Under the pieces are notes generated by a model. It was given only the letters and a program-made list of their open reading frames with translations, was not told the origin of the DNA and searched no databases. A program made the position numbers and the translations under genes. This document shows, piece by piece, positions 1 through 64,000 of a stretch of DNA of 64,000 nt (the stretch's first letter is position 1; each line of letters begins with the position of its first letter). The stretch is from Segetibacter sp. 3557_3 (GTDB lineage: Bacteria; Bacteroidota; Bacteroidia; Chitinophagales; Chitinophagaceae). The stretch is from the NCBI RefSeq assembly GCF_004354985.1, contig NZ_SMSK01000005.1:310001-374000 (forward strand), read 5' to 3'.

Positions 1-1
1 C

Positions 2-337
2 TTTGCGCAACGAAACCTGGATGATTTCGCCGACGACACGGAAGCCTACCACCAGCTCATACTTGATATTGTACACCAGCAAAAAGCTTCTACCGCGCTG
101 GTACTTAAAGACACCCCGGTTAAAAGGTTGTTTGTTGACGGGGGCTTTAGTAAAAATGCGATCTACATGAACCTGCTGGCGCGAATGTTTCCGCAAATGG
201 AAGTATTTGCCGCATCTATGGCGCAGGCCACGGCTGTGGGCACGGCACTATCGATACACCAGGCATGGAACAAAAATCCGTTTCCCAACAACCTGATTGA
301 ACTTAAATACTACTCTGTTGCCGGAGTAAGCATGTAA
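2..337 (+). CDS. FGGY-family carbohydrate kinase, C-terminal fragment
   Basis: Only the last ~111 codons are in the window; the frame is open from the left edge to TAA at 335-337. The segment around VDGGFSKN, followed by the helix MNLLARMF and the AxAQATAVGTAL stretch, matches the C-terminal ATPase subdomain of FGGY sugar kinases, where the glycine-rich turn contacts ATP and the A-x-G-T-A-L helix closes the site. These enzymes phosphorylate a ketose or pentose in the cytoplasm (rhamnulose, fuculose, xylulose and others). Substrate cannot be read from the fragment. A rhamnulokinase or fuculokinase role would suit the pectin-related genes further right, but that is inference. The next gene starts 23 nt downstream on the same strand. 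Confidence 0.75.
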   Translation, partial: FAQRNLDDFADDTEAYHQLILDIVHQQKASTALVLKDTPVKRLFVDGGFSKNAIYMNLLARMFPQMEVFAASMAQATAVGTALSIHQAWNKNPFPNNLIELKYYSVAGVSM

Positions 338-360
338 TTACCACCTATACATACCGGTAT

Positions 361-1158
361 ATGCAAGACTTTATCTGCACCACCTGCGGTATTCAATATG
401 AACCTGCAGACAAGGCACCTGAACATTGCCCCATATGTGAAGACGAACGACAGTATTTAAATCCTGGCGGACATAGTTTTACCAGTCTTGAACAGGTAAA
501 CCGCCAGCACAAAAACGTGATCGAGCAGGTTACGCCAACTATTTACGCGATATACTCAACCCCAACTTTCGCGATCGGCCAAAGGGCACACCTGGTGCTT
601 ACCCCCGGAGGAAACATCCTCTGGGATTGCATTACCAATATCGACAGCAGCACAATCAGCCTGATCAATGCCCTTGGTGGTATAAAGGCTATTGCTATTT
701 CACATCCGCACTTTTATTCTACGATGGTTGAATGGAGTAAAGCCTTTAATGCCCCTTTATATATTAATGAAGCAGACCGGGTTTGGCTGGGCCGAACTGG
801 TGAAAAAATGATTTTTTGGCAGCAAGAAGCAACCTTATGGGATGGAATCAAGCTGGTACAGTGTGGCGGTCATTTTGAAGGTTCGGCTGTAATGCACCTG
901 CCTGGTAACGGTGGTGCCTTGTTTGCCGGCGATACCCTGCAGGTGGCCCCCGACCTGAAAACCGTATCGTTTATGTACAGCTATCCAAACCTGGTACCCC
1001 TGGCTGCACCTGCAATAAACCGGATTGAAAAATCGCTTGAAAAGCTGGAATACGAACGGGTTTATGGTGCTTTTGGCCGCTATCTCCTGCACAATGCCAA
1101 AGCTTCCGTCGCCTGGTCGATAGAACGATACCGAAAAATCTATAGCAAGGATAACTGA
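361..1158 (+). CDS. MBL-fold metallo-hydrolase-like protein with N-terminal zinc knuckle
   Basis: 265 aa, no signal peptide, so probably cytoplasmic. Residues 6-26 hold two CxxC pairs (C6/C9 and C23/C26) in a rubredoxin-like zinc or iron knuckle. The rest resembles a metallo-beta-lactamase fold: a short SHPHFYST segment near residue 114, a GHFEGS segment near 170 and a GDTL motif near 190. The usual HxHxDH site is reduced to HPH without the Asp-His half, so metal binding and hydrolase activity may be altered. Relatives are generally annotated as MBL-fold hydrolases of unknown substrate. It lies 23 nt after the sugar kinase on the same strand and may be co-transcribed with it. Family assignment is fairly safe; the reaction is unknown. 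Confidence 0.75.
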   Translation: MQDFICTTCGIQYEPADKAPEHCPICEDERQYLNPGGHSFTSLEQVNRQHKNVIEQVTPTIYAIYSTPTFAIGQRAHLVLTPGGNILWDCITNIDSSTISLINALGGIKAIAISHPHFYSTMVEWSKAFNAPLYINEADRVWLGRTGEKMIFWQQEATLWDGIKLVQCGGHFEGSAVMHLPGNGGALFAGDTLQVAPDLKTVSFMYSYPNLVPLAAPAINRIEKSLEKLEYERVYGAFGRYLLHNAKASVAWSIERYRKIYSKDN

Positions 1159-1838
1159 GGCAAGGCAGTGCTAAAAGTGCAGCACCTGGTCTCCGGCACA
1201 GTACATATCGCCACCATTCTAAAAACATTCCAACCTGAGCATCCCACAAGCATGCTGTACTGAACTTATCCACAATTACAGCTTTTTTGCTGTATTGCAC
1301 ACCCTGGTTTCGGGTTTCAACGTTACTACCTGGGGGCCTGCTGCTTCACCGATAACCGTAGTAGTTTTTTGAATTCCGGATTAATCTTCAGAATTAATCA
1401 AAAGCCCTGGCTGTTTCCACGGCGGTATGGGAGCGCCATAAACGCACAAGGGCGAAAGGCAATGATCAATCATGTTTTTACACCAACCCAGTTTATGATC
1501 CATTTTAGCCTGGTACAGGAGGGACGCAGAAAACTCCTGGAGATTTACAGGATGCATCAGGATGGTTTAGCTTGGCAGAGTACTATTTTCGGTAACATCT
1601 TACTACATTCCTGCACTATTTAGCAGAACCGATTGCCTTTAGTTTCAACAACTTGCCATGATTGCAAAAACGTATTTGTCAATTACTATAGCGGAGCCTC
1701 GGACAGGTAGTTCCGTTCTTAACCGCATTCCACCACTTTCTCTATTTTACCCCATACTGCGGCGTTAAAAGCAGCGTAAAGGTTATTTATATTGACCTAT
1801 AATACCCGGACGGAAATTCCGAAATCAAATCTCCTTTA
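1159..1838. other. Intergenic region without a convincing gene
   Basis: 680 bases between the MBL-fold gene and the Fas1/SusCD locus. No open frame here has a recognisable protein; an 84-codon frame from a TTG at 1369 has no family features. Directly upstream of the first Fas1 gene the sequence becomes AT-rich (about 1785-1835). It probably holds the promoter of the locus, but I see no clean Bacteroidota TAnnTTTG box. Confidence 0.5.
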
Positions 1839-4070
1839 ATGAAGCGAACACTTTTATTCAAGAATCTTCTTATTGTCACCATTGTTGCACTCGCCCTGGG
1901 AAGTTGTCGTAAGAAAGCTTTAGATGATTATTATGGCAGGCCCGAAAACCTGGAGCCACCCATTTACCAGCAACTCGCTGCCAAAGGCAATTTTCAAAAC
2001 CTGCTTGCCGCCATCGATAAGGCAGGCTATAAAAACACGCTCAGCGCTGCGGGTTACTGGACACTTTTCGCTCCACACGACTCAGCTTTCCAGGTATATT
2101 TTAAAGAGAAGGGTGTTACAGGAATTGAGCAGATTGACTCAGCGGCTTGCCGGCAGATTGTGACTTATTGCCTTGTATACAACGCCTTTAAACTGGAACG
2201 CCTCGGCGATTACCAAAATTCCAGTACCGGCTGGGTGCCAAATGCCGCTTTCAAAAGAAGGACAGCAAATTATACGTTTGTTTATAATGGCAACGATACC
2301 GGCGGCAAAGCCATTAAGGTAATTTCCTCCAACCGAAATGGAACAAACTTTTATATAGAAGCCGACAACAACAATAAGTATATCCCCTACTTCGTGCCTG
2401 GCTTTATGAGTAGCAAGGGCCTGTCTGCGGCTGACTATAACTACTTTTACCCCAATACACCTTATACCGGTTTTAACGTGGTAGATGCAGCGGTTACCGA
2501 AAAAGACATCGCTGCCGAAAATGGGATAATACACGTGATCAATAAAGTAATCACTTCCCTTCCGTCTATTGATCAATACCTGGGCAGCAAACCCGAATAC
2601 AGCCTGTTTAAAAGCCTGTTTGATAAGTACCTCGTACAGTATGTGCTTAATGCGGCAATGACCTCCCGTTACCAGAATACGACCGGAAGCAGTGAACCCG
2701 TTTACACAAAAGTGTATAATTCATCTCTTGCCTTTGCGCTGAACAACGAAAATTTTCTTGCTGCCAACAACGATGGCCAAACCGATTCGTACACGATTTT
2801 CGCGCCCACCAACAATGCCTTACAAGCTTATATCAGGGATGTTCTGCTCGAAAAGTACAGGAGTCTCGACGAGATGCCAATCGGCATCATCTACGATTTT
2901 CTGAATGCTCATCTTTGGCAAAGGGCGGTGTGGCCAACCAAATTCAAAACCACCTACAGCGTTTTGAATGAGGAGGCGCGTTTTGATCCTGCTGCGGACG
3001 TTGTAGATAAGAAAATACTCAGTAATGGTATCTGGTACGGCACCAACAAGGTGCAGGAAGCAAATGTATTTACCTCAGTATATGGTAAAGCTTACCTCGA
3101 TCCAAACTATTCGATGATGGTCAGGTTGCTAAACTTAGAGCTACGCGGACAGGTATCCGACATTTACCGCAATTACACCATTTTCATGATTAGCAACGAC
3201 ATGTTCAACAGCGCGGGTTATAGCGTTGATGCAAGTGTAAGTAACGTAATTGCCGACCAGTGGCGATACACACCCCCGGCAGGTTCAACAATTCCGGCCA
3301 GCACCGGTTCTACCACCAGGAACAGGTTAACCCGTATTTTGAATATGCATGTTGTACCAAAGCTCGTGTTGAATTCTCTCCAGGGCGAAGGTGCCGTAAT
3401 GACCTATGGTGGTGAGTATATTGGCTATAAGAATAACACCGTGTTTGGTGGTGGAAACATCGACTCCAACAACGTGGCGAACATAACCGAAACAAAAACC
3501 GCGAGGAACGGGCGGGTATATTACCTCAACCGGATGATGGACTTTAGTGAAAACGTCATAGGCACCCACATCGAAAGATTAGGTACACCCACCACTTCGC
3601 AATACAACTACTTCTGGCAATACCTGCGGAATTCGGGGATATGGAACAATACCACAAAGGAAATTACAGGTGTAGCCAATGGCACTTTTTACACCTTGTT
3701 CATACCAAATAATGCCGCTATCATGAATGCCGTAAGGGATGGTCTGCTTCCCGGTGTAGTGGCTACCGGCGTTCCCAATTTTGCACCTACGCTTCCCGCC
3801 GAGAGGGAGATGGTGAACAGGTTTATCTATTATCATTTTCTCGATAAGCGCACCATAGCTGCAGATGGTGAGGAAAGCGGCTCAATAAGTACGATTCTAA
3901 AAACCAACCTGGGAGATCCCGCAGCCATTTTCGTGAATAATTCCGTTGGCTCACTGCGCTTAACCGATATGAATGGCAGAAGCGCGAATGTAATCTCCGC
4001 ACCGAGTACCTACCTGAGTAACCGCCTCGTTATTCACCTTACCGACAACTACTTAAAATACATCCTATAA
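1839..4070 (+). CDS. Fasciclin (Fas1) multi-domain lipoprotein
   Basis: 743 aa. The ATG start gives a lipoprotein signal ending in the lipobox ALGSC, with the acylated Cys at residue 23, so the protein should be anchored to the outer membrane. Four degenerate Fas1 modules can be seen by their H1-like boxes: YTLFAPHDSAF-type near residue 80, YTIFAPTNNAL near 320, YTIFMISNDMF near 445 and YTLFIPNNAAI near 620. The first module closes with the typical GIIHVINKVI strand. Fas1 modules are adhesion or ligand-binding folds, not enzymes. It is first in a plus-strand locus and ends 19 nt before a SusC gene, which points to a surface-exposed accessory role beside a SusCD importer. Its ligand is unknown. 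Confidence 0.85.
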   Translation: MKRTLLFKNLLIVTIVALALGSCRKKALDDYYGRPENLEPPIYQQLAAKGNFQNLLAAIDKAGYKNTLSAAGYWTLFAPHDSAFQVYFKEKGVTGIEQIDSAACRQIVTYCLVYNAFKLERLGDYQNSSTGWVPNAAFKRRTANYTFVYNGNDTGGKAIKVISSNRNGTNFYIEADNNNKYIPYFVPGFMSSKGLSAADYNYFYPNTPYTGFNVVDAAVTEKDIAAENGIIHVINKVITSLPSIDQYLGSKPEYSLFKSLFDKYLVQYVLNAAMTSRYQNTTGSSEPVYTKVYNSSLAFALNNENFLAANNDGQTDSYTIFAPTNNALQAYIRDVLLEKYRSLDEMPIGIIYDFLNAHLWQRAVWPTKFKTTYSVLNEEARFDPAADVVDKKILSNGIWYGTNKVQEANVFTSVYGKAYLDPNYSMMVRLLNLELRGQVSDIYRNYTIFMISNDMFNSAGYSVDASVSNVIADQWRYTPPAGSTIPASTGSTTRNRLTRILNMHVVPKLVLNSLQGEGAVMTYGGEYIGYKNNTVFGGGNIDSNNVANITETKTARNGRVYYLNRMMDFSENVIGTHIERLGTPTTSQYNYFWQYLRNSGIWNNTTKEITGVANGTFYTLFIPNNAAIMNAVRDGLLPGVVATGVPNFAPTLPAEREMVNRFIYYHFLDKRTIAADGEESGSISTILKTNLGDPAAIFVNNSVGSLRLTDMNGRSANVISAPSTYLSNRLVIHLTDNYLKYIL

Positions 4071-4089
4071 TCAAGTATAAAGCCGCTTT

Positions 4090-7000
4090 ATGAACACCAT
4101 TTTTAAAAGTATTTGTGGTTTGATTATGCTGTCGGTTGTTTGCTGCGTGCAGGTTGCAGCGCAAACACCGGGAGCTACAGATAATCGACTCATTATACGG
4201 GGCAAAATAACCGATCCCAAAACCAAAGAGCCGATACAAGGGGCATCAGTATCCGAGCAGGATGCCGACGGGCGTATACTTAAGGGTGCAGCTTCAGATA
4301 TTGAAGGCAACTATATTCTAAGGGTTACCAATTCCAGGAACAAGATTTCGGTATCGTATGTAGGTTATAAAACCACTACCGTAAATATAGGTGGACGCAC
4401 AACCATCAACTTTGCGCTGGACCAGGGTGGTTCAGATATGCAGGAAGTCATTGTTGTTGCGCAGCGTGGCGACGACAATGGCTTTGGAAGAGTGTTAGAT
4501 AAGAACCTGACCACCGCATCACAAAGGATCGATGCCAAGGTGTTGGAAGAGATGTCTTCTTCAAGTATCGACCAGGCTTTACAGGGCCGGCTAAGCGGTG
4601 TTGACATTACGGCAACCAGCGGCGACCCCGGTGCTGCCATGAACATCCGTATCCGTGGTGTATCTTCTATCAACTCAACGGGTAACCCGCTAATCGTAGT
4701 TGATGGAATGCCATACGAAACAGAGATACCCGGCGACTTCAACTTTGGTACTGCCGATGAACAAGGCTATGCACAATTGCTGAATATTTCTCCCGCCGAT
4801 ATCAAAGACATTACCGTGTTGAAAGATGCAGCTGCTACGGCTGTATGGGGTAGCAAGGCTGCAAATGGTGTATTACTGATTACCACCAAGCGGGGTACGC
4901 GTGGTAAACCAAGCATCTCCTATACATTCAAAGGCTCAGGATCGTTTTTACCAGATCCGATACCGATGCTGAATGGTGACCAGTACTCTACAATGATCCC
5001 TGAAATTTTCATGAACCGGAATGGGTCAACCCTGAACACCCAAACGATCAGGGAATTTAACTACGACCCAAATGATCCTTACTGGTTTCATAACTACAGC
5101 AATAATGTAAACTGGATTGATGCCATCAGCCGTACGGGCTACCTGCAAGATCACACCCTTTCGATGAACGGTGGTGGCGAAAAGGCCCGCTACTTTGCTT
5201 CGATCGGTTACTTCGACCAGGTTGGAACAACACTTGGCACCTCGCTCCGGCGGATCAATAGCCGGATAAACCTCGATTACACCATCTCGGAAAAGATTAA
5301 AATATTTACCAGTATTGCCTATACCCATACCGACCAGGATCGTAACTATGTTAGCGATAAGGACGGTGCCATACGCGGGGTTGCTTATATCAAAATGCCA
5401 AACATGAGCATTTTCGAGTATGATAACCTGGGTAACGAGTCGCCAAATTACTTCTCGCCTTCCTCTAACATACAGGGAAACTACAGTCGTATTTATAACC
5501 CGGTAGCCATGGCAACCCAGGCCAAATACAAGGTGCTGGGCGAACGGGTCGTTCCCCGTTTCCAGGTTGATTACTCCATTTTGAAAAACGTTTTAAAAGC
5601 TACTTTCGACGTACAATTTGATATCAACAATACACAGAACAGCAGCTTCCTTCCTCAGGTTGCCACCGGCAGACCCAACACAGAAACAGTGGTAAACCGC
5701 GCTTACAACGGCGATATCGATCTTTTCAGCGTGACCACGCGGACGAACCTTGGTTATACCCCGCGTTTAAAAAACAAAAACCACGTTGTATCCGCCAACC
5801 TGAACATTTTCACCAGCGATTTCCGGTCAATCAACCAGGAGATCATGACTTCCAACACAGCCTCTTCTTTGCTGGTTGACCCTGCTGCTCCGGGACGCAC
5901 GCAAAATGCCGACCTAAGGGCGCTTTCAAACGTTTCGCAAACACGTTCTGTTGGTGCGGTCATCGTTGGCCGGTATTCATTTAAAGACAAATACATGTTG
6001 GAAGCTACCCTTCGCGGGGATGGCAACTCCAAGTTTGGTCCGGCGAATAAATATGGCATGTTCCCCGGTGCTTCATTCCGGTGGCGCGTGTCGGACGAGA
6101 AGTTCCTGAGCAATTTTAAAGCGATGAACGAGTTGAGTTTCCGTGCGAGCTATGCGCTTGCCGGTAATGTACCACGCTACGACTATACCTTTTACAACAC
6201 TTACAGTACATACGGCTGGAGTTACCAGGATCAAAGCGGTGTATACCCTTCCAGGATGGAACTGAGAAACCTTAAGTGGGAAACCGTTCACGGAGCAAAC
6301 GTCGGTTTCAATGTAGGGTTCTTTAACAACCGTCTTCGTGCAGATGTAGACTTTTATCGAAACCGCACAAAAGACCTGTTTTTCGACAACCTTCAGATCG
6401 CTTCTTACACCGGTTTTAGTTCAGTAAATATGAACGTTGGTACAATGGATAACCAGGGTTGGGAAGTAGCTGTTTTTACCATCCCTTACAAAACCAAATC
6501 AACCACAATCGGGTTCGATTTCAACGTGTCGTCTAATCAAAACGTCATTCGCGAGATTTCAGAGTTTTACCCGGCCACAAGGGGTAACGTGGGAATAAAT
6601 GGGGAGTACATGCGTTTGCTGCAGATCAATAATCCATTCGGATCTTTCTACGGTTATAGATACAAGGGTGTATATACCGATCGGGCTTCAACCGTCGCGC
6701 AGGGTTCTAATGGCAAACCGATCAGCGGTCCAAACGGCCAGACCATCTACATGCGGTTTAACTATCCTACAGTAGACTACACCTTTCAACCAGGCGATGC
6801 CATGTACGAAGACATCAATAATGATGGAAACATCAACTATATGGACGTTGTATACCTTGGAAACAGCAACCCGAAGTTAACAGGAGGATTTGGCCCGTCG
6901 TTCACCTACAAAAACTTCAAACTCTCTTCCTTCTTTAGTTTCCGTTATGGCTATGACGTAGTAAACGCCACCAAAATGCTGACGTCAAATATGCATGGAT

Positions 7001-7368
7001 ACGATAATCAGAATACATCTGTTTTGCGCCGCTGGAGAAAAGAAGGTGATGTTACAGATGTTCCGCGCGGGATCATCGGTGGTGGTTATAACTGGCTCGG
7101 AAGCGATCGTTATGTTGAAGATGCTTCCTACGTCAGGTTCCGTACAATTACCGCACGGTATACGTTCGATCCAAAAACCGCCAGCAAGTTGAAAGTTAAA
7201 AACCTGAGTGCATATGTCACTGCAGAAAACCTGTATACCTGGACGAAATATACGGGGCAGGATCCGGAAGTAAGTACCCGTGGTGCAGATCCGTTTCGTG
7301 TTGCACAGGACAATTCGATGACCCCGCCATCAAAAACATTTACACTAGGGGTGGTCGCTGGTTTCTAA
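4090..7368 (+). CDS. SusC/RagA-type TonB-dependent outer-membrane transporter
   Basis: 1092 aa. The signal peptide ends near VQVAAQ; a carboxypeptidase-regulatory-like barrel domain follows (IIRGKITDPKTKEPIQGASV, about residues 34-115), then a TonB-box-like EVIVVA near 122, the plug (SGVDIT, RIRGVSSIN, PLIVVDGMPY) and the SusC signature ending in GVLLITTKRG near 275. The remainder is beta-barrel with a C-terminal aromatic residue (GVVAGF). With its SusD partner it imports oligosaccharide or other large ligand across the outer membrane using TonB energy. The plug reads DAAATAVWGSKAANG where DGSAAAIYGTRGTNG is seen in the third pair at 31792. The locus contains no glycosidase, so the substrate cannot be predicted. 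Confidence 0.95.
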   Translation: MNTIFKSICGLIMLSVVCCVQVAAQTPGATDNRLIIRGKITDPKTKEPIQGASVSEQDADGRILKGAASDIEGNYILRVTNSRNKISVSYVGYKTTTVNIGGRTTINFALDQGGSDMQEVIVVAQRGDDNGFGRVLDKNLTTASQRIDAKVLEEMSSSSIDQALQGRLSGVDITATSGDPGAAMNIRIRGVSSINSTGNPLIVVDGMPYETEIPGDFNFGTADEQGYAQLLNISPADIKDITVLKDAAATAVWGSKAANGVLLITTKRGTRGKPSISYTFKGSGSFLPDPIPMLNGDQYSTMIPEIFMNRNGSTLNTQTIREFNYDPNDPYWFHNYSNNVNWIDAISRTGYLQDHTLSMNGGGEKARYFASIGYFDQVGTTLGTSLRRINSRINLDYTISEKIKIFTSIAYTHTDQDRNYVSDKDGAIRGVAYIKMPNMSIFEYDNLGNESPNYFSPSSNIQGNYSRIYNPVAMATQAKYKVLGERVVPRFQVDYSILKNVLKATFDVQFDINNTQNSSFLPQVATGRPNTETVVNRAYNGDIDLFSVTTRTNLGYTPRLKNKNHVVSANLNIFTSDFRSINQEIMTSNTASSLLVDPAAPGRTQNADLRALSNVSQTRSVGAVIVGRYSFKDKYMLEATLRGDGNSKFGPANKYGMFPGASFRWRVSDEKFLSNFKAMNELSFRASYALAGNVPRYDYTFYNTYSTYGWSYQDQSGVYPSRMELRNLKWETVHGANVGFNVGFFNNRLRADVDFYRNRTKDLFFDNLQIASYTGFSSVNMNVGTMDNQGWEVAVFTIPYKTKSTTIGFDFNVSSNQNVIREISEFYPATRGNVGINGEYMRLLQINNPFGSFYGYRYKGVYTDRASTVAQGSNGKPISGPNGQTIYMRFNYPTVDYTFQPGDAMYEDINNDGNINYMDVVYLGNSNPKLTGGFGPSFTYKNFKLSSFFSFRYGYDVVNATKMLTSNMHGYDNQNTSVLRRWRKEGDVTDVPRGIIGGGYNWLGSDRYVEDASYVRFRTITARYTFDPKTASKLKVKNLSAYVTAENLYTWTKYTGQDPEVSTRGADPFRVAQDNSMTPPSKTFTLGVVAGF

Positions 7369-7584
7369 TATCATGGGTATCCGCACAACCAATACGAACA
7401 AAAAAAAGCGGATGATTTTTATGGTACCGGCAGTAGGTTGATAACCCGGCGGCCGCTGCCACGCCCGTCCGACCGGAGTCATCCGGGCAGGCTGGCTTGT
7501 ACGACGGGTTCTTTATTGAGCAATTTAAAATACAAAGTTCAACGCTTCACGACTAGAAGCGATGATGATAAACAATCACCGATA

Positions 7585-9099
7585 ATGAAGAAAATTTTTA
7601 TAGGGGCCTTGCTCATCGGCCTTGTTGCAGGATTGGGATCCTGTAACAAATGGCTGGAGTTAAAACCACAGGATGGTATTGTAGGCAATGAGTTTTGGAA
7701 CACCAAAGAACAGGTGCAGGCAGCAGTTACGGGTATATACTCGTCGATGCAGGCAAGTACAAGCGGCGACCGTGCCCTGCCTGAATATTTTTTCCTGTGG
7801 GGAGAAGCCAGGGCCGACATGGTAGCCCCGGGTTTCAGGGCCGACCAGGACGAACAGGATATGGTAAACCTCAACATGGTGGCCACAAACAAATATGTCA
7901 ACTGGCGATCTTTCTACCAGACCATCAACTATTGCAATACGGTTCTCCAGTTAGCGCCAGGAGTGCTTCAGAAAGACCCTACCTTTTCCCAGGTTCAGCT
8001 CGACCAGGCGGTGGGCCAGGCACTGAGCATTCGTGCACTCATGTATTTTTATCTTGTACGTAGTTTTGGGGAAGTGCCATTGAAACTGGATGCTACATTA
8101 AGCGATCAAAATATTGTATCAATACCCAAATCATCAAGGGATACCGTACTCAACCAGATCGTTTCAGATTTAACTTCAGCAGAAACAAAACTCCCGCTTT
8201 CATACGGCAATATTACCACCGACAAGGGTCGTGTTACCCGCTTTGCGGTTAATGCAATGCTTGCTGACGTGTACCTGTGGATGGATAAGTATACCGAGGC
8301 TGTTGCGCAATGCGACAAGGTCATCAACTCGGGACAGTTCGGCCTGGTAAACGCAGCCGTCTACTTTAACAATGTTTTCTTCAACGGCAATTCCAGCGAA
8401 GGCATATTCGAGCTACAGTACGATGTTCAGCGCCTGAATCCATTCTTCAATATGCACACGCCTCAAAACCGTCGCTGGGGAGCAGCACAACACCTTACCG
8501 ACGAAGTCTACGGAGTTGATGCAACCAATGCTACCCCGATTTTTGATGTCCGAGGCGATCTTACTTCTTACCGGGGCACTGATTTTACGATATGGAAATA
8601 TGTTGGTGCCGATATCAACGGGGATAATGTAAGAAGCCCTGATCAGTCATTTGCAAACTGGATTTTTTACCGTTACGCAGACATCCTGTTGATGAAAGCA
8701 GAAGCCATCAATCAACTGGATCAGCCACTCGAAGCTTCCCGTATTGTTAAAACAGTACGCAACCGTGCCGTTATTGGTTTGAACACCCAGCAAAACGCGG
8801 TTGATCTGAAAACAATGGATAGCACCAGTAAAGGTGGTATGACCCTGTTTATTCTTGAAGAAAGACAACGCGAATTTGCTTTTGAGGGAAAACGTTGGTA
8901 CGATGTATTGCGGCATGCAAAGCGAAACAATTACCAACAATTAAACTTATTGCTCAACATGGCAGCAGTAAGCATTTCGGGTGAGCGCAGGCAGGCTGCT
9001 TTCAACAAGCTTCGCGATAAAAACAGTCACTACTTCCCGATATATTTCTACGAGATACAGACCAACAAACTATTGGAACAAAACCCGTTCTACAAATAA
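7585..9099 (+). CDS. SusD/RagB-type nutrient-binding lipoprotein
   Basis: 504 aa from ATG 7585, chosen because it begins a lipoprotein signal with lipobox LGSC. The frame is open upstream to 7438, but that part has no family features. Characteristic SusD parts are the N-terminal LELKPQDGIVGNEFW, the TPR-like helices with FYRYADILLMKAEAIN near residue 360 and ERQREFAFEGKRWYDVLRH near 430. The protein caps the SusC barrel at the cell surface and captures ligand. The 216-nt gap from SusC is long for such a pair and contains GC-rich inverted bits around 7445-7505, which might lower or uncouple expression; that is inference. Confidence 0.93.
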   Translation: MKKIFIGALLIGLVAGLGSCNKWLELKPQDGIVGNEFWNTKEQVQAAVTGIYSSMQASTSGDRALPEYFFLWGEARADMVAPGFRADQDEQDMVNLNMVATNKYVNWRSFYQTINYCNTVLQLAPGVLQKDPTFSQVQLDQAVGQALSIRALMYFYLVRSFGEVPLKLDATLSDQNIVSIPKSSRDTVLNQIVSDLTSAETKLPLSYGNITTDKGRVTRFAVNAMLADVYLWMDKYTEAVAQCDKVINSGQFGLVNAAVYFNNVFFNGNSSEGIFELQYDVQRLNPFFNMHTPQNRRWGAAQHLTDEVYGVDATNATPIFDVRGDLTSYRGTDFTIWKYVGADINGDNVRSPDQSFANWIFYRYADILLMKAEAINQLDQPLEASRIVKTVRNRAVIGLNTQQNAVDLKTMDSTSKGGMTLFILEERQREFAFEGKRWYDVLRHAKRNNYQQLNLLLNMAAVSISGERRQAAFNKLRDKNSHYFPIYFYEIQTNKLLEQNPFYK

Positions 9100-9114
9100 C
9101 TAAAAAGCTTTTCT

Positions 9115-10800
9115 ATGATGAATAAAATAACAACCTGGATTTGCCTGTTCGCGATCGTGGTAGTTGCGGGAATTTACCTGGCTGGTTGTAAAAAGCAGGA
9201 CATTACTTTTAACACAACCAACGATGTAAACATTGTTGGCTACCTCGATAAAAACATCGACTCATTTTCGCTGTTCAGGCAAATACTCGACAGAACGGAG
9301 ACCAGTTCATTCCTGAATGCTTACGGAGCATACACTTGTTTTGCGCCAACAAACAGTGGGGTTACCACATGGCTTGCTTCTGTTGGTGCGCCATCGGTTG
9401 AAGCCGCTGACCTGAATACGTTGAAAGAGCTCGTAAAATTTCACCTGTTGGTTGATACCGTGGGCACGGGTTCATTCACCGATGGCAAACTACCTGTTGC
9501 AACAATGCAGGGCCAGTTTCTCATAACCGGTGTTAGTGTCGTCGGTTCACAGGCAAGCTACAGTGTTAATCGCCAGGCACTAGTAAAGCAGTCGAACATA
9601 CGGGTAGGCAACGGCCTTATTCATGTAATTGACAATGTGCTGATGCCGGCAAAAGTGACGATTGCAAAACAGCTGGAAGCGAATCCTGATTATTCCATTT
9701 TTGTGCAGGCACTAAGAGAGACCGGTTATTATGATATGCTAAACACGGTGGACCAGGACACTGCGAAAAGATGGAAAACTGTAATTGCAGAAACGAATAA
9801 AGCGCTTCGCGACAGCGGAATAACTTCTTACGCAGCCCTGAAAGCACGTTATTCAAATACCGGGAACCCGGCAAACGCATTGGATAGCCTTAACCTTTAT
9901 GTTGCCTACCACATCTTGGATGGCATCAAATTTCTAGGCGACATCATTACCGCTCCTTCGCACCTGACCCTGCAACCACAGGAGGTGATCAGCGTACAAC
10001 TTATCAACCAGGAAGTGGTGGTTAATGAAGATGTCTTCGACGAAAAGGTAGAACCAGGAATTCTGCTCATCAGGAACACCAGTGACAACTCTGCAACAAA
10101 CGGCGTATGGCATACCGCCAACGCCCATTTTGCCGCAAAATTCCGGAAGCCGACTGCCTTGTACTGGGATGTTGCCGCATTTGATGAAATCAGAAAATTA
10201 ACTGCCTACTACCGGAAACAGAGCTACCCGTTTACAAAGCAAAATGAAGCAGACCGCCCGATAAAGGATATTGACTGGGAGTATAAGGACGCCAGCAGAA
10301 CGCAGACGTATGAATTCTCAAGCTCAGGATCGGTTACAAACTTTGCCAATAACCAGGATGTGTTCACCATTGCTATGGGGCCCCCAAATCGTTCAGCCTG
10401 GGTCGAATTCAAAACCCCTGTTATCATAAAAGGCAGGTATAAGGTTTGGGTATGTTACAGGGTTCGTACAGGTTCGGGAACGGTATCGTCTTGTGATGTG
10501 AAGATTAACGGAGAAACAATGCAACGGCCCGTAAACTTCACCGAGTTCAGGCCCGCCGGATCAGATGCCGAACTTGAATCATTAGGATGGAAGCGTTACA
10601 TTGAAAATACTTCAGGCAATTTCACCAGCCGCATGGTAGGCATCGTGGATATCAAAACCACCGAACGCCACACCTTCAGGCTTGAGCCCAAATCAGGTTC
10701 AGGAGCCGTAACCCACATTGATATGGTACACTTTATTCCAATAGACGAAAACCAGATTTTGCCGAGGTTCAGACCTGATGGCACTAAGATCTTCATGTAG
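9115..10800 (+). CDS. Fas1-domain lipoprotein with C-terminal CBM-like beta-sandwich
   Basis: 561 aa. The lipobox is YLAGC with the Cys at residue 25. The first Fas1 module (about 38-180) has the H1 box YTCFAPTNSGV and ends in GLIHVIDNVLM. A second, looser Fas1-like module follows (about 185-345, with YHILDGIKF). The last ~175 residues are a separate beta-rich domain, ending HIDMVHFIPID, which looks like a CBM6/35-type galactose-binding sandwich; this part is from pattern only. It starts 15 nt after SusD, so the SusC-SusD-Fas1 order is likely one transcript. A surface glycan-binding protein, playing the part SGBPs play in other SusCD loci, is a reasonable inference. Confidence 0.82.
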   Translation: MMNKITTWICLFAIVVVAGIYLAGCKKQDITFNTTNDVNIVGYLDKNIDSFSLFRQILDRTETSSFLNAYGAYTCFAPTNSGVTTWLASVGAPSVEAADLNTLKELVKFHLLVDTVGTGSFTDGKLPVATMQGQFLITGVSVVGSQASYSVNRQALVKQSNIRVGNGLIHVIDNVLMPAKVTIAKQLEANPDYSIFVQALRETGYYDMLNTVDQDTAKRWKTVIAETNKALRDSGITSYAALKARYSNTGNPANALDSLNLYVAYHILDGIKFLGDIITAPSHLTLQPQEVISVQLINQEVVVNEDVFDEKVEPGILLIRNTSDNSATNGVWHTANAHFAAKFRKPTALYWDVAAFDEIRKLTAYYRKQSYPFTKQNEADRPIKDIDWEYKDASRTQTYEFSSSGSVTNFANNQDVFTIAMGPPNRSAWVEFKTPVIIKGRYKVWVCYRVRTGSGTVSSCDVKINGETMQRPVNFTEFRPAGSDAELESLGWKRYIENTSGNFTSRMVGIVDIKTTERHTFRLEPKSGSGAVTHIDMVHFIPIDENQILPRFRPDGTKIFM

Positions 10801-10969
10801 TTAAAAACAAAGCTTACCGGCTGTCAGACATCAAGTTTATTTTTTTAGATCAGGTCAGCCAGGAGGGCAGAACTCATTTCAATTTCCTGATAACTGCTGC
10901 TATCGATACAGCAACATGGGGTGGGCAAATAGCCTTTGTCTTACCGGCATGAATAATAAAAATGTGATA

Positions 10970-12409
10970 ATGCGAAGAAAATTTTTGGGTGTACTTCAGC
11001 TTATGTTGATAACGGGCCTGCTACTGCCAGGTTGTAACAAGTGGGACGACCATAATTCGCTCACAGATCCAATGGTTGGAAAAGATCTGTTTCAGCAGAT
11101 CAGCGAAAATGCAGCGCTCAGCAAGTTTGCCGAATTGCTAACCAAATCGGGTTACGATAAGGTAATTGCCTCTTCTAAAACCTATACCGTGTTTGCCCCT
11201 ACAAATACGGCGCTATCAACTTTAGATCCGGCAATTGTAAATGACTCCGCGAGGTTGCGCATGTTTGTAGGCAACCATATTGCCAACCAACTTTATCAGA
11301 CCACAACAACCCCGGTTCGATTGCAGATGCTCAATGGCAAGTACAATAATCTCCAGGGCAAACTCCTGGAGGACGCCAACATCACCATTGCAGACCAGTA
11401 TACGAAAAACGGTTACCTGCAGGTTCTTGACAAAATGCTTCCCGCACTTCCCAGTGCATGGGAGTTTCTTGAAACAAGTCCATTGGCACCGGCCAAACAA
11501 AAGGCCTACCTCCTTTCGTTGTTTCGCAACGTATTTAATCCCGCCAACGCCGTTCAGATTGGCATCAATCCTGCAACCGGGTTGCCCATTTACCAGGCGG
11601 GTACCGACTCAATCAGGACCAACATTTTCTGGCGCGACGTACACGACCTGCGCAACGAAAGCAAGCAGTATACTTTTTTTATGTTAAGCGATGCTGCATG
11701 GGATTCGGAAGAAAATAAATACAAACCCTTCTTTATTACCGGCGATGCTGACAGTACCACCCGGTTGGCCGATTCTGCAATCGTAAAGGACCTGGCTGTA
11801 GAAGGTTATTACCCGCAATCAACTTTACCAGATACACTCTTATCGAAGTTCAACGTAAAAGTAGGCATCAACAAAAGCGCTATTGTGCAAACCGTTAAAG
11901 TCAGCAATGGTATTGTTTACATCATGCGAAGTGTTGACGTCAGGCCCAAAGACAAGTTTCAGCAATATATCATCGAAGCAGAAAGTTATCGCGGATCAAG
12001 CGCAGACCGCCGCGGTAATACTTACTTCCGCGACCGGTTCAACCCGCTCACCGGCCAGCAATTCAGGGACGTGCTGGTTTTTAATCACGGCCTGGCCATG
12101 TTCAACCTCAACTATCGTTTAACCAATGTACCTGCGCTTAAGTTCAGGGCATATTGGGTTGCGCTGCACGACAACATCAATAATAACACGGCAACATTTA
12201 CACAGAAGCTTGGTATCGGATCTCCAACCTCAACAGTACTGCCCTACATTACCGTAGCAGTAAACGATTACCGCGAAATTTATATTGGCGAGTTTTCTAG
12301 CACCACCTATATGCCATTTCTCAACCTGTTCCTCACTGCAGCTAACACGACTACGGCAAATACAAACCCGATCGTGTGCGATTATATCAGGCTAGAGCCT
12401 GTTTTATAA
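10970..12409 (+). CDS. Fas1-domain lipoprotein with C-terminal CBM-like beta-sandwich (second)
   Basis: 479 aa from ATG 10970, which gives a short lipoprotein signal with lipobox LLPGC; an ATG at 10949 in the same frame would add seven residues. The first Fas1 module (about 40-165) carries YTVFAPTNTAL; a second has the box YTFFMLSDAAW near residue 235. The C-terminal ~130 residues begin QQYIIEAESYRG and end CDYIRLEPV. Both ends are typical of CBM6/35-like sandwiches, where the first strand reads xEAExy and the last xDyIxl. It parallels the preceding Fas1 gene in architecture and precedes the second SusC by 32 nt. This suggests one Fas1 protein serves each SusCD pair, or that both bind parts of the same ligand. 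Confidence 0.83.
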   Translation: MRRKFLGVLQLMLITGLLLPGCNKWDDHNSLTDPMVGKDLFQQISENAALSKFAELLTKSGYDKVIASSKTYTVFAPTNTALSTLDPAIVNDSARLRMFVGNHIANQLYQTTTTPVRLQMLNGKYNNLQGKLLEDANITIADQYTKNGYLQVLDKMLPALPSAWEFLETSPLAPAKQKAYLLSLFRNVFNPANAVQIGINPATGLPIYQAGTDSIRTNIFWRDVHDLRNESKQYTFFMLSDAAWDSEENKYKPFFITGDADSTTRLADSAIVKDLAVEGYYPQSTLPDTLLSKFNVKVGINKSAIVQTVKVSNGIVYIMRSVDVRPKDKFQQYIIEAESYRGSSADRRGNTYFRDRFNPLTGQQFRDVLVFNHGLAMFNLNYRLTNVPALKFRAYWVALHDNINNNTATFTQKLGIGSPTSTVLPYITVAVNDYREIYIGEFSSTTYMPFLNLFLTAANTTTANTNPIVCDYIRLEPVL

Positions 12410-12441
12410 CCTTTTAATTCTTTCTGAAACCCTACCAGATA

Positions 12442-15400
12442 ATGCTTATAATACGTAGAGATATAAAAAAGTTGCTTGCAGTGTCGATGTTCGTACTTGC
12501 GTCAGGAACGGTGGCTGCTCAAAATAGAAATGCTGGTGACACCATCAAACTGGATATCGCCAGGGCAAACAAAGGAGTGCCTGTTAACGGAGTCATTAAA
12601 GATGCGGTTACACATAAAGGCCTGTCGGGTATACGTGTACAGGTAGAAGACTTCTCCGCTTCCATCACCGATTCAACCGGTCGCTTTACCCTTAACGTTC
12701 CTTCCTATACTTCAACAGTCTTAATTGAAAGTGAAGGCTACGACACCCGCAGGGTTCCCTTGAGGGGCCTCAACACGATAGATGTTGAACTTCTGGATGA
12801 AGCCCATGAATCCATTCACGAAAATGTAACGATGCCTTTTGGCCCGGTTAGTAAAACAGCGGTTACTGCAGCAGTAGGTCAGTATACCGTTGGATCCGCC
12901 TGGACCCAGCCTTCGGAATTAACCGATGCCGTGTTACAGGGCCGCATAGCGGGACTAAACGCCATCAGGCGCTCAGGAACTCCGGGGGTTGGTGCAAACC
13001 TGGTGCTGCGCGGATACAATTCGCTTTACGCTACCAACAAGCCGCTGATTGTTGTGGACAACATGATCTACGATGCGAATGAGTATGGAGAAAGTATCAT
13101 CGCAAACAACTATACAAACCCATTGGCCCTGATCGATATCAAAGACATCGATAACATTACCGTGCTCAAGGATGCTTCGAGCATTTACGGCACCAAAGGA
13201 GCAAATGGAGCCATCATCGTTACCACGGCAAGAGCAAAAACCCAGGCCACTAAAATTGACTTCGCGCTTTATACCGGCTTTAATACGGCACCATCAACCC
13301 TACCGGTTATGGAAGCTGCAGATTACCGGGTTTACCTGAGCGAAATGCTGCAAAGCAAAGGTTTAACACCTGCCCAGATACAGGCTCAGCCTTATATGAA
13401 TGATGATCCGAACCAGGCTAATTATGCGCGATATCACTACAATACCAACTGGCAAAAGAAAGTGCTTCAAAACAGCTTGAACCAAAACTACTTTTTAAAA
13501 GTTACCGGGGGCGATAACATTGCCACTTATGGACTAAGCATGGGTTTTACCCGTGATGAAGGCACGATAAAATCAACTGACATCACCCGCTATAATACCC
13601 GCTTTAACGCCGAGTTTAATTTTTCGAAACAGTTTACTGGTGTTGCAAACCTGTCGTTCAGTTATAACGAACAAAACCTGAAAGATCAGGGCATGTCGGA
13701 TAAAACCGCTCCCCTCTTTCTTTCCCTTGTAAAAGCCCCGTTCTTGTCTGATAAGGAAGTCAACAATGAAGGAGTAGAGTCTCCCAACCTTGCTGACCGC
13801 GACACACTTGGTATCAGCAACCCGTCGTCGATTATCGACAATATGCTTGCTTACAATAAGTACTACCGGTTTATGGGAACCTTTGGTTTTAACTACCAGG
13901 TTTCAAAGTATGTAAAGGCCAGTACCCTGTTTGGTATCGTTTACGATAAAGTGCGCGAGAACTTCTTTGTTCCGCGCAAAGGAGTTGCAGAAGACACCCT
14001 GTCGAATGCCATTGCAGAAAGCAGGATGGGAACACAGGTAAAACGGCTGTTTACCCTTTACAATGATACCCGGCTGGAATACAACAGAACGTATAGCAGG
14101 ATACATAAGGTTGGTGCAAGAATAGGTATGCGTTACCAGGCGAATAAGTCTGAGCAAGACTTTTCATTGGGCTTTAACTCTGCAACAGATGACCTTGTAA
14201 GCGTTCAAAACGGATTAAATGCGTTAAGGCTTGTGGGTGGCGGAATAGGTGACTGGAACTGGTTAAACGCCTATGTTGGTAGTGACTATGGCTATCGGGA
14301 CAAGCTTTTCGTAAGCCTGAACGCTGCTATGGACGGATCTTCTCGCTTTGGCAAACAGGCAGTTAATGGTATTAACATCGGCGGTAATAAGTTTGCGGTA
14401 ATGCCTTCTGTTGGACTCGCCTGGCTCATTTCATCCGAAAACTTTATGGCGCATTCGCCCTTTGACCTTTTGAAGCTAAGAGCCACCTATAGCATTACCG
14501 GCAATGATGATATTGGCAACTACAGCGCGAGGCAAACCTACACCGCTCAAAACCTCCTGGGCGCACAGGGCCTCGTGCGCAAAGGCATCGCTAACCCTGC
14601 TTTACAATGGGAGACCGGCAAAAAACTTAATGTTGGCCTGGACCTCGCTTTTTGGAATGAAAGGGTTAGCCTGAGTTTGGATGCTTACAAAAACGTAACC
14701 GATAATATGTTGGTTTACCAACCCCTGAATACCACAGCGGGTTTTACTAGCATCCTTACCAACCAGGGTAAGATGCAGAACACCGGTTTGGAAGCATCCT
14801 TAAACATTCGCGCGGTTAACACAAGGGATTTTAAGTGGGATGCCGGTATAAACGCTGCTACCAATAGAAACAAAATGCTTGCAATACCCGGCAACCAGTT
14901 AACTACAGAATATGCAGGGGGCACTATCCTTACACGCGTTGGCGATCCAGCCAACCAATTTTATGGTTACCAAACAAACGGGGTTTTTGCAACCGATGCT
15001 GATGCCGCTGGTTTAACAAAAAAGAACCCTGACGGATCTTTTGTTGCTTTCAGGGGTGGCGACGTTCGCTTTACAGATGTGGATGGAAACAAGATCATCG
15101 ATGAAAATGATCGCGTTGTTATCGGCAATCCAATGCCCGACTTTACAGGTGGCTTTAGTAACCGTATCATGTACCGGCGCTTTGAACTTAATGCATTGTT
15201 CACCTTTAGCCAGGGCAATGATGTATACAACTACGTTCGGTACCGCCTGGAGTCGGTAAATGGTATCGAAAACCAATTGGTAAGTGTAGCAAACCGGTGG
15301 CGCGGCAGCGGACAGGTAACCAACACCCCAAGAGCAAGCTGGGGCGATCCCATGGGCAACAGCCGTTTTAGCGATCGCTGGATAGAAGACGGTTCTTACA

Positions 15401-15627
15401 TCCGTTTAAGGAGCCTCTCGCTTCAATACAGCGTACCCATGAAGGCCGCAGGCTTCCTGAAAAGCACAACGGTTTACGCAACCGCCAACAATTTATTTAC
15501 CCTTACAAAATACAAGGGTTTCGATCCTGAATTCAGTGCAACACAAAGCATTTTTTCACAAGGGATAGATACCGGCCTCGACCCATTGTACCGCACCATA
15601 ACACTTGGCATCAGGCTCGGACTTTAA
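12442..15627 (+). CDS. SusC/RagA-type TonB-dependent outer-membrane transporter (second, atypical)
   Basis: 1061 aa with a signal peptide ending GTVAAQ. A carboxypeptidase-regulatory-like domain spans about residues 50-115, followed by a plug (LQGRIAGLNAI, LVLRGYNSLYATNKPLIVVDNM, ITVLKDASSIYGTKGANGAIIV) and a barrel ending in GIRLGL. It is clearly SusC-like but divergent. The segment where a TonB box such as EVVVV is expected instead reads ENVTMPFGPVSK, and the terminal plug motif lacks the usual TTKRG. It may still engage TonB through a degenerate box. It forms a pair with the SusD 74 nt downstream and follows a Fas1 gene. Confidence 0.92.
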   Translation: MLIIRRDIKKLLAVSMFVLASGTVAAQNRNAGDTIKLDIARANKGVPVNGVIKDAVTHKGLSGIRVQVEDFSASITDSTGRFTLNVPSYTSTVLIESEGYDTRRVPLRGLNTIDVELLDEAHESIHENVTMPFGPVSKTAVTAAVGQYTVGSAWTQPSELTDAVLQGRIAGLNAIRRSGTPGVGANLVLRGYNSLYATNKPLIVVDNMIYDANEYGESIIANNYTNPLALIDIKDIDNITVLKDASSIYGTKGANGAIIVTTARAKTQATKIDFALYTGFNTAPSTLPVMEAADYRVYLSEMLQSKGLTPAQIQAQPYMNDDPNQANYARYHYNTNWQKKVLQNSLNQNYFLKVTGGDNIATYGLSMGFTRDEGTIKSTDITRYNTRFNAEFNFSKQFTGVANLSFSYNEQNLKDQGMSDKTAPLFLSLVKAPFLSDKEVNNEGVESPNLADRDTLGISNPSSIIDNMLAYNKYYRFMGTFGFNYQVSKYVKASTLFGIVYDKVRENFFVPRKGVAEDTLSNAIAESRMGTQVKRLFTLYNDTRLEYNRTYSRIHKVGARIGMRYQANKSEQDFSLGFNSATDDLVSVQNGLNALRLVGGGIGDWNWLNAYVGSDYGYRDKLFVSLNAAMDGSSRFGKQAVNGINIGGNKFAVMPSVGLAWLISSENFMAHSPFDLLKLRATYSITGNDDIGNYSARQTYTAQNLLGAQGLVRKGIANPALQWETGKKLNVGLDLAFWNERVSLSLDAYKNVTDNMLVYQPLNTTAGFTSILTNQGKMQNTGLEASLNIRAVNTRDFKWDAGINAATNRNKMLAIPGNQLTTEYAGGTILTRVGDPANQFYGYQTNGVFATDADAAGLTKKNPDGSFVAFRGGDVRFTDVDGNKIIDENDRVVIGNPMPDFTGGFSNRIMYRRFELNALFTFSQGNDVYNYVRYRLESVNGIENQLVSVANRWRGSGQVTNTPRASWGDPMGNSRFSDRWIEDGSYIRLRSLSLQYSVPMKAAGFLKSTTVYATANNLFTLTKYKGFDPEFSATQSIFSQGIDTGLDPLYRTITLGIRLGL

Positions 15628-15701
15628 CCATGGGTTATTCTCTCAAACGCTTTTTGAACAACTCGTGAGATTGATAATAAGAACTACTAAGTACTTGTAA
15701 T

Positions 15702-17498
15702 ATGAAGAAATTGAACATAAAGAAACTGATCGTAGCTACGCTGATGTTTGCGGGATTGGTTTCATGTAAAAAACAATTTGACTTAAAGCCCGGCATTGAC
15801 CTTGATGCAAGCCAGATGTACCGGAATGTGTATGATGCGAATGGTGCGGTGATTGGCATCTATGGAAAGTTCATGGCTCTTGCCGATCGCTACGTGATAC
15901 TAAATGAACTAAGGGGCGACTTGTTGCAATATACCCAGAACGCCGACGAATATCTCCGCCAGGTGAGCACACACTCGGTCAGCGCGGATAACCCTTATGC
16001 CAACCCGCGCCCTTTTTACGAGCTCATCATCAATTGCAATGATGTACTCAAAAATTTCAACATCATGCGGCAAAAGAATGCGTTGAATGAACTGGATTAT
16101 AATCAACGCTATTCGGATATTGCCTGTCTTCGTTCTTTCCTGTACCTGCAATTGGGTATACACTATGGCCAGGTTCCATATGTTACGGATGCGTTAGAGA
16201 CGGTTACGGATGCGAATGACATCAGTCGTTTTCCACGGCTTACATTTGATGTGCTTCTTGATAGCCTGATCAACTTTACCGACAAGATACCTTTTAAAGA
16301 AGTGTATCCTCCAGATCCTACTACTACAACCACCAGTACCTCGCTGAACTATACACTTGATGCGTACCAGACCCAACGATTTTTCATCAACAAAAAAGTG
16401 CTGCTGGGCGATTTACATTTATGGAAAGGCAATTATAGGAAGGCTGCAACCTACTACCGCGAAGTAATGGAAATAGCAACTGTAGGTACCCAGGGTGAAA
16501 ACTATTACGCACAGTATAAGCTCGGCTGGTCAGGCAATGCCAACCTGTATGTAAGTTATAGCAGGGCCGGTGATGCCTCCACACTCCTGTATGCCGATGG
16601 CTGGAGAACGATGTTTGAAGCATCGGATGACCGTTTTAGCCGCGAATGGATATGGGCATTGCCATATGACAGCAAGTTTAGTCCACAGAACCCACTCATA
16701 AGATTATTCTCGCCTATTGGTGGAGATTACCTGGTAAAGCCTTCGCAATCGATTCTAGACAACTGGAACAGTCAACAACAAGTTCCTGTTGCTGTTGCAG
16801 GTGGGCTTACCGGCATACCTTACGATGCAAGGGGATTGTTAAGCGTTCGGGATATCGGTGGTCAAAAAGTGGCTATGAAATACCTGTACAATTACATCAG
16901 CCACGCTACAAATGCACCGGTAAACCCTTTGGCAAAAAATGGTAAGTGGTTTTTGTTCCGCCAAACGCATTTACACCTGCGTTTTGCAGAGGCTGCAAAT
17001 CGCGAAGGCTTTCACAAGTTGACCTATGCCTTCTTGAACAACGGGGTTCCGGGCACATTTGCACCTCCGCCTCCACCGGTAACCGTTCCCGTTACCCCGG
17101 CAATTACGGATATGACAAACTGGATGAACACATTGTCCTACCCTGCACCTTATAACTTCGACGCCCGTTTTGGTGAGATACCCCGGTACAGAAGTGACTG
17201 GTATCGCCATATTGGTATCAGGCGTCGTGCCAACGTTACCGATTTCGTGGTTCCTGCCGGTGCCGACAGTTTAATCCAATTGGAGAATGGCCTCATCAAT
17301 GAAGGGGCACTCGAAAATGCATTTGAAGGAACACGTTGGGCCGACCTGTTGAGGATAGCACTGAGAAGAAATGATCCGGCTTTTCTTGCCGACAAAATTT
17401 ATGATAAGCTCAGGAAAGACAATGTGGGCGATGCTTCGGCAGTTCGGGCAAAACTGATGAATAAAGAAAACTGGTACCTGCCTTTTAAATTACAGTAA
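15702..17498 (+). CDS. SusD/RagB-type nutrient-binding lipoprotein (second)
   Basis: 598 aa, with lipobox LVSC at residues 20-23. The SusD N-terminal helix segment QFDLKPGIDLDASQMY, the TPR-like core with HLHLRFAEAANREG and the C-terminal EGALENAFEGTRWADLLR are present. A proline-rich loop PPPPPVTVPVTP near residue 455 sits inside the solvent-exposed part. It is longer than the partner of the first pair. It is the last gene of the locus and is followed 23 nt later by a strong terminator hairpin, so the unit plausibly ends here. Confidence 0.9.
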   Translation: MKKLNIKKLIVATLMFAGLVSCKKQFDLKPGIDLDASQMYRNVYDANGAVIGIYGKFMALADRYVILNELRGDLLQYTQNADEYLRQVSTHSVSADNPYANPRPFYELIINCNDVLKNFNIMRQKNALNELDYNQRYSDIACLRSFLYLQLGIHYGQVPYVTDALETVTDANDISRFPRLTFDVLLDSLINFTDKIPFKEVYPPDPTTTTTSTSLNYTLDAYQTQRFFINKKVLLGDLHLWKGNYRKAATYYREVMEIATVGTQGENYYAQYKLGWSGNANLYVSYSRAGDASTLLYADGWRTMFEASDDRFSREWIWALPYDSKFSPQNPLIRLFSPIGGDYLVKPSQSILDNWNSQQQVPVAVAGGLTGIPYDARGLLSVRDIGGQKVAMKYLYNYISHATNAPVNPLAKNGKWFLFRQTHLHLRFAEAANREGFHKLTYAFLNNGVPGTFAPPPPPVTVPVTPAITDMTNWMNTLSYPAPYNFDARFGEIPRYRSDWYRHIGIRRRANVTDFVVPAGADSLIQLENGLINEGALENAFEGTRWADLLRIALRRNDPAFLADKIYDKLRKDNVGDASAVRAKLMNKENWYLPFKLQ

Positions 17499-17521
17499 GG
17501 AATATAGTAGGAATAAAAACG

Positions 17522-17547
17522 AGCCGCCATAACCTGGCGGCTTTGTT
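17522..17547 (+). terminator. Rho-independent terminator after the Fas1/SusCD locus
   Basis: A perfect 8-bp stem AGCCGCCA / TGGCGGCT (17522-17529 and 17535-17542) with a 5-nt loop is followed by a T-rich run. It lies 23 nt past the SusD stop and separates the locus from the repeat block to the right. Confidence 0.85.
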
Positions 17548-17598
17548 GTTTTCTATCGTTTATTCCAGGCCATCATAACGCCAGGCGTACGTGACATT

Positions 17599-17820
17599 GG
17601 TTTCACTAAATACCCAATACCTCAATACCTCAATACCCAATACCTCAATACCTTACCCCCAATCAACCTATCAACCAGTCAACTTATCAACTCTCCCCCA
17701 ATACCCAATACCTCAATACCTTACCCCCAATCAACCTATCAACTCTCCCCCAATACCTCAATACCCTAATACCCAATACCTAAATACCCAATACCTCAAT
17801 ACCAACTCCCCAATCCCCAT
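17599..17820 (+). repeat. AATACC / ATCAAC short-period repeat array (5' side of GH88/GH105 gene)
   Basis: The plus strand reads as repeated AATACC separated by 1-2 nt (C, TC or TT), interrupted twice by ATCAACNN octads (17661-17692 and 17729-17744). A block from CCCAATACCTC through ATCAAC is duplicated with an offset of 68 nt. The array lies after the terminator at 17522, so it belongs to the 5' side of the next gene, with the C-rich strand sense. Open frames through it are low-complexity artefacts. Part of it (17678-17691) is exactly complementary to 20703-20716, downstream of the same operon. Confidence 0.9.
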
Positions 17821-18095
17821 TTTCAGGATGGAACAGGACGACGCTTGAAAAATATTATTGTTTATTCGACATCCGTATTAATTGGACGACTTACATACCT
17901 TTCATACTTCTAAAAACGATTGCCATGTGTCAGAAAATTACCCCAGCTCTTCAGCCTTTTTATAAAGCCTATACAGGAATCATTTCCGGTATCGCTAAAG
18001 CAACTCCAGCTGGCAACCCATTGCTGCCCTGGAATAATACCGATGAACCGAGCCCATCCGAATGGCTATTGAAGCTTTCGTCAAAATTAGTTTAC

Positions 18096-18115
18096 AGCCG
18101 GGCGGACGTGGCAAC
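18096..18115 (+). repeat. 20-bp dispersed repeat, copy 1
   Basis: AGCCGGGCGGACGTGGCAAC occurs here; at 63960-63979 the opposite strand carries the same 20-mer with one change. The match runs through the upstream extension of the GH88/GH105 frame, which argues that the extension is not real coding sequence. Confidence 0.55.
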
Positions 18116-18152
18116 CGGGGCTGCACAAAATGTTTCTGCCGGTGCCAAAAGA

Positions 18153-19505
18153 ATGAAAGTGCTATGCAGCGCACTAGCTTATAGCTTAGTACTTGCAGCC
18201 CCATTTTGTGCCGTGGCCCAACAAAAAGCAAACGATGTTACTACTCCCCTGCACCTGCTGAAACCCGACTATGACATTCCCTATGGTGCGCCAAAAACGG
18301 AGCAGGTAAAGGCAGTACTCGATAAGGTATTTACATATCTGGATGCTACCACACCGGCACAGTTTGTCAACAGGAAAACAGGCGAGGTTGTAACCACCGG
18401 CACAAAGGCAGACACCACCTGGGCACTCAAGCAGGGCGACTTCAGGTTAACCAGCTACGAATGGGGGGTTACCTATGCCGGTATGTTGCGCACGGCCGAA
18501 ACAACCGGCGATCAGCGGTATAGCAATTACACCAAACAAAGGCTGGAGTTTATTGCCGATGCTGCGCCCGCATTTAAAAGTTTGCTGGATCAATTTCCAA
18601 GAGCATCAAATGCCCTGCGCCAGCCGGTAAGTCCACATGCGCTTGACGATGCGGGCGCTATTTGTGCAGCGATGATAAAAACACTGCGTGCTGGTGGTAA
18701 GCCCAGCCTCCGGCCAGCAATCGACAATTTTATCAACTACATCAGCACAAAAGAATTCAGGCTTACAGATGGCACCCTTGCACGTAACAGGCCATTGCCC
18801 AATACCATCTGGCTCGACGATATGTTCATGAGTGTTCCGGCGCTTGCACAGGCTGGAAAGCTCACCGGTGACAGAAAGTATTACGACGACGCGGTGAAGC
18901 AGGTGCTGCAGTTTTCAAAACGCATGTTTAACAGCAGTAATGGCCTGTACATGCATGGCTGGGTTCAGGACATGCAGGTACACCCACAGTTTCACTGGGC
19001 GCGTGCCAATGGCTGGGCTTTAATGGCCATGGTTGAACTACTGGACGTACTGCCAGAAAATCACTCAGGTAGAAAGGCGGTGTTAGAGCAGTTCCAGGCA
19101 CATGCAAAAGGGCTTGCTGCTTACCAATCCGGCAAGGGTTTCTGGCATCAGCTGATCGACAAAAACGATAGTTACCTGGAAACATCAGCTACTGCCATAT
19201 ACGCCTATTGTATCGCACGGGGAGTAAACAACAAATGGCTCGATGCAAAAGCTTATGCACCTATGGCAATACTTGCCTGGAACGCTGTTACCACAAAGGT
19301 TAACGACAAGGGCCAGGTTGAAGGTACCTGTGTTGGCACCGGGATGGGCTTTGACCCTGCATTTTATTACTACCGCCCGATAAACGTTTATGCTGCACAT
19401 GGCTATGGACCCGTACTGCTGGCAGGCGCAGAAGTGATCCAGCTATTGAAGAACAACAATATGGGTATTAACGACAGTGCCCTAATGGCCGACCAGTCGA
19501 AATAA
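18153..19505 (+). CDS. GH88/GH105 unsaturated glucuronyl / rhamnogalacturonyl hydrolase
   Basis: 450 aa from ATG 18153, chosen because it opens a signal peptide (MKVLCSALAYSLVL...AVAQ). The frame extends upstream to 17925, but that 76-residue part lacks family features and crosses a 20-bp dispersed repeat (18096-18115). The (alpha/alpha)6-barrel shows WGVTYAGML, then NTIWLDDMFMSVP near residue 220, whose Asp matches the catalytic Asp of YteR/YesR-type enzymes, and WARANGWALMAM near 285. Such enzymes remove the unsaturated uronic acid left by polysaccharide lyases from rhamnogalacturonan or similar glycans. It ends 6 nt before the DUF2891 gene, so the two are very likely one operon. GH105 is favoured over GH88 from overall look only. 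Confidence 0.87.
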   Translation: MKVLCSALAYSLVLAAPFCAVAQQKANDVTTPLHLLKPDYDIPYGAPKTEQVKAVLDKVFTYLDATTPAQFVNRKTGEVVTTGTKADTTWALKQGDFRLTSYEWGVTYAGMLRTAETTGDQRYSNYTKQRLEFIADAAPAFKSLLDQFPRASNALRQPVSPHALDDAGAICAAMIKTLRAGGKPSLRPAIDNFINYISTKEFRLTDGTLARNRPLPNTIWLDDMFMSVPALAQAGKLTGDRKYYDDAVKQVLQFSKRMFNSSNGLYMHGWVQDMQVHPQFHWARANGWALMAMVELLDVLPENHSGRKAVLEQFQAHAKGLAAYQSGKGFWHQLIDKNDSYLETSATAIYAYCIARGVNNKWLDAKAYAPMAILAWNAVTTKVNDKGQVEGTCVGTGMGFDPAFYYYRPINVYAAHGYGPVLLAGAEVIQLLKNNNMGINDSALMADQSK

Positions 19506-19511
19506 GATACT

Positions 19512-20633
19512 ATGTTTAAGAAAAAGGTCATTGTACCCTGGATGCTGGCAATATTGTCCACTGCAGGTTTGGCACAAAGTTCCAATAACAATGCAGTTAA
19601 GGAGCTTAGCCTTACCAAAGCTGTGGCCGAACAACTCGCTGCTTATCCGCTGAAATGTGTTGTCCAGGAATACCCGAATAAACCGTCGAACATTTTGGAA
19701 AAGCCGGCCGATGCACAGGGGCCGCAACAAATGCATCCGGCTTTTTATGGGTGCTTCGACTGGCACTCATCGGTACATGGTCACTGGATGCTTGTGCGTT
19801 TATTAAAAAAATTTCCCGACCTGTCGAATGCGGCATTGATACGGCAGGTGCTGAATCAAAACCTGAGTGCGGCAAACATCGAGAAAGAACGACAATATTT
19901 TGCGCTGCCCATCAACGCTACCTATGAACGTATGTATGGCTGGGCATGGCTGCTGAAACTTGCCGAAGAGCTGCACACCTGGAATGATGCGCAGGCGAAA
20001 CAATGGGAGAAAAATCTGCAGCCACTAACCGACCTGATCATAAAACGTACAGCCGCTTTTTTGCCAAAACAAACTTATCCTATCCGGCAGGGTATGCACC
20101 CCAACACCGCATTTGCACTTGCATTTGTTCACGATTATGCCAACACCACCAATAACGATACGCTCAAACGGATCGTTGAACTAAGAAGCCGCGACTACTT
20201 TTTAAAAGACACCAAAGCACCCCTGGAATGGGAGCCCAGCGGTTCAGATTTTCTGTCGCCCGCACTTGAAGAGGCTGATCTTATGCGCAGGGTATTGAGC
20301 CGGGCTGAATTTAAAACATGGATCAACAACTTCCTTCCGCGTATCGCTGAAACAAAACCTGCTAACATCTTAAAGCCAATCGCCGTTACCGACCGGACCG
20401 ACTTGCAGCTGGTGCACCTCGACGGTTTAAACTTTAGCCGGGCCTGGTGTATGTTCGGTATAGCGCAGGCTTTGCCGAAAACCGATCCACTGCATAAACT
20501 TTTTGTTCAGTCGGCACACGGGCAACTCAGCGCGGCTTTTCCCAACATCGCCTCAGGTCACTATGGGGGCGAACATTGGCTGGCGTCGTTTATGTTGTAC
20601 GCCCTCGATATGTCGGCGGGGGTTGGGAATTGA
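19512..20633 (+). CDS. DUF2891-family secreted protein
   Basis: 373 aa with a signal peptide ending AGLAQ. The stretch HPAFYGCFDWHSSVHGHWML near residue 77 and the helices LPINATYERMYGWAWLLKL, IRQGMHPNTAFAL and LEWEPSGSDFLSPALEEADLM are the hallmarks of the DUF2891 family. The helical-hairpin pattern and conserved acidic and aromatic residues recall (alpha/alpha)6-barrel sugar enzymes, but no reaction is established that I can name. It starts 6 nt after the GH88/GH105 stop, so a linked role in oligosaccharide breakdown is likely. A GTTGAT repeat array begins 4 nt after its stop codon. Confidence 0.85.
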   Translation: MFKKKVIVPWMLAILSTAGLAQSSNNNAVKELSLTKAVAEQLAAYPLKCVVQEYPNKPSNILEKPADAQGPQQMHPAFYGCFDWHSSVHGHWMLVRLLKKFPDLSNAALIRQVLNQNLSAANIEKERQYFALPINATYERMYGWAWLLKLAEELHTWNDAQAKQWEKNLQPLTDLIIKRTAAFLPKQTYPIRQGMHPNTAFALAFVHDYANTTNNDTLKRIVELRSRDYFLKDTKAPLEWEPSGSDFLSPALEEADLMRRVLSRAEFKTWINNFLPRIAETKPANILKPIAVTDRTDLQLVHLDGLNFSRAWCMFGIAQALPKTDPLHKLFVQSAHGQLSAAFPNIASGHYGGEHWLASFMLYALDMSAGVGN

Positions 20634-20636
20634 GGA

Positions 20637-20722
20637 TAGTTGAGAAGTTGATTAGTTGACAGGTTGATTAGTTTGGAGTTTGGAAAGTTGATAAGTTGAG
20701 TGGTTGATAAGTTGACAAGTGG
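20637..20722 (+). repeat. GTTGATNN octad array (3' side of DUF2891 gene)
   Basis: The coding strand directly after the stop reads GTTGA/GTTGAT units at 8-nt spacing (GTTGATTA, GTTGACAG, GTTGATAA). This is the reverse complement of the ATCAAC units found 5' of the same operon. No gene is seen between 20634 and 21003; the middle (20723-20960) is ordinary AT-rich spacer. Confidence 0.85.
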
Positions 20723-20965
20723 TTTTACCTATCCTCTTGTTGCTTGGCCAAAGGTTGGGTTGACGCACTTAACGCAAAGTTCCATACCCGGTATTTGCGC
20801 ATAGTTTGATCAAACGAATGTTATTGCTCAAATAAATTGCATACCGCTTTTTGTAAAAAATCTTTTGGCGACCGGCAGTGGAACAACTATGAAGCTCCGG
20901 TTGTGTCACTCACTTTTACGGTAACAATTCTATTCGGCATTTGTGCGAGTGGCCTTAGTCAAACG

Positions 20966-20999
20966 ACATTAATTTTACATTTTTAATTTTTCATTTTTA
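20966..20999 (+). repeat. T-rich ACATTTTT/TAATTTTT repeat before GH95 gene
   Basis: Four 7-9 nt units of the type ACATTTTTA and ATTTTTC lie immediately 5' of the GH95 start. The same kind of tract precedes the cytochrome gene (41510-41540) and, with GACTTTT and AATACC units, the amidohydrolase gene (39452-39582). It may also supply the AT-rich leader that Bacteroidota use in place of a Shine-Dalgarno site. Confidence 0.65.
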
Positions 21000-21003
21000 C
21001 CGC

Positions 21004-23418
21004 TTGAAACATCTTCTACGATTGCTGCTGGTGCTGCTGGTTTCAAACCCAGCCAGTGCACAAAAGCCGCAAGTGCTTTGGTATGAACAGCCGGCAAAAG
21101 ATTGGAACGAAGCCTTACCCATTGGCAATGGCCGGATTGGCGCCATGATTTTTGGCAGACCCTCGGAGGAGTTGATCCAGCTTAACGAACAAACTTTATG
21201 GACAGGCGGCCCCGTGAATCCAAACCCAAATCCTGATGCGCCGAAATATTTACAACCGGTAAGGAACGCGCTGTTTAAAGACAGTATCGGGGAAGCGGTA
21301 AAACTTTTACAGAAAATGCAGGGTCCTGATACGGAAATGTACCAGCCGCTCGGCAACCTGGTGATCCTGCAGCCGGAAGCCGCAAATACAACAAGCTATT
21401 ATCGCGACCTAAACTTAAACAATGCCACTGCAACCACACGCTTCACCGCAAACGGGGTAACGTATACCCGCGAAATGTTTTCATCGTCGCCTGACCAGGT
21501 GATGGTTATCCGACTCACGGCAAGCAAAAACAATGCGCTCAATTTTAGTGTCGGTGTAGATCATCCGCTCCAATTCAGCCGCTCCTTTGCAAACAATGAG
21601 ATTGTTCTAAAAGGCAAAGCAAGGATCACCAATGATGAAAGGCGGAATACAAAACCCCTTATTTACGTGGATAGTCTTGGGCAGGATGGCATGCGCTTTC
21701 AATTTAGGATTCGGGCGATAACCAGGGATGGAAAGGTTAGTACTTCCGATAGCCTGTTAGAGGTATCCAATGCTACCGAAGTGTTGTTGATGGTTTCTGC
21801 CGCAACGAGTTATAACGGCTTCAATCGCTTCCCCGACAGCGATGGCAAAAACGAGGAGCAATTGGCCATCGATTACCTTAACCGTGCAGCACTAAAGAAC
21901 TATAACCAGCTACTGTCAAATCATACGAAAGACTACCAGCATTTCTTCAACCGGGTGGAGCTTTCACTTACCGATGCGCCTGCACCTGACCTGGCGACGG
22001 ACAAACGCCTGGCCGCATATAAAACCGGCAGTGCTGATCGCTCGCTGGAGGAACTGTACTTCAACTTTGGCCGTTACCTGCTAATCAGCTGCTCCCGCCC
22101 GGGAGGGATCCCCGCAAACCTGCAGGGGATCTGGAATGCCGAAATACGCCCGTCGTGGAGAAGCAATTACACCACGAACATCAACGTGCAAATGAATTAC
22201 TGGCCCGCGGAGCCAGCCAATCTTTCGGAGTTAACGACACCCCTTATTGAGCAAACCCGGCGATGGGCAATAAACGGAACCGCAACTGCTAAAAACTACT
22301 ATAAAATGCGGGGTTGGGTGCTTCACCACAACTCCGATATCTGGGCCCAGACAAATCCTGTTGGTGAAGGCGCGGGCGATCCCAAATGGGCCAACTGGTC
22401 ACTTGGGAGCCCCTGGCTGAGCCAGCACTTATACGAGCACTACCGCTTTACAGCTGATAAAAAGTACCTGCGCGAAACAGCCTACCCATTAATGAAGAGC
22501 GCGGCGGAATTCTGCCTCGATTGGCTGGTTGAGAAAGATGGTGTACTGGTTACAGCGCCATCAACTTCTCCTGAAAACGTATATGTTTTACCAAACGGAA
22601 CCAAGGGCACGGTCACGATTGCATCGGCAATGGATATGCAGATTATCTGGGACCTTTTTACCAATATAATAGAGGCCGATAGCATCCTCGGCGTAGACAA
22701 GCCATTTGCCGCATTGCTTGCAAGAAAGCGGGCGCAGCTTAACCCGCTGCAGGTTGGCAGAAAGGGTAACCTGGTGGAGTGGTACCGCGACTGGGAGGAT
22801 GAGGATCCGCAGCACCGGCATGTATCGCACCTCTTTGCACTTCACCCCGGGCGACAGATCTCGCCACTGATCGATCCTAAGTTTGCCGAAGCCTCCCGCA
22901 AAACACTGGAGGTGCGTGGAGACGGCGGTACGGGCTGGAGTAAAGCCTGGAAAATTAATTTCTGGGCACGGCTGCTGGATGGCGATCACAGTTACAAAAT
23001 GTACCAGGAACTCTTAAAAGGATCAACCCTCAACAACCTGTTCGATACACATCCCCCATTTCAGATCGACGGAAACTTTGGCGCAACGGCGGGCATAACG
23101 GAGATGTTGCTTCAAAGTCACCTTAACCAGGTACAGCTGCTGCCCGCCCTGCCTTCGGCATGGGGCAAGGGCCAGGTAAAGGGCCTCGTTGCCCGGGGCA
23201 ACTTTGTGGTTGATATCGCCTGGAACAACGGACGTCTTAGCCGTGGTTTGCTTGTTTCAAAAGCAGGCAGTAAATGTGTATTGCGAACCAATGCTCCGCT
23301 AAACATTCATGGGGCAAAGGCGAGCACCCGGCAGGTTAAATTCAACAACGAAACCCACTATATCACCACTTTCAACACCACCCCGGGGAAAAGTTATGCT
23401 TACGAAGCATTGCAATAA
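21004..23418 (+). CDS. GH95 family glycoside hydrolase (alpha-L-fucosidase/galactosidase type)
   Basis: 804 aa from a TTG start, which is the codon that gives a proper signal peptide (MKHLLRLLLVLLVSNPASAQ). The N-terminal GH95 beta-sandwich begins LWYEQPAKDWNEALPIGNGRIGAM and has LNEQTLWTGGP. The (alpha/alpha)6 barrel shows the NxN pair in TTNINVQMNYWPAE near residue 391, the catalytic Glu context STSPENVY near 521 and HPPFQIDGNFG near 688 with the Asp that activates water through the Asn pair. GH95 enzymes invert alpha-1,2-L-fucosyl or alpha-L-galactosyl linkages, as found on xyloglucan and rhamnogalacturonan side chains. It ends 38 nt before the CE12-like gene on the same strand. Length fits the family. 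Confidence 0.93.
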   Translation: MKHLLRLLLVLLVSNPASAQKPQVLWYEQPAKDWNEALPIGNGRIGAMIFGRPSEELIQLNEQTLWTGGPVNPNPNPDAPKYLQPVRNALFKDSIGEAVKLLQKMQGPDTEMYQPLGNLVILQPEAANTTSYYRDLNLNNATATTRFTANGVTYTREMFSSSPDQVMVIRLTASKNNALNFSVGVDHPLQFSRSFANNEIVLKGKARITNDERRNTKPLIYVDSLGQDGMRFQFRIRAITRDGKVSTSDSLLEVSNATEVLLMVSAATSYNGFNRFPDSDGKNEEQLAIDYLNRAALKNYNQLLSNHTKDYQHFFNRVELSLTDAPAPDLATDKRLAAYKTGSADRSLEELYFNFGRYLLISCSRPGGIPANLQGIWNAEIRPSWRSNYTTNINVQMNYWPAEPANLSELTTPLIEQTRRWAINGTATAKNYYKMRGWVLHHNSDIWAQTNPVGEGAGDPKWANWSLGSPWLSQHLYEHYRFTADKKYLRETAYPLMKSAAEFCLDWLVEKDGVLVTAPSTSPENVYVLPNGTKGTVTIASAMDMQIIWDLFTNIIEADSILGVDKPFAALLARKRAQLNPLQVGRKGNLVEWYRDWEDEDPQHRHVSHLFALHPGRQISPLIDPKFAEASRKTLEVRGDGGTGWSKAWKINFWARLLDGDHSYKMYQELLKGSTLNNLFDTHPPFQIDGNFGATAGITEMLLQSHLNQVQLLPALPSAWGKGQVKGLVARGNFVVDIAWNNGRLSRGLLVSKAGSKCVLRTNAPLNIHGAKASTRQVKFNNETHYITTFNTTPGKSYAYEALQ

Positions 23419-23456
23419 CCGGTGATCCTTAATCTAGTATTGACAATACCGTTATC

Positions 23457-24773
23457 ATGTTACTACGCTTTTGCTTACTCCTTGTTTCACTGAATTCATT
23501 TTGTGTCGAATCACAATCTGTTCTAAAAGCGCCGCTGAAATTTCGGTTTGGTACCGGAAAAGAACAGGCCGGCTACCTTACCGTAAATGCGAACACCCGC
23601 TATACACCAGAAAAAGGTTACGGTATTGATCGGAATACCGGCATCATCGATGCTGCAGGCTTTGCAACCAGCGATAAGCCGTTCTACTTTTCGGTAAAAC
23701 TGCCGGAAGGGAACTACGATGTAAAGGTTACGGTTGGTGATAAAAAAGGCGCATCTGACGCAGCGATCCGTGCGGAGTGCAGGCGAATGATGGTGAACCG
23801 GATTCAAACAAAAGCGGGTGAAAGTAAGACCGTTCACTTCACCCTTCATATCCGCGACTCTATCATCAGGGGTACTAACGGCAGCAGTAAAGTAAGACTA
23901 AAGCAACGCGAGATCAACTACCTGCATTGGGATGATAAACTTACCCTTGAGTTCAACGGGGAGGCACCTAAGGTCTCTGCCATCGAAATATTACCAGCTG
24001 CGAAAGATGTAATAACCGTATTCCTGGCAGGGAACTCCACCGAAGTTGACCAGGCAGAGGAACCCTACACCGCCTGGGGACAAATGATCCCGGCTTTTTT
24101 TGTACCGGGTAAAATAGCGGTTGCAAATTATGCGGAGTCCGGTGAGTCGCTCAGCAGCTTCATCAGCGCAAGGAGATTTGAAAAGCAGCTCAGCCTCATG
24201 AAAGCGGGCGACTATGCTTTTGTTCAATTTGGGCACAACGATATGAAGCAGAAGGGCCCCGGGATTGGCGCCTTTACCTCGTACAAAAGGGACCTTAAAT
24301 ATTTTATTGCAGAGGTGAAGAAAAAAGGGGGGATACCTGTTCTGGTTACTTCTATGAACCGCCGATCATTTGATAGTACCGGGAAGATCAACCATACCCT
24401 TGGTGATTATCCCGAGGCAGTGCGGCAAACCGCCAAAGAAGAAGGGGTTGCGCTGATCGACCTGAATGCCATGAGTAAAGTGGCTTACGAGGCCTGGGGA
24501 CCGGTTGAGTCCATCAAGGCGTTTGTTTATTTTTCGGCTGGCGATTATCCCGGAGCCACAAAGGACGTTAAAGACGATACCCACTTTTCGCCATTCGGTG
24601 CATACGAAATTGCCAAACTAATGGTTACCGGTATACGGCAGAATGTTCCCGCGCTCGCAAAATTAATCAAGCCGGGTACCCCGCAGTTTAACCCGGCTAA
24701 ACCCGGTACACTGGAAGCATTCTACTGGCCGCGAAGTCCATCATTGGCTTCAATAAAACCGGATGGAAATTAG
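23457..24773 (+). CDS. CE12-like rhamnogalacturonan acetylesterase (SGNH hydrolase)
   Basis: 438 aa with a short signal peptide. Residues ~30-185 form an N-terminal beta-sandwich (FRFGTGKEQAGY, then PFYFSVKLPEGNYDVKVTVGD) of the kind often fused to CE12 esterases. The SGNH domain follows: block I AGNSTEVDQ near residue 192 with the Ser, block II ESGESLSSF, block III FGHNDMKQKGP and block V DDTHFSP near 382 with the catalytic Asp-x-x-His. Block I has Asn where GDS is usual. Such enzymes remove acetyl groups from rhamnogalacturonan I. It follows GH95 by 38 nt, which supports a pectin role. Confidence 0.87.
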   Translation: MLLRFCLLLVSLNSFCVESQSVLKAPLKFRFGTGKEQAGYLTVNANTRYTPEKGYGIDRNTGIIDAAGFATSDKPFYFSVKLPEGNYDVKVTVGDKKGASDAAIRAECRRMMVNRIQTKAGESKTVHFTLHIRDSIIRGTNGSSKVRLKQREINYLHWDDKLTLEFNGEAPKVSAIEILPAAKDVITVFLAGNSTEVDQAEEPYTAWGQMIPAFFVPGKIAVANYAESGESLSSFISARRFEKQLSLMKAGDYAFVQFGHNDMKQKGPGIGAFTSYKRDLKYFIAEVKKKGGIPVLVTSMNRRSFDSTGKINHTLGDYPEAVRQTAKEEGVALIDLNAMSKVAYEAWGPVESIKAFVYFSAGDYPGATKDVKDDTHFSPFGAYEIAKLMVTGIRQNVPALAKLIKPGTPQFNPAKPGTLEAFYWPRSPSLASIKPDGN

Positions 24774-25091
24774 GCGGATGTTCAGACGAGGAATGCCCTG
24801 ACTGAACTGGTTTGGGATTGGGCGAATGTGGCGCGAACAGGTTCGTTTTCCAGGTTATCAAAATGATATGATTATCCAGCAACTCGCCGGGGCGGCGTGC
24901 CGCCCCACGGCCATGTTGGGCGTAATGCGGGGTTTAAACTGGTAGGAACGGGATTGCCCTGGGTTATTTTTAAAAATGCGCGGTATGGTTCAATATATCG
25001 CAGCTGGTGCAAGAATGCAACCCGGTTCCAAAGAAGTACAGCCATTAAGGAAAAGGACATCGGAAAGACATCGATGATAAAACGCCAACAG
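24774..25091. other. Convergent intergenic region with a GC-rich palindrome
   Basis: 318 bases between two genes that end facing each other. At 24889-24906 lies the perfect inverted repeat GGGGCGGC-GT-GCCGCCCC. It has no T-tract on either side, so a classical terminator is doubtful; a dispersed palindromic element is as likely. No gene is seen. Confidence 0.55.
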
Positions 25092-26357
25092 CTATTTCAG
25101 CATTCGCTTAACTGGCTTTAGCTTACCATCGATTGTTGAGGGATCGTATTGTAAACCGAGTATCTCTGTAATCAGCGGGTACACATTTACGTTCTCAAAG
25201 GGCTTAACCGTTTTGCCGTTTTTGAATGCCGGTCCCCAGGCTATAAAGGTCGCGTGCATATCCTTAAACGCCGGATCGAGCCCATGTTTTCCGGGTGTAA
25301 CACGGTTGGTACCAAAGCGAAAAACCCTGGGATGTTTAGGGATCATGATCATATCCCCAACCCGGTTGAAGCGATCATTGGATCGTGAATAATGCCACCG
25401 GGAGGGAATGTTTTCTGCAAGGTATACGTCATAGTCAACAGCTTCCTGCTTAAGCGCATGGTAAGTTGGTAGTATACTGGTACGATCCTTTGCATATAGG
25501 TGTACGAGTACGTCGCCATTAGGCACATAAAACTTTGTGGTGTCAATTGCTTTCGGAAATGGAATGGTATTAATCGTATCAACAGTAGTCATACCGTGGT
25601 CTGAAAGAAAAATATAGTTCACAGGTAACTTCAACGCGTCTACCGCTTTCACCAGTTTGCCGATCGCTGAGTCCACCCCAAGCACAGCTTCTTTGGCCTG
25701 TACCGACTCGGGCCCAAAGGAATGCTCAACATGATCCGGCTCGGGCAGGTAAAAGGTAATAAAATGCGGCCGTTTGTCTTCAGGCAGTTGCAACCAATCC
25801 TTTAAAATTTCCACCCGGGTGTCTATGTCAATCTTTTCGTTGTACGTGTAATAATACGTCGGCCGTACACCCTGGATGGCTGCTTCAGAAGCAACCCAGT
25901 AAAAACTCGCGGATAGCATTTGCTGTTTTTCTGCGAGCACCCAGAGTGGGGTTCCGGCGTACCAGGAACTGTCGCCGACAGCATTCTTGTTGGACATGCT
26001 ATACCGGGCGCGGCGGCTGGTATCGTAAAACGAGTTGTCTACAAGCCCATGGTGAGCAGGATACAATCCCGTAACAATGCTGTAGTGGTTTGGAAAAGTA
26101 AGCGAAGGAAAGGACGGCAACATATAAGGGGCCGACACACCTTGTTGTTTAAAACGCAGCAGGTTTTGCGCCTGGTACTTTTCCGCCATGTCGGCCCGGA
26201 AACCATCTGAAGAGATCAGGATAACATATGGCTTTTGCTGTTGTGTTATACTGTTAGTCCGGCCCGGAATAATTTGTTGTACGGTATCCTGTCCCAGAGC
26301 CCCGGTGAAAACAATCATGCACAGCATTATCGCAGGCGAACTACCTTTCAATGTCAT
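25092..26357 (-). CDS. Nucleotide pyrophosphatase/phosphodiesterase-like protein (alkaline phosphatase superfamily)
   Basis: 421 aa with a signal peptide ending GALGQ. It shows the ENPP-type metal site in order: VILISSDGFRADM near residue 50 (first Asp), SFPSLTFPNHYSIVTGLYPAHHG near 85 with the nucleophilic Thr, EPDHVEHSFGPES near 208 and LSDHGMT near 253, then a late metal His in GKHGLDP. It hydrolyses phosphodiester or pyrophosphate bonds outside the cytoplasm; nucleotides or sugar-nucleotides are typical substrates, though the exact one is unknown. It appears monocistronic. An octad repeat array lies 48 nt upstream of its start. Confidence 0.9.
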   Translation of the reverse strand: MTLKGSSPAIMLCMIVFTGALGQDTVQQIIPGRTNSITQQQKPYVILISSDGFRADMAEKYQAQNLLRFKQQGVSAPYMLPSFPSLTFPNHYSIVTGLYPAHHGLVDNSFYDTSRRARYSMSNKNAVGDSSWYAGTPLWVLAEKQQMLSASFYWVASEAAIQGVRPTYYYTYNEKIDIDTRVEILKDWLQLPEDKRPHFITFYLPEPDHVEHSFGPESVQAKEAVLGVDSAIGKLVKAVDALKLPVNYIFLSDHGMTTVDTINTIPFPKAIDTTKFYVPNGDVLVHLYAKDRTSILPTYHALKQEAVDYDVYLAENIPSRWHYSRSNDRFNRVGDMIMIPKHPRVFRFGTNRVTPGKHGLDPAFKDMHATFIAWGPAFKNGKTVKPFENVNVYPLITEILGLQYDPSTIDGKLKPVKRMLK

Positions 26358-26404
26358 CTTATACTTAGCTTTAAGGCAAAGCTATTTCAATAAGCCGAGA
26401 TGCA

Positions 26405-26560
26405 GTGGATGAGTTGATTGGTTGATCTGTTGATAAGTTGATTAGTTGATAGGTTGATAGGTTGATTGGTTTGATTGGTTGATTGGTTGATTGATCAGTT
26501 GATAAGTTGATAAGTTGATTGGTTGATAAGTTGATGGTTGATCAATTGCTTGGTTGATAG
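26405..26560 (-). repeat. NNATCAAC octad array (5' side of phosphodiesterase gene)
   Basis: The plus strand shows about seventeen units of GTTGATNN (GTTGATTG, GTTGATAA, GTTGATAG), almost all spaced 8 nt. Read in the direction of the gene it precedes, it is the ATCAAC form. The same family is sense-oriented in the leader of the GH88/GH105 gene and flipped after DUF2891. Confidence 0.9.
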
Positions 26561-26601
26561 ATTAGCAAGATGACAGCTACCAATTAAGAATACCGACCTC
26601 C

Positions 26602-26636
26602 TTTTTAATTTTACATTTTTACTTTTGACTTATTCT
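26602..26636 (-). repeat. AAAAGTC/AAAATGT repeat running through the S9 stop codon
   Basis: On the minus strand the sequence reads AGTCAAAAGTAAAAATGTA and continues into an AATTAAAAA tract. The last codons (S-Q-K) and the TAA of the S9 peptidase are made of this repeat. Confidence 0.7.
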
Positions 26637-28919
26637 CTCCTGTCCGGGCCATTCCGGCGGATCAACACCAATCAGGTGTTTTACAAAGAAGTCGCGTCGT
26701 TTGTGTTCGCCGTAATCACCACCCATTGAATGCCCCATACCAGGCACCATCAGGAAGTCGTAATGTTTGTTGCTTTTGATAAGCGCATTCATCAATTGCA
26801 TGCTCGACGAAGGATCCACATTATCATCAAGCTCTCCCAGGATAAGCAGCAATTGCCCCTTTAGCTTATGCGCATTGGTTACATTTGAACTGGCTTCGTA
26901 TTGCGGGCCGATCGGGTATCCCATCCAGAGTTCATTCCACCACATCTTGTCCATCCGGTTATCGTGGCAACCGGATGATGATACCGCTACTTTGTAAAAG
27001 TCAGGGTGAAACAACAACGCACCAGCCGAGTTCTGCCCACCTGCCGAATTGCCAAATATGCCAACCCGGCTAAGGTCCATATACGGGTACTTCTTTGCAG
27101 CTGCTTTCATCCATAAGATCCGATCGGGGAAACCGCCGTCTTTCAGGTTCTGGTAACAAACATCATGGAAGGCTTTCGAACGGTTTGACGTGCCCATTCC
27201 ATCGATCTGCACAACGATAAAGCCCAGCTCGACAAGTTGGTGCAGGTCGCCACGCGAATCAGTTGCAAAACTTTTTGGTACAAAGGCGCTTTGCGGACCA
27301 GCATAAATGTATTCGATAACCGGGTATGTCTTGCCAGGATCAAAGTTGGCGGGCCGGATGATCATACCCCAGATATCCGTTTTACCATCCCGTCCTTTGC
27401 TCGTAAATACCTCCGGCATTTTCCAGCCGGTAGCCAGCAATCCCCTGATGTCAGACTTTTCCAGCTCCATGATTACCTTACCGTCGACAGCGCTTTTCAG
27501 TACCGTTACTGCCGGCTGATCAATCCTTGACCAGCTATCCACCAGGTAAGTGTAGTCATCTGAAAACGAAGCAAGGTGATTGCCGTTTTCAGGGGTTAAC
27601 GCTACAAGTCCTTTGCCATCGAACCCCACACGGAAATACTGCACCAGGTAAGGGTCCTGCCCTGCTTCGCGCCCACTTGCAGCAAAAAAAATGGTTCGGT
27701 TTTTCTCATCTACTTTCACCACATTCCGCACCACCCATTCACCATTGGTAACCTGGTTTTTTACCTTTCCCGTCGTGCCATCGTACAGGTACAGGTGGTT
27801 CCAGCCGTCCCGCTCCGACATCCAGATGATTTCTTTTCCATCTTCAACGTCATACCTGAATTTCTTACCGCTGTATTCAAAAAAGGTTTTGCTCTGTTCT
27901 CCAATCAATTCTTTGGGCGATCCGTTGCCGCTTACTTCGATAACCTTAAATACCTGGTGGCCGCGTTGGTTGTATTCAACAGTAAAACCGCGGCTGTCTT
28001 TGCGCCAAACCGGGTTGCTCAGGCTGTACTGGTTTGCAATGAGGGATGGGTCAATAGTGAATTGTTTACGGCTTACCACATCAAAAAGCACCGGTTGTTT
28101 TTGTGGTAAAGCATCGCCAGGTTTCAGGTAGTTGCGCGTATGTAACTTAGGTTGAAACTGGTCCGCGGGCGACGACTCAATCAGGTACACGAGATGTGGC
28201 TTATTTGGACGGACCCTATTAACGGCAAGCTTTTTTGAGTCGGGCGACCAGGCGATATAGGCCGCATAATATTCCCCTTCAGAACCGTCGAAGCTAAGCG
28301 GGTACTCCTCTTTTTTATCGGCCGACTGTACATAAACGTTGTAATTTTTTATGTAAGCCGACCACTTGCCATCCGGTGACTTGATGGGACGGCTACTCAT
28401 ATCGTCCTGGCCATCGCCCCAATACCTTGCGGCTACCTGGCTCACCGGCACCTTGCTCTTCTCGGTGAGTTTTGCTGTTGCCGGCTCGTAACGCCAAACG
28501 ATATCACCCGATGTAAATTCAATAGCGTTACCACCATCGGTATAGGTAATGTTCAAAAACGGAAGTGCATAAGGGTCTACCTTTTTACTTGTAGCAGTAG
28601 TCAGGGCCGCTGCGAGTTTCGCCTGGTCAAAAGCAGGCTGGCGGCTGTGTTTAACGGCGTCAACCAGCATATATTCTTTTCCCCGTGGTGTTTGGGTAAG
28701 GTACCAGAACCGTGGTTCTTTTTCCATCCACTGAAAGCGGTCGGGCGCGTACAAAATTTTATCCTTTACCTGCTCCTTGATGTAATCAGCACGCGCGTAG
28801 TCGGCCTGGGTACCCTGAGCCATGTTCGGGAGCGGACATGTGAGGCAAATCGCTGCGACGCATGCTACTGAAGCAGCCATCTGGCGTAGCATGGAAAAAG
28901 ATTGCACGAGTATTTTCAT
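26619..28919 (-). CDS. S9 family serine peptidase (prolyl oligopeptidase/DPP-IV-like)
   Basis: 766 aa from ATG 28919, which opens an export signal (MKILVQSF...[11 protein letters not shown]); the frame runs on to 28973 without a better start. Residues ~100-480 form a beta-propeller of the DPP_IV_N type ([46 protein letters not shown]). The C-terminal hydrolase domain has the nucleophile in [12 protein letters not shown] near 625, the Asp in [11 protein letters not shown] near 696 and the His in [13 protein letters not shown] near 728. The elbow reads GNSAGG, whereas classical DPP-IV has GWSYGG, and no propeller Glu-Glu motif is evident. Exo-dipeptidase activity is therefore uncertain and the specificity open. 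It is likely periplasmic or surface-attached. Its stop codon lies inside a short repeat. Confidence 0.9.
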
Positions 28920-28984
28920 TTGAATAGGTGTATGTAGTAGCGTGGGGTAATAACTCAAACAGCAATTTAGCAATTACCCGGCGA

Positions 28985-29230
28985 GCAGCATTTGCAATTC
29001 TTCACCGGGATGCGGATGAAATTAACGAATACGGATTGCGGATTGGCGGATTGCGGATGGGCGGATGAATGGAACACGGATGAAGGGGATTGAACGGATT
29101 TATAGGCGTATTGCGGATTGCGGATTGGCGAGTTGAATGGAACACGGATGAAGGGGATTGAACGGATTGCGGATGGGCGGATTGCGGATTGCGAATTGGC
29201 GGATTGCGGATTGTTGGATGGATAGATGTT
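28985..29230 (-). repeat. GCAATCC/GCCAATCC array (5' side of S9 peptidase gene)
   Basis: The plus strand reads GGATTGC and GGATTGGC alternating (7 and 8 nt), with GGATGGGC variants. A 34-nt block beginning GAATGGAACACGG recurs at 29067 and 29135 (68-nt offset). In the sense of the S9 gene the C-rich strand leads. Frames through it are artefacts. The rest of 28920-29473 has no gene. Confidence 0.85.
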
Positions 29231-29340
29231 AAACGGAACAGGGATGACGGATCGCAGATCAGGTAATGGATCCAAATAGCAAACAGGTCTTGAGATCACA
29301 ATTCGTACACTGGTTGTTAAGAGCATTCTCTTTCCTTATT

Positions 29341-29456
29341 ACCCAATACCTCAATACCCAATACCTCAATACCTTATTACCTAATACCTTAATACCTTAT
29401 TACCTCAGTACCCAACACCTCAATACCCAATACCTCAATACCCAATCCCAAAATAC
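29341..29456 (-). repeat. GGTATTG array (3' side of PH-like membrane protein gene)
   Basis: The plus strand shows about fifteen AATACC-type units (AATACCTC, AATACCC, TTATTACC). Relative to the small membrane protein that ends at 29474, the sense strand reads GGTATTGAG, the flipped orientation of the arrays preceding the GH88/GH105 and amidohydrolase genes. Confidence 0.88.
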
Positions 29457-29473
29457 CGTGTGCCCTATTCCTG

Positions 29474-29953
29474 CTACAGTTGCCTGATGAATTCCTCTGG
29501 TTGATCCGGTGTTAGTATGATCTTCTTCTGGTTCCCGGCAATAATCATTACTGCCCGGTCGCAACGTGTTGCATACCATATCATTGCTCCAATACCGGTG
29601 TGGTAAAATTTACCGTAATACCCAAATAAGCCCCCAACTCCAAACGTACGGATGGAATATTTCAAACGGCCGTTTTCCAGCAATTCACACGACTGGATCG
29701 TGTCTATTTCAATTGCGACCCTGCCTGCAGGCCGATGTATAATCACCTGCCCATTTGATATTTCGTAGTTGACCGGGTGGTACAAATACGAAAACAGGTA
29801 TACCAGGGCAACGATAAACGCCGGCATAAAAAGTACTATAGTGCCCTTAACGATAAATGCCCCTAAACCAATCACTATCAAAATTAAAAATCCAATCGTT
29901 ATCGTCGTTGTAACCGTTCTGACAAGCCTGTCTGGTGTTGCCTTAAAAATCAT
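29474..29953 (-). CDS. Small membrane protein with bacterial PH-like domain
   Basis: 159 aa. Residues ~14-60 form two adjacent hydrophobic helices (ITIGFLILIVIGLGAFIV and TIVLFMPAFIVALVYLF). The soluble part carries a beta-rich segment (YEISNGQVIIHRPAGRVAIEIDTIQSCELL) that looks like the bacterial PH (bPH/DUF304-like) fold, ending in a typical KKIILTPDQPEEFI helix approach. Function is unknown; such proteins are membrane-anchored, with the PH-like domain probably cytoplasmic. It appears monocistronic. Confidence 0.65.
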   Translation of the reverse strand: MIFKATPDRLVRTVTTTITIGFLILIVIGLGAFIVKGTIVLFMPAFIVALVYLFSYLYHPVNYEISNGQVIIHRPAGRVAIEIDTIQSCELLENGRLKYSIRTFGVGGLFGYYGKFYHTGIGAMIWYATRCDRAVMIIAGNQKKIILTPDQPEEFIRQL

Positions 29954-30137
29954 CTTATGTGTCGTTATCCTGCCCTTTAAAAACCTAATGCATAGGGATT
30001 GTTCCCGCCGATGAAATTAATAAAGAAACTGTAACACCCGCCTGGGTACCCCCTCCATTTCACTTTTTATGTAGCCTCTTTCTCGCATCAGCAATGCAGT
30101 TATTTAGAAAGTTTATTCCCGTTATTTAACCGGAGAT

Positions 30138-30166
30138 AAAAAAAGGCCGTCCCAAAAGAGACAGCC
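30138..30166 (-). terminator. Rho-independent terminator of the minus-strand SusCD operon
   Basis: On the minus strand GGCTGTCTC (30166-30158), loop TTTT and GGGACGGCC (30153-30145) form a 9-bp stem with two G-U pairs, followed by seven T (30144-30138). It lies 29 nt after the SusD stop. Confidence 0.85.
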
Positions 30167-30194
30167 CGTTTACTAATAACACAACCCAAAAGTT

Positions 30195-31781
30195 TTAATA
30201 ACCCGGATTTTGTTTCAGGTTAGGATTCTTAATGATTTCATTTTCATGGATAGGAAATAATTGGCGTGTTGCAGCAGCAGGCCGGTGATTGAACCAGATC
30301 TTGGTACTGAAAACACCAAAGCGGATAATATCCTGCCGACGACGGCCCTCCGCTGCAAACTCCCAGCCCAGTTCATCCAGGAAGCGTCCAAATGGTATGT
30401 CTGCCCCACCTTGTAATTCTGAAATGCTGCCATTGGTGTTGTAATAACCGTACTGGTAGGAACTTCCCATTTGTAACTGGGCACCCGTAACCTTAGCTTT
30501 TGCACTATTGTTACGGAACGCCCTTTCCCTCACCTGTGATACGATGTCAGCAGCTTCATCCGCCTTACCTGTTCTTAGCAGCGACTCCGCCTTCATCATC
30601 AGCACATCTGCATAACGAACCAAAGGATAATCCACACTCAACGCAGCCCTTGCACCTTGTTTGATTTCATATTTAGCCATACGATAACCCTGGTCACTTC
30701 CCGACAAGGCGATACCATTAAGGTGCTTGGTATAGTTAATGGCGACTGCCCCAGTCGTGGCATTTATTTGTGGGCCCCAGATCCAGGTGTCTTTTAAACG
30801 ACTGTCATCAGGATCATAGGTGTTTATAAACTGGGGTACTGCTGCACTTCCACCCCAGGGTTGGGCCGACATACTAAACACGGCCTGCTGAACGGGATCG
30901 AGTGACTTCATGTGCATATTGAATTCGGTTGCCAAAATTTCGTCGTACGGTACCGCAAGTATCAGCTCTTTTGAATTCTGGTTTTCTGTTCTGAAAGGCG
31001 ATTTATAATCCGGCTCAAGTATGTATCTCCCAGGCGCAGCGGCGATAATGTCGTTACACTCTGCTATACATTTGTCCCACTGTGGTGTACCGGTGTATAC
31101 CCCGGCATTAAGGTAAACCTTCGCAAGAATTCCTTTAGCCGCCCACCTGTTGAACCTTCCATAAGTCAGCTTGTCTGCTTTGTCACTTAACAGGGGAATG
31201 TTATCTGTAAATTCTTTTACTACAAAGTCGTATACCTGCTGCCGGGTACTTTGTTTTGGCAGGCTCACGTCTTGATAATCTGTAACAATTGGAACATTTC
31301 CATGATTATCAAGCAACATATAGTAGTAATACGCCCTGGCTGCTTTCATTTCAGCCACCAGGTTCTCTTTACCAGTCGACACAGGAATTGCACCTGACTC
31401 GATCTGGAAAATCAACCTGTTTGCCAGGTTAATGCCACGATAGCTCGCTGCCCACAGGTTATTGGGCTGGCTTTGAACCGGGTTCCACTTGTGCTCATGC
31501 ATACGCTGGTAGGTACCACCATCGAACCAGCCATTCGGACGAACCGGGGTCACAATAATGTCGGCCGATTCCTCTTGCAGGTCAAAGTTGCCATGCCATG
31601 ATGCATGCATTGGCCTCAGGTTGGTATAAACGGGTGCAATAAGTGAAGGGATGTCCTTTTCAGTAGGCACAAACTGGTCCGCCGGAATACGATCGTAGAT
31701 GGTTTCATCCAGCTTTGTGCAACCGCCAAATACAACAACAAGAACGGAAAGTGCAGTGATAGATAATATATTCTTTTTCAT
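30195..31781 (-). CDS. SusD/RagB-type nutrient-binding lipoprotein (third)
   Basis: 528 aa from ATG 31781, which gives lipobox VFGGC at the right distance; the upstream part of the frame overlaps the SusC end and is not needed. SusD features are KLDETIYDRIPADQFVPTE, AARAYYYYMLLDNHGNVPIV, PLVRYADVLMMKAESLLRTG near residue 405 and ELGWEFAAEGRRRQDIIRFG near 480, ending NPNLKQNPGY as in many SusD proteins. It pairs with the SusC whose stop is 10 nt before this start. No hydrolase lies in the same operon, so the ligand cannot be called. Confidence 0.94.
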   Translation of the reverse strand: MKKNILSITALSVLVVVFGGCTKLDETIYDRIPADQFVPTEKDIPSLIAPVYTNLRPMHASWHGNFDLQEESADIIVTPVRPNGWFDGGTYQRMHEHKWNPVQSQPNNLWAASYRGINLANRLIFQIESGAIPVSTGKENLVAEMKAARAYYYYMLLDNHGNVPIVTDYQDVSLPKQSTRQQVYDFVVKEFTDNIPLLSDKADKLTYGRFNRWAAKGILAKVYLNAGVYTGTPQWDKCIAECNDIIAAAPGRYILEPDYKSPFRTENQNSKELILAVPYDEILATEFNMHMKSLDPVQQAVFSMSAQPWGGSAAVPQFINTYDPDDSRLKDTWIWGPQINATTGAVAINYTKHLNGIALSGSDQGYRMAKYEIKQGARAALSVDYPLVRYADVLMMKAESLLRTGKADEAADIVSQVRERAFRNNSAKAKVTGAQLQMGSSYQYGYYNTNGSISELQGGADIPFGRFLDELGWEFAAEGRRRQDIIRFGVFSTKIWFNHRPAAATRQLFPIHENEIIKNPNLKQNPGY

Positions 31782-31791
31782 ATGGGAAAAC

Positions 31792-34700
31792 TTAGAAGTT
31801 AATGTTGGTTCCAAAAGTGAATGTACGGGTAGTTGGATATTTATCCCTTTCATCCAATCCAGGTGAAAGGCCAACCCGGTTTACTTCAGGATCTACGCCT
31901 TTGTAACCAGTAAACGTATAAAGATTTAAACCCGCAACGTAAACCCTTGCACCCTTAAACAATTTACTGTTTTTTACATTAAAAGTATAGCCAAGACTAA
32001 CGTTATCCAGTTTTACGTGATCACCCTGTTCCATGTAGTAAGACACATAGGCTAGATCAGCATAGATTGGCGTTTTACCATAAACGGGATCAAACGCGGT
32101 TTTCAGCATATTATACTGGTTGATTTTTGGGTTTTCATAAAACATCCTTTGGAAGTTCATGATCTGGTAACCCAGTGCGCCCCTGAGATTGATGTTCAAA
32201 TCCCACTTCCTGTAAGTGAAGGTATTGTTCATACCCACAATGTATTTGGGAACACCATTCCCAAGGATTTGTTTGTCTGAAGGGGTAGAGTTTCTGAGCG
32301 ACTTCGGTTTGCCATCAGAACCTTCGATGATCCAGGTGGAGTCTGCTGCAATATCGATCGTTTTATACCCAAAGAAACTACCGATTGGCTCCCCGATATA
32401 ATTGCGGTGTGTGCTTTCCTGAATTGGTTCACCTGTACCACCGGCAGTAAAGAAGGTAAGCACGCTTGAACCCGGAGGTCCGGTTAAGGAAACCAGTTTG
32501 TTGCTGTTGGCAGCAAACGTGAGTGTAGTGTGCCAATTGAAATCTTTCGATTTAACCGGGTTGATATTGAGCAACACCTCAAGGCCTTTGTTGCTCATTG
32601 TACCAGCGTTCCACCAGATGGTAGGGAACAAGTACGGCGGCACGGGCACGCTGAATTGGTAGAGCATGTCCTTTGTATCTCTGCGGTAATAATCTACGCT
32701 ACCACTGATCCTATTCTTAAGCACGGAGAAATCAACACCAAAGTTCCACTCCAGCTTTTTCTCCCAGCGAAGTTCGGGGTTGGGGTTGCTGCCAGGCTGA
32801 ATGGACTGGATGAAAATACCGTTGTATAACATCCTCCCTCCAAGATTGTAAAGGTCGGGCGAGAGGTAAGAACTATTGGGTATCGTACCGGTAATACCGT
32901 ATCCAACACGCAGTTTCAGGTCGTTAACGAAATCTACATTTTTCATGAAGTCTTCGCGGTTTATTCTCCAACCCGCAGAAATGGCCGGGAACTGACCCCA
33001 TTTGTGGTTTTTACCAAACTTCGATGAACCCTCATGGCGCATACTCGCCATCAGCATATATTTCTCTTTGAACGAATAGTTTACCCGGCCAAAGAAACCG
33101 ATCAACTTCCAGTCTTCTTTGTCGCTGTTCATACCAATACTGCCATAAGGGGCATTGGTGTTCAGGTAAGCAAGCGCGTCACCTGATTCAAGCCTGTTCC
33201 ATCCGAAGAGGTCTGAAGTGAAATTTGAGTTGTTTGCACTAAAGCCCTCGTCAACGGAATACTGGTAACTGTAACCACCCAATACAGAAAAGCGGTGGTC
33301 GTTCATGGTCCGGCTGTAATCCGTAGTAAATTCAAGCAGCTGGTCGCGGCTTAAACTCGCTGACCTGGATGCGGTACCAGGCCTGTTTGCATCAACTGAA
33401 GTACGGTGGTTAAACGTTTCGTAATACCCGGTCAGGCCATTGTTTTTTACATCGGAGACAAGGAGTTTGAAATTGAGGTCTTTTAGCGGCGTGAAGGTAA
33501 CACTACCGTTTAAACGCATTTCCGAGCCCTTGTTTTCAGATTCAGTTTCCTCAATCCGCCTTAGAGGGTTGTCGTACATATAAACACTTCTTTCGTACCA
33601 TGCGCCGGTTGGTGTTTTGATCGGCTCTGTTGGGTTCCGGATCAGGGCCTGCCTGTAGGTATTGTTATAACTCAGGTCGAAAGCTTTTCTTGAACGGTTT
33701 ATGGCGTTGAAATTAAACTTGAGCTTATTGTCGAACATCGCATGATTAATGTCGAGCCGGCCGACCACCTGGCTGTTATCAGACCTTAAGAAAATGCCCT
33801 GCCAGGTACGATAGTTTAATGATGCCGTATAACTGGTTTGGGCATTTCCGCCTTGCAGGGTTAGGTTATGCGTGTGGCTGATTGGCGTACGTGTAATTTC
33901 ATCAAACCAGTCGGTGGTTGCACCAAATTCGTCGTTTGTACCGGATAGGTTTGAATAGCCGGGCGCATTGGGATTGATATTCTGGTTAAAACCCCTGACG
34001 CCTTCGCTGATCAGCCTGCGGTAATCGTCGGCATTTAAAAACTCCATTTTCCTGGCAATCTGCTGAACACTCACGTACCCTGTATAGTTCATCGTGGCGG
34101 GGCGATTTCCACCCCTCCGCTTTTTAGTCGTAATCAGGATAACACCATTGGTACCACGTGTACCATAAATAGCAGCTGCCGAACCGTCTTTAAGCACATC
34201 AATTGACTCGATGTCTTCAGGCGGTACGGTATTTAAACCTCCCGGCACACCGTCGATCAGGATTAGTGGTGTAGAGGAACCATTGATACTGTTTGCACCG
34301 CGTAAAGAGATCTGGGTATTGGCATTGGGATTACCACTGGTTGTAGCCACCGAAATACCCGCAACCTTTCCCTGGATCAACTGGGCAGCATCCCTGGCAA
34401 AACCCTGGGTAAAATCCTCCGCCTTAACACTGGCGACGGCACTGGTTACTTCTCCCCTTTTTTGGGTTCCATAACCAACCACCACCACTTCATCCAGGTT
34501 CGCAGGACCCGACTTGAGGCTGATCTCAACCGATGTTTTGCCGGAGACATCTACTTCCATGGTAGACATACCTACATAACTGACTTCGAGTGAGCGGGTT
34601 TGTGCGGGCAAACTAATGGAGAACTTACCAGCTGCATCTGATGTGGTGGCAATTGTAGATCCTTTACCATTGATGGTTGCCCCGCTAAGCGGCTCACCGG

Positions 34701-34800
34701 CAGCGTTTCTGACAACCCCCGTAATCGTTTTGTTTTGCGCACTTAGGTGCTGAAGTGAGAGAAAGAGGAAAGCAAGCAATAATGTAAGAACTTTATTCAT
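31792..34800 (-). CDS. SusC/RagA-type TonB-dependent outer-membrane transporter (third)
   Basis: 1002 aa from ATG 34800, chosen because the signal peptide MNKVLTLLLAF...HLSAQ begins there; an in-frame ATG seven codons upstream is also possible. The canonical order is complete: carboxypeptidase-like domain (ITGVVRNAAGEPLSGATI), TonB box DEVVVVGYGTQKRG near residue 107, plug with SLRGANSINGSSTPLILIDGVPGG, the motif IDVLKDGSAAAIYGTRGTNG and a barrel ending TFTFGTNINF. It is a standard SusC, unlike the two more divergent copies in the Fas1 locus. It is the first gene of a two-gene operon with SusD. A GACTTTT repeat lies ~110 nt upstream in the sense orientation. Confidence 0.95.
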   Translation of the reverse strand: MNKVLTLLLAFLFLSLQHLSAQNKTITGVVRNAAGEPLSGATINGKGSTIATTSDAAGKFSISLPAQTRSLEVSYVGMSTMEVDVSGKTSVEISLKSGPANLDEVVVVGYGTQKRGEVTSAVASVKAEDFTQGFARDAAQLIQGKVAGISVATTSGNPNANTQISLRGANSINGSSTPLILIDGVPGGLNTVPPEDIESIDVLKDGSAAAIYGTRGTNGVILITTKKRRGGNRPATMNYTGYVSVQQIARKMEFLNADDYRRLISEGVRGFNQNINPNAPGYSNLSGTNDEFGATTDWFDEITRTPISHTHNLTLQGGNAQTSYTASLNYRTWQGIFLRSDNSQVVGRLDINHAMFDNKLKFNFNAINRSRKAFDLSYNNTYRQALIRNPTEPIKTPTGAWYERSVYMYDNPLRRIEETESENKGSEMRLNGSVTFTPLKDLNFKLLVSDVKNNGLTGYYETFNHRTSVDANRPGTASRSASLSRDQLLEFTTDYSRTMNDHRFSVLGGYSYQYSVDEGFSANNSNFTSDLFGWNRLESGDALAYLNTNAPYGSIGMNSDKEDWKLIGFFGRVNYSFKEKYMLMASMRHEGSSKFGKNHKWGQFPAISAGWRINREDFMKNVDFVNDLKLRVGYGITGTIPNSSYLSPDLYNLGGRMLYNGIFIQSIQPGSNPNPELRWEKKLEWNFGVDFSVLKNRISGSVDYYRRDTKDMLYQFSVPVPPYLFPTIWWNAGTMSNKGLEVLLNINPVKSKDFNWHTTLTFAANSNKLVSLTGPPGSSVLTFFTAGGTGEPIQESTHRNYIGEPIGSFFGYKTIDIAADSTWIIEGSDGKPKSLRNSTPSDKQILGNGVPKYIVGMNNTFTYRKWDLNINLRGALGYQIMNFQRMFYENPKINQYNMLKTAFDPVYGKTPIYADLAYVSYYMEQGDHVKLDNVSLGYTFNVKNSKLFKGARVYVAGLNLYTFTGYKGVDPEVNRVGLSPGLDERDKYPTTRTFTFGTNINF

Positions 34801-34907
34801 ACCTGTGTTTTTAGTAAACAATTTTCGTTAGTCAGCTAAAATTACCACCAAATGAATCTGTAGTGCCCAACGATATTAGCATGATGTAAGCAAATTTTAA
34901 CCAGTGA

Positions 34908-34942
34908 TGAAAAGTCAAAAGTCAAAAGTCAAAAGTCAAAAC
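34908..34942 (-). repeat. GACTTTT heptad repeat (5' side of SusC gene)
   Basis: AAAAGTC is repeated four times with exact 7-nt spacing on the plus strand; in the SusC sense it reads GACTTTT. The same unit in the same sense orientation precedes the amidohydrolase gene (39452-39490). Confidence 0.9.
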
Positions 34943-35738
34943 CTCCTCAGGAGAGTCGTACCCATTTTTCAGCGTGTGATCAGGCATTCAACCGGTATCA
35001 GATTTACGATATATCCCTGACTGTACTTAATGTTTCAACAAAAAGAGTTGATACCCACCTACCGATCAACCTACCGGCATGCTTACCTGGCACAGTTAAT
35101 ACCAAGCGACTCAACTAACCAGGTTATCAAGCTTTCCGATACGTCCTACAACCCGTCAATACCGCTTTAACTAGATTGTCAACCAAATCAACTTTCTTCT
35201 GATACCTAAATGCCGAATACCTCAATACCCTACTACCAATCTCCGCCGATGCTATGAAAACAGCTTTTGAACGGAGCGTCGCAACCGGAGCTGCCCGGTG
35301 GCTGAATGCTGGCGACCAAAAAAATGAAAGATGTAAAATGTAAAAGTAGAAAATTGAGTTCGACCTTTATTCCTATGTACAGTCATGAATCGTGCAGCAT
35401 TCAAGGGAACATTAACGTTCACCTCACCGGGCCATCAATACTTAGTCTGCCTTTAGTTATGCCGATAACCACTTACGTCTCACATCTCATCTCTCATAAC
35501 TCATTACTATTTGCTAATGTCATCACTGTCCAGATATCTTATCCGTCTTCCTTCTAATCATCCCTCCTTGCTTAAAATCAGCTAAGTATCAGTGAAGAAT
35601 TGAAAACTGACTTGCGCAAGGGCATCGTAGTTTTAGTGTTTTACAATTATAGAACGACGGTAAAAAAAGCAGTACTTACACAAACGCGATTGCCGATAAA
35701 CAAAGTTGGAAGAACAGCAGCAGTCGAGCAGACGATCT

Positions 35739-35746
35739 TACATTTG
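35739..35746 (+). promoter_or_regulatory. Possible Bacteroidota -7 promoter box for the propeller-protein gene
   Basis: TACATTTG matches the TAnnTTTG -7 consensus of Bacteroidota sigma factor and lies 40 nt before ATG 35786. No well-spaced TTG -33 box is evident (nearest at 35706-35708, too far). If real, it supports the ATG 35786 start over the earlier one at 35600. Confidence 0.35.
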
Positions 35747-35785
35747 TTTTGTACCAGCGCAATTTTTACATACAACAACATCAAT

Positions 35786-38689
35786 ATGAAACGAATTTTG
35801 GTAGCCGGGTTGGTTTTGATCAGTTTAGGAGGACAGGCGCAAAAGCAGTTACAGGCAACAACCGCGAAGGAAAGGTTTGCAGGAGAAGATAAAAGAAAAC
35901 AGCTCGAAGCGGCTTCAGTGCTTAACAACGTCAACTTTCGAAACGTTGGCCCAACGGTGATGAGTGGCCGCGTGGTAGACCTTGATGCGAACCCCGATAA
36001 CCCTGTTGAATTTTATGTTGCTTACGCCAGCGGTGGACTTTGGTATACCAAAAATAATGGCCAGTCGTTTATCCCGGTCTCCGACAACCTGCCGCATACT
36101 TTTATGGGCGATGTGGCGGTAAACTGGAAAGAGCGGATCGTTTGGCTTGGCACGGGTGAGTCCAACGCACAACGATCGTCGAATGCCGGCACCGGTATGT
36201 ACAAGACGCGCGACAATGGTAAAAACTGGGAATATATCGGTTTGCCCGAATCACATCACATCGGCAAAGTTGAACTTCACCCTACCGATGCAAACATCGC
36301 CTGGGTTGCCGTTGTTGGTCACCTTTATTCACCCAACCGGGAACGTGGCATTTACCGCACCGAAGATGGCGGCAAAAGCTGGCAGCAGACCCTCTACATC
36401 GATGATAAAACCGGCGCGATTGACGTAATTGTTGACCCCGTAAATCCGAATAATGTTTATGCAAGCATGTGGTTCAAAACCCGGGCTGCATGGAACCTGG
36501 TGGAGTGCGGAAAAACCTCCGGGATTTATAAAAGCACTGATGGCGGTAAAACATTCAAACTGTCTAGCACCACACAAAGCGGCTTTCCTACGGGCGAAGG
36601 CGTTGGCCGGATAGGTTTGACCATATACCCGAAGCAACCCAACATTTTATACGCTGTTGTCGACAACAATTTCAACCGGCCCGATACGGCAAAAAACAAA
36701 TCTGCAGTAAGCGATACGCTCTACACGATCAAAGACCTGACCGGGCTCACCAAAGAAAAGTTTGCTGCGCTTGATGAAAGAAAGCTGAATGCCTTTTTAA
36801 AGTCGCGTATGCTTGCGATGCATACCGCTGCCGATTTGAAAGCAAAGGTTGCAGCAGGCACTTTTAAGCCAACCGTTATCGAGGATTACTTTGGTGATGG
36901 TGGCGATGCAATTGAAGCGATCTCGAATACCCCGATCATCGGTGCCGAAGTGTACCGCAGCGACGATGCCGGCGCAACCTGGAAGAAGACGCATAAGAAC
37001 TACCTGGACAATATGTTTTTTACCTATGGTTATGTGTTTGCGCGCATATGGGTGTCACCAACCAATCCTGACAAGGTGGTAACCATCAGCGTTCCGCTCA
37101 TGATGTCTGAGGATGGTGGAAAAACTTTCAGGGATATCGCCAAGTCAAATGTGCACGTGGATCATCATGCTGCATGGTTCGACCCTAAAGACGATAACCA
37201 CATCATCAATGGCAACGACGGCGGACTCAACATTACGTACGACAATGGCGAAAACTGGTTTAAGGCAAATACACCCGCCGTTGGCCAGTTTTACTCTATC
37301 ACCACCGACAATGCAAAACCATACAACATCTACGGTGGTCTGCAGGACAATGGGGTATGGTACGGACCGTCAACTTACCGCGCAGGTTTCGACTGGTATG
37401 CAAATGGCAACTATCCCTACAAAAGCATTGGCGGCGGCGATGGCATGATGGTTCAGGTGGATACCCGCGACAACAACACCTTTTATACGGGCTCACAATT
37501 TGGTGCCTACTTCAGGTCTTCTCTTGATGGCACCAAACCGCGGCTTAGTCTTCGTCCTTCGCACCAGCTAGGCGACAGACCCCTGCGTTTCAACTGGGAA
37601 ACACCCATCTGGTTATCCCGGCACAACCCCGATGTGCTTTACCTTGGCACCAACCGCTTTTACCGTTCTTTAAATAAAGGCGAAAACCTGCAACCATTAT
37701 CTGCAGATCTTACCAGTGGTTTTGTAGCGGGGGATGTGCCTTATGGTACGCTCACGACCATTCATGAGTCGCCACTTAAATTCGGATTGATCTACGTGGG
37801 TTCGGATGATGGCAACATACACGTGTCAAAAGATGGCGGTTATACCTTTACAAAAATCTCCACCAACCTGCCCCAAAAACTATGGGTCACCCAGGTTACC
37901 GCTTCGGGCTTTAAAGAAGGAAGGGTATATGCTTCGCTCAGCGGACTCCGTTACGACAACTTTCAACCTTACCTTTTTGTAAGTGAAGACTATGGCAGTA
38001 CCTGGAAACAATTTGGCCAGGAGCTACCCATGGAACCGGTGAACGTGATTAAAGAAGATCCGAAAAATGAAAACATCCTGTACGTAGGTTCGGATAATGG
38101 GTTTTATGTGTCGTTCGACCGGGGCCAGGCGTTTATGGCCTGGGCGGGTGGGTTGCCCCGTGTGCCGGTGCACGATATTGCCATACAGGATCGGGATAAC
38201 GAGGTTGTTTTGGGTACCCATGGCCGATCGGTCTATGTTGCAAAAATCGACCTGTTGCAAAAGCTTACACCAGCAACGATGCGTGAAAAGCTCGAGGTGA
38301 TGGATGTTGTGGCACCGCTGCTGCAGCCCAGTACCGAACGGCGCCGTCGCTTCAACCAGGGACCTTCTGCAGCCGTCGAGATCGCCTACTTCGTTCCAGA
38401 TAAAGAAGTTGTAACCGTTAACATCCTTTCGGCTAAAGGCACTACACTTGCAACCTTCAAAGACACCGCACAAAAAGGCATTAACACTGCCCGGTACGAT
38501 ATGCGCATGAACAGTGGCGGAGCTGCTGCACTCGAAAAAGAAACGGGTAAAAAGCCTGCTTCTGGAAGCCTGCCCGCTGGTGATTATACTGCGGAGATCG
38601 TACTCGCCGACGGCACTAAGAAGACAAAAAGCTTCTCCCTGAAAGAAGCACCACGTGGAGAGTTCCAGGAGCCGAATGCGGAGTTTTAG
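35786..38689 (+). CDS. Sortilin/VPS10-like beta-propeller (BNR-repeat) secreted protein
   Basis: 967 aa from ATG 35786, which opens the signal peptide MKRILVAGLVLISLGGQAQ; the frame continues upstream to 35600 without support. Repeated Asp-box-like turns mark propeller blades: YTKNNGQSF, YKTRDNGKNW, YRTEDGGKSW, YKSTDGGKTF, YRSDDAGATW, MSEDGGKTF, VSKDGGYTF, VSEDYGSTW. The C-terminal ~110 residues (VVTVNILSAKGTTLATF, GINTARYDMRMN, GDYTAEIVLADGTKKTKSF) look like a FlgD-Ig-type beta-sandwich. Relatives are annotated as glycosyl hydrolase or sortilin-like proteins, but no hydrolase site is evident, so an enzymatic call is not justified. It is probably periplasmic or surface-located. Confidence 0.88.
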   Translation: MKRILVAGLVLISLGGQAQKQLQATTAKERFAGEDKRKQLEAASVLNNVNFRNVGPTVMSGRVVDLDANPDNPVEFYVAYASGGLWYTKNNGQSFIPVSDNLPHTFMGDVAVNWKERIVWLGTGESNAQRSSNAGTGMYKTRDNGKNWEYIGLPESHHIGKVELHPTDANIAWVAVVGHLYSPNRERGIYRTEDGGKSWQQTLYIDDKTGAIDVIVDPVNPNNVYASMWFKTRAAWNLVECGKTSGIYKSTDGGKTFKLSSTTQSGFPTGEGVGRIGLTIYPKQPNILYAVVDNNFNRPDTAKNKSAVSDTLYTIKDLTGLTKEKFAALDERKLNAFLKSRMLAMHTAADLKAKVAAGTFKPTVIEDYFGDGGDAIEAISNTPIIGAEVYRSDDAGATWKKTHKNYLDNMFFTYGYVFARIWVSPTNPDKVVTISVPLMMSEDGGKTFRDIAKSNVHVDHHAAWFDPKDDNHIINGNDGGLNITYDNGENWFKANTPAVGQFYSITTDNAKPYNIYGGLQDNGVWYGPSTYRAGFDWYANGNYPYKSIGGGDGMMVQVDTRDNNTFYTGSQFGAYFRSSLDGTKPRLSLRPSHQLGDRPLRFNWETPIWLSRHNPDVLYLGTNRFYRSLNKGENLQPLSADLTSGFVAGDVPYGTLTTIHESPLKFGLIYVGSDDGNIHVSKDGGYTFTKISTNLPQKLWVTQVTASGFKEGRVYASLSGLRYDNFQPYLFVSEDYGSTWKQFGQELPMEPVNVIKEDPKNENILYVGSDNGFYVSFDRGQAFMAWAGGLPRVPVHDIAIQDRDNEVVLGTHGRSVYVAKIDLLQKLTPATMREKLEVMDVVAPLLQPSTERRRRFNQGPSAAVEIAYFVPDKEVVTVNILSAKGTTLATFKDTAQKGINTARYDMRMNSGGAAALEKETGKKPASGSLPAGDYTAEIVLADGTKKTKSFSLKEAPRGEFQEPNAEF

Positions 38690-38691
38690 GA

Positions 38692-39000
38692 TTATGTTGA
38701 ATGTTGTGTGCTAAATGTTGAATGAGGAGAAAAGTTAAGAATTATGAATTAAGAGTTATGAGTGGATTGTGTTATGTTGAATGTTGTATGCTAAATATTC
38801 AATCGAGAGAAGACTGTTGAGAGCTATGAATCAAGAGTTATGAGTGGATTTTGTTATGTTGAATGTTGTAGCAAAGGTTGAATGAGGAGAAGAGTTAAGA
38901 ATTAAAAATTAACGGTTATGAGTGGATTGTGTTATGTTGAATGTTGTATGCTAAATGTTGAATCGGGCGAACAGTTATGAATTATGAGTCAATGTCGTTT
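38692..39000 (+). repeat. ATGTTGA-family array, four ~80-bp units (3' side of propeller-protein gene)
   Basis: Units start at 38692, 38772, 38854 and 38932, the first 2 nt after the TAG. Each begins TTATGTTGAATGTTGT, continues with more 7-nt ATGTT steps, then a GAGGAGA-like spacer, then GAATTAT/GAATTAA/GAGTTAT heptads and GAGTGGATTGTG. A looser continuation lies at 39122-39225. The remaining sequence to 39451 has no gene. Confidence 0.92.
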
Positions 39001-39034
39001 ACTTAAGCAAATACTTATGGACCCAGCCGAAAAC

Positions 39035-39069
39035 TTTCTATTAAACATCGTTGCGTCGCACTCTTGTAC
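39035..39069 (+). repeat. Dispersed 35-bp repeat, copy 1
   Basis: The 35 bases from TTTCTATT to CTCTTGTAC match 49615-49649 with two differences. The core is CATCGTTGCGTCGCACTC. Part of the core recurs inverted at 52099-52146 with an internal insertion. Confidence 0.75.
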
Positions 39070-39451
39070 AATAGTAGTAGCCTGGGCCTAACAAGTTGTT
39101 TGTGGGCTTAATTAAACGATGTTAAATTATGAGTGGGTTGTGTTATGTTGAGTTAGAGAGCCGTTGAACGTTATGAATTATGAGTTAAGTGTAGCTGGTG
39201 TTATGTTAAATGTTATCGCATAGAGTTTTGTAGTTCACCACAACTCTGAAGCGTTGCATAAACTGAATAGATTATTGAGATTCACGAAATATGCGTAACG
39301 GCGATCAGATTCTAGCGTTGGCGGTAAGCATGTATTCATATTGCTTACACTCACAAGATTTAAATAACATCCAAAAGATTTTCGGGTTGTTGTTCCGTAG
39401 AATAATGCATAATAAATGCCGCTATAAAGCCATGAACATGCAACCCGGTTT

Positions 39452-39582
39452 TGACTTTTGACTTCTGACTTTTTGCCTTTTGCCTTTTGACTTTGCATTC
39501 TTCGTTTTGCATTTTACATTTTACATTTTCTCTCCTCAAAACCCTATACCCAGTACCTTAATACCATTATACCCAATACCCA
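39452..39582 (+). repeat. GACTTTT / CATTTTA / AATACC leader repeats (5' side of amidohydrolase gene)
   Basis: Three short-period families follow one another up to the start codon: GACTTTT, GACTTCT and GCCTTTT heptads (39452-39492), CATTTTA units (39507-39530) and ATACCC/AATACC units (39543-39582). The last unit abuts ATG 39584. Confidence 0.88.
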
Positions 39583-39583
39583 C

Positions 39584-41164
39584 ATGCAACGACTCACCTT
39601 CCTACTCGCCTGCCTCTTACTTGCCTGCACGGGCATTGCACAGATTGAAAAAGCCCCTGAGCGAAAAGAAGGCGAGGGTCCATATGACCAGTTGATCATT
39701 CGTGGGGTTACCCTGATCAACAGTACCGGCGCTCCCCCACTCGGGCCGGTTGATATCGTGGTAGAAAAGAACCGGATCACCCAGGTTGTAAACGTTGGTG
39801 TTCCGGGTGTCACCATCAACGAAAGCAAACGACCAAAACTAAACCCGGGTGGCAAAGAATTACAGGCGGAGGGCATGTTCCTCCTGCCCGGATTTGTAGA
39901 CATGCACGGGCACATCGGCGGTAAGGAACAGGGCACACCGGCAGAATACGTTTTCAAACTCTGGATGGCCCATGGGATCACTACCATCCGTGATCCCCTA
40001 TCCGGCAACGGGCTCGACTGGACACTCGATCAAAAGAAAAAGAGTGAACAAAACCTGATCACTGCACCAAGAATTAAGGCTTACACCAACTTCGGCATGG
40101 GCAGTAAAACCCCGATCAGCACTGCCGAACAAGCCAGGGAATGGGTGCGCGACAATGCTAAAAAGGGTTCCGACGGCATCAAGTTTTTTGGCGCCTCACC
40201 CGAGGTTATGCTTGCTGCCCTGCAGGAAAACAAACGGCTTGGCCTGCGTTCCGCCTGCCACCACGCCCAACTAAATGTTGGTCGCTGGAATGCCCTCAAC
40301 AGTGCTTATGCCGGGCTGACCACAATGGAACACTGGTATGGCCTGCCCGAAGCGATGTTTGAAAACCAAACGATTCAAAACTACCAGCCAGATTATAATT
40401 ACGCCAATGAACAGGATCGCTTTGGTGAAGCAGGAAAGCTCTGGCAACAGGCTGCCAAACGGGGTTCCGACAAATGGAACAAACTGATGGATACCCTGAT
40501 TAAACTCGACTTTACCATCGACCCCACATTTGTTGCCTACGAAGCAAACCGCGATCTCATGCGCGCCATGAACCTCGAGTGGCACAAAGAATATACCCTA
40601 CCTTCCGTATGGAAATTCTATCATCCCAGCAGAACCGCGCATGGCTCTTACTGGCACTCCTGGGGATCAACACAGGAGATCAACTGGAAACAGAATTACC
40701 GCCTGTGGATGGACTTCGTTAACGATTATAAAAACAAAGGCGGACGTGTTACCGTTGGTACGGACGCAGCCTTCATTTATAACCTGTATGGTTTTGATTA
40801 CCCCCGGGAGATGGAATTGCTGCAGGAAGCAGGTTTTCATCCGCTGGAAGTAATCAAGGCTGCAACGCTAAACGGCGCCCAGGCGCTGGGCATGGAAAAC
40901 CTGATCGGCTCTGTTGAAGTTGGTAAGCTGGCGGACTTTGTTATCTTGGATCAAAACCCCTTGCTCGACTTTAAAGTCCTGTATGGTATAGGCGCTATAA
41001 GGCTAACAGAAGACAACAAGGTCGTACGGGTAGGCGGCGTGAAGTACACCATCAAAGACGGAATCATTTACGATGCTAAAAAACTACTCGCCGATGTAAA
41101 AAAGATGGTTGCAGACGAAAAGGCGAAAACCGGGTTTAAGATTACCATACCCGGAGCAGAGTGA
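39584..41164 (+). CDS. Secreted amidohydrolase (metal-dependent hydrolase)
   Basis: 526 aa with a signal peptide ending CTGIAQ. Motifs of the amidohydrolase superfamily are in order: the HxH metal site in GFVDMHGHIGG near residue 107, a possible carbamylated-Lys position in DGIKFFGA near 197, SACHHAQLNVG near 226, MEHWYG near 249 and VGTDAAF with the catalytic Asp near 392. The closing barrel and small beta-domain follow (AATLNGAQALGMENLIGSVEVGKLADFVIL). Such secreted members include imidazolonepropionase- and Xaa-Pro dipeptidase-like enzymes; the substrate is unknown. A sense-oriented repeat cluster ends at the start codon, and a 3' repeat starts 7 nt after the stop. Confidence 0.88.
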   Translation: MQRLTFLLACLLLACTGIAQIEKAPERKEGEGPYDQLIIRGVTLINSTGAPPLGPVDIVVEKNRITQVVNVGVPGVTINESKRPKLNPGGKELQAEGMFLLPGFVDMHGHIGGKEQGTPAEYVFKLWMAHGITTIRDPLSGNGLDWTLDQKKKSEQNLITAPRIKAYTNFGMGSKTPISTAEQAREWVRDNAKKGSDGIKFFGASPEVMLAALQENKRLGLRSACHHAQLNVGRWNALNSAYAGLTTMEHWYGLPEAMFENQTIQNYQPDYNYANEQDRFGEAGKLWQQAAKRGSDKWNKLMDTLIKLDFTIDPTFVAYEANRDLMRAMNLEWHKEYTLPSVWKFYHPSRTAHGSYWHSWGSTQEINWKQNYRLWMDFVNDYKNKGGRVTVGTDAAFIYNLYGFDYPREMELLQEAGFHPLEVIKAATLNGAQALGMENLIGSVEVGKLADFVILDQNPLLDFKVLYGIGAIRLTEDNKVVRVGGVKYTIKDGIIYDAKKLLADVKKMVADEKAKTGFKITIPGAE

Positions 41165-41171
41165 CGCTTTC

Positions 41172-41265
41172 TTATGTTGGATGTTGTATGGTAAGAAAAG
41201 TTATAAGTTATGAAGTCAGGGGTATGAGTGGTTTAAGGTTATGTTGAATGTTGTATGATAATTTT
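41172..41265 (+). repeat. ATGTTGA-family repeat (3' side of amidohydrolase gene)
   Basis: TTATGTTGGATGTTGTATGG begins 7 nt after the TGA and is followed by TTATAAG/TTATGAA heptads and a second TTATGTTGAATGTTGTATG at 41240. It is the same family as 38692-39000, in the same relation to the stop codon. Confidence 0.88.
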
Positions 41266-41333
41266 TGCATGGGAAAACAGGTACGCATTATGTATTCGTT
41301 TGCTGGGGGGGGTTGTCTTTAGATGTATCTACT

Positions 41334-41419
41334 CAACCCTGAAGGGGTTGAATTTGAATAGCTCCGGATGTAATCCGGGGAAACCATAAGAGCAACAACC
41401 AACAACCCTGAAGGGGTTG
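41334..41419 (-). repeat. Composite double-hairpin element, minus orientation
   Basis: Palindrome CAACCCTGAAGGGGTTG at 41334-41350, then CCGGATGTAATCCGG at 41364-41378, then a second CAACCCTGAAGGGGTTG at 41403-41419. It is the reverse complement of the arrangement at 44984-45069 and in 52265-53390. Confidence 0.88.
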
Positions 41420-41444
41420 AATATTGAACCTAAATCATTCGAAT

Positions 41445-41469
41445 GCCATTCCGACAAAGGAGGAATCCC
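41445..41469 (-). repeat. GGGATTCCT-GAATGGC dispersed repeat copy
   Basis: GCCATTCCGACAAAGGAGG followed by AATCCC is the reverse complement of the GGGATTCCTC...GGAATGAC block that starts each unit of the 73-bp array at 47943-48240. A diverged copy is at 47897-47918 (GTCATCCCGACTGGGAAGGA). Confidence 0.7.
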
Positions 41470-41509
41470 GGACAAAACATTTCAATTGCGATGAGATCCC
41501 TACCAGCTT

Positions 41510-41540
41510 TACATTTTTAATTTTTAATTTTTAATTTCAA
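41510..41540 (+). repeat. T-rich ATTTTTA repeat before the cytochrome gene
   Basis: ACATTTTTAATTTTTAATTT and a further ATTTC unit lie just 5' of the TTG start of the cytochrome gene, in the same orientation as before GH95. With the elements above, they account for most of the 391-base gap 41165-41555. Confidence 0.65.
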
Positions 41541-41555
41541 TTATCCTCCCTCCCC

Positions 41556-42782
41556 TTGAAAAAGCATAGACGAAAACTTGCTGTGTTACTCATCATTTGC
41601 ATGAGTACACTCTTTTTTTCGCAATGCCTTAACCGGCAGTCGGAAGTTAATGATGTCCGGTCAAATGGTTATGCCGGTTCGGAAACCTGTGTAAGTTGCC
41701 ACCGGAATTTTACAGCGTCTTATGCTGCAACGGCACACCACAACTCCACCTCACCTGCCTCCAAACAAACCATTAAAGGCAGTTTTGAAACCGACTCAAA
41801 TGTTTATGCTTATAAGCCCAATTTAAAGGTGCAGATGGAAGAACGCGACAGCCGTTTGTTACAGGTGGCTTACCTTGACGGCCGGGAAAAACAATCGGCT
41901 CCTTTCGATATTGTTGTTGGTTCGGGCAGAAAAGCACAAACTTTTTTGTATTGGATCGACGACCAGATCTACCAATTACCGGTATCGTATTTTGTGAAGG
42001 CCAGAGCCTGGGTGAACAGTCCAAACTACCCGGCAGACAAAGTCCGGTTCGACAGAAATGTACCCATTGGTTGCTTTGAATGCCATGGCTCTTATATCAA
42101 GAGAACCTCCGTTGAAGTGGTGAACAACAGGCTCAGCGATCACTTCGACAAGAACTCCATCCTCTATGGCATTGACTGCGAAAGGTGCCATGGTCCCGCA
42201 GCAAAACACGTAGCTTACCAGCAACAGCACCCCGACGAGAAAAAAGCAAAATACATTGCCAGCTTTGCATCGCTTTCAAGAGAAGATCAGCTCAACATGT
42301 GCTCCGTTTGTCATTCGGGCTTACACGACACCAAACAAACAACATTCTTTTTTCGCCCGGGCGCAAAGCTTTCGGCATTTATTCACCCCGATACCACAAC
42401 GGTAAGTCTTGCGGACATCGATGTTCATGGCAACCAGCTTCAACTCTTAAAATCAAGTGAGTGCTTTATCAAAAGCAATACCCTCAACTGCTCCACTTGC
42501 CACAACACGCACGTAAACGAGCGCGACGATCCCGCGTTGTTTTCAAAGCGCTGTATGAGTTGCCATCAACCTGACCAGGATCACTTTTGTAAAATGGCAG
42601 AAAAAGTGGGCCCGTCGATTGTGAACAACTGTATCGATTGCCATATGCCGACAAAGGAATCTAAACTAATTACCCTCCGTTCACAGGGACAAACCAAACC
42701 TACACCCAACCTTGTTCGCACGCATTATATTGCCGTTTACCCCGACGAAACAAAACGATTCTTAAAGGATCGTGACCGATAA
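41556..42782 (+). CDS. Seven-heme c-type cytochrome lipoprotein
   Basis: 408 aa from a TTG start that gives a signal peptide with Cys at about residue 24 (FFSQCL), so probably a lipoprotein. Seven CxxCH heme motifs are present in order: CVSCH, CFECH, CERCH, CSVCH, CSTCH, CMSCH and CIDCH. The pattern resembles the doubled-CxxCH and cytochrome c554-like proteins of Bacteroidota, which are extracytoplasmic electron carriers. The partner is unknown and no oxidase or reductase lies nearby. The gene ends inside the last codons of the convergent cyclophilin gene (21-nt overlap of tails). Confidence 0.9.
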   Translation: MKKHRRKLAVLLIICMSTLFFSQCLNRQSEVNDVRSNGYAGSETCVSCHRNFTASYAATAHHNSTSPASKQTIKGSFETDSNVYAYKPNLKVQMEERDSRLLQVAYLDGREKQSAPFDIVVGSGRKAQTFLYWIDDQIYQLPVSYFVKARAWVNSPNYPADKVRFDRNVPIGCFECHGSYIKRTSVEVVNNRLSDHFDKNSILYGIDCERCHGPAAKHVAYQQQHPDEKKAKYIASFASLSREDQLNMCSVCHSGLHDTKQTTFFFRPGAKLSAFIHPDTTTVSLADIDVHGNQLQLLKSSECFIKSNTLNCSTCHNTHVNERDDPALFSKRCMSCHQPDQDHFCKMAEKVGPSIVNNCIDCHMPTKESKLITLRSQGQTKPTPNLVRTHYIAVYPDETKRFLKDRDR

Positions 42783-44693
42783 TATCCGGTCGCCCATTTC
42801 GAGTTTATTAACTACGTCCATACCTGCTACCACTTCGCCCCACACCGTATATCCGTAATCGTTCCATGGTGTTGGTCGCAACATGATGGACCAATGTGAA
42901 GTCTCTGTGTCACGGCCCGATGAAGCCATGTTTACCGTTCTTTCGCCATGCGGGCGAAAGTTATACTCCGAACGTATTTTAACACTGGTAAGACTATCAA
43001 AAGGGGGTGATGGGGTGCCGCCGGTTTGATTAACAAAATTCGGTATCACGCGATAAAACATCAATTCATTGATCGCACCCGATTTTACGAGGTGAAGAAA
43101 GTGGGTTACCGTAAAAGGGGCTTCCTCCACAAACAAGCGGATCGTATAATTTCCACGGTCGGTTGCGATCCGTATTTTCTGGTCAACAGGAATAGCAACG
43201 ATTTCTTTCCAATCAAATGTTTTGTAAACAGGTTTCGGCGCACTTGTCTGCCGTTCGGGTTCTCTTTTAAAACCAGCCCGGTAGGCTGCCAATGCATTAT
43301 CCAAATCAGCAACAACAGTTTGGTATGGATCACTGGCCCACCTGGCGCGTGCAGTCTTTAAAAAGGTGCTGTCTTTTACAACCTGGGCCAGACGTTCGCC
43401 GGAGTTCGCCAGCGACTTTGCAGCCAGACTTACCAGGTATTTATTAGACGACTGGATAGCTGTTACCAGGAATTTTGCGTATCGCGTTATGGAGTCAGGT
43501 GGTAGATTGCTGCCAGCGTACAACCTCCTGATCGGGTTGAAAAGTGCCTGGCTAACCTCGCGATCTGTTTCCGTATATGCAGCCGTAGTTAGATAGGAAT
43601 AGTTGGTTGGATCTGTTGCAAGCGCAGTTGCCAGTAGTATTTTCTCATGCCTAAGTTTCGATGCGGAATAGCTTTTTTTCATCAACTCGCTTACAGGCTT
43701 TTTATCTGTGGCAACTGCAAACGCGGCTTCCAATAGGATCGTTCTTACCCGCCAGTTTTTCTCATTACTGGCATGATCCATCAATGCTTGTGCCTGTTCA
43801 GCGACTTTGTTAGCCGTAAAATATTCGGCAGCGGTAATCCGAACACTGATGTGTTCGTTGGAGGCTAACTTTTGAAATGCAAGTTGCGTTACTTCGGGAG
43901 TATTGTATTGCTTTAGTACCGCAAGTGCATCAACCCGAACCCGGTAATCCTTTGCTGTATCTGCTACTGCAATCAGGGCTCGTTGCGCTGCTCCTGTCTT
44001 TACGTTTCTTAGTGCCCGTAATATGCCCATACGAACATTGGCAGATGGGTCATGTAGCACTACATCAATGATGGCTTTTTCGTAACCTGCAACAGGAGCA
44101 GCAGAGAAGTAATACGCTGCTGCATGACGGACCGCCTCTGGTTGTTGTGGCAATAAAAATGCCCCCATGATCTCGTCCCCGGTTTTATGATATGCTTTCC
44201 TGATCGCAGCACGATACAAGGCCCGGGCAAGTCCTTCTTTATCCTCCTGGCCAACCGGTTTATAGCTGCATAAAAAGTTCACCGCTTCGGTATTGGCACA
44301 CCTGCCCAGTGCTTCCAGCTCAACACGTTTAACTTTTACAGACTGCTCACTCCCGATCGCCGTAATCAGTCCTGAAACCGTAAGAGGTGTTTTCATTTGT
44401 CCCAACGCAAAGGCTGCATTTATCCTGACGTCTGCGTTGGCATCGTTTAACAGCAATAAAAGATCTGGGATGGCTGTACTATCCTGTATTGAACTGAATT
44501 GTAGGGCTGCCTCTTTGCGATACACCGGGTTATTATGCTTGAAGTACGCCACAACAGCGTTGGTTAAACGATTGTATCCATGCGAATAAATCTGCTGCAA
44601 TATGGGATCACGAAATTTGTTTACGGCACGCTTTTGAGCAACAGCCGGCAGCGACAAGCTGGTAAGACTAAGAAGAAGGAAAATGTTATTCAT
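42762..44693 (-). CDS. HEAT-repeat protein fused to a cyclophilin-type peptidyl-prolyl isomerase
   Basis: 643 aa with a signal peptide ending LPAVAQ. Residues ~50-450 are HEAT-like helical pairs (AIPDLLLLLNDANADVRINAAFALGQM is the clearest). The C-terminal ~170 residues form a cyclophilin domain: IRLFVEEAPFTVTHFLHLVKSGAI, then FYRVIPNFVNQTGG with the catalytic Arg near residue 545, then NMASSGRDTETSHWSIML and YTVWGEVVAGMDVVNKLE. It likely assists folding of exported proteins in the periplasm, with the HEAT scaffold binding clients. The FxRVxP and Q residues needed for activity are present; the SQFFI-type strand is replaced by SHWSIML, as in some bacterial homologues. Confidence 0.9.
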   Translation of the reverse strand: MNNIFLLLSLTSLSLPAVAQKRAVNKFRDPILQQIYSHGYNRLTNAVVAYFKHNNPVYRKEAALQFSSIQDSTAIPDLLLLLNDANADVRINAAFALGQMKTPLTVSGLITAIGSEQSVKVKRVELEALGRCANTEAVNFLCSYKPVGQEDKEGLARALYRAAIRKAYHKTGDEIMGAFLLPQQPEAVRHAAAYYFSAAPVAGYEKAIIDVVLHDPSANVRMGILRALRNVKTGAAQRALIAVADTAKDYRVRVDALAVLKQYNTPEVTQLAFQKLASNEHISVRITAAEYFTANKVAEQAQALMDHASNEKNWRVRTILLEAAFAVATDKKPVSELMKKSYSASKLRHEKILLATALATDPTNYSYLTTAAYTETDREVSQALFNPIRRLYAGSNLPPDSITRYAKFLVTAIQSSNKYLVSLAAKSLANSGERLAQVVKDSTFLKTARARWASDPYQTVVADLDNALAAYRAGFKREPERQTSAPKPVYKTFDWKEIVAIPVDQKIRIATDRGNYTIRLFVEEAPFTVTHFLHLVKSGAINELMFYRVIPNFVNQTGGTPSPPFDSLTSVKIRSEYNFRPHGERTVNMASSGRDTETSHWSIMLRPTPWNDYGYTVWGEVVAGMDVVNKLEMGDRILSVTIL

Positions 44694-44983
44694 AAGAAGA
44701 TTTATAATGCAAAATGTAAAAGTCAGGTATCATCGCGAACTGGATCAGCCATGGTACTTCATTCCACATTCGTTATGTAATCACCAATACATGTCTCATA
44801 GTAACCGCAACCATAAACCACAACTCTTGAACGAGCGTCGCCCGTCCGGGTGGGCAAGCAAGAATTGACATGGAACAAATGGCGGCAACTAAAAATGCGA
44901 AGGTGAACTTAGAAGTCAACTGGCATTAGGAAATAGCCGGATCTTGATCTCATTCATCGTCTTGCATCCATGCTCTCATTATT
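44694..44983. other. Intergenic region upstream of the cyclophilin gene
   Basis: It contains a short AAAATGTAAAAGTC tract at 44711-44724 (GACTTTT form in the sense of the cyclophilin gene) and a GC-rich patch GAACGAGCGTCGCCCGTCCG at 44830-44849 related to patches near 35272 and 63980. No gene. Confidence 0.5.
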
Positions 44984-45069
44984 CAACCCCTTCAGGGTTG
45001 TGGAGAACAGATTTGATTTGTTTCCCGGATTTCATCCGGGGCTATTTACATGCAACCCCTTCAGGGTTG
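44984..45069 (+). repeat. Composite double-hairpin element, plus orientation
   Basis: CAACCCCTTCAGGGTTG at 44984-45000, CCCGGATTTCATCCGGG at 45024-45040 and CAACCCCTTCAGGGTTG at 45053-45069. The two outer palindromes are identical and flank the inner one. Frames across it encode a spurious FNPFRVV...FHPGLF peptide. Confidence 0.92.
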
Positions 45070-45177
45070 AACTTCCAAGTAAAATACCATCATCTACGAC
45101 TGCCTATTCTTTTAACGAAAGCCCCTACTCTGTATCGGTTTATAAAGCGCAACAGATTTTTCTTGTAACAATTATCA

Positions 45178-45512
45178 TATAACATTCAACACCACATAAT
45201 CCACTTTTAATGCTTAACGCAGAACTCTTAACTGTTCTCATACAACATTCAACATAGCATAAACTACTCTTAATTTTTACCTCATAACTCATAACTGTAT
45301 TCATACAACATTTAGCATACAACATTCAACATAGAATAACCCACCCTTAATTCTGAATTCATAACTCTTAACTGTATTCGTACAACATTCAACATAACTA
45401 AAACTACTCTCAATTCTTCACTCATAACTCTTAACTGTATTCATTCAACATTTAGCATACAACATCTAACATAAAATAAACTACTCTCAATTCTTAACTC
45501 ATAATTCTTAAG
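45178..45512 (-). repeat. ATGTTGA-family array (3' side of GH31 gene)
   Basis: In the sense of the GH31 gene, the sequence 5 nt after the TAG reads TTAAGAATTATGAGTTAAG and then TTATGTTAGATGTTGTATGC. This pattern is repeated about five times at 60-85 nt spacing. It is the inverted counterpart of the 38692-39000 array on the other strand. Confidence 0.92.
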
Positions 45513-45515
45513 TCC

Positions 45516-47765
45516 CTACAGCTTCACTTCCATCTTCTCCCCTTTGTATTCCACCCATCGCGTTGGCGTATTCTGGCGCTGACCAGCTATCAATTGAACA
45601 TTGAATGCGCGGTTGATCTTTTGTCCCCTTGTGTTTGCAGGTTCAATGGTCAGCAACCTGGTTTGATCGTTCCACGCAAAATGAATGGTTGACCCTGGCA
45701 GCTTTTCATAATCGAGTGTGTTGCCATCGTCTTCATACAATTCGTAAGTTCCATTTGCACCTGCATATACGCGCAAGGTTGCCGTGTCAGTCGTGGGCTC
45801 GTCAACGTATTGCCGTACCGGGTCCATCGGAATGATCGAGCCCGCCACAACGTACAGCGGCATCGTCGACAATTCCACATACCGGGATATCCATTGGTTG
45901 CCCTGGTACTTGCGGTTGGACCAGAAGTCGTACCAGGCGCCTTCGGGCAGGTATACTTCTTTCATCGTCCTCCCTTTTTCAGTCACTGGCGCAACCAGGA
46001 AGTTGCGTCCCCACAGGTACTGCGACCTAATCCTTAGTGCTACACTATCATCCGGATAATGCATCCATAGGGGTCGCATCAGCGGCAGGCTCTTGTCGTA
46101 GTTTTCCCTTGCTGCAGTATAGTTATACGGCAGTAACTGGTAACGCAGCTCAAGAAACTTTTTGCAAATGGGTTCTACCTGTGGATTGTACAACTGGGTG
46201 GTATCAAGACCTGCACCCGGACTTAGCGAAACTTCGTTTGGCCCGATGGCGCGGTTGCTCCATCCCCATGGATGGTGCAGCTTCCACTGCCTGCCATGCG
46301 ATCGAAAGAGGGGTGAAAACGTTGCAAACTGGAACCAACGGGTATAGAGTTCGCCTGTGAATTCCCGTGTTGCCACGAAGCCACCGATATCACTGCCCCA
46401 ATATGGTGATACGCCAAGCCCGGCGTTCAAACCGAGTTGCACGTGTGCATCAAGTGTTGACCAAAGTGAAAAGCAATCGCCCGACCAGTTCCAGCTGCCA
46501 TAGCGATGCATGCCCGCATAACCGGTGCGGTGTAAAGCAAATGGACGAAGGTTGGGCTTGTCCATCAACTGGCCCTCGCGATAAATCATATGCCTTGTAA
46601 GGCGCGAAGCAATGGGCAATTCGTCGCCGTCGTCGGGCCACCAGCCATCAATTTTTTTATTCACCGGTTGATGCCATCGCCAGTAATTAAAGGCATAATC
46701 CCGGCCCGTATCTGTTGCAGAAGGTGCCATCACTCCATGGAGTGTTCGCGGGGTATTGTTAACGTGCAGGATAACTTTGAAGTGCTGCTCCTGCAATTGT
46801 TTTATCATCTGGTCAGGCTTATCAAAAGTCTTTGGGTTAAAGTCCATGTTTGCATGCCCCATGTTCCAGCCTGTTGGAGCGTAACCCGTGCCGAGATAGA
46901 TCATGACATCAGCGGGTATTTTTTTGTCGCGGAATGTTTTTGCTTCCTGCAGTATACTATCGGGGCTCTCGAGCGTACGATGGCTTTGCATATAACCTAG
47001 TGCCCATTTGGGTGGCATAGGAGCCTTGCCGGTCAACCGGGTGTAATGTTGCATGATCGCAGGAGTAGAGTCGTTGTAGCTGATAAAGACATCAAGCGGC
47101 AGTGCCTTTTCCGTGGGCAGCGCCGGACTGGGGCGGGGTATGAAGTGGCCGGTTGTACCGGTTCGTAAATCAAATGCGGCTTTGTAAGGAAGGTGGAAAA
47201 ACAAGGACCATTTTTCAACCGGGTTGATGAGTAGCGGAATGGGTATTCTTGACCCATAAATCTGGGATTCGTTTGCAGGCACCCCTTCCTGCATTTCGTC
47301 GTACGTGCCCCTGCGATCATATCGTTGTCCACCCGAGCCGAGCCCGTATAGCGGTCCATTACCGGATGTGAAATGAACGTTGCCATTAGCAGTGTCGATG
47401 GCAAACTGTTGAAACAATTTTCCCCGTTTAAAAAAAGACAGCTTAAGTGGTGATGGAGAAAAGGTGACACTGATGTTCTGCAATTTGAACTGCCGTGCTG
47501 CACTTAACTGGGTTGTTTTTACGTCCGGCGTTTGCCAGCGGTCTTCAATTACCAGGTCTGTTGTTAATGGTTCGGGTTGTTTTGCCGCGTTTAATGGAAG
47601 CAACGTAAACCGTACCGTGTTTGGTGAAACCGAAGTCAGCGAAAGTTGTACCGGCTGACCAGCAACAGTGATTTGCCGCTGCGCATCAACATTCCCTATA
47701 CCGCAAGAAAGCAGCACCAGCCCCAAAATCGTAAATGGCAACTTGAGTCGATAGGATTTTTTCAT
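45516..47765 (-). CDS. GH31 family alpha-glycosidase
   Basis: 749 aa from ATG 47765, which opens the export signal MKKSYRLKLPFTILGLVLLS; the frame continues upstream to 47927 without family sequence. GH31 features are the N-terminal beta-sandwich (YGLGSGGQRYDRRGTYDEMQ), KWALGYMQSHRT, the nucleophile region GWWPDDGDE near residue 376, RYGSWNWSGDCFSLW near 427 with the acid/base Asp, SPYWGSDIGGF near 453, FSPLFRSHGRQ and the C-terminal DUF5110-like domain (VYAGANGTYELYEDDGNTLDYE). It hydrolyses alpha-linked glucosides, xylosides or galactosides outside the cytoplasm. The subsite residues do not let me choose between them; the DDGDE around the nucleophile differs from the common DMNE. Confidence 0.92.
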   Translation of the reverse strand: MKKSYRLKLPFTILGLVLLSCGIGNVDAQRQITVAGQPVQLSLTSVSPNTVRFTLLPLNAAKQPEPLTTDLVIEDRWQTPDVKTTQLSAARQFKLQNISVTFSPSPLKLSFFKRGKLFQQFAIDTANGNVHFTSGNGPLYGLGSGGQRYDRRGTYDEMQEGVPANESQIYGSRIPIPLLINPVEKWSLFFHLPYKAAFDLRTGTTGHFIPRPSPALPTEKALPLDVFISYNDSTPAIMQHYTRLTGKAPMPPKWALGYMQSHRTLESPDSILQEAKTFRDKKIPADVMIYLGTGYAPTGWNMGHANMDFNPKTFDKPDQMIKQLQEQHFKVILHVNNTPRTLHGVMAPSATDTGRDYAFNYWRWHQPVNKKIDGWWPDDGDELPIASRLTRHMIYREGQLMDKPNLRPFALHRTGYAGMHRYGSWNWSGDCFSLWSTLDAHVQLGLNAGLGVSPYWGSDIGGFVATREFTGELYTRWFQFATFSPLFRSHGRQWKLHHPWGWSNRAIGPNEVSLSPGAGLDTTQLYNPQVEPICKKFLELRYQLLPYNYTAARENYDKSLPLMRPLWMHYPDDSVALRIRSQYLWGRNFLVAPVTEKGRTMKEVYLPEGAWYDFWSNRKYQGNQWISRYVELSTMPLYVVAGSIIPMDPVRQYVDEPTTDTATLRVYAGANGTYELYEDDGNTLDYEKLPGSTIHFAWNDQTRLLTIEPANTRGQKINRAFNVQLIAGQRQNTPTRWVEYKGEKMEVKL

Positions 47766-47942
47766 AACGAGGTATTTGTGCAGCAAGCAAAGCGGACCAT
47801 TGCTAAAAGTAATTATTGCATGGTTGATTACGGGCTGAATAGGACTAACCATTTTTAAGCAACAGTAGCCTGATTTTAACCATAACAAGGGTCCTGTCAT
47901 CCCGACTGGGAAGGAGTCTGATCGCAATAAAATGTTTGTCAG
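47766..47942. other. Divergent spacer between GH31 and NamZ genes
   Basis: Spacer with a diverged GTCATCCCGAC...GGAAGGA repeat at 47897-47918. Promoters for the two divergent genes must be in 47766-48306, but no clear TAnnTTTG box was found. Confidence 0.4.
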
Positions 47943-48240
47943 GGATTCCTTCTTAGTCGGAACGACAGAAGTTTACGTCTCATCTCCCATCACTCATCTC
48001 TCATCACTCTCAACGGGATTCCTCTTCGCCGGAATGACAAAAAGTTCACGTCTCATCTCCCATCACTCATCTCTCATAACTCTCAACGGGATTCCTCTTC
48101 GTCGCAATGACAAAAAGTTCACGTCTCATCTCCCATCACTCATTTCTCATCACCATCAACGGGATTCCTCTTCGTCGCAATGACAAAAAGTTCACGTCTC
48201 ATCACTCATCTCTCATATCTCATCACTAGTAACGGGATCC
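47943..48240 (+). repeat. 73-bp tandem array with CTCATCT heptads (5' side of NamZ gene)
   Basis: Units start GGGATTCCTC at 47943, 48015, 48088, 48161 and (partial) 48234, with spacing 72-73 nt. Each unit has a GGGATTCCTC...GGAATGAC block, an AAAAGTTCACG linker and then CTCATCT/CCCATCA/CTCATCT heptads. Units 2-4 are near-identical. Frames through it are artefacts. Confidence 0.93.
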
Positions 48241-48306
48241 CCCGTGCCTCGGAATGACCGCCGTTCCCGGGAAAAAATCCATAATTTCATCGGCTAAAAT
48301 GATTGC

Positions 48307-49530
48307 ATGAAACTTTCCTATTTATCATACCTGCTGGTGGCTATTGTAGCTTCGTGCAGCTTCAAAACGGGTCCGACACGGGCACAGGCCAAAGCCGGTA
48401 AAACCGACATTGTTACCGGTGCAGAAAAAACAAACGAATACCTCCCTTACCTCAAGGGAAAACGCGTTGGCATACTTGCAAATCCCACTACCATCATCGG
48501 TACAAGACACCTGGTGGACAGCATGCTCGCAACAGGGATCAATATTGTAAAAGTGTTTGGCCCCGAACACGGTTTCAGGGGTCGCGCAAGTGCGGGTGTT
48601 CGGGTAAGCGATGAAAAGGACTCCGCAACAGGCGTAAAGGTGATCTCGCTTTACGGGCCTAAACGCAAGCCCAGCAAAGAAGACCTGGCCGATGTCGACG
48701 TCATGATCTTCGACGTACAGGATGTAGGCTGCCGGTTTTATACTTACATCAATGTGCTTAGCTATATCATGGAGTCGTGCGCAGAAAATAATAAGGAACT
48801 CATTGTTCTCGACCGTCCAAATCCAAACGGCTACCTGGTCGACGGACCCATACTCGACATGCGATTGAAGTCGGGTATCGGCATTTTCCCCATTCCTATC
48901 GCACACGGAATGACCATCGCCGAGTTTGCGCAGATGATCAACGGCGAGGGATGGCTGCCCAATAAAATGACCTGTAAACTCAGGATCGTTAAGCTGGCCA
49001 ACTACAACCACGATAAACCATATACCCTTCCGGTAAAACCATCCCCAAACCTGAATACGCAACAAAGCATCATGCTGTACCCTTCTACCTGCCTGTTTGA
49101 AGGCACGATCCTGAACCATGGCCGGGGCACGCAGTTTCCATTTACCGTTTTAGGCAGTCCATTGCTGAAAGACAAATACGCGTTTTCGTATACACCCGTA
49201 AGCATACCCGGCATGAGCGAAACACCCCTGCATATGAACCAGGTTTGTTACGGGCTCGACTTAAGAGACTACGACATCTCAAAACTGCGCGCGTCAAAAA
49301 GAATCAACATACAATGGATGATCGACCTGTATAATGCTTACCCGATTAAGGAAAAGTTTTTTGACCGTACACAAAGCAAAGAGATGGGCAACATAGACGG
49401 ACTTGCAGGAAGCTCCGAATTCAGGCAGCAAATCATGTCGGGTAAATCGGTTAAAGAAATCCAGGACTCGTGGGAGCCCGGTCTGTCGCAATACAAAACC
49501 ATGCGGAAGAAGTACATGCTTTACGACTAG
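48307..49530 (+). CDS. namZ: Exo-beta-N-acetylmuramidase NamZ-like (DUF1343, GH171)
   Basis: 407 aa. Lipoprotein-type N-terminus with Cys at residue 17 (IVASC). DUF1343 features run throughout: KRVGILANPTTI near residue 52, VKVFGPEHGFRGRASAG near 80 with the proposed catalytic Glu, DVMIFDVQDVGCRFYTYI near 132, LDRPNPNGYLVDGPIL near 168, IPIAHGMTIAEFA near 198 and the long LYPSTCLFEGTILNHGRGTQFPF segment near 258. NamZ proteins release terminal MurNAc from peptidoglycan fragments, a step in cell-wall recycling or scavenging. The protein is full length. A 3' repeat begins 5 nt after the stop and a 73-bp tandem array lies upstream. Confidence 0.9.
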   Translation: MKLSYLSYLLVAIVASCSFKTGPTRAQAKAGKTDIVTGAEKTNEYLPYLKGKRVGILANPTTIIGTRHLVDSMLATGINIVKVFGPEHGFRGRASAGVRVSDEKDSATGVKVISLYGPKRKPSKEDLADVDVMIFDVQDVGCRFYTYINVLSYIMESCAENNKELIVLDRPNPNGYLVDGPILDMRLKSGIGIFPIPIAHGMTIAEFAQMINGEGWLPNKMTCKLRIVKLANYNHDKPYTLPVKPSPNLNTQQSIMLYPSTCLFEGTILNHGRGTQFPFTVLGSPLLKDKYAFSYTPVSIPGMSETPLHMNQVCYGLDLRDYDISKLRASKRINIQWMIDLYNAYPIKEKFFDRTQSKEMGNIDGLAGSSEFRQQIMSGKSVKEIQDSWEPGLSQYKTMRKKYMLYD

Positions 49531-49535
49531 TCGGG

Positions 49536-49573
49536 ATTATTTTGGATGTTATATGTTGAATGTTGAATTGGTG
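49536..49573 (+). repeat. ATGTTGA-family repeat (3' side of NamZ gene)
   Basis: TTATTTTGGATGTTATATG, then TTGAATGTTGAATTGG, starts 5 nt after the TAG; a short member of the family seen at 38692, 41172, 45512, 49963 and 53470. The rest of 49531-49963 has no gene. Confidence 0.8.
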
Positions 49574-49614
49574 CGGTTACATTTAGAAGCATTTTTTTGG
49601 ACCGAACCTTAGGA

Positions 49615-49649
49615 TTTCTATTGAACATCGTTGCGTCGCACTCGTGTAC
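49615..49649 (+). repeat. Dispersed 35-bp repeat, copy 2
   Basis: It matches 39035-39069 at 33 of 35 positions. Both copies lie in the spacer after an ATGTTGA-family 3' repeat, and both are preceded by a GGACC-containing stretch. Confidence 0.75.
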
Positions 49650-49924
49650 GGCAGTTTCGTTGCGCAGCGATGCATGACCATCAAAGCTTATAACGGCCTT
49701 GAATGTTGATGCGGGTCCATAAGAAAGAGAAATGAAGGTTAAGACACGAGGAAAGATCTTTTTAATGCATGCACAAGGTGAGGAATACTGATCAGTTGAT
49801 AGCTAATATGTTTATCTTCTAATACCGAAGTAGTCAAGCTATACTATAGCGTTTAACATGCAGCTGCCTTTAGGTAATCAACTCAAGGACCATGTTTGAA
49901 GTGCCGTGACTCATTTTGCCTCGC

Positions 49925-49963
49925 ATTCATTTAACATTCAGCATACAACATTCAACATAACCA
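49925..49963 (-). repeat. ATGTTGA-family repeat (3' side of GH97 gene)
   Basis: In the GH97 sense, TTATGTTGAATGTTGTATGC begins 3 nt after the TAG and is followed by TGAATGTTAAATGAATG, with 7-nt ATGTT steps. Confidence 0.88.
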
Positions 49964-51928
49964 CTACTCCCCTTCCGGTACGAGCACCGCGACCCATCCA
50001 CCGCCTGGCATCAGGTTCATCGTGATGTTGTCGCCACGTTGCACGGCTTGAGAACTGATCGTATAATCCGCCGCATGGTTGTCGGCATTGATCCCATCAG
50101 CAACAACACGCATATTGTACTTCCTGTTGTCGAGAAACGACAGGGCTGCTGTAACATCCCGCTTTTCAAAATCAGTCATTGCACCAATATACCAGCGCGC
50201 GCCGTGTTTACGGGCGACAGCTACGTATTGCCCGGCCTTTGCCTGAAGCGCAATGGTGGTATCCCAGGTAGTAGGTATGCCGGAGATAAAACGGGTAAAG
50301 GTGCTATCCTGTAAATAATTCGACGGGTTGTCGCAGAGCATCTGTAAAGGGCTCTCATACACCACGTACATGGCAGCCTGGTGCGCCCTTGTACCCATGC
50401 TCATCGGCTCGGTGTATACAATGCGAAAATTTTCCTTTGATGCATTAATCATCGCGCCGGGCGTATAGTCCATTGGTCCTGCGGTCATACGCGTGAATGG
50501 GAGCGTAACATTGTGTTTTGGGGTGATGTTGGCTTCCCACTTGTTGTTTTCCGCACCACGCACGCCTTCATACGAAATCACGTTCGGGTACTTGCGGTTT
50601 AAACCAACAGGTTTGTAAGCGCCATGCAGGTCGAGCAGCAACTTTCTTTTGGCAGTAGCCACTGCTGCCCGCTCGTAAAAGTTCACCATGTACTGATCTG
50701 CCCTTGCCATGAAGTCGACCTTGGTTCCTTTTACACCCCATTTTACAAACTGGTCGAGGATGTTGTCCATATCCTTATCCAGCGGGTTCCATAAACTCCA
50801 GAGTATGATGCCTACGTTTTTTGTATTGCCGTAACGAACAAGTTCCGGTATGTCAATCTCAGGTCTTGCTTGCAGCACATTGGTCGTTGTGAGCGACCAA
50901 CCTTCGTCGAGTATGACGTACTCGAGACCAAATTTGGATGCGAAGTCGATATAGTATTTATAGGTTTCGGTATTAAGGCCGGCTTTAAAGTTCACACCAT
51001 AAATGTTGTTGGCATTCCACCAATCCCAGGCGACTTTACCGGGTTTGATCCAGGAAACATCGGTTAACACAGACGGTGTTGCGAGTTTATAGGTCAGGTT
51101 ATTTTCAAGGATCTTCTTATCGTCGTTGGTGATGCTTACGGTACGCCAGGGAAAGGTGCGGGTACCTGCAGTTTCAGCAATAAAGTCTTCAAGGGCAGTA
51201 ATGGTATTGGAACGGTCGCCACGTGGGCGCATGGATTTGATCACCTTTGGAAAACCGGCCGTAACTCCGTTGCCACTTGTTCCAAACAGGAACATGTTGG
51301 GATAGTCATACAGGTCTGCTTCACTGATCAGCACTCTTGTTCCCGAAGGAGCAGTAAGCAACATGGGGAGGTTGCCATGTTGCCGGTTGTTAAATGCAGC
51401 AATGGTGCTGTCCTTAAAAAGGTTTTCAAAGTGGGATTGAAACGCGGTGTCGGTTTCTGTTGGCCAGAACACCTGGAAGTTGTCGCTGAAGTTGTAGTTA
51501 CAGGTTTCTGATACCACCTTGATCTTTGGTTCCCTGAAGCGGGTTTCAAAGCGGTACACAGCACCATCATCGTAAGCACGAAAGCGGATGCTATAATCTT
51601 CTTTAAAGGTTAACAACAGCTCGTTGTATTGCGACCTGATGTTCCGGCTTTTTACCGGCACAACAGCGGTGATCATTTCGTTTTTAGAGGACCTCTTTTC
51701 CTGCTGCACTTTTGCGCCGGCTGCAGGTATTACAGCATTGGAAAGCACCATGCTGATCTCACCGGGCTTGAGCAACACATTGCCATCATAAGCAACCGAC
51801 CAGGTTAGCTTATTACCTGTACTTACGGTGATTTCCGTGTGTTTGTCGGGCGACTGGAGCCGGTAATCTTTGGCCGAAACGCCTGAAGTAAATATCAGCA
51901 ATACAAGAGCAGCAATTAGTTTTTGCAT
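49964..51928 (-). CDS. GH97 family glycoside hydrolase (probably retaining)
   Basis: 654 aa from ATG 51928, which gives the signal peptide MQKLIAALVLLIFTSGVSAK. It has the N-terminal super-beta-sandwich (YRLQSPDKHTEITVS), the barrel start KVAWDWWNANNIYGVNF near residue 310, EYVILDEGWS near 345, GTKVDFMARADQ near 403, VISYEGVRGAENN near 450 and the C-terminal sandwich. In the characterised retaining GH97 enzymes the nucleophile Asp sits in a KxDF context, as here, whereas SusB-type inverting enzymes lack it. An alpha-galactosidase or similar retaining activity is therefore more likely than SusB-like glucosidase; this rests on motif memory. It is periplasmic. Confidence 0.92.
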   Translation of the reverse strand: MQKLIAALVLLIFTSGVSAKDYRLQSPDKHTEITVSTGNKLTWSVAYDGNVLLKPGEISMVLSNAVIPAAGAKVQQEKRSSKNEMITAVVPVKSRNIRSQYNELLLTFKEDYSIRFRAYDDGAVYRFETRFREPKIKVVSETCNYNFSDNFQVFWPTETDTAFQSHFENLFKDSTIAAFNNRQHGNLPMLLTAPSGTRVLISEADLYDYPNMFLFGTSGNGVTAGFPKVIKSMRPRGDRSNTITALEDFIAETAGTRTFPWRTVSITNDDKKILENNLTYKLATPSVLTDVSWIKPGKVAWDWWNANNIYGVNFKAGLNTETYKYYIDFASKFGLEYVILDEGWSLTTTNVLQARPEIDIPELVRYGNTKNVGIILWSLWNPLDKDMDNILDQFVKWGVKGTKVDFMARADQYMVNFYERAAVATAKRKLLLDLHGAYKPVGLNRKYPNVISYEGVRGAENNKWEANITPKHNVTLPFTRMTAGPMDYTPGAMINASKENFRIVYTEPMSMGTRAHQAAMYVVYESPLQMLCDNPSNYLQDSTFTRFISGIPTTWDTTIALQAKAGQYVAVARKHGARWYIGAMTDFEKRDVTAALSFLDNRKYNMRVVADGINADNHAADYTISSQAVQRGDNITMNLMPGGGWVAVLVPEGE

Positions 51929-52098
51929 GAAGGTTTGGTTGGTAGTATGATTGGTGGTGATAAGCAAATCAAAGTCTATGAAGAAACAAAAATCAAATCA
52001 ATTTTTGTGACGACGCCGACATTAAGATGCCCGTTTAAAATTGGATACAGGTCAATTCAATGTGTATTGATTCAACAAAGTTGCGTAATGAACCTACA

Positions 52099-52146
52099 GT
52101 ACAAGAGTGCGACCCGCCAACGCGTTGGGGGCAAGCTGCAACGATG
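52099..52146 (-). repeat. Dispersed repeat, inverted copy with a palindromic insert
   Basis: GTACAAGAGTGCGAC (52099-52113) and GCAACGATG (52138-52146) are the reverse complement of the ends of the 39035 copy. Here they are separated by a 24-nt insert that contains the perfect palindrome CCAACGCGTTGG (52116-52127). Confidence 0.6.
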
Positions 52147-52264
52147 ACGAGCAATGACCAAATGCCGGGAGCCACAAGAAAGTCACCCATAGCATTGGAT
52201 CCCAGGTTCGGTCTGCCATTGCGTCTATTCTCCTGATCATTACCATGTTTTTTGTTTCGTTATT

Positions 52265-53390
52265 CAACCCCTTCAGGGTTGTAAAAACGATATGGTATTC
52301 GTACCCCGGATTTCATCCGGGGCTATTTAAAGGCAACCCCTCCGGGGTTGAAAAACAAAGCACGTTTCGCAAACTACCTTTACACATTTCATTTACTTCA
52401 AGAGCCAACGAGGTACCATTCACACAATACAACAGCAAAACACGGTAACTCATAACACTTAATTCATTACTCTTAACTTCTCTCTTCATTTAGCATACAA
52501 CATAGATTTTATCGCCCTCCCCCGGGGTTGAAAAACATCCAGCCCTAATCAATAATAACGTCTGTCATCTTCTTTATTCAACCCCTTCAGGATTGTAAAA
52601 ACGATATGGTATTCGTACCCCGGATTTCATCCGGCGCTATTTAAGGGCAACCCCATCGGGGTTGAAAAACATCCAGCCTGACCAACAAAAACGTCTGCCG
52701 TTTTTTTCATTCAACCCCTTCAGGGTTGCAAAAACGATATGGTATTTGTACCCCGGATTTCATCCGGCGCTATTTAAAGGCAACCCCTCCGGGGTTGAAA
52801 AACAAAGCACGTTTCGCAAACTACCTTTACACATTTCATTTACTTCAAGGGCCAACGAGGTACCATTCACACAATACAACAGCAAAACACGGTAACTCAT
52901 AACACTTAATTCATAACTCTTAGCTTCTCTCTTCATTTAGCATACAACATAGATTTTATCGCCCTCCCCCGGGGTTGAAAAACATCCAGCCCTAATCAAC
53001 TATAACGTCTGTCATCTCTTTTATTCAAATCCTTCAGGGTCGTAAAAACGATGTGGTATTCGTACCCCGGATTTCATCCGGCGCTATTTAAGGGCAACCC
53101 CATCGGGGTTGAAAAACATCCAGCCCTAATCAATAATAACGTCTGTCATCTTCTTTATTCAACCCCTTCAGGATTGTAAAAACGATATGATATTCGTACC
53201 CCGGATTCATCCGCGGCTATTTAAGGGCAACCCCTTCAGGGTTGAAAAACCAAACCACGAATTCGCAAACGATCTCTACACATTTCATTTACTTCAAGAG
53301 CCAACGAGGTACCATTCACACAATACAACAGCAAAACACGGGCAACTCATATGGCTTAATCGATAACTCAGAACTGTTCCCGCAACACCA
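52265..53390 (+). repeat. ~447-bp tandem repeat built from double-hairpin elements
   Basis: Two full units (52265-52712 and 52713-53158) and a third partial one follow each other. Landmarks recur at 447-448 nt: a CAACCCCTTCAGG palindrome at 52265 and 52713; the block CCAACGAGGTACCATTCACA in all three units at ~52400, ~52850 and ~53300. Each full unit holds two hairpin composites, with outer palindromes CAACCCCTTCAGGGTTG, CAACCCCTCCGGGGTTG or CAACCCCATCGGGGTTG around an inner CCCCGGATTTCATCCGG. It also holds a stretch of ATGTTGA-family and CTCATAA-type heptads. No gene. The whole 51929-53473 gap is noncoding as far as I can see. Confidence 0.92.
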
Positions 53391-53472
53391 CGTTAAATTC
53401 ATAATTCTTAATTCATAACTCATAATTTCTCTCTTCATTCAACATTTATCATACAACATCTAACATAATCCT
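53391..53472 (-). repeat. ATGTTGA-family repeat (3' side of DPP-IV-like gene)
   Basis: In the sense of the peptidase gene, TTATGTTAGATGTTGTATGA begins 4 nt after the TAG, then TAAATGTTGAATGAAGAGAG and AATTATGAGTTATGAATTAA heptads. It has the same order of parts as 38692-38770. Confidence 0.9.
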
Positions 53473-53473
53473 T

Positions 53474-55645
53474 CTACCTTCCTCCGCCCGGGCAATGCTC
53501 CCTTAAGAATGATGTATACAATTGTTGCAGATGGCTATACGTGCCTTCACCTTCCCTGATGCCGTGGGTACGGTTTGGATAACTCATCATCTGGAATTGT
53601 TTGCCATGTTTTACCAGTTCGTTGATGAGCATTTCTGTACCCTGGTAGTGAACATTATCGTCGCCGGTGCCATGAATCACCAGCAGGTTGCCCCGAAGAT
53701 TTTTTGCATGGGTGATGGGTGATCCTTTTACGTAATCCTGCATGGTCTCTTTCGGTAGCCCCATATACCTTTCCTGGTAGATGTTATCGTACAATAACTG
53801 GTTGGCAACTGGCGCAATGGCAATACCGGTCTTATAAATTTCAGGGTATTGAAACAACAGGTTGAGGGTGGTAGAACCGCCACCACTCCATCCTGAAACC
53901 GCGATGCGACTGGTATCAACCCAGGGCCACTGCATGATCTTTTTTGCACCCATTGCCTGGTCGCGGATATTTACCGCACCGATGTTGCGATAAATGGCTT
54001 TGCGCCATGCAGCACCTTTTGGTGATGGTGTACCCCGACCATCAAGGCTGATGTAGATATAACCATCGCCCGCAAAGTCGCCGGCGTACAAACCGTTATT
54101 GCCACCACCTGCAACATCTTTTACAGTAGCACTCGCAGGCTCGGCATATACCGTAAACAATACAGGATACTTTTTTGTGCTGTCGAAATTTTTAGGCTTT
54201 ACCATCCAGCCATCGAGTGTGATATTGTCGTCGGTTGTTACCTGGAACATTTCGACGTTTGGGGCACCACTTGCACCAGCGCCACTCCGGCGGGTGGTTG
54301 CGGCAGCGTTGGTCTTGAATGCCTCATGCGAAGGCAGCCGGACCCAATCAGAAGCCCTTTCGTTTTTGATGTTGCTAAACGTGTGGGTAGCGAACTGACC
54401 ATCGGGCGAAATGGAGTAATTGTGTGTACCCTTCTGTGCTGCGGGCGACAATAACTCCGCCTGCCCGCTTCCGGTTAAAGCAATACGATACAGGTAGGAT
54501 TGGGTAGCGTTATCAGGCGAAGCCATAAAATAGGCATAACCACCTTTTTCGTCGATGGCCTGCATACTAATGATATCGTATTTGCCATTGGTGATCAGGG
54601 TTTCTTTTCCATTGCGGTCGAGCTTGTACAAATGTCGCCAGCCGTCTTTTTCGGAGACCCATAAAAACGTCTTTCCGCCCTCAAGCCATTCCCAACCGTC
54701 ATTGGGATCTATCCATGCGTTGTTGGTTTCCGTATAGATTGGTTTAGCGACCCCTGTAGCAGCGTTACAGAAAAAGATTTTGGCTTCGTTTTGTTTGCGA
54801 TTGAGTTGTTCCAATACCAACTCGGTATTGTTTGCGGCCCATTCCATACGTGGAATATAATGCTGTCTTGGATCACCCGGAACCGCCATCCACTTTGTTT
54901 TAGCGGAAGCAACGTTTACCACGCCCACCTTGCAAGGTGATGGATCTTCGCCCGCCTTGGGGTACTCAACAGGTACGGTAAAAGAGTAAACGGAATCGGT
55001 ATTATTGATCAGCAGAAAGTTCCTGATTTTGCGCGCATCGATCTGCCAGTACGCAATGTTTTTACTATCGGGGCTCCAACGAAAGCCGTCGCGGCAATCG
55101 AACTCTTCTTCATACGCCCAGTCAAAAGTTCCATTGATCAAGCGGTCAGTTCCATCGGTGGTAAGGGCTGTAATCTTGTTTGTTGCAAGGTCCTCGACGA
55201 AGATGTTGTGACCACTAACATACGCTGCCTTTTTACTATCCGGCGAAATTTTTGCAAACATCAAAGATGATTCGGGTTTGCCTTTCCCCAGTTGTTTCAG
55301 CGAGCCGGAGGCAATATCGAGCACCCAGTAATCACCCCGGGTGTCTTGCCGCCATACGCGTTTGGTGTTGGTATAAATAAGTACTTTCTTCTTATCGGCA
55401 CTAAATGAAAAACTCCGCACCGCAAGGGCATCTTTCTGCCCGGCCGGCACCAGTTTGCTATTTTCGAGCACGACCTTTTTTGTTAAGGCGGGAAGTTCGT
55501 ACTGTACAATATCGTTCGACTCAATGGCATAATAACTGTTACCGTCGTCGGCCCAGTTGACGCCACGCTGGGCGTTAAGTATGCCGATAGAAAACACCAG
55601 GTTTACAACAACTACTAATCGCAAAAAACGGCTCATGTTAATCAT
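53474..55645 (-). CDS. DPP-IV-like S9B serine peptidase
   Basis: 723 aa; ATG 55645 or 55636 both give an export signal ending GILNAQ. The beta-propeller carries the double-Glu motif FDWAYEEEFDCRDGFRWSPD near residue 192, which binds the substrate N-terminus in dipeptidyl peptidase IV, and SEKDGWRHLYKLD near 325. The hydrolase domain has the nucleophile in VSGWSGGGSTTLN near 585, the Asp in GTGDDNVHYQG near 661 and the His in NRTHGIREGEG near 692. It should release X-Pro or X-Ala dipeptides from peptides outside the cytoplasm. It follows the M1 peptidase by 87 nt on the same strand, so both may be co-expressed. The elbow GWSGGG differs slightly from GWSYGG. Confidence 0.92.
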   Translation of the reverse strand: MINMSRFLRLVVVVNLVFSIGILNAQRGVNWADDGNSYYAIESNDIVQYELPALTKKVVLENSKLVPAGQKDALAVRSFSFSADKKKVLIYTNTKRVWRQDTRGDYWVLDIASGSLKQLGKGKPESSLMFAKISPDSKKAAYVSGHNIFVEDLATNKITALTTDGTDRLINGTFDWAYEEEFDCRDGFRWSPDSKNIAYWQIDARKIRNFLLINNTDSVYSFTVPVEYPKAGEDPSPCKVGVVNVASAKTKWMAVPGDPRQHYIPRMEWAANNTELVLEQLNRKQNEAKIFFCNAATGVAKPIYTETNNAWIDPNDGWEWLEGGKTFLWVSEKDGWRHLYKLDRNGKETLITNGKYDIISMQAIDEKGGYAYFMASPDNATQSYLYRIALTGSGQAELLSPAAQKGTHNYSISPDGQFATHTFSNIKNERASDWVRLPSHEAFKTNAAATTRRSGAGASGAPNVEMFQVTTDDNITLDGWMVKPKNFDSTKKYPVLFTVYAEPASATVKDVAGGGNNGLYAGDFAGDGYIYISLDGRGTPSPKGAAWRKAIYRNIGAVNIRDQAMGAKKIMQWPWVDTSRIAVSGWSGGGSTTLNLLFQYPEIYKTGIAIAPVANQLLYDNIYQERYMGLPKETMQDYVKGSPITHAKNLRGNLLVIHGTGDDNVHYQGTEMLINELVKHGKQFQMMSYPNRTHGIREGEGTYSHLQQLYTSFLREHCPGGGR

Positions 55646-55732
55646 AATATTTTATTGTCTTGCAAGGCAATTTACAGGAAATACCCGCATTGCACAGTGG
55701 GTTTAGTGCAATCATTTACGGCACCCAACATG

Positions 55733-57418
55733 CTATGGTTTAGGCTGCACCTCTCCTGCGGTTACGTAATACATCTTTTCTATAGCTGCTTTTTCGAATA
55801 ATGCTTTTTGCTGTGTATTTACCGCTTGGTTCTTCCACTCATCGGTCGGTACAATTCTTAGCGCAGCTCCTGTGCCGTTTAATTGCAAGGGAAGGTTGAA
55901 ACCCTTTACGCAATTGCTATAACGGTAGAAAACTTTTTTACCATCATTACTGAAATAGAAATCGAACTTAGGAATTTGGATCGTTCTCAGGTACTGGTCG
56001 TAAACCTTGCTGTAATTGAACCCGGCCTGTTTTGAGATATAATCCTCTACCTGTGCAGAAGTGACGGTTTGGTGATAAAAAGTTTTGTTAAGTCCACGAA
56101 GGATCTGCCTGAACTTTTCGTCGTTGTTCAGGCCATGCCTGATGCTGTGCAGCATATTACTGGGCTTGGGGTACATGTCGCCGCTGCCCTGGTCGTTAAC
56201 ATTGTAGTTTGGTATTACCGGGCGATCGTTGCGTATACCCCTGCGTATGCCTGCGTTATAAGCATTAGCCGCATCAACTCCAAAGATGCGATCAATAAAG
56301 AGGGTCTCGCTGTAGTTGGTAAAGCCTTCGTGTACCCACATGTCGGCGAGGTCGTTGGTTGTAATGTTATTGCCAAACCATTCGTGCCCGCTTTCATGTA
56401 TGATGATGAAATCCCATTTCATGCCCCAGCCTGTTCCTGATCCATCCCTGCCGCGATACCCGGGTTTATAATGATTGCCATAAGATACCGCACTCTGGTG
56501 CTCCATACCGGTATGAGAAGTTTCGATCAGCTGGTAACCGTCTTCATAAAACGGGTAAGGACCAAACCAGTGTTCAAAACTGTTAAACATGTTGTGCACC
56601 TCGGGTGGCATGTACGACTTCGCCAAATCGAGGTTATAATCCAATACCCAATAGTTGATGTCGAGGTTACCCTTTTCGCCCTTGTAAACTTCCTTCCAAT
56701 TGGCATACTTGCCAATGTATGGAATGATACAGTAATTACTAATTGGGTTTACAACGGCCCATTTGTAGGTTGCCGTACCATCGCTATTTACCTGCTTCGA
56801 TTGCAGCCTGCCGTTGGCAATGGCCACAAGGGTATCGGGAACGATCATGGTGAGCGAAGCACCATTATCGGGTTCATCGCTTTGGTGATCTTTACAAGGG
56901 TACCAAATTGAAGCTCCAAGGCCCTGGCAGGTAACCGTCATCCATGGGCGTCCAAGTGAGTCTTTGGTAAACGTCCATCCACCATCCCACGGCGCTCTGA
57001 TGGCCTCATGCGGGTTACCGGAGAAATACACATCTACCCTATTTTCAGAACCCTTCTGTTGCTTAGGCGCCTGTACATGCCAAACATCACCGTCTTTCTT
57101 GAATTCAAGTTTACGGCCGCCATTAAACAGCACGCTGTCGATATGTAATGGTTCCTGCAGGTCGACCTGCATAAAAGCCGGGTAGCTATCGCTGGTGACC
57201 TTATAAGTAATCGAGTTTTTTCCGGTAGTTGCCTTTGCCAGGTAATCGGGTTTAACCGTTATGTCGTACCTCAAAACATTCCACCATGCCCGCTCAGGTG
57301 TAATGGTGCCGCGAAGGGTGTCGGCCCTTGTAAAAACTTTCTTTTTACCGGCCACCTGGGCAGAACAGATGTTGGCGGCCAGTATACAAAAGCCTGCAAA
57401 AACAATAATTTTTTTCAT
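55733..57418 (-). CDS. M1 family metallo-aminopeptidase
   Basis: 561 aa with a signal peptide ending NICSAQ. The N-terminal saddle domain (YDITVKPDYLAKATTG) precedes GMEHQSAVSYGN near residue 305, in the place of the GAMEN exopeptidase motif. The zinc site is HESGHEWFGNN near 341 with the second Glu in WVHEGFTNYSE 19 residues later. The protein stops shortly after the thermolysin-like domain and lacks the long ERAP1-like C-terminal helical domain, as do many short Bacteroidota M1 proteins. It removes N-terminal residues from peptides outside the cytoplasm and is upstream of a DPP-IV-like peptidase, which suggests joint peptide degradation. Confidence 0.92.
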   Translation of the reverse strand: MKKIIVFAGFCILAANICSAQVAGKKKVFTRADTLRGTITPERAWWNVLRYDITVKPDYLAKATTGKNSITYKVTSDSYPAFMQVDLQEPLHIDSVLFNGGRKLEFKKDGDVWHVQAPKQQKGSENRVDVYFSGNPHEAIRAPWDGGWTFTKDSLGRPWMTVTCQGLGASIWYPCKDHQSDEPDNGASLTMIVPDTLVAIANGRLQSKQVNSDGTATYKWAVVNPISNYCIIPYIGKYANWKEVYKGEKGNLDINYWVLDYNLDLAKSYMPPEVHNMFNSFEHWFGPYPFYEDGYQLIETSHTGMEHQSAVSYGNHYKPGYRGRDGSGTGWGMKWDFIIIHESGHEWFGNNITTNDLADMWVHEGFTNYSETLFIDRIFGVDAANAYNAGIRRGIRNDRPVIPNYNVNDQGSGDMYPKPSNMLHSIRHGLNNDEKFRQILRGLNKTFYHQTVTSAQVEDYISKQAGFNYSKVYDQYLRTIQIPKFDFYFSNDGKKVFYRYSNCVKGFNLPLQLNGTGAALRIVPTDEWKNQAVNTQQKALFEKAAIEKMYYVTAGEVQPKP

Positions 57419-57801
57419 AACTGGTATCTTTTAGTAGCGCTGCCTAACTGGTTGCACCGATTTCTTCCACGCCTTTCCGGGAACAACCTGCCGTGCAGCC
57501 CAGCTGTATGATTGCCCTCTTTCAACGGGTAGGTACTAGCGGCAAAATCCTGTCTGACCAGCTAAATGAGCCTGCTTTGTATTTCTTCCGGCAGCATTCC
57601 CGTGGTCCGGTTTTAATATGTACCCTACGTGCAGTATCCTGTACGAACTTAAAAACTTATTGGCGCTTGGGCTAAGCTGTTATTAATGGATTACTTACCA
57701 AATTTAACCCAACAACTAAAGCTGCTGAAATTAGCTGCTAACTTCGAAAAGAATAGCAGTGACAAGGCAAATCTTGTTTTAAATTTCAAAATAACATTCA
57801 T
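57419..57801. other. Divergent intergenic region without gene or repeat array
   Basis: 383 bases between the divergent M1 and aldo/keto reductase genes. I see no repeat array of the kinds found elsewhere and no gene. AT-rich sequence around 57690-57800 (with TAAATTTC at ~57780) may hold the reductase promoter. Confidence 0.4.
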
Positions 57802-58785
57802 ATGCAATACCGATCATTCCAGGGAACAGCGATAGCTGAAATAGGTTTAGGAACATGGCAATTGGGCAGTGCAGACTGGGGGGTAGTAAACCACGAAGAG
57901 GCATATGCTATCCTGAAGAGCTATACCGATGCAGGCGGCAATTTTATTGACACCGCTGATGTTTACGGGATGGGGATCAGCGAAAAAGTAATTGGCGAAT
58001 TCCTGAAGCAGAACAAAACCGAAGTTTTTGTAGCCAGCAAACTGGGGCGACGGGGTGATGGCAATAACGGCTGGCCGCAGAACTTTGATTACGATACAAT
58101 GAAGCGTCACGTGGAGGACTCATTGGCACACCTTGATATCTCCCAACTGTTCCTGGAGCAACTTCACTGCATTCCTACCGACGAACTCAGATCGGGAAAA
58201 GTGTTTGACCACCTGAGAAAACTGCAGGATCAAAAGCTTATTAAACATTGGGGGGTAAGCGTAGAAACCACTGAGGAAGCGCTGATCTGTCTTGACCAGG
58301 AAGGGGTAGCATCGCTCCAAATTATTTTTAACCTGTTTCGACAGCACATTGCTGATGAAATCTTTGCCAAAGCGAAAGAAAAAGGTATAGCGCTTATTGT
58401 GCGCGTACCACTTGCAAGCGGGCTACTGACGGGCAAGTTCAACGAGCAAACCCGATTTGCGGCCAAAGACCACCGGAACTTTAATGCAAAGGGAGAAGCC
58501 TTTAATGCAGGCGAAACGTTTTCGGGGATTGATTTCAATGAAGGGGTGAGGCTTTCCAACGAAATCAAAAGCCTGCTTCCTGATGATCGTATGGCCCAGT
58601 GGGCACTCAGGTGGATCCTCGACCATCCTGAAGTAACTACGGTTATCCCTGGTGCATCAAAGGTATCACAGGTGCAAAGCAACGTTGCCGCTTCCGGCTT
58701 GCAGTCATTATCGGAGGAAATTCATAACAACTTACGCCGGTTGTACGATCAGCAGATTAAACCCATCATACGCGGACACTACTAA
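57802..58785 (+). CDS. Aldo/keto reductase
   Basis: 327 aa, no signal peptide, cytoplasmic. The catalytic tetrad is visible: D50 (NFIDTADVYG), Y55, K80 (VFVASKLGRR) and H122 (LEQLHC). The NADPH-binding end is in the segment WALRWILDHPEVTTVIPGASKVSQVQSN. Overall it resembles the YccK/IolS-type subfamily that reduces sugar-derived and other carbonyls; the substrate is not predictable. It is the only intracellular metabolic gene in the right half and stands alone, ending at a bidirectional terminator shared with the arabinofuranosidase operon. Confidence 0.92.
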   Translation: MQYRSFQGTAIAEIGLGTWQLGSADWGVVNHEEAYAILKSYTDAGGNFIDTADVYGMGISEKVIGEFLKQNKTEVFVASKLGRRGDGNNGWPQNFDYDTMKRHVEDSLAHLDISQLFLEQLHCIPTDELRSGKVFDHLRKLQDQKLIKHWGVSVETTEEALICLDQEGVASLQIIFNLFRQHIADEIFAKAKEKGIALIVRVPLASGLLTGKFNEQTRFAAKDHRNFNAKGEAFNAGETFSGIDFNEGVRLSNEIKSLLPDDRMAQWALRWILDHPEVTTVIPGASKVSQVQSNVAASGLQSLSEEIHNNLRRLYDQQIKPIIRGHY

Positions 58786-58808
58786 TAATTAACCGATTTG
58801 TGTTATCA

Positions 58809-58839
58809 AAAATGGCCGTCCTTTTGAGACGGCCATTTT
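58809..58839. terminator. Bidirectional rho-independent terminator
   Basis: A perfect 12-bp inverted repeat AAAATGGCCGTC / GACGGCCATTTT (58809-58820 and 58828-58839) around a 7-nt loop. It has A-run and T-run flanks, so it works for the reductase gene (plus) and the GH51 gene (minus), whose ends face each other. The core resembles the terminator at 30145-30166. Confidence 0.9.
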
Positions 58840-58874
58840 GTTAAGACACTTAAATACAAGATCGTTAGATAGGG

Positions 58875-61448
58875 TTAACCTTTAGTTTTTAAGCGTAAGA
58901 CGGTTATGGAATATTTTGGAAAGATATAGTTTATCTGTTTAGCCGTCAACAAGTTAAGTGGCTTTTTTTTTGGAACATAACCGGTTGGCGAAGCAAATGA
59001 GTTCTCTACATTTAACGAATCTGTTTGCAGACTTATTGCTGCACCCGTTCCAGCCGGCGTAACCGGCCCATCAAAATTGATTGCGGTGTTGTAAGCTTCG
59101 TCGGAAGCATTTACCACCTTGATTATGAGATCGCCGGTCTCTTTGTCTCGCCCGGCAATACCAAGAATTTTCTTGGGCTCGGTATAGCTCATCAGGAGTT
59201 TGCCATCCAGGTAACAGTCTACTTTATCGAACCCAACTTCAAGGGTGATGTCGTACCAGCGCCCGATTTCGATCGGCTTGGGTAACCGTCGTTGGGCAGT
59301 AATATCGGTGACAGCCTCGTCATTGACCATTTCAAAAACGCAGTTGGCGTTTACATACGAGCCGATATGTGCCCGCATATGTTGACGGGGTCCCTGTACC
59401 GCAAACGGAATGATAAAGGCATTTGTTCCGGAAAGCTTGCGTGCTTTTAGCTTTAGGGTATACGTCTCGAAATTCCTGCCTTTTAAGATCATCAGCCGTT
59501 GTGCACCCTGGGCAGTCTGAGCCATCGCACTATCCTGAACTTTCCAGGTTCCGCGAATGGCTTGCCATTCTTCAGGTTTTTTAATGAAATCACTTTTATA
59601 AACCAGGGATCCCTTTTCGTAAACTTCGATGTCCTTGTATTCGGTTTGTGTATCCCATGTTGCGAGTCCGACACTTCCCCCGTTCCGGGCTTTTGGCTTT
59701 TCCGCTTCAAGCACCTTCAACGTCGTTACCAGGTTTTCGTCAGAACGATGCTCATTCATCATCCTGATGGTATAATACGATATCCTTGCAAAGCTCTTGT
59801 CCGCGTCGAAGTTGATGAGGTTCACCGGCCAATGCCGTGTATTTACATTTTCAAACAAGGGAGCATAACTCGACATTTTCACGAGGTCGCCATTGTTCTC
59901 CATACCCATGATATAAGCAGCATCATTCAGCGCAGCCAGCATGTTGCCCCGGCCCACGCCGGCATTGGTTGCGTATTCACCAACATATACTTCGTAATCG
60001 CCGCGTTTATAACGATCAAAATGATCATAGTTGTTAAATGCCCAATAAGCTGCTTTGTAGGCATGCTCATCGGCAATATCGGTGACTTTTATGCTATCGA
60101 GTGTGCGACGATTAAGATCGCCTATTCCCATACTTGAGATAATTTTCATCTCCGGGTATTTCCGTTTAATCGCCTCATGAAAACGGTTGTAGCGACGAGC
60201 ATAAAAAGGACCATGCTGTTCGTTTCCCACTTCAAGGTACTTCAGAGGAAATGGTTTTGGATGCCCGTTAGCCGCCCGTACTTTACCCCACTTAGAAGTA
60301 ACCGGGCCCACCGCGTACTCAATTGCGTCTAACACATCATCAATTACGGGTTGAAGGTTTTCATCGGGAATGAAAGTACCGGTTCTGAATTGACAGGAAA
60401 CTCCTGCATTAAAGACATAAAGCGCGGAGGAGCCGATGTCTTCACAAAACTGCAGGTACTCGTGGTAGCCAAAGCCATCACTGGACCAGTATCCCCAGAC
60501 ACTAAACGTACCGGGCCTTTTTTCAACCGGACCGATAGATGTTTTCCAGTTTGGCGCACTTTCTACATTAATGCCTTCAACATAGCAGCCGCCGGGCCAT
60601 CTTACAAAGGCCGGCTTCAAATCAGCCAGGTATTGGGCCAGGTCTTTACGCAATCCGTTTGGCCGGTTCTTAAAAGTATTCTTCGGAAAAAGGGAAACAA
60701 AATCAAGGCGCAAATGCCCGGTTGATCCAAACGTAAACGCAAATCGCGCTTTACCATCTGTAGCAGTGGGCGTCAGCTTGCAACTGTACTTCTTCCAGCC
60801 AGGTCCCAAACTTTTAAAAGTGTACGTGGCTATCCTGGTTCCCGTAGATGAAAGCAGCCCAACGGTAAGCGGACCTTTGTAAGTATCTGCATCAGCATAA
60901 AAGGAAAGGTTGTACTCCTCGCCTTTAATTGCATTGATTCCCCAAAACCCATCGTTTACCAGGTTATTTTTTTCAGGATCAAGCGAGCGTATATTTAAAA
61001 CTAGGGCGTTCGGCGTTGCTTCATTTAAAGGCTTTTCCGTTGAAAGCGCCAGCTCTATACCCGCCTGCGCACCAGTATCGAGGCTCCAATAAGGCCACGG
61101 GGTTTTTACCGGCCATGGCATACGCCAGTCGCTTGCTTTTCCGTTGAGGTTATAGTGTGGATGTTTGTTGGGGTTGCCATTGAGGAAACCATTTTCAACC
61201 ACAGCCCCGGGGGGCACCCTGCTTTCCTCGAAACCGCGATTTTGGATCAGTTCCCCATACAATCCTCCTTCACCGCCATGACTAATTTCTTCGAAGAAAA
61301 TGCCGTGCAGGTTTGGGTCAACCGTATTCTTTACAGCCGCCGTATTGATCTGCATAACGGCGCGTTGCTGGGCACTGATTGTTTGTAAAGCCCCCACGAT
61401 TATGCCTGCACTAACCAGGCATAACCATCTCTTGGAATTCATAGCCAT
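58875..61448 (-). CDS. GH51 alpha-L-arabinofuranosidase with accessory beta-sandwich domains
   Basis: 857 aa with a signal peptide ending QTISAQ (ATG 61448 or, two codons on, 61442). After LHGIFFEEISHGGEGGLYGELIQNRGFEES comes a CBM4_9-like domain (about residues 105-260, ending HLRLDFVSLFPKNTF). The catalytic barrel has WPGGCYVEG, the acid/base Glu in LEVGNEQHGPF near 408 and the nucleophile Glu in VYVGEYATNAG near 489. A further LamG/DUF1080-like sandwich (about 625-780, RGTWKVQDSAMAQ, GRWYDITLEVGFDKVDCYLDGKLL) is inserted in the C-terminal domain. It removes alpha-L-arabinofuranose from arabinan or arabinoxylan. It begins 19 nt after the GH127 stop, so the two form an operon. Confidence 0.94.
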   Translation of the reverse strand: MAMNSKRWLCLVSAGIIVGALQTISAQQRAVMQINTAAVKNTVDPNLHGIFFEEISHGGEGGLYGELIQNRGFEESRVPPGAVVENGFLNGNPNKHPHYNLNGKASDWRMPWPVKTPWPYWSLDTGAQAGIELALSTEKPLNEATPNALVLNIRSLDPEKNNLVNDGFWGINAIKGEEYNLSFYADADTYKGPLTVGLLSSTGTRIATYTFKSLGPGWKKYSCKLTPTATDGKARFAFTFGSTGHLRLDFVSLFPKNTFKNRPNGLRKDLAQYLADLKPAFVRWPGGCYVEGINVESAPNWKTSIGPVEKRPGTFSVWGYWSSDGFGYHEYLQFCEDIGSSALYVFNAGVSCQFRTGTFIPDENLQPVIDDVLDAIEYAVGPVTSKWGKVRAANGHPKPFPLKYLEVGNEQHGPFYARRYNRFHEAIKRKYPEMKIISSMGIGDLNRRTLDSIKVTDIADEHAYKAAYWAFNNYDHFDRYKRGDYEVYVGEYATNAGVGRGNMLAALNDAAYIMGMENNGDLVKMSSYAPLFENVNTRHWPVNLINFDADKSFARISYYTIRMMNEHRSDENLVTTLKVLEAEKPKARNGGSVGLATWDTQTEYKDIEVYEKGSLVYKSDFIKKPEEWQAIRGTWKVQDSAMAQTAQGAQRLMILKGRNFETYTLKLKARKLSGTNAFIIPFAVQGPRQHMRAHIGSYVNANCVFEMVNDEAVTDITAQRRLPKPIEIGRWYDITLEVGFDKVDCYLDGKLLMSYTEPKKILGIAGRDKETGDLIIKVVNASDEAYNTAINFDGPVTPAGTGAAISLQTDSLNVENSFASPTGYVPKKKPLNLLTAKQINYIFPKYSITVLRLKTKG

Positions 61449-61467
61449 TTTCGTAGTTGGGGAAATA

Positions 61468-63873
61468 TTATTTCACGATCCACTCGTGAACACCGGCTGA
61501 CTGTTTTTCAGGTAACTGAACTTCTATGCGTAGTGCAGTGGTGGTTACCGGCTCAAACTTTACCGTGTTGTATTTATCTTTTGCAATTTCATAATCGGTG
61601 CTGTTTTTAACCGGCACCCAGTTCTCCCCTTCCTTATACAATACCTTCCATGAGGCAGGAATGCGACATCCGCCAAACGGACCGTCATCAAACCAATACA
61701 CGGATGATTCTGAAACCTTCTCGGCTTTTTCAAAATCGTATTGAATCCATTCCTTCGTATTATTCTTCGGCCACCAATGCAGGTACACCGCAGAATTGTC
61801 GATGGAGTTCCGGGGCTCGTATTGATCGTTCAGCGCAGTGAACATACGTTGGTTGCGAATAGAAGAAGAAACCTTGCTGCGCGATGCGATTGTTGGTGCT
61901 GGCTTAGGTCGCGCAGCCGATTCCATATAAGGTATCCAAACAACCATTTCGCCTGCACCACGGTTATTCCATGAGTAATATGGTATTGCGGTTACCTGTT
62001 GTTCGGTTTTCAACAGCCCATCGCTGTTGAGCTGTCGACGGGTGGAATTGCCCTGTGCCGATAATAGCAGTACCCCGTTCAAAAGGTCTTTATTGAAATC
62101 TTCTTTGATCTGGGCCTTATCGCTAACAACAATGTTTTGAACGGTTTTGTCGAGGTTATCAGGTCCTTCAAGACAATAAACCAGCGGCCCTTTTTGCAAC
62201 GCAAAACGTCCCTTATCATCTTCCACCTTATCGTGGGCAAGTACTTTTTCAACCTCCATGGGAAGGTTTACCTCCAACTTGTCGCCCTTGTTCCAGCTTC
62301 GGTTGAAAACCGCATAACCTTTTTCCATTTTATACTGAACGGGCTTGCCGTTTAGCGTAATGACGATAGGCTTTTCACTGTTGTCGGCGAAACGATAAAG
62401 GTCGCCCGGTACGGCTTCCTGTTTTGCCCATCCCGGGATACGAACGCGCAAGGCAAAGGTTGATTTCTTTTGGGGATCAACTGCAATGAGGACCTTACCG
62501 TTCCATGGGTACTCCGTTTCCTGGTTGATTGCAACCTTGCCTGCAGGAAGGTTAATGTCTGCTTTGTTCGACACAAACAGGTTTACATAAAGGTCGTTAT
62601 TGTTCTGGGCGTATACATACCCTGGTATCGAGGGCATGAAACGGGTTACATTGGAAACACAGCAGGCGCAGGCAAACCATGCACCGCGCTGGTGTTGCCC
62701 CATGGAGGCAAGTGGATTGGGGTAAAAGAAATGCGTACCATCCTGCGAGATACCCGAGAGCAGCCCATTGTATAGTACCCGCTCCATAACGTCGATGTAT
62801 TTGGAATCCCCATGCATCAGGAACATCCTGCTGTTCCAATACACATTCGCGATTGAAGCACAAGTTTCGGCATAGGCCGACATATTGGGCAGTTGGTATG
62901 CCGCTCCGAACGCTTCACCCGCGCCGGTAGCACCGATACCACCTGTCAGGTACATCTTCTTTTGAACTACATCTTCCCATATATCATCGATCGCCTTAAG
63001 GTATTTTTTGTCGCCGGTTAACGCCGCAACATCCGCCATACCCGTGTACATATAAGCGGCGCGCACAGCATGACCCACGGCTTCGTGCTGGTCGGTAACG
63101 GGTTTGTGCGACTGGCTGTATTGTGCGCCTTTAATGTTGCCGTTGCCACGAACGTCGAGAAAGAATTTTGCAAGATCGAGGTATTCCTTTTTTCCTGTCA
63201 CACGGTACATGCGTGCGAGCCCCATTTCTACCACCTGGTGACCCGGAAAATACTGCGCTTTTCCCGGACCAAAATCTTTCACCAGCAGGTCGGCATTTTT
63301 AATCGCGATATTGAGCATGTTCTTTTTACCGGTAGCAATGTAGTGTGCAACCGCAGCTTCGTAAAGGTGCCCTGCATTGTACAATTCGTGGCTGAGGTCG
63401 GGATCATTCACCCAGCGTTTTTCATGTATCCACGGATGAAGTTTATCCGGCTTCATTGTACGAAAAGTGTACAGGTAGCCATCCGGTTCCTGTGCATCGC
63501 CAATTAAGGTGATGAGGGTATCCAATGACCTTTGAAGACCGGGATTGTCTTTTACCTGTAGTGCGTATGAAGCCCCTTCTATCAGTTTATAAACGTCGGT
63601 ATCGTCGAACGGAAATTCGGTGATTTTGCCGGGCGGCATTTTCCCGGCTGCTTTTTTAAAGTTGTCGAGCCGGCCCGTTTCCCTGCATTTTTGCAGCACA
63701 TAGGGAATCGTGATATTGGTGTTCGTCTGGATTTTAGGCTCCCAAAAATGATCGTGCAGGTGAACTTTGGTAAAAGCAACCGGCTGAATGGGGTAGTCTT
63801 TATTTTGCGCCTGCAATGCTGGCGATAAAGCGGCAAGTACAATCGTGCCCACAATGGCTTTACATCTTTTCAT
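61468..63873 (-). CDS. GH127 (DUF1680) beta-L-arabinofuranosidase
   Basis: 801 aa with a signal peptide ending ALQAQ. The (alpha/alpha)6 barrel shows VHLHDHFWEPKIQTN, YNAGHLYEAAVAHY, HEAVGHAVRAAYMY and the zinc-cysteine active site. The Glu-Thr-Cys of YAETCASIANVYW lies near residue 336 and the paired Cys of WFACACCVSNVTRF near 404. Both match the zinc-bound nucleophilic Cys arrangement of HypBA1. The C-terminal ~130 residues form an extra discoidin-like beta-sandwich (WPKNNTKEWIQYDFEKAEKVSESSVYWFDD). It removes beta-L-arabinofuranose from plant glycoproteins or rhamnogalacturonan II-type side chains. It is the first gene of an operon with GH51. Confidence 0.93.
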   Translation of the reverse strand: MKRCKAIVGTIVLAALSPALQAQNKDYPIQPVAFTKVHLHDHFWEPKIQTNTNITIPYVLQKCRETGRLDNFKKAAGKMPPGKITEFPFDDTDVYKLIEGASYALQVKDNPGLQRSLDTLITLIGDAQEPDGYLYTFRTMKPDKLHPWIHEKRWVNDPDLSHELYNAGHLYEAAVAHYIATGKKNMLNIAIKNADLLVKDFGPGKAQYFPGHQVVEMGLARMYRVTGKKEYLDLAKFFLDVRGNGNIKGAQYSQSHKPVTDQHEAVGHAVRAAYMYTGMADVAALTGDKKYLKAIDDIWEDVVQKKMYLTGGIGATGAGEAFGAAYQLPNMSAYAETCASIANVYWNSRMFLMHGDSKYIDVMERVLYNGLLSGISQDGTHFFYPNPLASMGQHQRGAWFACACCVSNVTRFMPSIPGYVYAQNNNDLYVNLFVSNKADINLPAGKVAINQETEYPWNGKVLIAVDPQKKSTFALRVRIPGWAKQEAVPGDLYRFADNSEKPIVITLNGKPVQYKMEKGYAVFNRSWNKGDKLEVNLPMEVEKVLAHDKVEDDKGRFALQKGPLVYCLEGPDNLDKTVQNIVVSDKAQIKEDFNKDLLNGVLLLSAQGNSTRRQLNSDGLLKTEQQVTAIPYYSWNNRGAGEMVVWIPYMESAARPKPAPTIASRSKVSSSIRNQRMFTALNDQYEPRNSIDNSAVYLHWWPKNNTKEWIQYDFEKAEKVSESSVYWFDDGPFGGCRIPASWKVLYKEGENWVPVKNSTDYEIAKDKYNTVKFEPVTTTALRIEVQLPEKQSAGVHEWIVK

Positions 63874-64000
63874 AAACTATAATTTCTTACTCTAGAATTG
63901 GCTAACGCTAAACGTAATTGGTTTTTATGGTGACGGTCATCTGTTCTTTGGGCTTCATCGTTGCTACGTCCGCCCGGCTACCCATTCGGACGGGCTCGGT
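63874..64000. other. Region upstream of GH127, with a dispersed GC-rich repeat
   Basis: 127 bases to the window edge. The strand complementary to 63960-63979 reads AGCCGGGCGGACGTAGCAAC, 19 of 20 identical to 18096-18115. The following bases pair GTCCG with CGGAC around it. A minus-strand frame stays open from the edge to 63908, but no family can be recognised in about 30 codons, so it is not called as a gene. Confidence 0.5.

Follow-up and report, generated by a model that had tools for sequence, protein, structure and literature searches.

Degenerate tandem repeats with units of 7 nt are found between cyanobacterial genes, where they are termed short tandemly repeated repetitive (STRR) sequences. 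Integron attC sites follow unrelated genes just past the stop codon, oriented like the gene, and are built from inverted core sites that give a palindromic fold. The closest described systems are the GGGAATC and GGGGA(C/T)T heptamers of Xanthomonas and Nostoc, which, according to the relevant parts of Rehm et al. (2015, PMC4692102), mostly lie either on the coding strand within 50 bp of a stop codon or on the non-coding strand no more than 50 bp ahead of a start codon. As described there, some overlap the stop codon, four units are preferred, quadruplexes are discussed, and Xanthomonas transcripts have a higher frequency of starts or stops at quadruplex-forming repeats than at control ones (PMC4692102). 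A further family, the intergenic TAACTGA direct repeats of Beggiatoaceae, Cyanobacteria, and some Bacteroidetes, is placed mostly just upstream of start codons in the Beggiatoa genome, as far as it is described in part of MacGregor (2015, PMC4679880). Here, we describe heptamer and octamer arrays in Segetibacter sp. 3557_3, starting from a 64,000-nt stretch of its genome (the window).

RESULTS

Arrays of the ATGTTG/GAGTTAT family were confirmed behind six genes of the window. Spacing was taken from the stop codon to the first TTATGTT, TTATTTT, or TTAAGAATTATGAG word. On the + strand, arrays begin 2 nt (GA) past the stop codon of a propeller (sortilin/BNR) gene (positions 38692 to 38989), 7 nt (CGCTTTC) past that of an amidohydrolase gene (41172 to 41277), and 6 nt (TCGGGA) past that of a NamZ gene (49537 to 49569). 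On the - strand, they begin 4 nt (GGAC) past a GH31 stop (45156 to 45511), 3 nt (TGG) past a GH97 stop (49926 to 49960), and 5 nt (AAGGA) past a DPP-IV-like stop (53356 to 53468). The NamZ and GH97 arrays are short ATGTTG arrays at opposite ends, and on opposite strands, of one convergent gap. Additional ATGTTG/GAGTTAT blocks share two of these gaps: one lies beyond a MITE-like insertion in the propeller gap (39119 to 39216, +), and two lie in the DPP-IV-like gap, one in each copy of a 447-nt tandem duplication (52892 to 52950 and 52445 to 52503, both -). Two composite arrays 14.6 kb apart are 86% identical over 74 nt, which would fit copying better than slippage.

A preliminary description of this DNA had reported arrays in coding orientation just past six stop codons, three per strand, and all six were recovered, at 2 to 7 nt; the offsets that it gave (2, 7, 5, 5, 3, and 4 nt in the order propeller, amidohydrolase, GH31, NamZ, GH97, DPP-IV) were correct for three genes and off by one for the other three. 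Its view that the six products are unrelated is borne out by their Pfam domains. It had also described a conserved internal order; ATGTT and GAATTAA/GAGTTAT blocks do alternate, but either kind may lead, and the GH31 array opens with the GAGTTAT kind. These stop codons are real and not artefacts of gene calling, since all six genes carry Pfam domains and some of these run almost to the C terminus (NamZ_C to residue 406 of 407, GH97_C to 662 of 667, and Peptidase_S9 to 717 of 723). The DPP-IV gene and two others match array-less relatives up to their last codons, in agreement with the proposal that the element is not a coding remnant.

The family is commoner than expected by chance: in the whole genome, TTATGTTGAATGTTGTATG occurs 108 times with at most 2 mismatches, versus 6 times for the pattern read backwards. 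Placement counts come from 2.0 Mb sampled from the 6.75-Mb genome; gene calls that scored below 18 or were shorter than 150 nt, and gaps below 20 nt (below 150 nt where stated), were excluded before counting. When the first array after a stop codon in gaps of 150 nt or more was compared with 2000 random placements, 15 of 21 began within 15 nt of the stop (random mean 0.9, maximum 5) and 19 of 21 within 30 nt (random mean 1.6, maximum 7). Gap filling was rejected as the sole cause, because short arrays adjoin the stop as well (8/9 within 30 nt). The same family is also found antisense upstream of start codons. Random distances or antisense placement of most other copies had been named in advance as evidence against a link to stop codons; distances are not random, but a minority of first arrays (8 of 29, counting gaps of 150 nt or more) is antisense, upstream of starts. 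The fixed offset that had been proposed does not hold, as offsets range from 0 to 30 nt without phase and some arrays extend into the last codons. Together with the antisense arrays before starts, this leaves stop codon recognition unsupported: with offsets that are not fixed, an insertion that recognizes stop codons is not needed.

The same behavior was found clearly in four unit vocabularies and less surely in two more, with unit words such as ATGTTGA/T, GARTTAW, GTTGANNR, GGTATTGR, and similar. They have in common a period of 7 or 8, one strand that is almost free of C, and an orientation in which this C-free strand points outward from the nearer gene, so that it is sense past stop codons and antisense before start codons. 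Several window arrays illustrate this rule. Past stop codons, a GTTGATAA-type C-free array (20634 to 20727, +) directly follows a DUF2891 gene (19512 to 20633, +), and a GGTATTG-type C-free array (29322 to 29459, -) begins 14 nt behind a bPH_5 gene (29474 to 29953, -). Before start codons, the C-free strand is antisense in a GGTATTG/GTTGAT array near the middle of its gap (17600 to 17826, -; 98 and 101 nt from the borders) ahead of the gene starting at 17925 (+), in an AAAATGT/GGTATTG array (39510 to 39583, -) that adjoins the amidohydrolase start codon and gives a G-poor leader, and in an A/T-rich, G-poor run (41496 to 41563, -) 37 nt upstream of the start at 41601 (+). Another GTTGATAA array (26404 to 26548, +) breaks the rule slightly, with a start codon 85 nt behind it and a stop codon 70 nt ahead. 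No part of the window matched a described RNA family of Rfam 15 at the gathering score.

A composition-blind detection returned 73 periodic intergenic segments, versus 0 in shuffled gaps. After dropping the 23 with an absolute GC skew below 0.5, 43 of the 50 strongly skewed arrays pointed outward (random mean 25, maximum 36 among 1000), and a gene border within 80 nt lay behind 29 of the 50 and ahead of 1. Intergenic periods were 7 (43 segments), 8 (23 segments), and their sums only, with none at 4 to 6, 9 to 13, or 17 to 20; no coding segments were found at periods 7 and 8. In the word-based counts, the A/T-rich AAAATGT family was left out because its reversed words gave as many chains (49) as the real ones (45); it is still included in the counts of periods, start-like codons, back-up stops, folds, and duplexes. 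For all other vocabularies, 39 of 53 first arrays lay within 30 nt past a stop codon, versus 5.8 expected, and the start side was weaker (5/25 within 30 nt versus 2.6 expected, maximum 9). Convergent gaps had 15 arrays with a stop codon behind them within 60 nt and 0 with one ahead, and 9 of 9 arrays in divergent gaps pointed outward. In tandem gaps, again within 60 nt, stop codons were behind 30 arrays and faced by 4, and start codons were behind 9 and faced by 2. The GATGAGA vocabulary was outward in just 9 of 14 cases.

Several trivial causes were considered. A dispersed repeat need not behave alike: the control GTTGCGTCGCACTCTTGTAC had the nearer border behind it in 33 of 58 copies, none of which came within 30 nt of a stop, and CAACCCCTTCAGGGTTG in 6 of 9 copies, in 3 gaps, with 0 near a stop. 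The MITE-end control AATGTCGTTTACTTAA counts against the specificity of the rule (44/61 with the nearer border behind; 8 that follow a stop within 30 nt, where about 4 would be expected), although it is not a clean control, since both inverted ends of a mid-gap element score as outward and some copies lie inside arrays. The MITE-like element is separate from the arrays, with its own terminal inverted repeats and flanking direct repeats, and only 5 of 31 element pairs have an array nearby (within 40 nt), so arrays as part of this element were rejected; array edges vary, and no constant element end was seen. A replication-strand cause was rejected, as the C-free strand is divided between + and - as 11/14, 20/13, 14/13, and 9/10 on four contigs. 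Word matching is not the source either, for column-shuffled words gave 0, 0, and 1 chains versus 104. Reversed words (A/T-rich family left out) yielded 40 chains, with 33 pointing outward, and each of the 40 overlaps a real array on its own strand. Trailers without arrays are not C-poor (skew, 0.008; 95% interval, -0.007 to 0.024); a general base bias was thus rejected as the 3' cause in this genome, where the 3' bias is a property of the arrays. Array-less leaders are G-poor as well (skew, -0.24), and a general bias thus accounts for part of the 5' side.

Terminator-like hairpins, with a stem-loop and then a T run, were also scanned for. With the A/T-rich family left out, they occur in the first 150 nt past 0 of 39 array stops, versus 115 of 657 other stops (in a control for the scan, 26/657 for backwards-read versus 107/657 for real sequence). 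Nor do they stand above background behind the last array (1/37, or 3/51 in a wider scan with that family; background, 39/451 at 150 to 300 nt after ordinary stops). Over whole gaps of 150 to 1000 nt, they were found in 9 of 47 gaps with arrays and 189 of 614 without. Arrays thus occupy places where intrinsic terminators would stand, which fits a 3'-end role or a niche; together with the intact coding tails, this supports the earlier proposal of a trailer feature that begins at the stop codon. TAA is the stop codon of 10 of 42 array genes versus 621 of 1071 elsewhere, and the DPP-IV gene has TAG where six orthologues have TAA, so that the array junction lies at or beside the stop. The 14 stops of the A/T-rich family are TAG (7), TAA (4), and TGA (3), with hairpins at 1 of the 14.

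A further in-frame stop codon within 10 codons follows 75% of 55 array genes versus 41% of 787 others; back-up stops were nevertheless rejected as the reason for the arrays, since the part of PMC6764699 bearing on them reports no such selection in eubacteria. Start-like codons number 1.1 per 60 nt in 12 array leaders, 5.4 when these are flipped, and 2.4 in other genes. The median fold energy over 60 nt is -0.95 for 14 leaders with an array versus -7.25 for 80 sampled others, and -5.5 for 56 trailers with an array versus -10.0 for 60 sampled others. Median leader-trailer duplex energies, with the A/T-rich family included, are -40.7 kcal/mol within one vocabulary across different gaps (169 pairs), -31.1 kcal/mol between vocabularies (607 pairs), and -21.9 kcal/mol for leaders with ordinary trailers (840 pairs).

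Most orthologues examined lack such an array. Among 13 conserved neighbor pairs in relatives, 1 orthologous gap has one, and one orthologue in G025 carries a hairpin and a T-run straight after the stop, at the place of the array here. One congener has arrays that are all outward (4/4) with different words, so that vocabularies differ between congeners; three others sampled (G004, G006, and G009) have no segment in 57 to 200 kb each. The first 20 nt of trailers are slightly C-poor in 4 of 5 relatives sampled, without many arrays (skew, 0.10 to 0.20; 31 to 86 stops each), and the value in G004 is -0.04. A general trailer bias may therefore contribute in those four relatives.

DISCUSSION

We propose that these are degenerate heptamer and octamer arrays that are born by slippage from seeds at gene ends and then pass a filter for orientation, and we give this reading a probability of about 0.5. 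Short C-poor seeds at gene ends would give rise to arrays in place, and copying would carry these to other loci; near genes, selection would let them survive mostly in one orientation, with the C-free strand outward, so that the transcript leaving a gene would be C-free and the one entering it G-free. The 5' filter would most likely be translation and leader structure, as a G-free leader can hold no ATG, GTG, or TTG, lacks any Shine-Dalgarno-like purine run, and hardly folds. At the 3' end, the array would begin at the stop, replace the intrinsic terminator, and yield a trailer that folds weakly and contains many stop codons.

A pure filter would leave arrays across the whole permitted part of a gap, yet even short ones adjoin the stop; this abutment is unexplained by orientation alone, so seeding at gene ends must be added. 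Arguments from translation and structure also do not clearly forbid a G-free array past a stop codon.

A tentative alternative is a functional 3'-end module, in which the C-free trailer offers a multivalent RNA site to proteins such as those of the RRM family, or forms a non-hairpin end, and so governs the 3' ends, stability, or localization of mRNA, with the 5' copies as by-products or a second function. The mutual exclusion of arrays and terminator-like hairpins, which are not merely shifted behind the arrays, argues for it, as do the hairpin in the G025 orthologue and the enrichment of Xanthomonas transcript ends and starts at quadruplex-forming repeats, as described in part of PMC4692102. 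Against it, C-free DNA cannot make G-C stems, so the exclusion of hairpins is partly trivial; vocabularies that differ between congeners are unusual for a protein site; G004, G006, and G009 do without segments over the lengths sampled; and antisense arrays before starts would show a different RNA. RNAs of the array type (GUUGAUAAG, GGUAUUGAG, and AUGUUGAAUG) are put forward as candidate RRM-protein sites. If arrays do replace terminators, they would indicate a hairpin-free way to end or protect transcripts.

It is rather unlikely that the arrays stem from mutation tied to transcription, whereby C-free non-template strands are seeded and expanded by R-loops, formed on ribosome-free RNA just past the stop and on antisense RNA that leaves the 5' end. 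Such an origin accounts for the abutment to stops, where ribosomes leave, for a C-free strand that points outward at either end of the gene, and for the scarcity of arrays in coding DNA. It also requires frequent antisense transcription out of 5' ends, and A/T-rich sequence is a poor R-loop former, which sits badly with the A/T-rich units. More speculative still is the idea that letter-poor words mark transcript ends, that C-free trailers and G-free leaders, sharing the same small vocabularies, are complementary RNAs, so that a single mRNA trailer could pair with the leaders of many other mRNAs, and that an as yet unknown activity writes them outward in several phyla. We consider a mobile element or enzyme that inserts at stop codons improbable: the shortage of TAA and the TAG of the DPP-IV gene point toward it, yet a shifted stop also fits a G-rich array edge, and unphased offsets, arrays reaching into codons or lying before starts, and the variable ends all speak against it. 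Least credible are quadruplex elements of the kind considered for the heptamers of Xanthomonas and Nostoc, despite a placement law identical to that described in part of PMC4692102. By pattern alone, 2 of 149 arrays hold a canonical quadruplex motif, and none of the 44 elements from the two families first noticed does, so that, as far as canonical motifs go, quadruplexes cannot serve as the general explanation.

The arrays resemble cyanobacterial STRRs in being degenerate short tandem units. They probably differ from integron attC sites, as a nearly C-free strand leaves almost no room for RYYYAAC and array trailers fold weakly. With the TAACTGA repeats, as partly described in PMC4679880, they share intergenic heptamers, mixed with other heptamers in the TAACTGA case, and occurrence in some Bacteroidetes; the TAACTGA unit has one C and one G, unlike the units listed here, and the part of that report drawn on describes no outward rule. 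Like the heptamers of Xanthomonas and Nostoc, as far as these are described in part of PMC4692102, the arrays are intergenic, have one G-containing strand, and are placed outward. Unlike them, they occur in Bacteroidota, in several vocabularies per genome, with periods of 7 and 8, high degeneracy, a nearly C-free strand, and almost no canonical quadruplex motifs. The outward rule is thus already published for other heptamers and is found here with unrelated units in Bacteroidota. Its occurrence in three phyla suggests that the placement rule for such repeats is general and makes its cause a testable question.

Orientation of arrays relative to genes

The window covers positions 310001-374000 of contig 31, and one protein of the genome was checked for relatives, which belong to Bacteroidota. 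The genome (6.75 Mb in 35 contigs, rated 100% complete) was analyzed over 2.0 Mb, where a home-made hexamer caller left, after filtering, 1344 genes and 1152 gaps. Using a periodic-segment detector blind to base composition, we found that intergenic periodicity was confined to 7, 8, and their sums, with 43 segments at period 7 and 23 at period 8. This detector returned no coding segments at periods 7 and 8 in the 2.0 Mb and, as a control, no periodic segments in shuffled gaps. Strong GC skew marked 50 of the 73 periodic segments, and 23 were without it. We refer to these degenerate tandem 7- or 8-nt repeats as arrays and to the strand nearly devoid of C as the C-free strand; its vocabularies are ATGTTGA/T, GARTTAW, GTTGANNR, GGTATTGR, GATGAGA, and an A/T-rich AAAATGT kind. 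The GGATTGCGGATTGGCGGATTG array at 29020-29230 has a C-containing vocabulary and falls outside the scope of the C-free rule.

In 43/50 skewed segments, the C-free strand had a shorter distance from its 5′ end to the gene behind than from its 3′ end to the gene ahead (1000 random placements gave a mean of 25 and a maximum of 36), a layout that we term the outward law. A distance of at most 80 nt separated 29 of the 50 from the border behind and 1 of the 50 from the border ahead; downstream of a stop the C-free strand is thus the sense strand, and upstream of a start it is the antisense strand. By vocabulary, the outward counts were as follows: ATGTTG, 20/27; GAGTTAT, 14/17; GTTGATAA, 18/23; GGTATTG, 19/23; the A/T-rich kind, 35/45; and GATGAGA, only 9/14. 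Convergent gaps provide the cleanest test of orientation because both borders are stops. With the A/T-rich family left out, 15 arrays within 60 nt of these stops pointed away and none towards, 18/23 arrays were outward over whole convergent gaps (17 gaps), and 9/9 were outward in divergent gaps. In tandem gaps, again without that family and within 60 nt, 30 arrays lay behind stops versus 4 facing them, and 9 behind starts versus 2 facing. A dispersed repeat (58 copies), used as a control, had no preferred orientation (33/58) and no closeness to stops (0 copies at 30 nt or less). Exceptions to the law number 7/50; in the window, the array at 26404-26548 is an exception.

Stop side and start side

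All six arrays that the preliminary description placed 2 to 7 nt past stops were read directly in the sequence, in coding orientation and three per strand, although its offsets were correct for three genes and off by one for the other three. Pfam confirmed that the host genes are unrelated (sortilin/BNR propeller, amidohydrolase, GH31, NamZ, GH97, and DPP-IV-like). The order within the arrays is less strict than proposed: ATGTT blocks alternate with GAGTTAT/GAATTAA blocks, and either kind can come first. In the 2.0 Mb, 19/21 first arrays of the ATGTTG/GAGTTAT family past a stop began within 30 nt (1.6 expected), as did 8/9 of its short arrays, and without the A/T-rich family, 39/53 first arrays past a stop began within 30 nt (5.8 expected). 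The 42 array genes ended in TAG (19), TGA (13), or TAA (10), versus TAA (621), TAG (275), or TGA (175) for other genes, and G made up 43% of their last 10 coding bases versus 23% elsewhere.

The start side was weak: 5/25 arrays began 30 nt or less from the start, against 2.6 expected and a maximum of 9 under random placement. Leaders of the genome are G-poor whether or not they hold arrays (skew of −0.24 beside the start), but its trailers without arrays had no skew (0.008). In 4/5 relatives sampled, the first 20 nt of the trailer were slightly C-poor (skew, 0.10 to 0.20). Twelve array leaders held 1.1 start-like codons per 60 nt versus 5.4 if reversed, and array leaders scarcely fold by computation. 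Thus, the 5′ side of the law has a ready reason, whereas the 3′ side is without one.

Arrays in relatives

The GGTATTG pattern occurred 124 times in the source genome and in 0 of 58 relatives, and the ATGTTG pattern in 11/59 genomes searched, the source genome included; array words are nearly species-specific. One congener, G003 (200 kb), carried its own array words, 4/4 outward; three others (G004, G006, and G009; 57 to 200 kb each) yielded no segment, and G025, of another genus (110 kb), yielded one with skew under the cutoff. Among the segments listed for 80 named Bacteroidota loci with crude ORFs, 7 were strongly skewed, 6/7 of them outward as judged from the distances.

Directly past its stop, a G003 NamZ relative (52% identity; it may be a paralogue) has a GTTGATAAG array where the source genome has an ATGTTG array. 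The DPP-IV orthologues of six congeners (59 to 71% identity) terminate in TAA without an array, and 4/6 share a near-identical GGAGG tail, which indicates that the G-rich tail predates the array. By eye, 4/30 listed amidohydrolase relatives (L103, L108, L122, and L123) had repeat-like words of their own past the stop. In L122, a Sphingobacteriales MAG, a TTGACAG-type repeat is followed by its apparent reverse complement, and the pair could form a large hairpin.

Origin of the arrays

The layout of the arrays is observed, whereas their birth and filtering are inferred. In the most likely account, slippage at gene ends would create arrays from seeds poor in C, copying would carry them to other loci, and those close to genes would be tolerated mostly when they point outward. 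A G009 orthologue (85% identity) has GAATTATGAG a few bases past its stop, where the source genome has a GAGTTATGAGTTAAG array, which suggests that GAATTATGAG represents an array seed.

Second comes the proposal that arrays are a working 3′-end module. Terminator-like hairpins occurred in the first 150 nt past 115/657 stops without arrays and 0/39 with arrays, and downstream of 1/37 last arrays. Looser settings, with the A/T-rich family included, gave 3/51 behind arrays, compared with 147/787 directly after ordinary stops and 39/451 further into the gap. Arrays therefore replace hairpins rather than push them outward, although this exclusion is partly trivial, since C-free DNA can form no G-C stems. 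For another array gene, the coding tail matches that of a relative up to the last codon, and the relative has a hairpin and T-run just past its stop. Two RRM-domain matches (genome contigs C19, 51596-51808, and C1, 148067-148276) are candidate array-binding RNA proteins. Insertion specific for stop codons, suggested by the supposedly fixed offset, is unlikely: distances range from 0 to 30 nt without phase, and in some genes the array extends into the last codons and provides the stop.

Other repeats nearby

A MITE-like element, recognized by eye at 38990-39124, has 31 further pairs in the 2.0 Mb (128 to 189 nt, except for two of 241 nt). Its terminal inverted repeats read CAATGTCGTTTAsTTAAG, and its edges carry what look like direct repeats of roughly 9 to 10 nt (AATTATGAGT on either side of the window copy). 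Some copies sit within heptamer arrays, and some contain the dispersed GTTGCGTCGCACTCTTGTAC element. The latter (39050-39069 and 49630-49649) occurs in both orientations, away from gene borders, as 58 copies in 56 gaps, and related sequences exist in several congeners. A 447-nt tandem duplication at 52230-53250 (96% over 300 nt) holds palindromic CAACCCCTTCAGGGTTG motifs, to which motifs at 41333-41420 and 44980-45070 are related. The 73-nt-period repeat in the GH31-NamZ gap (47896-48241; four copies in register, three 88 to 100% like the reference) differs in kind from the heptamer arrays.

Comparison with known heptamer repeats

In the literature covered, from which subscription journals were mostly absent, we found the outward law described neither for any Bacteroidota nor for non-quadruplex words free of C. 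By pattern search, only 2/149 source-genome arrays had a canonical quadruplex motif, indicating that the law is independent of quadruplexes. Some Bacteroidetes carry TAACTGA heptamers that are described as placed otherwise (PMC4679880). PMC4692102 describes GGGAATC heptamers in Xanthomonas and GGGGA(C/T)T heptamers in Nostoc near genes, where they occupy the coding strand downstream of stops and the noncoding strand upstream of starts, and states that their function is unknown. The outward law is common to these heptamers and the arrays described here.
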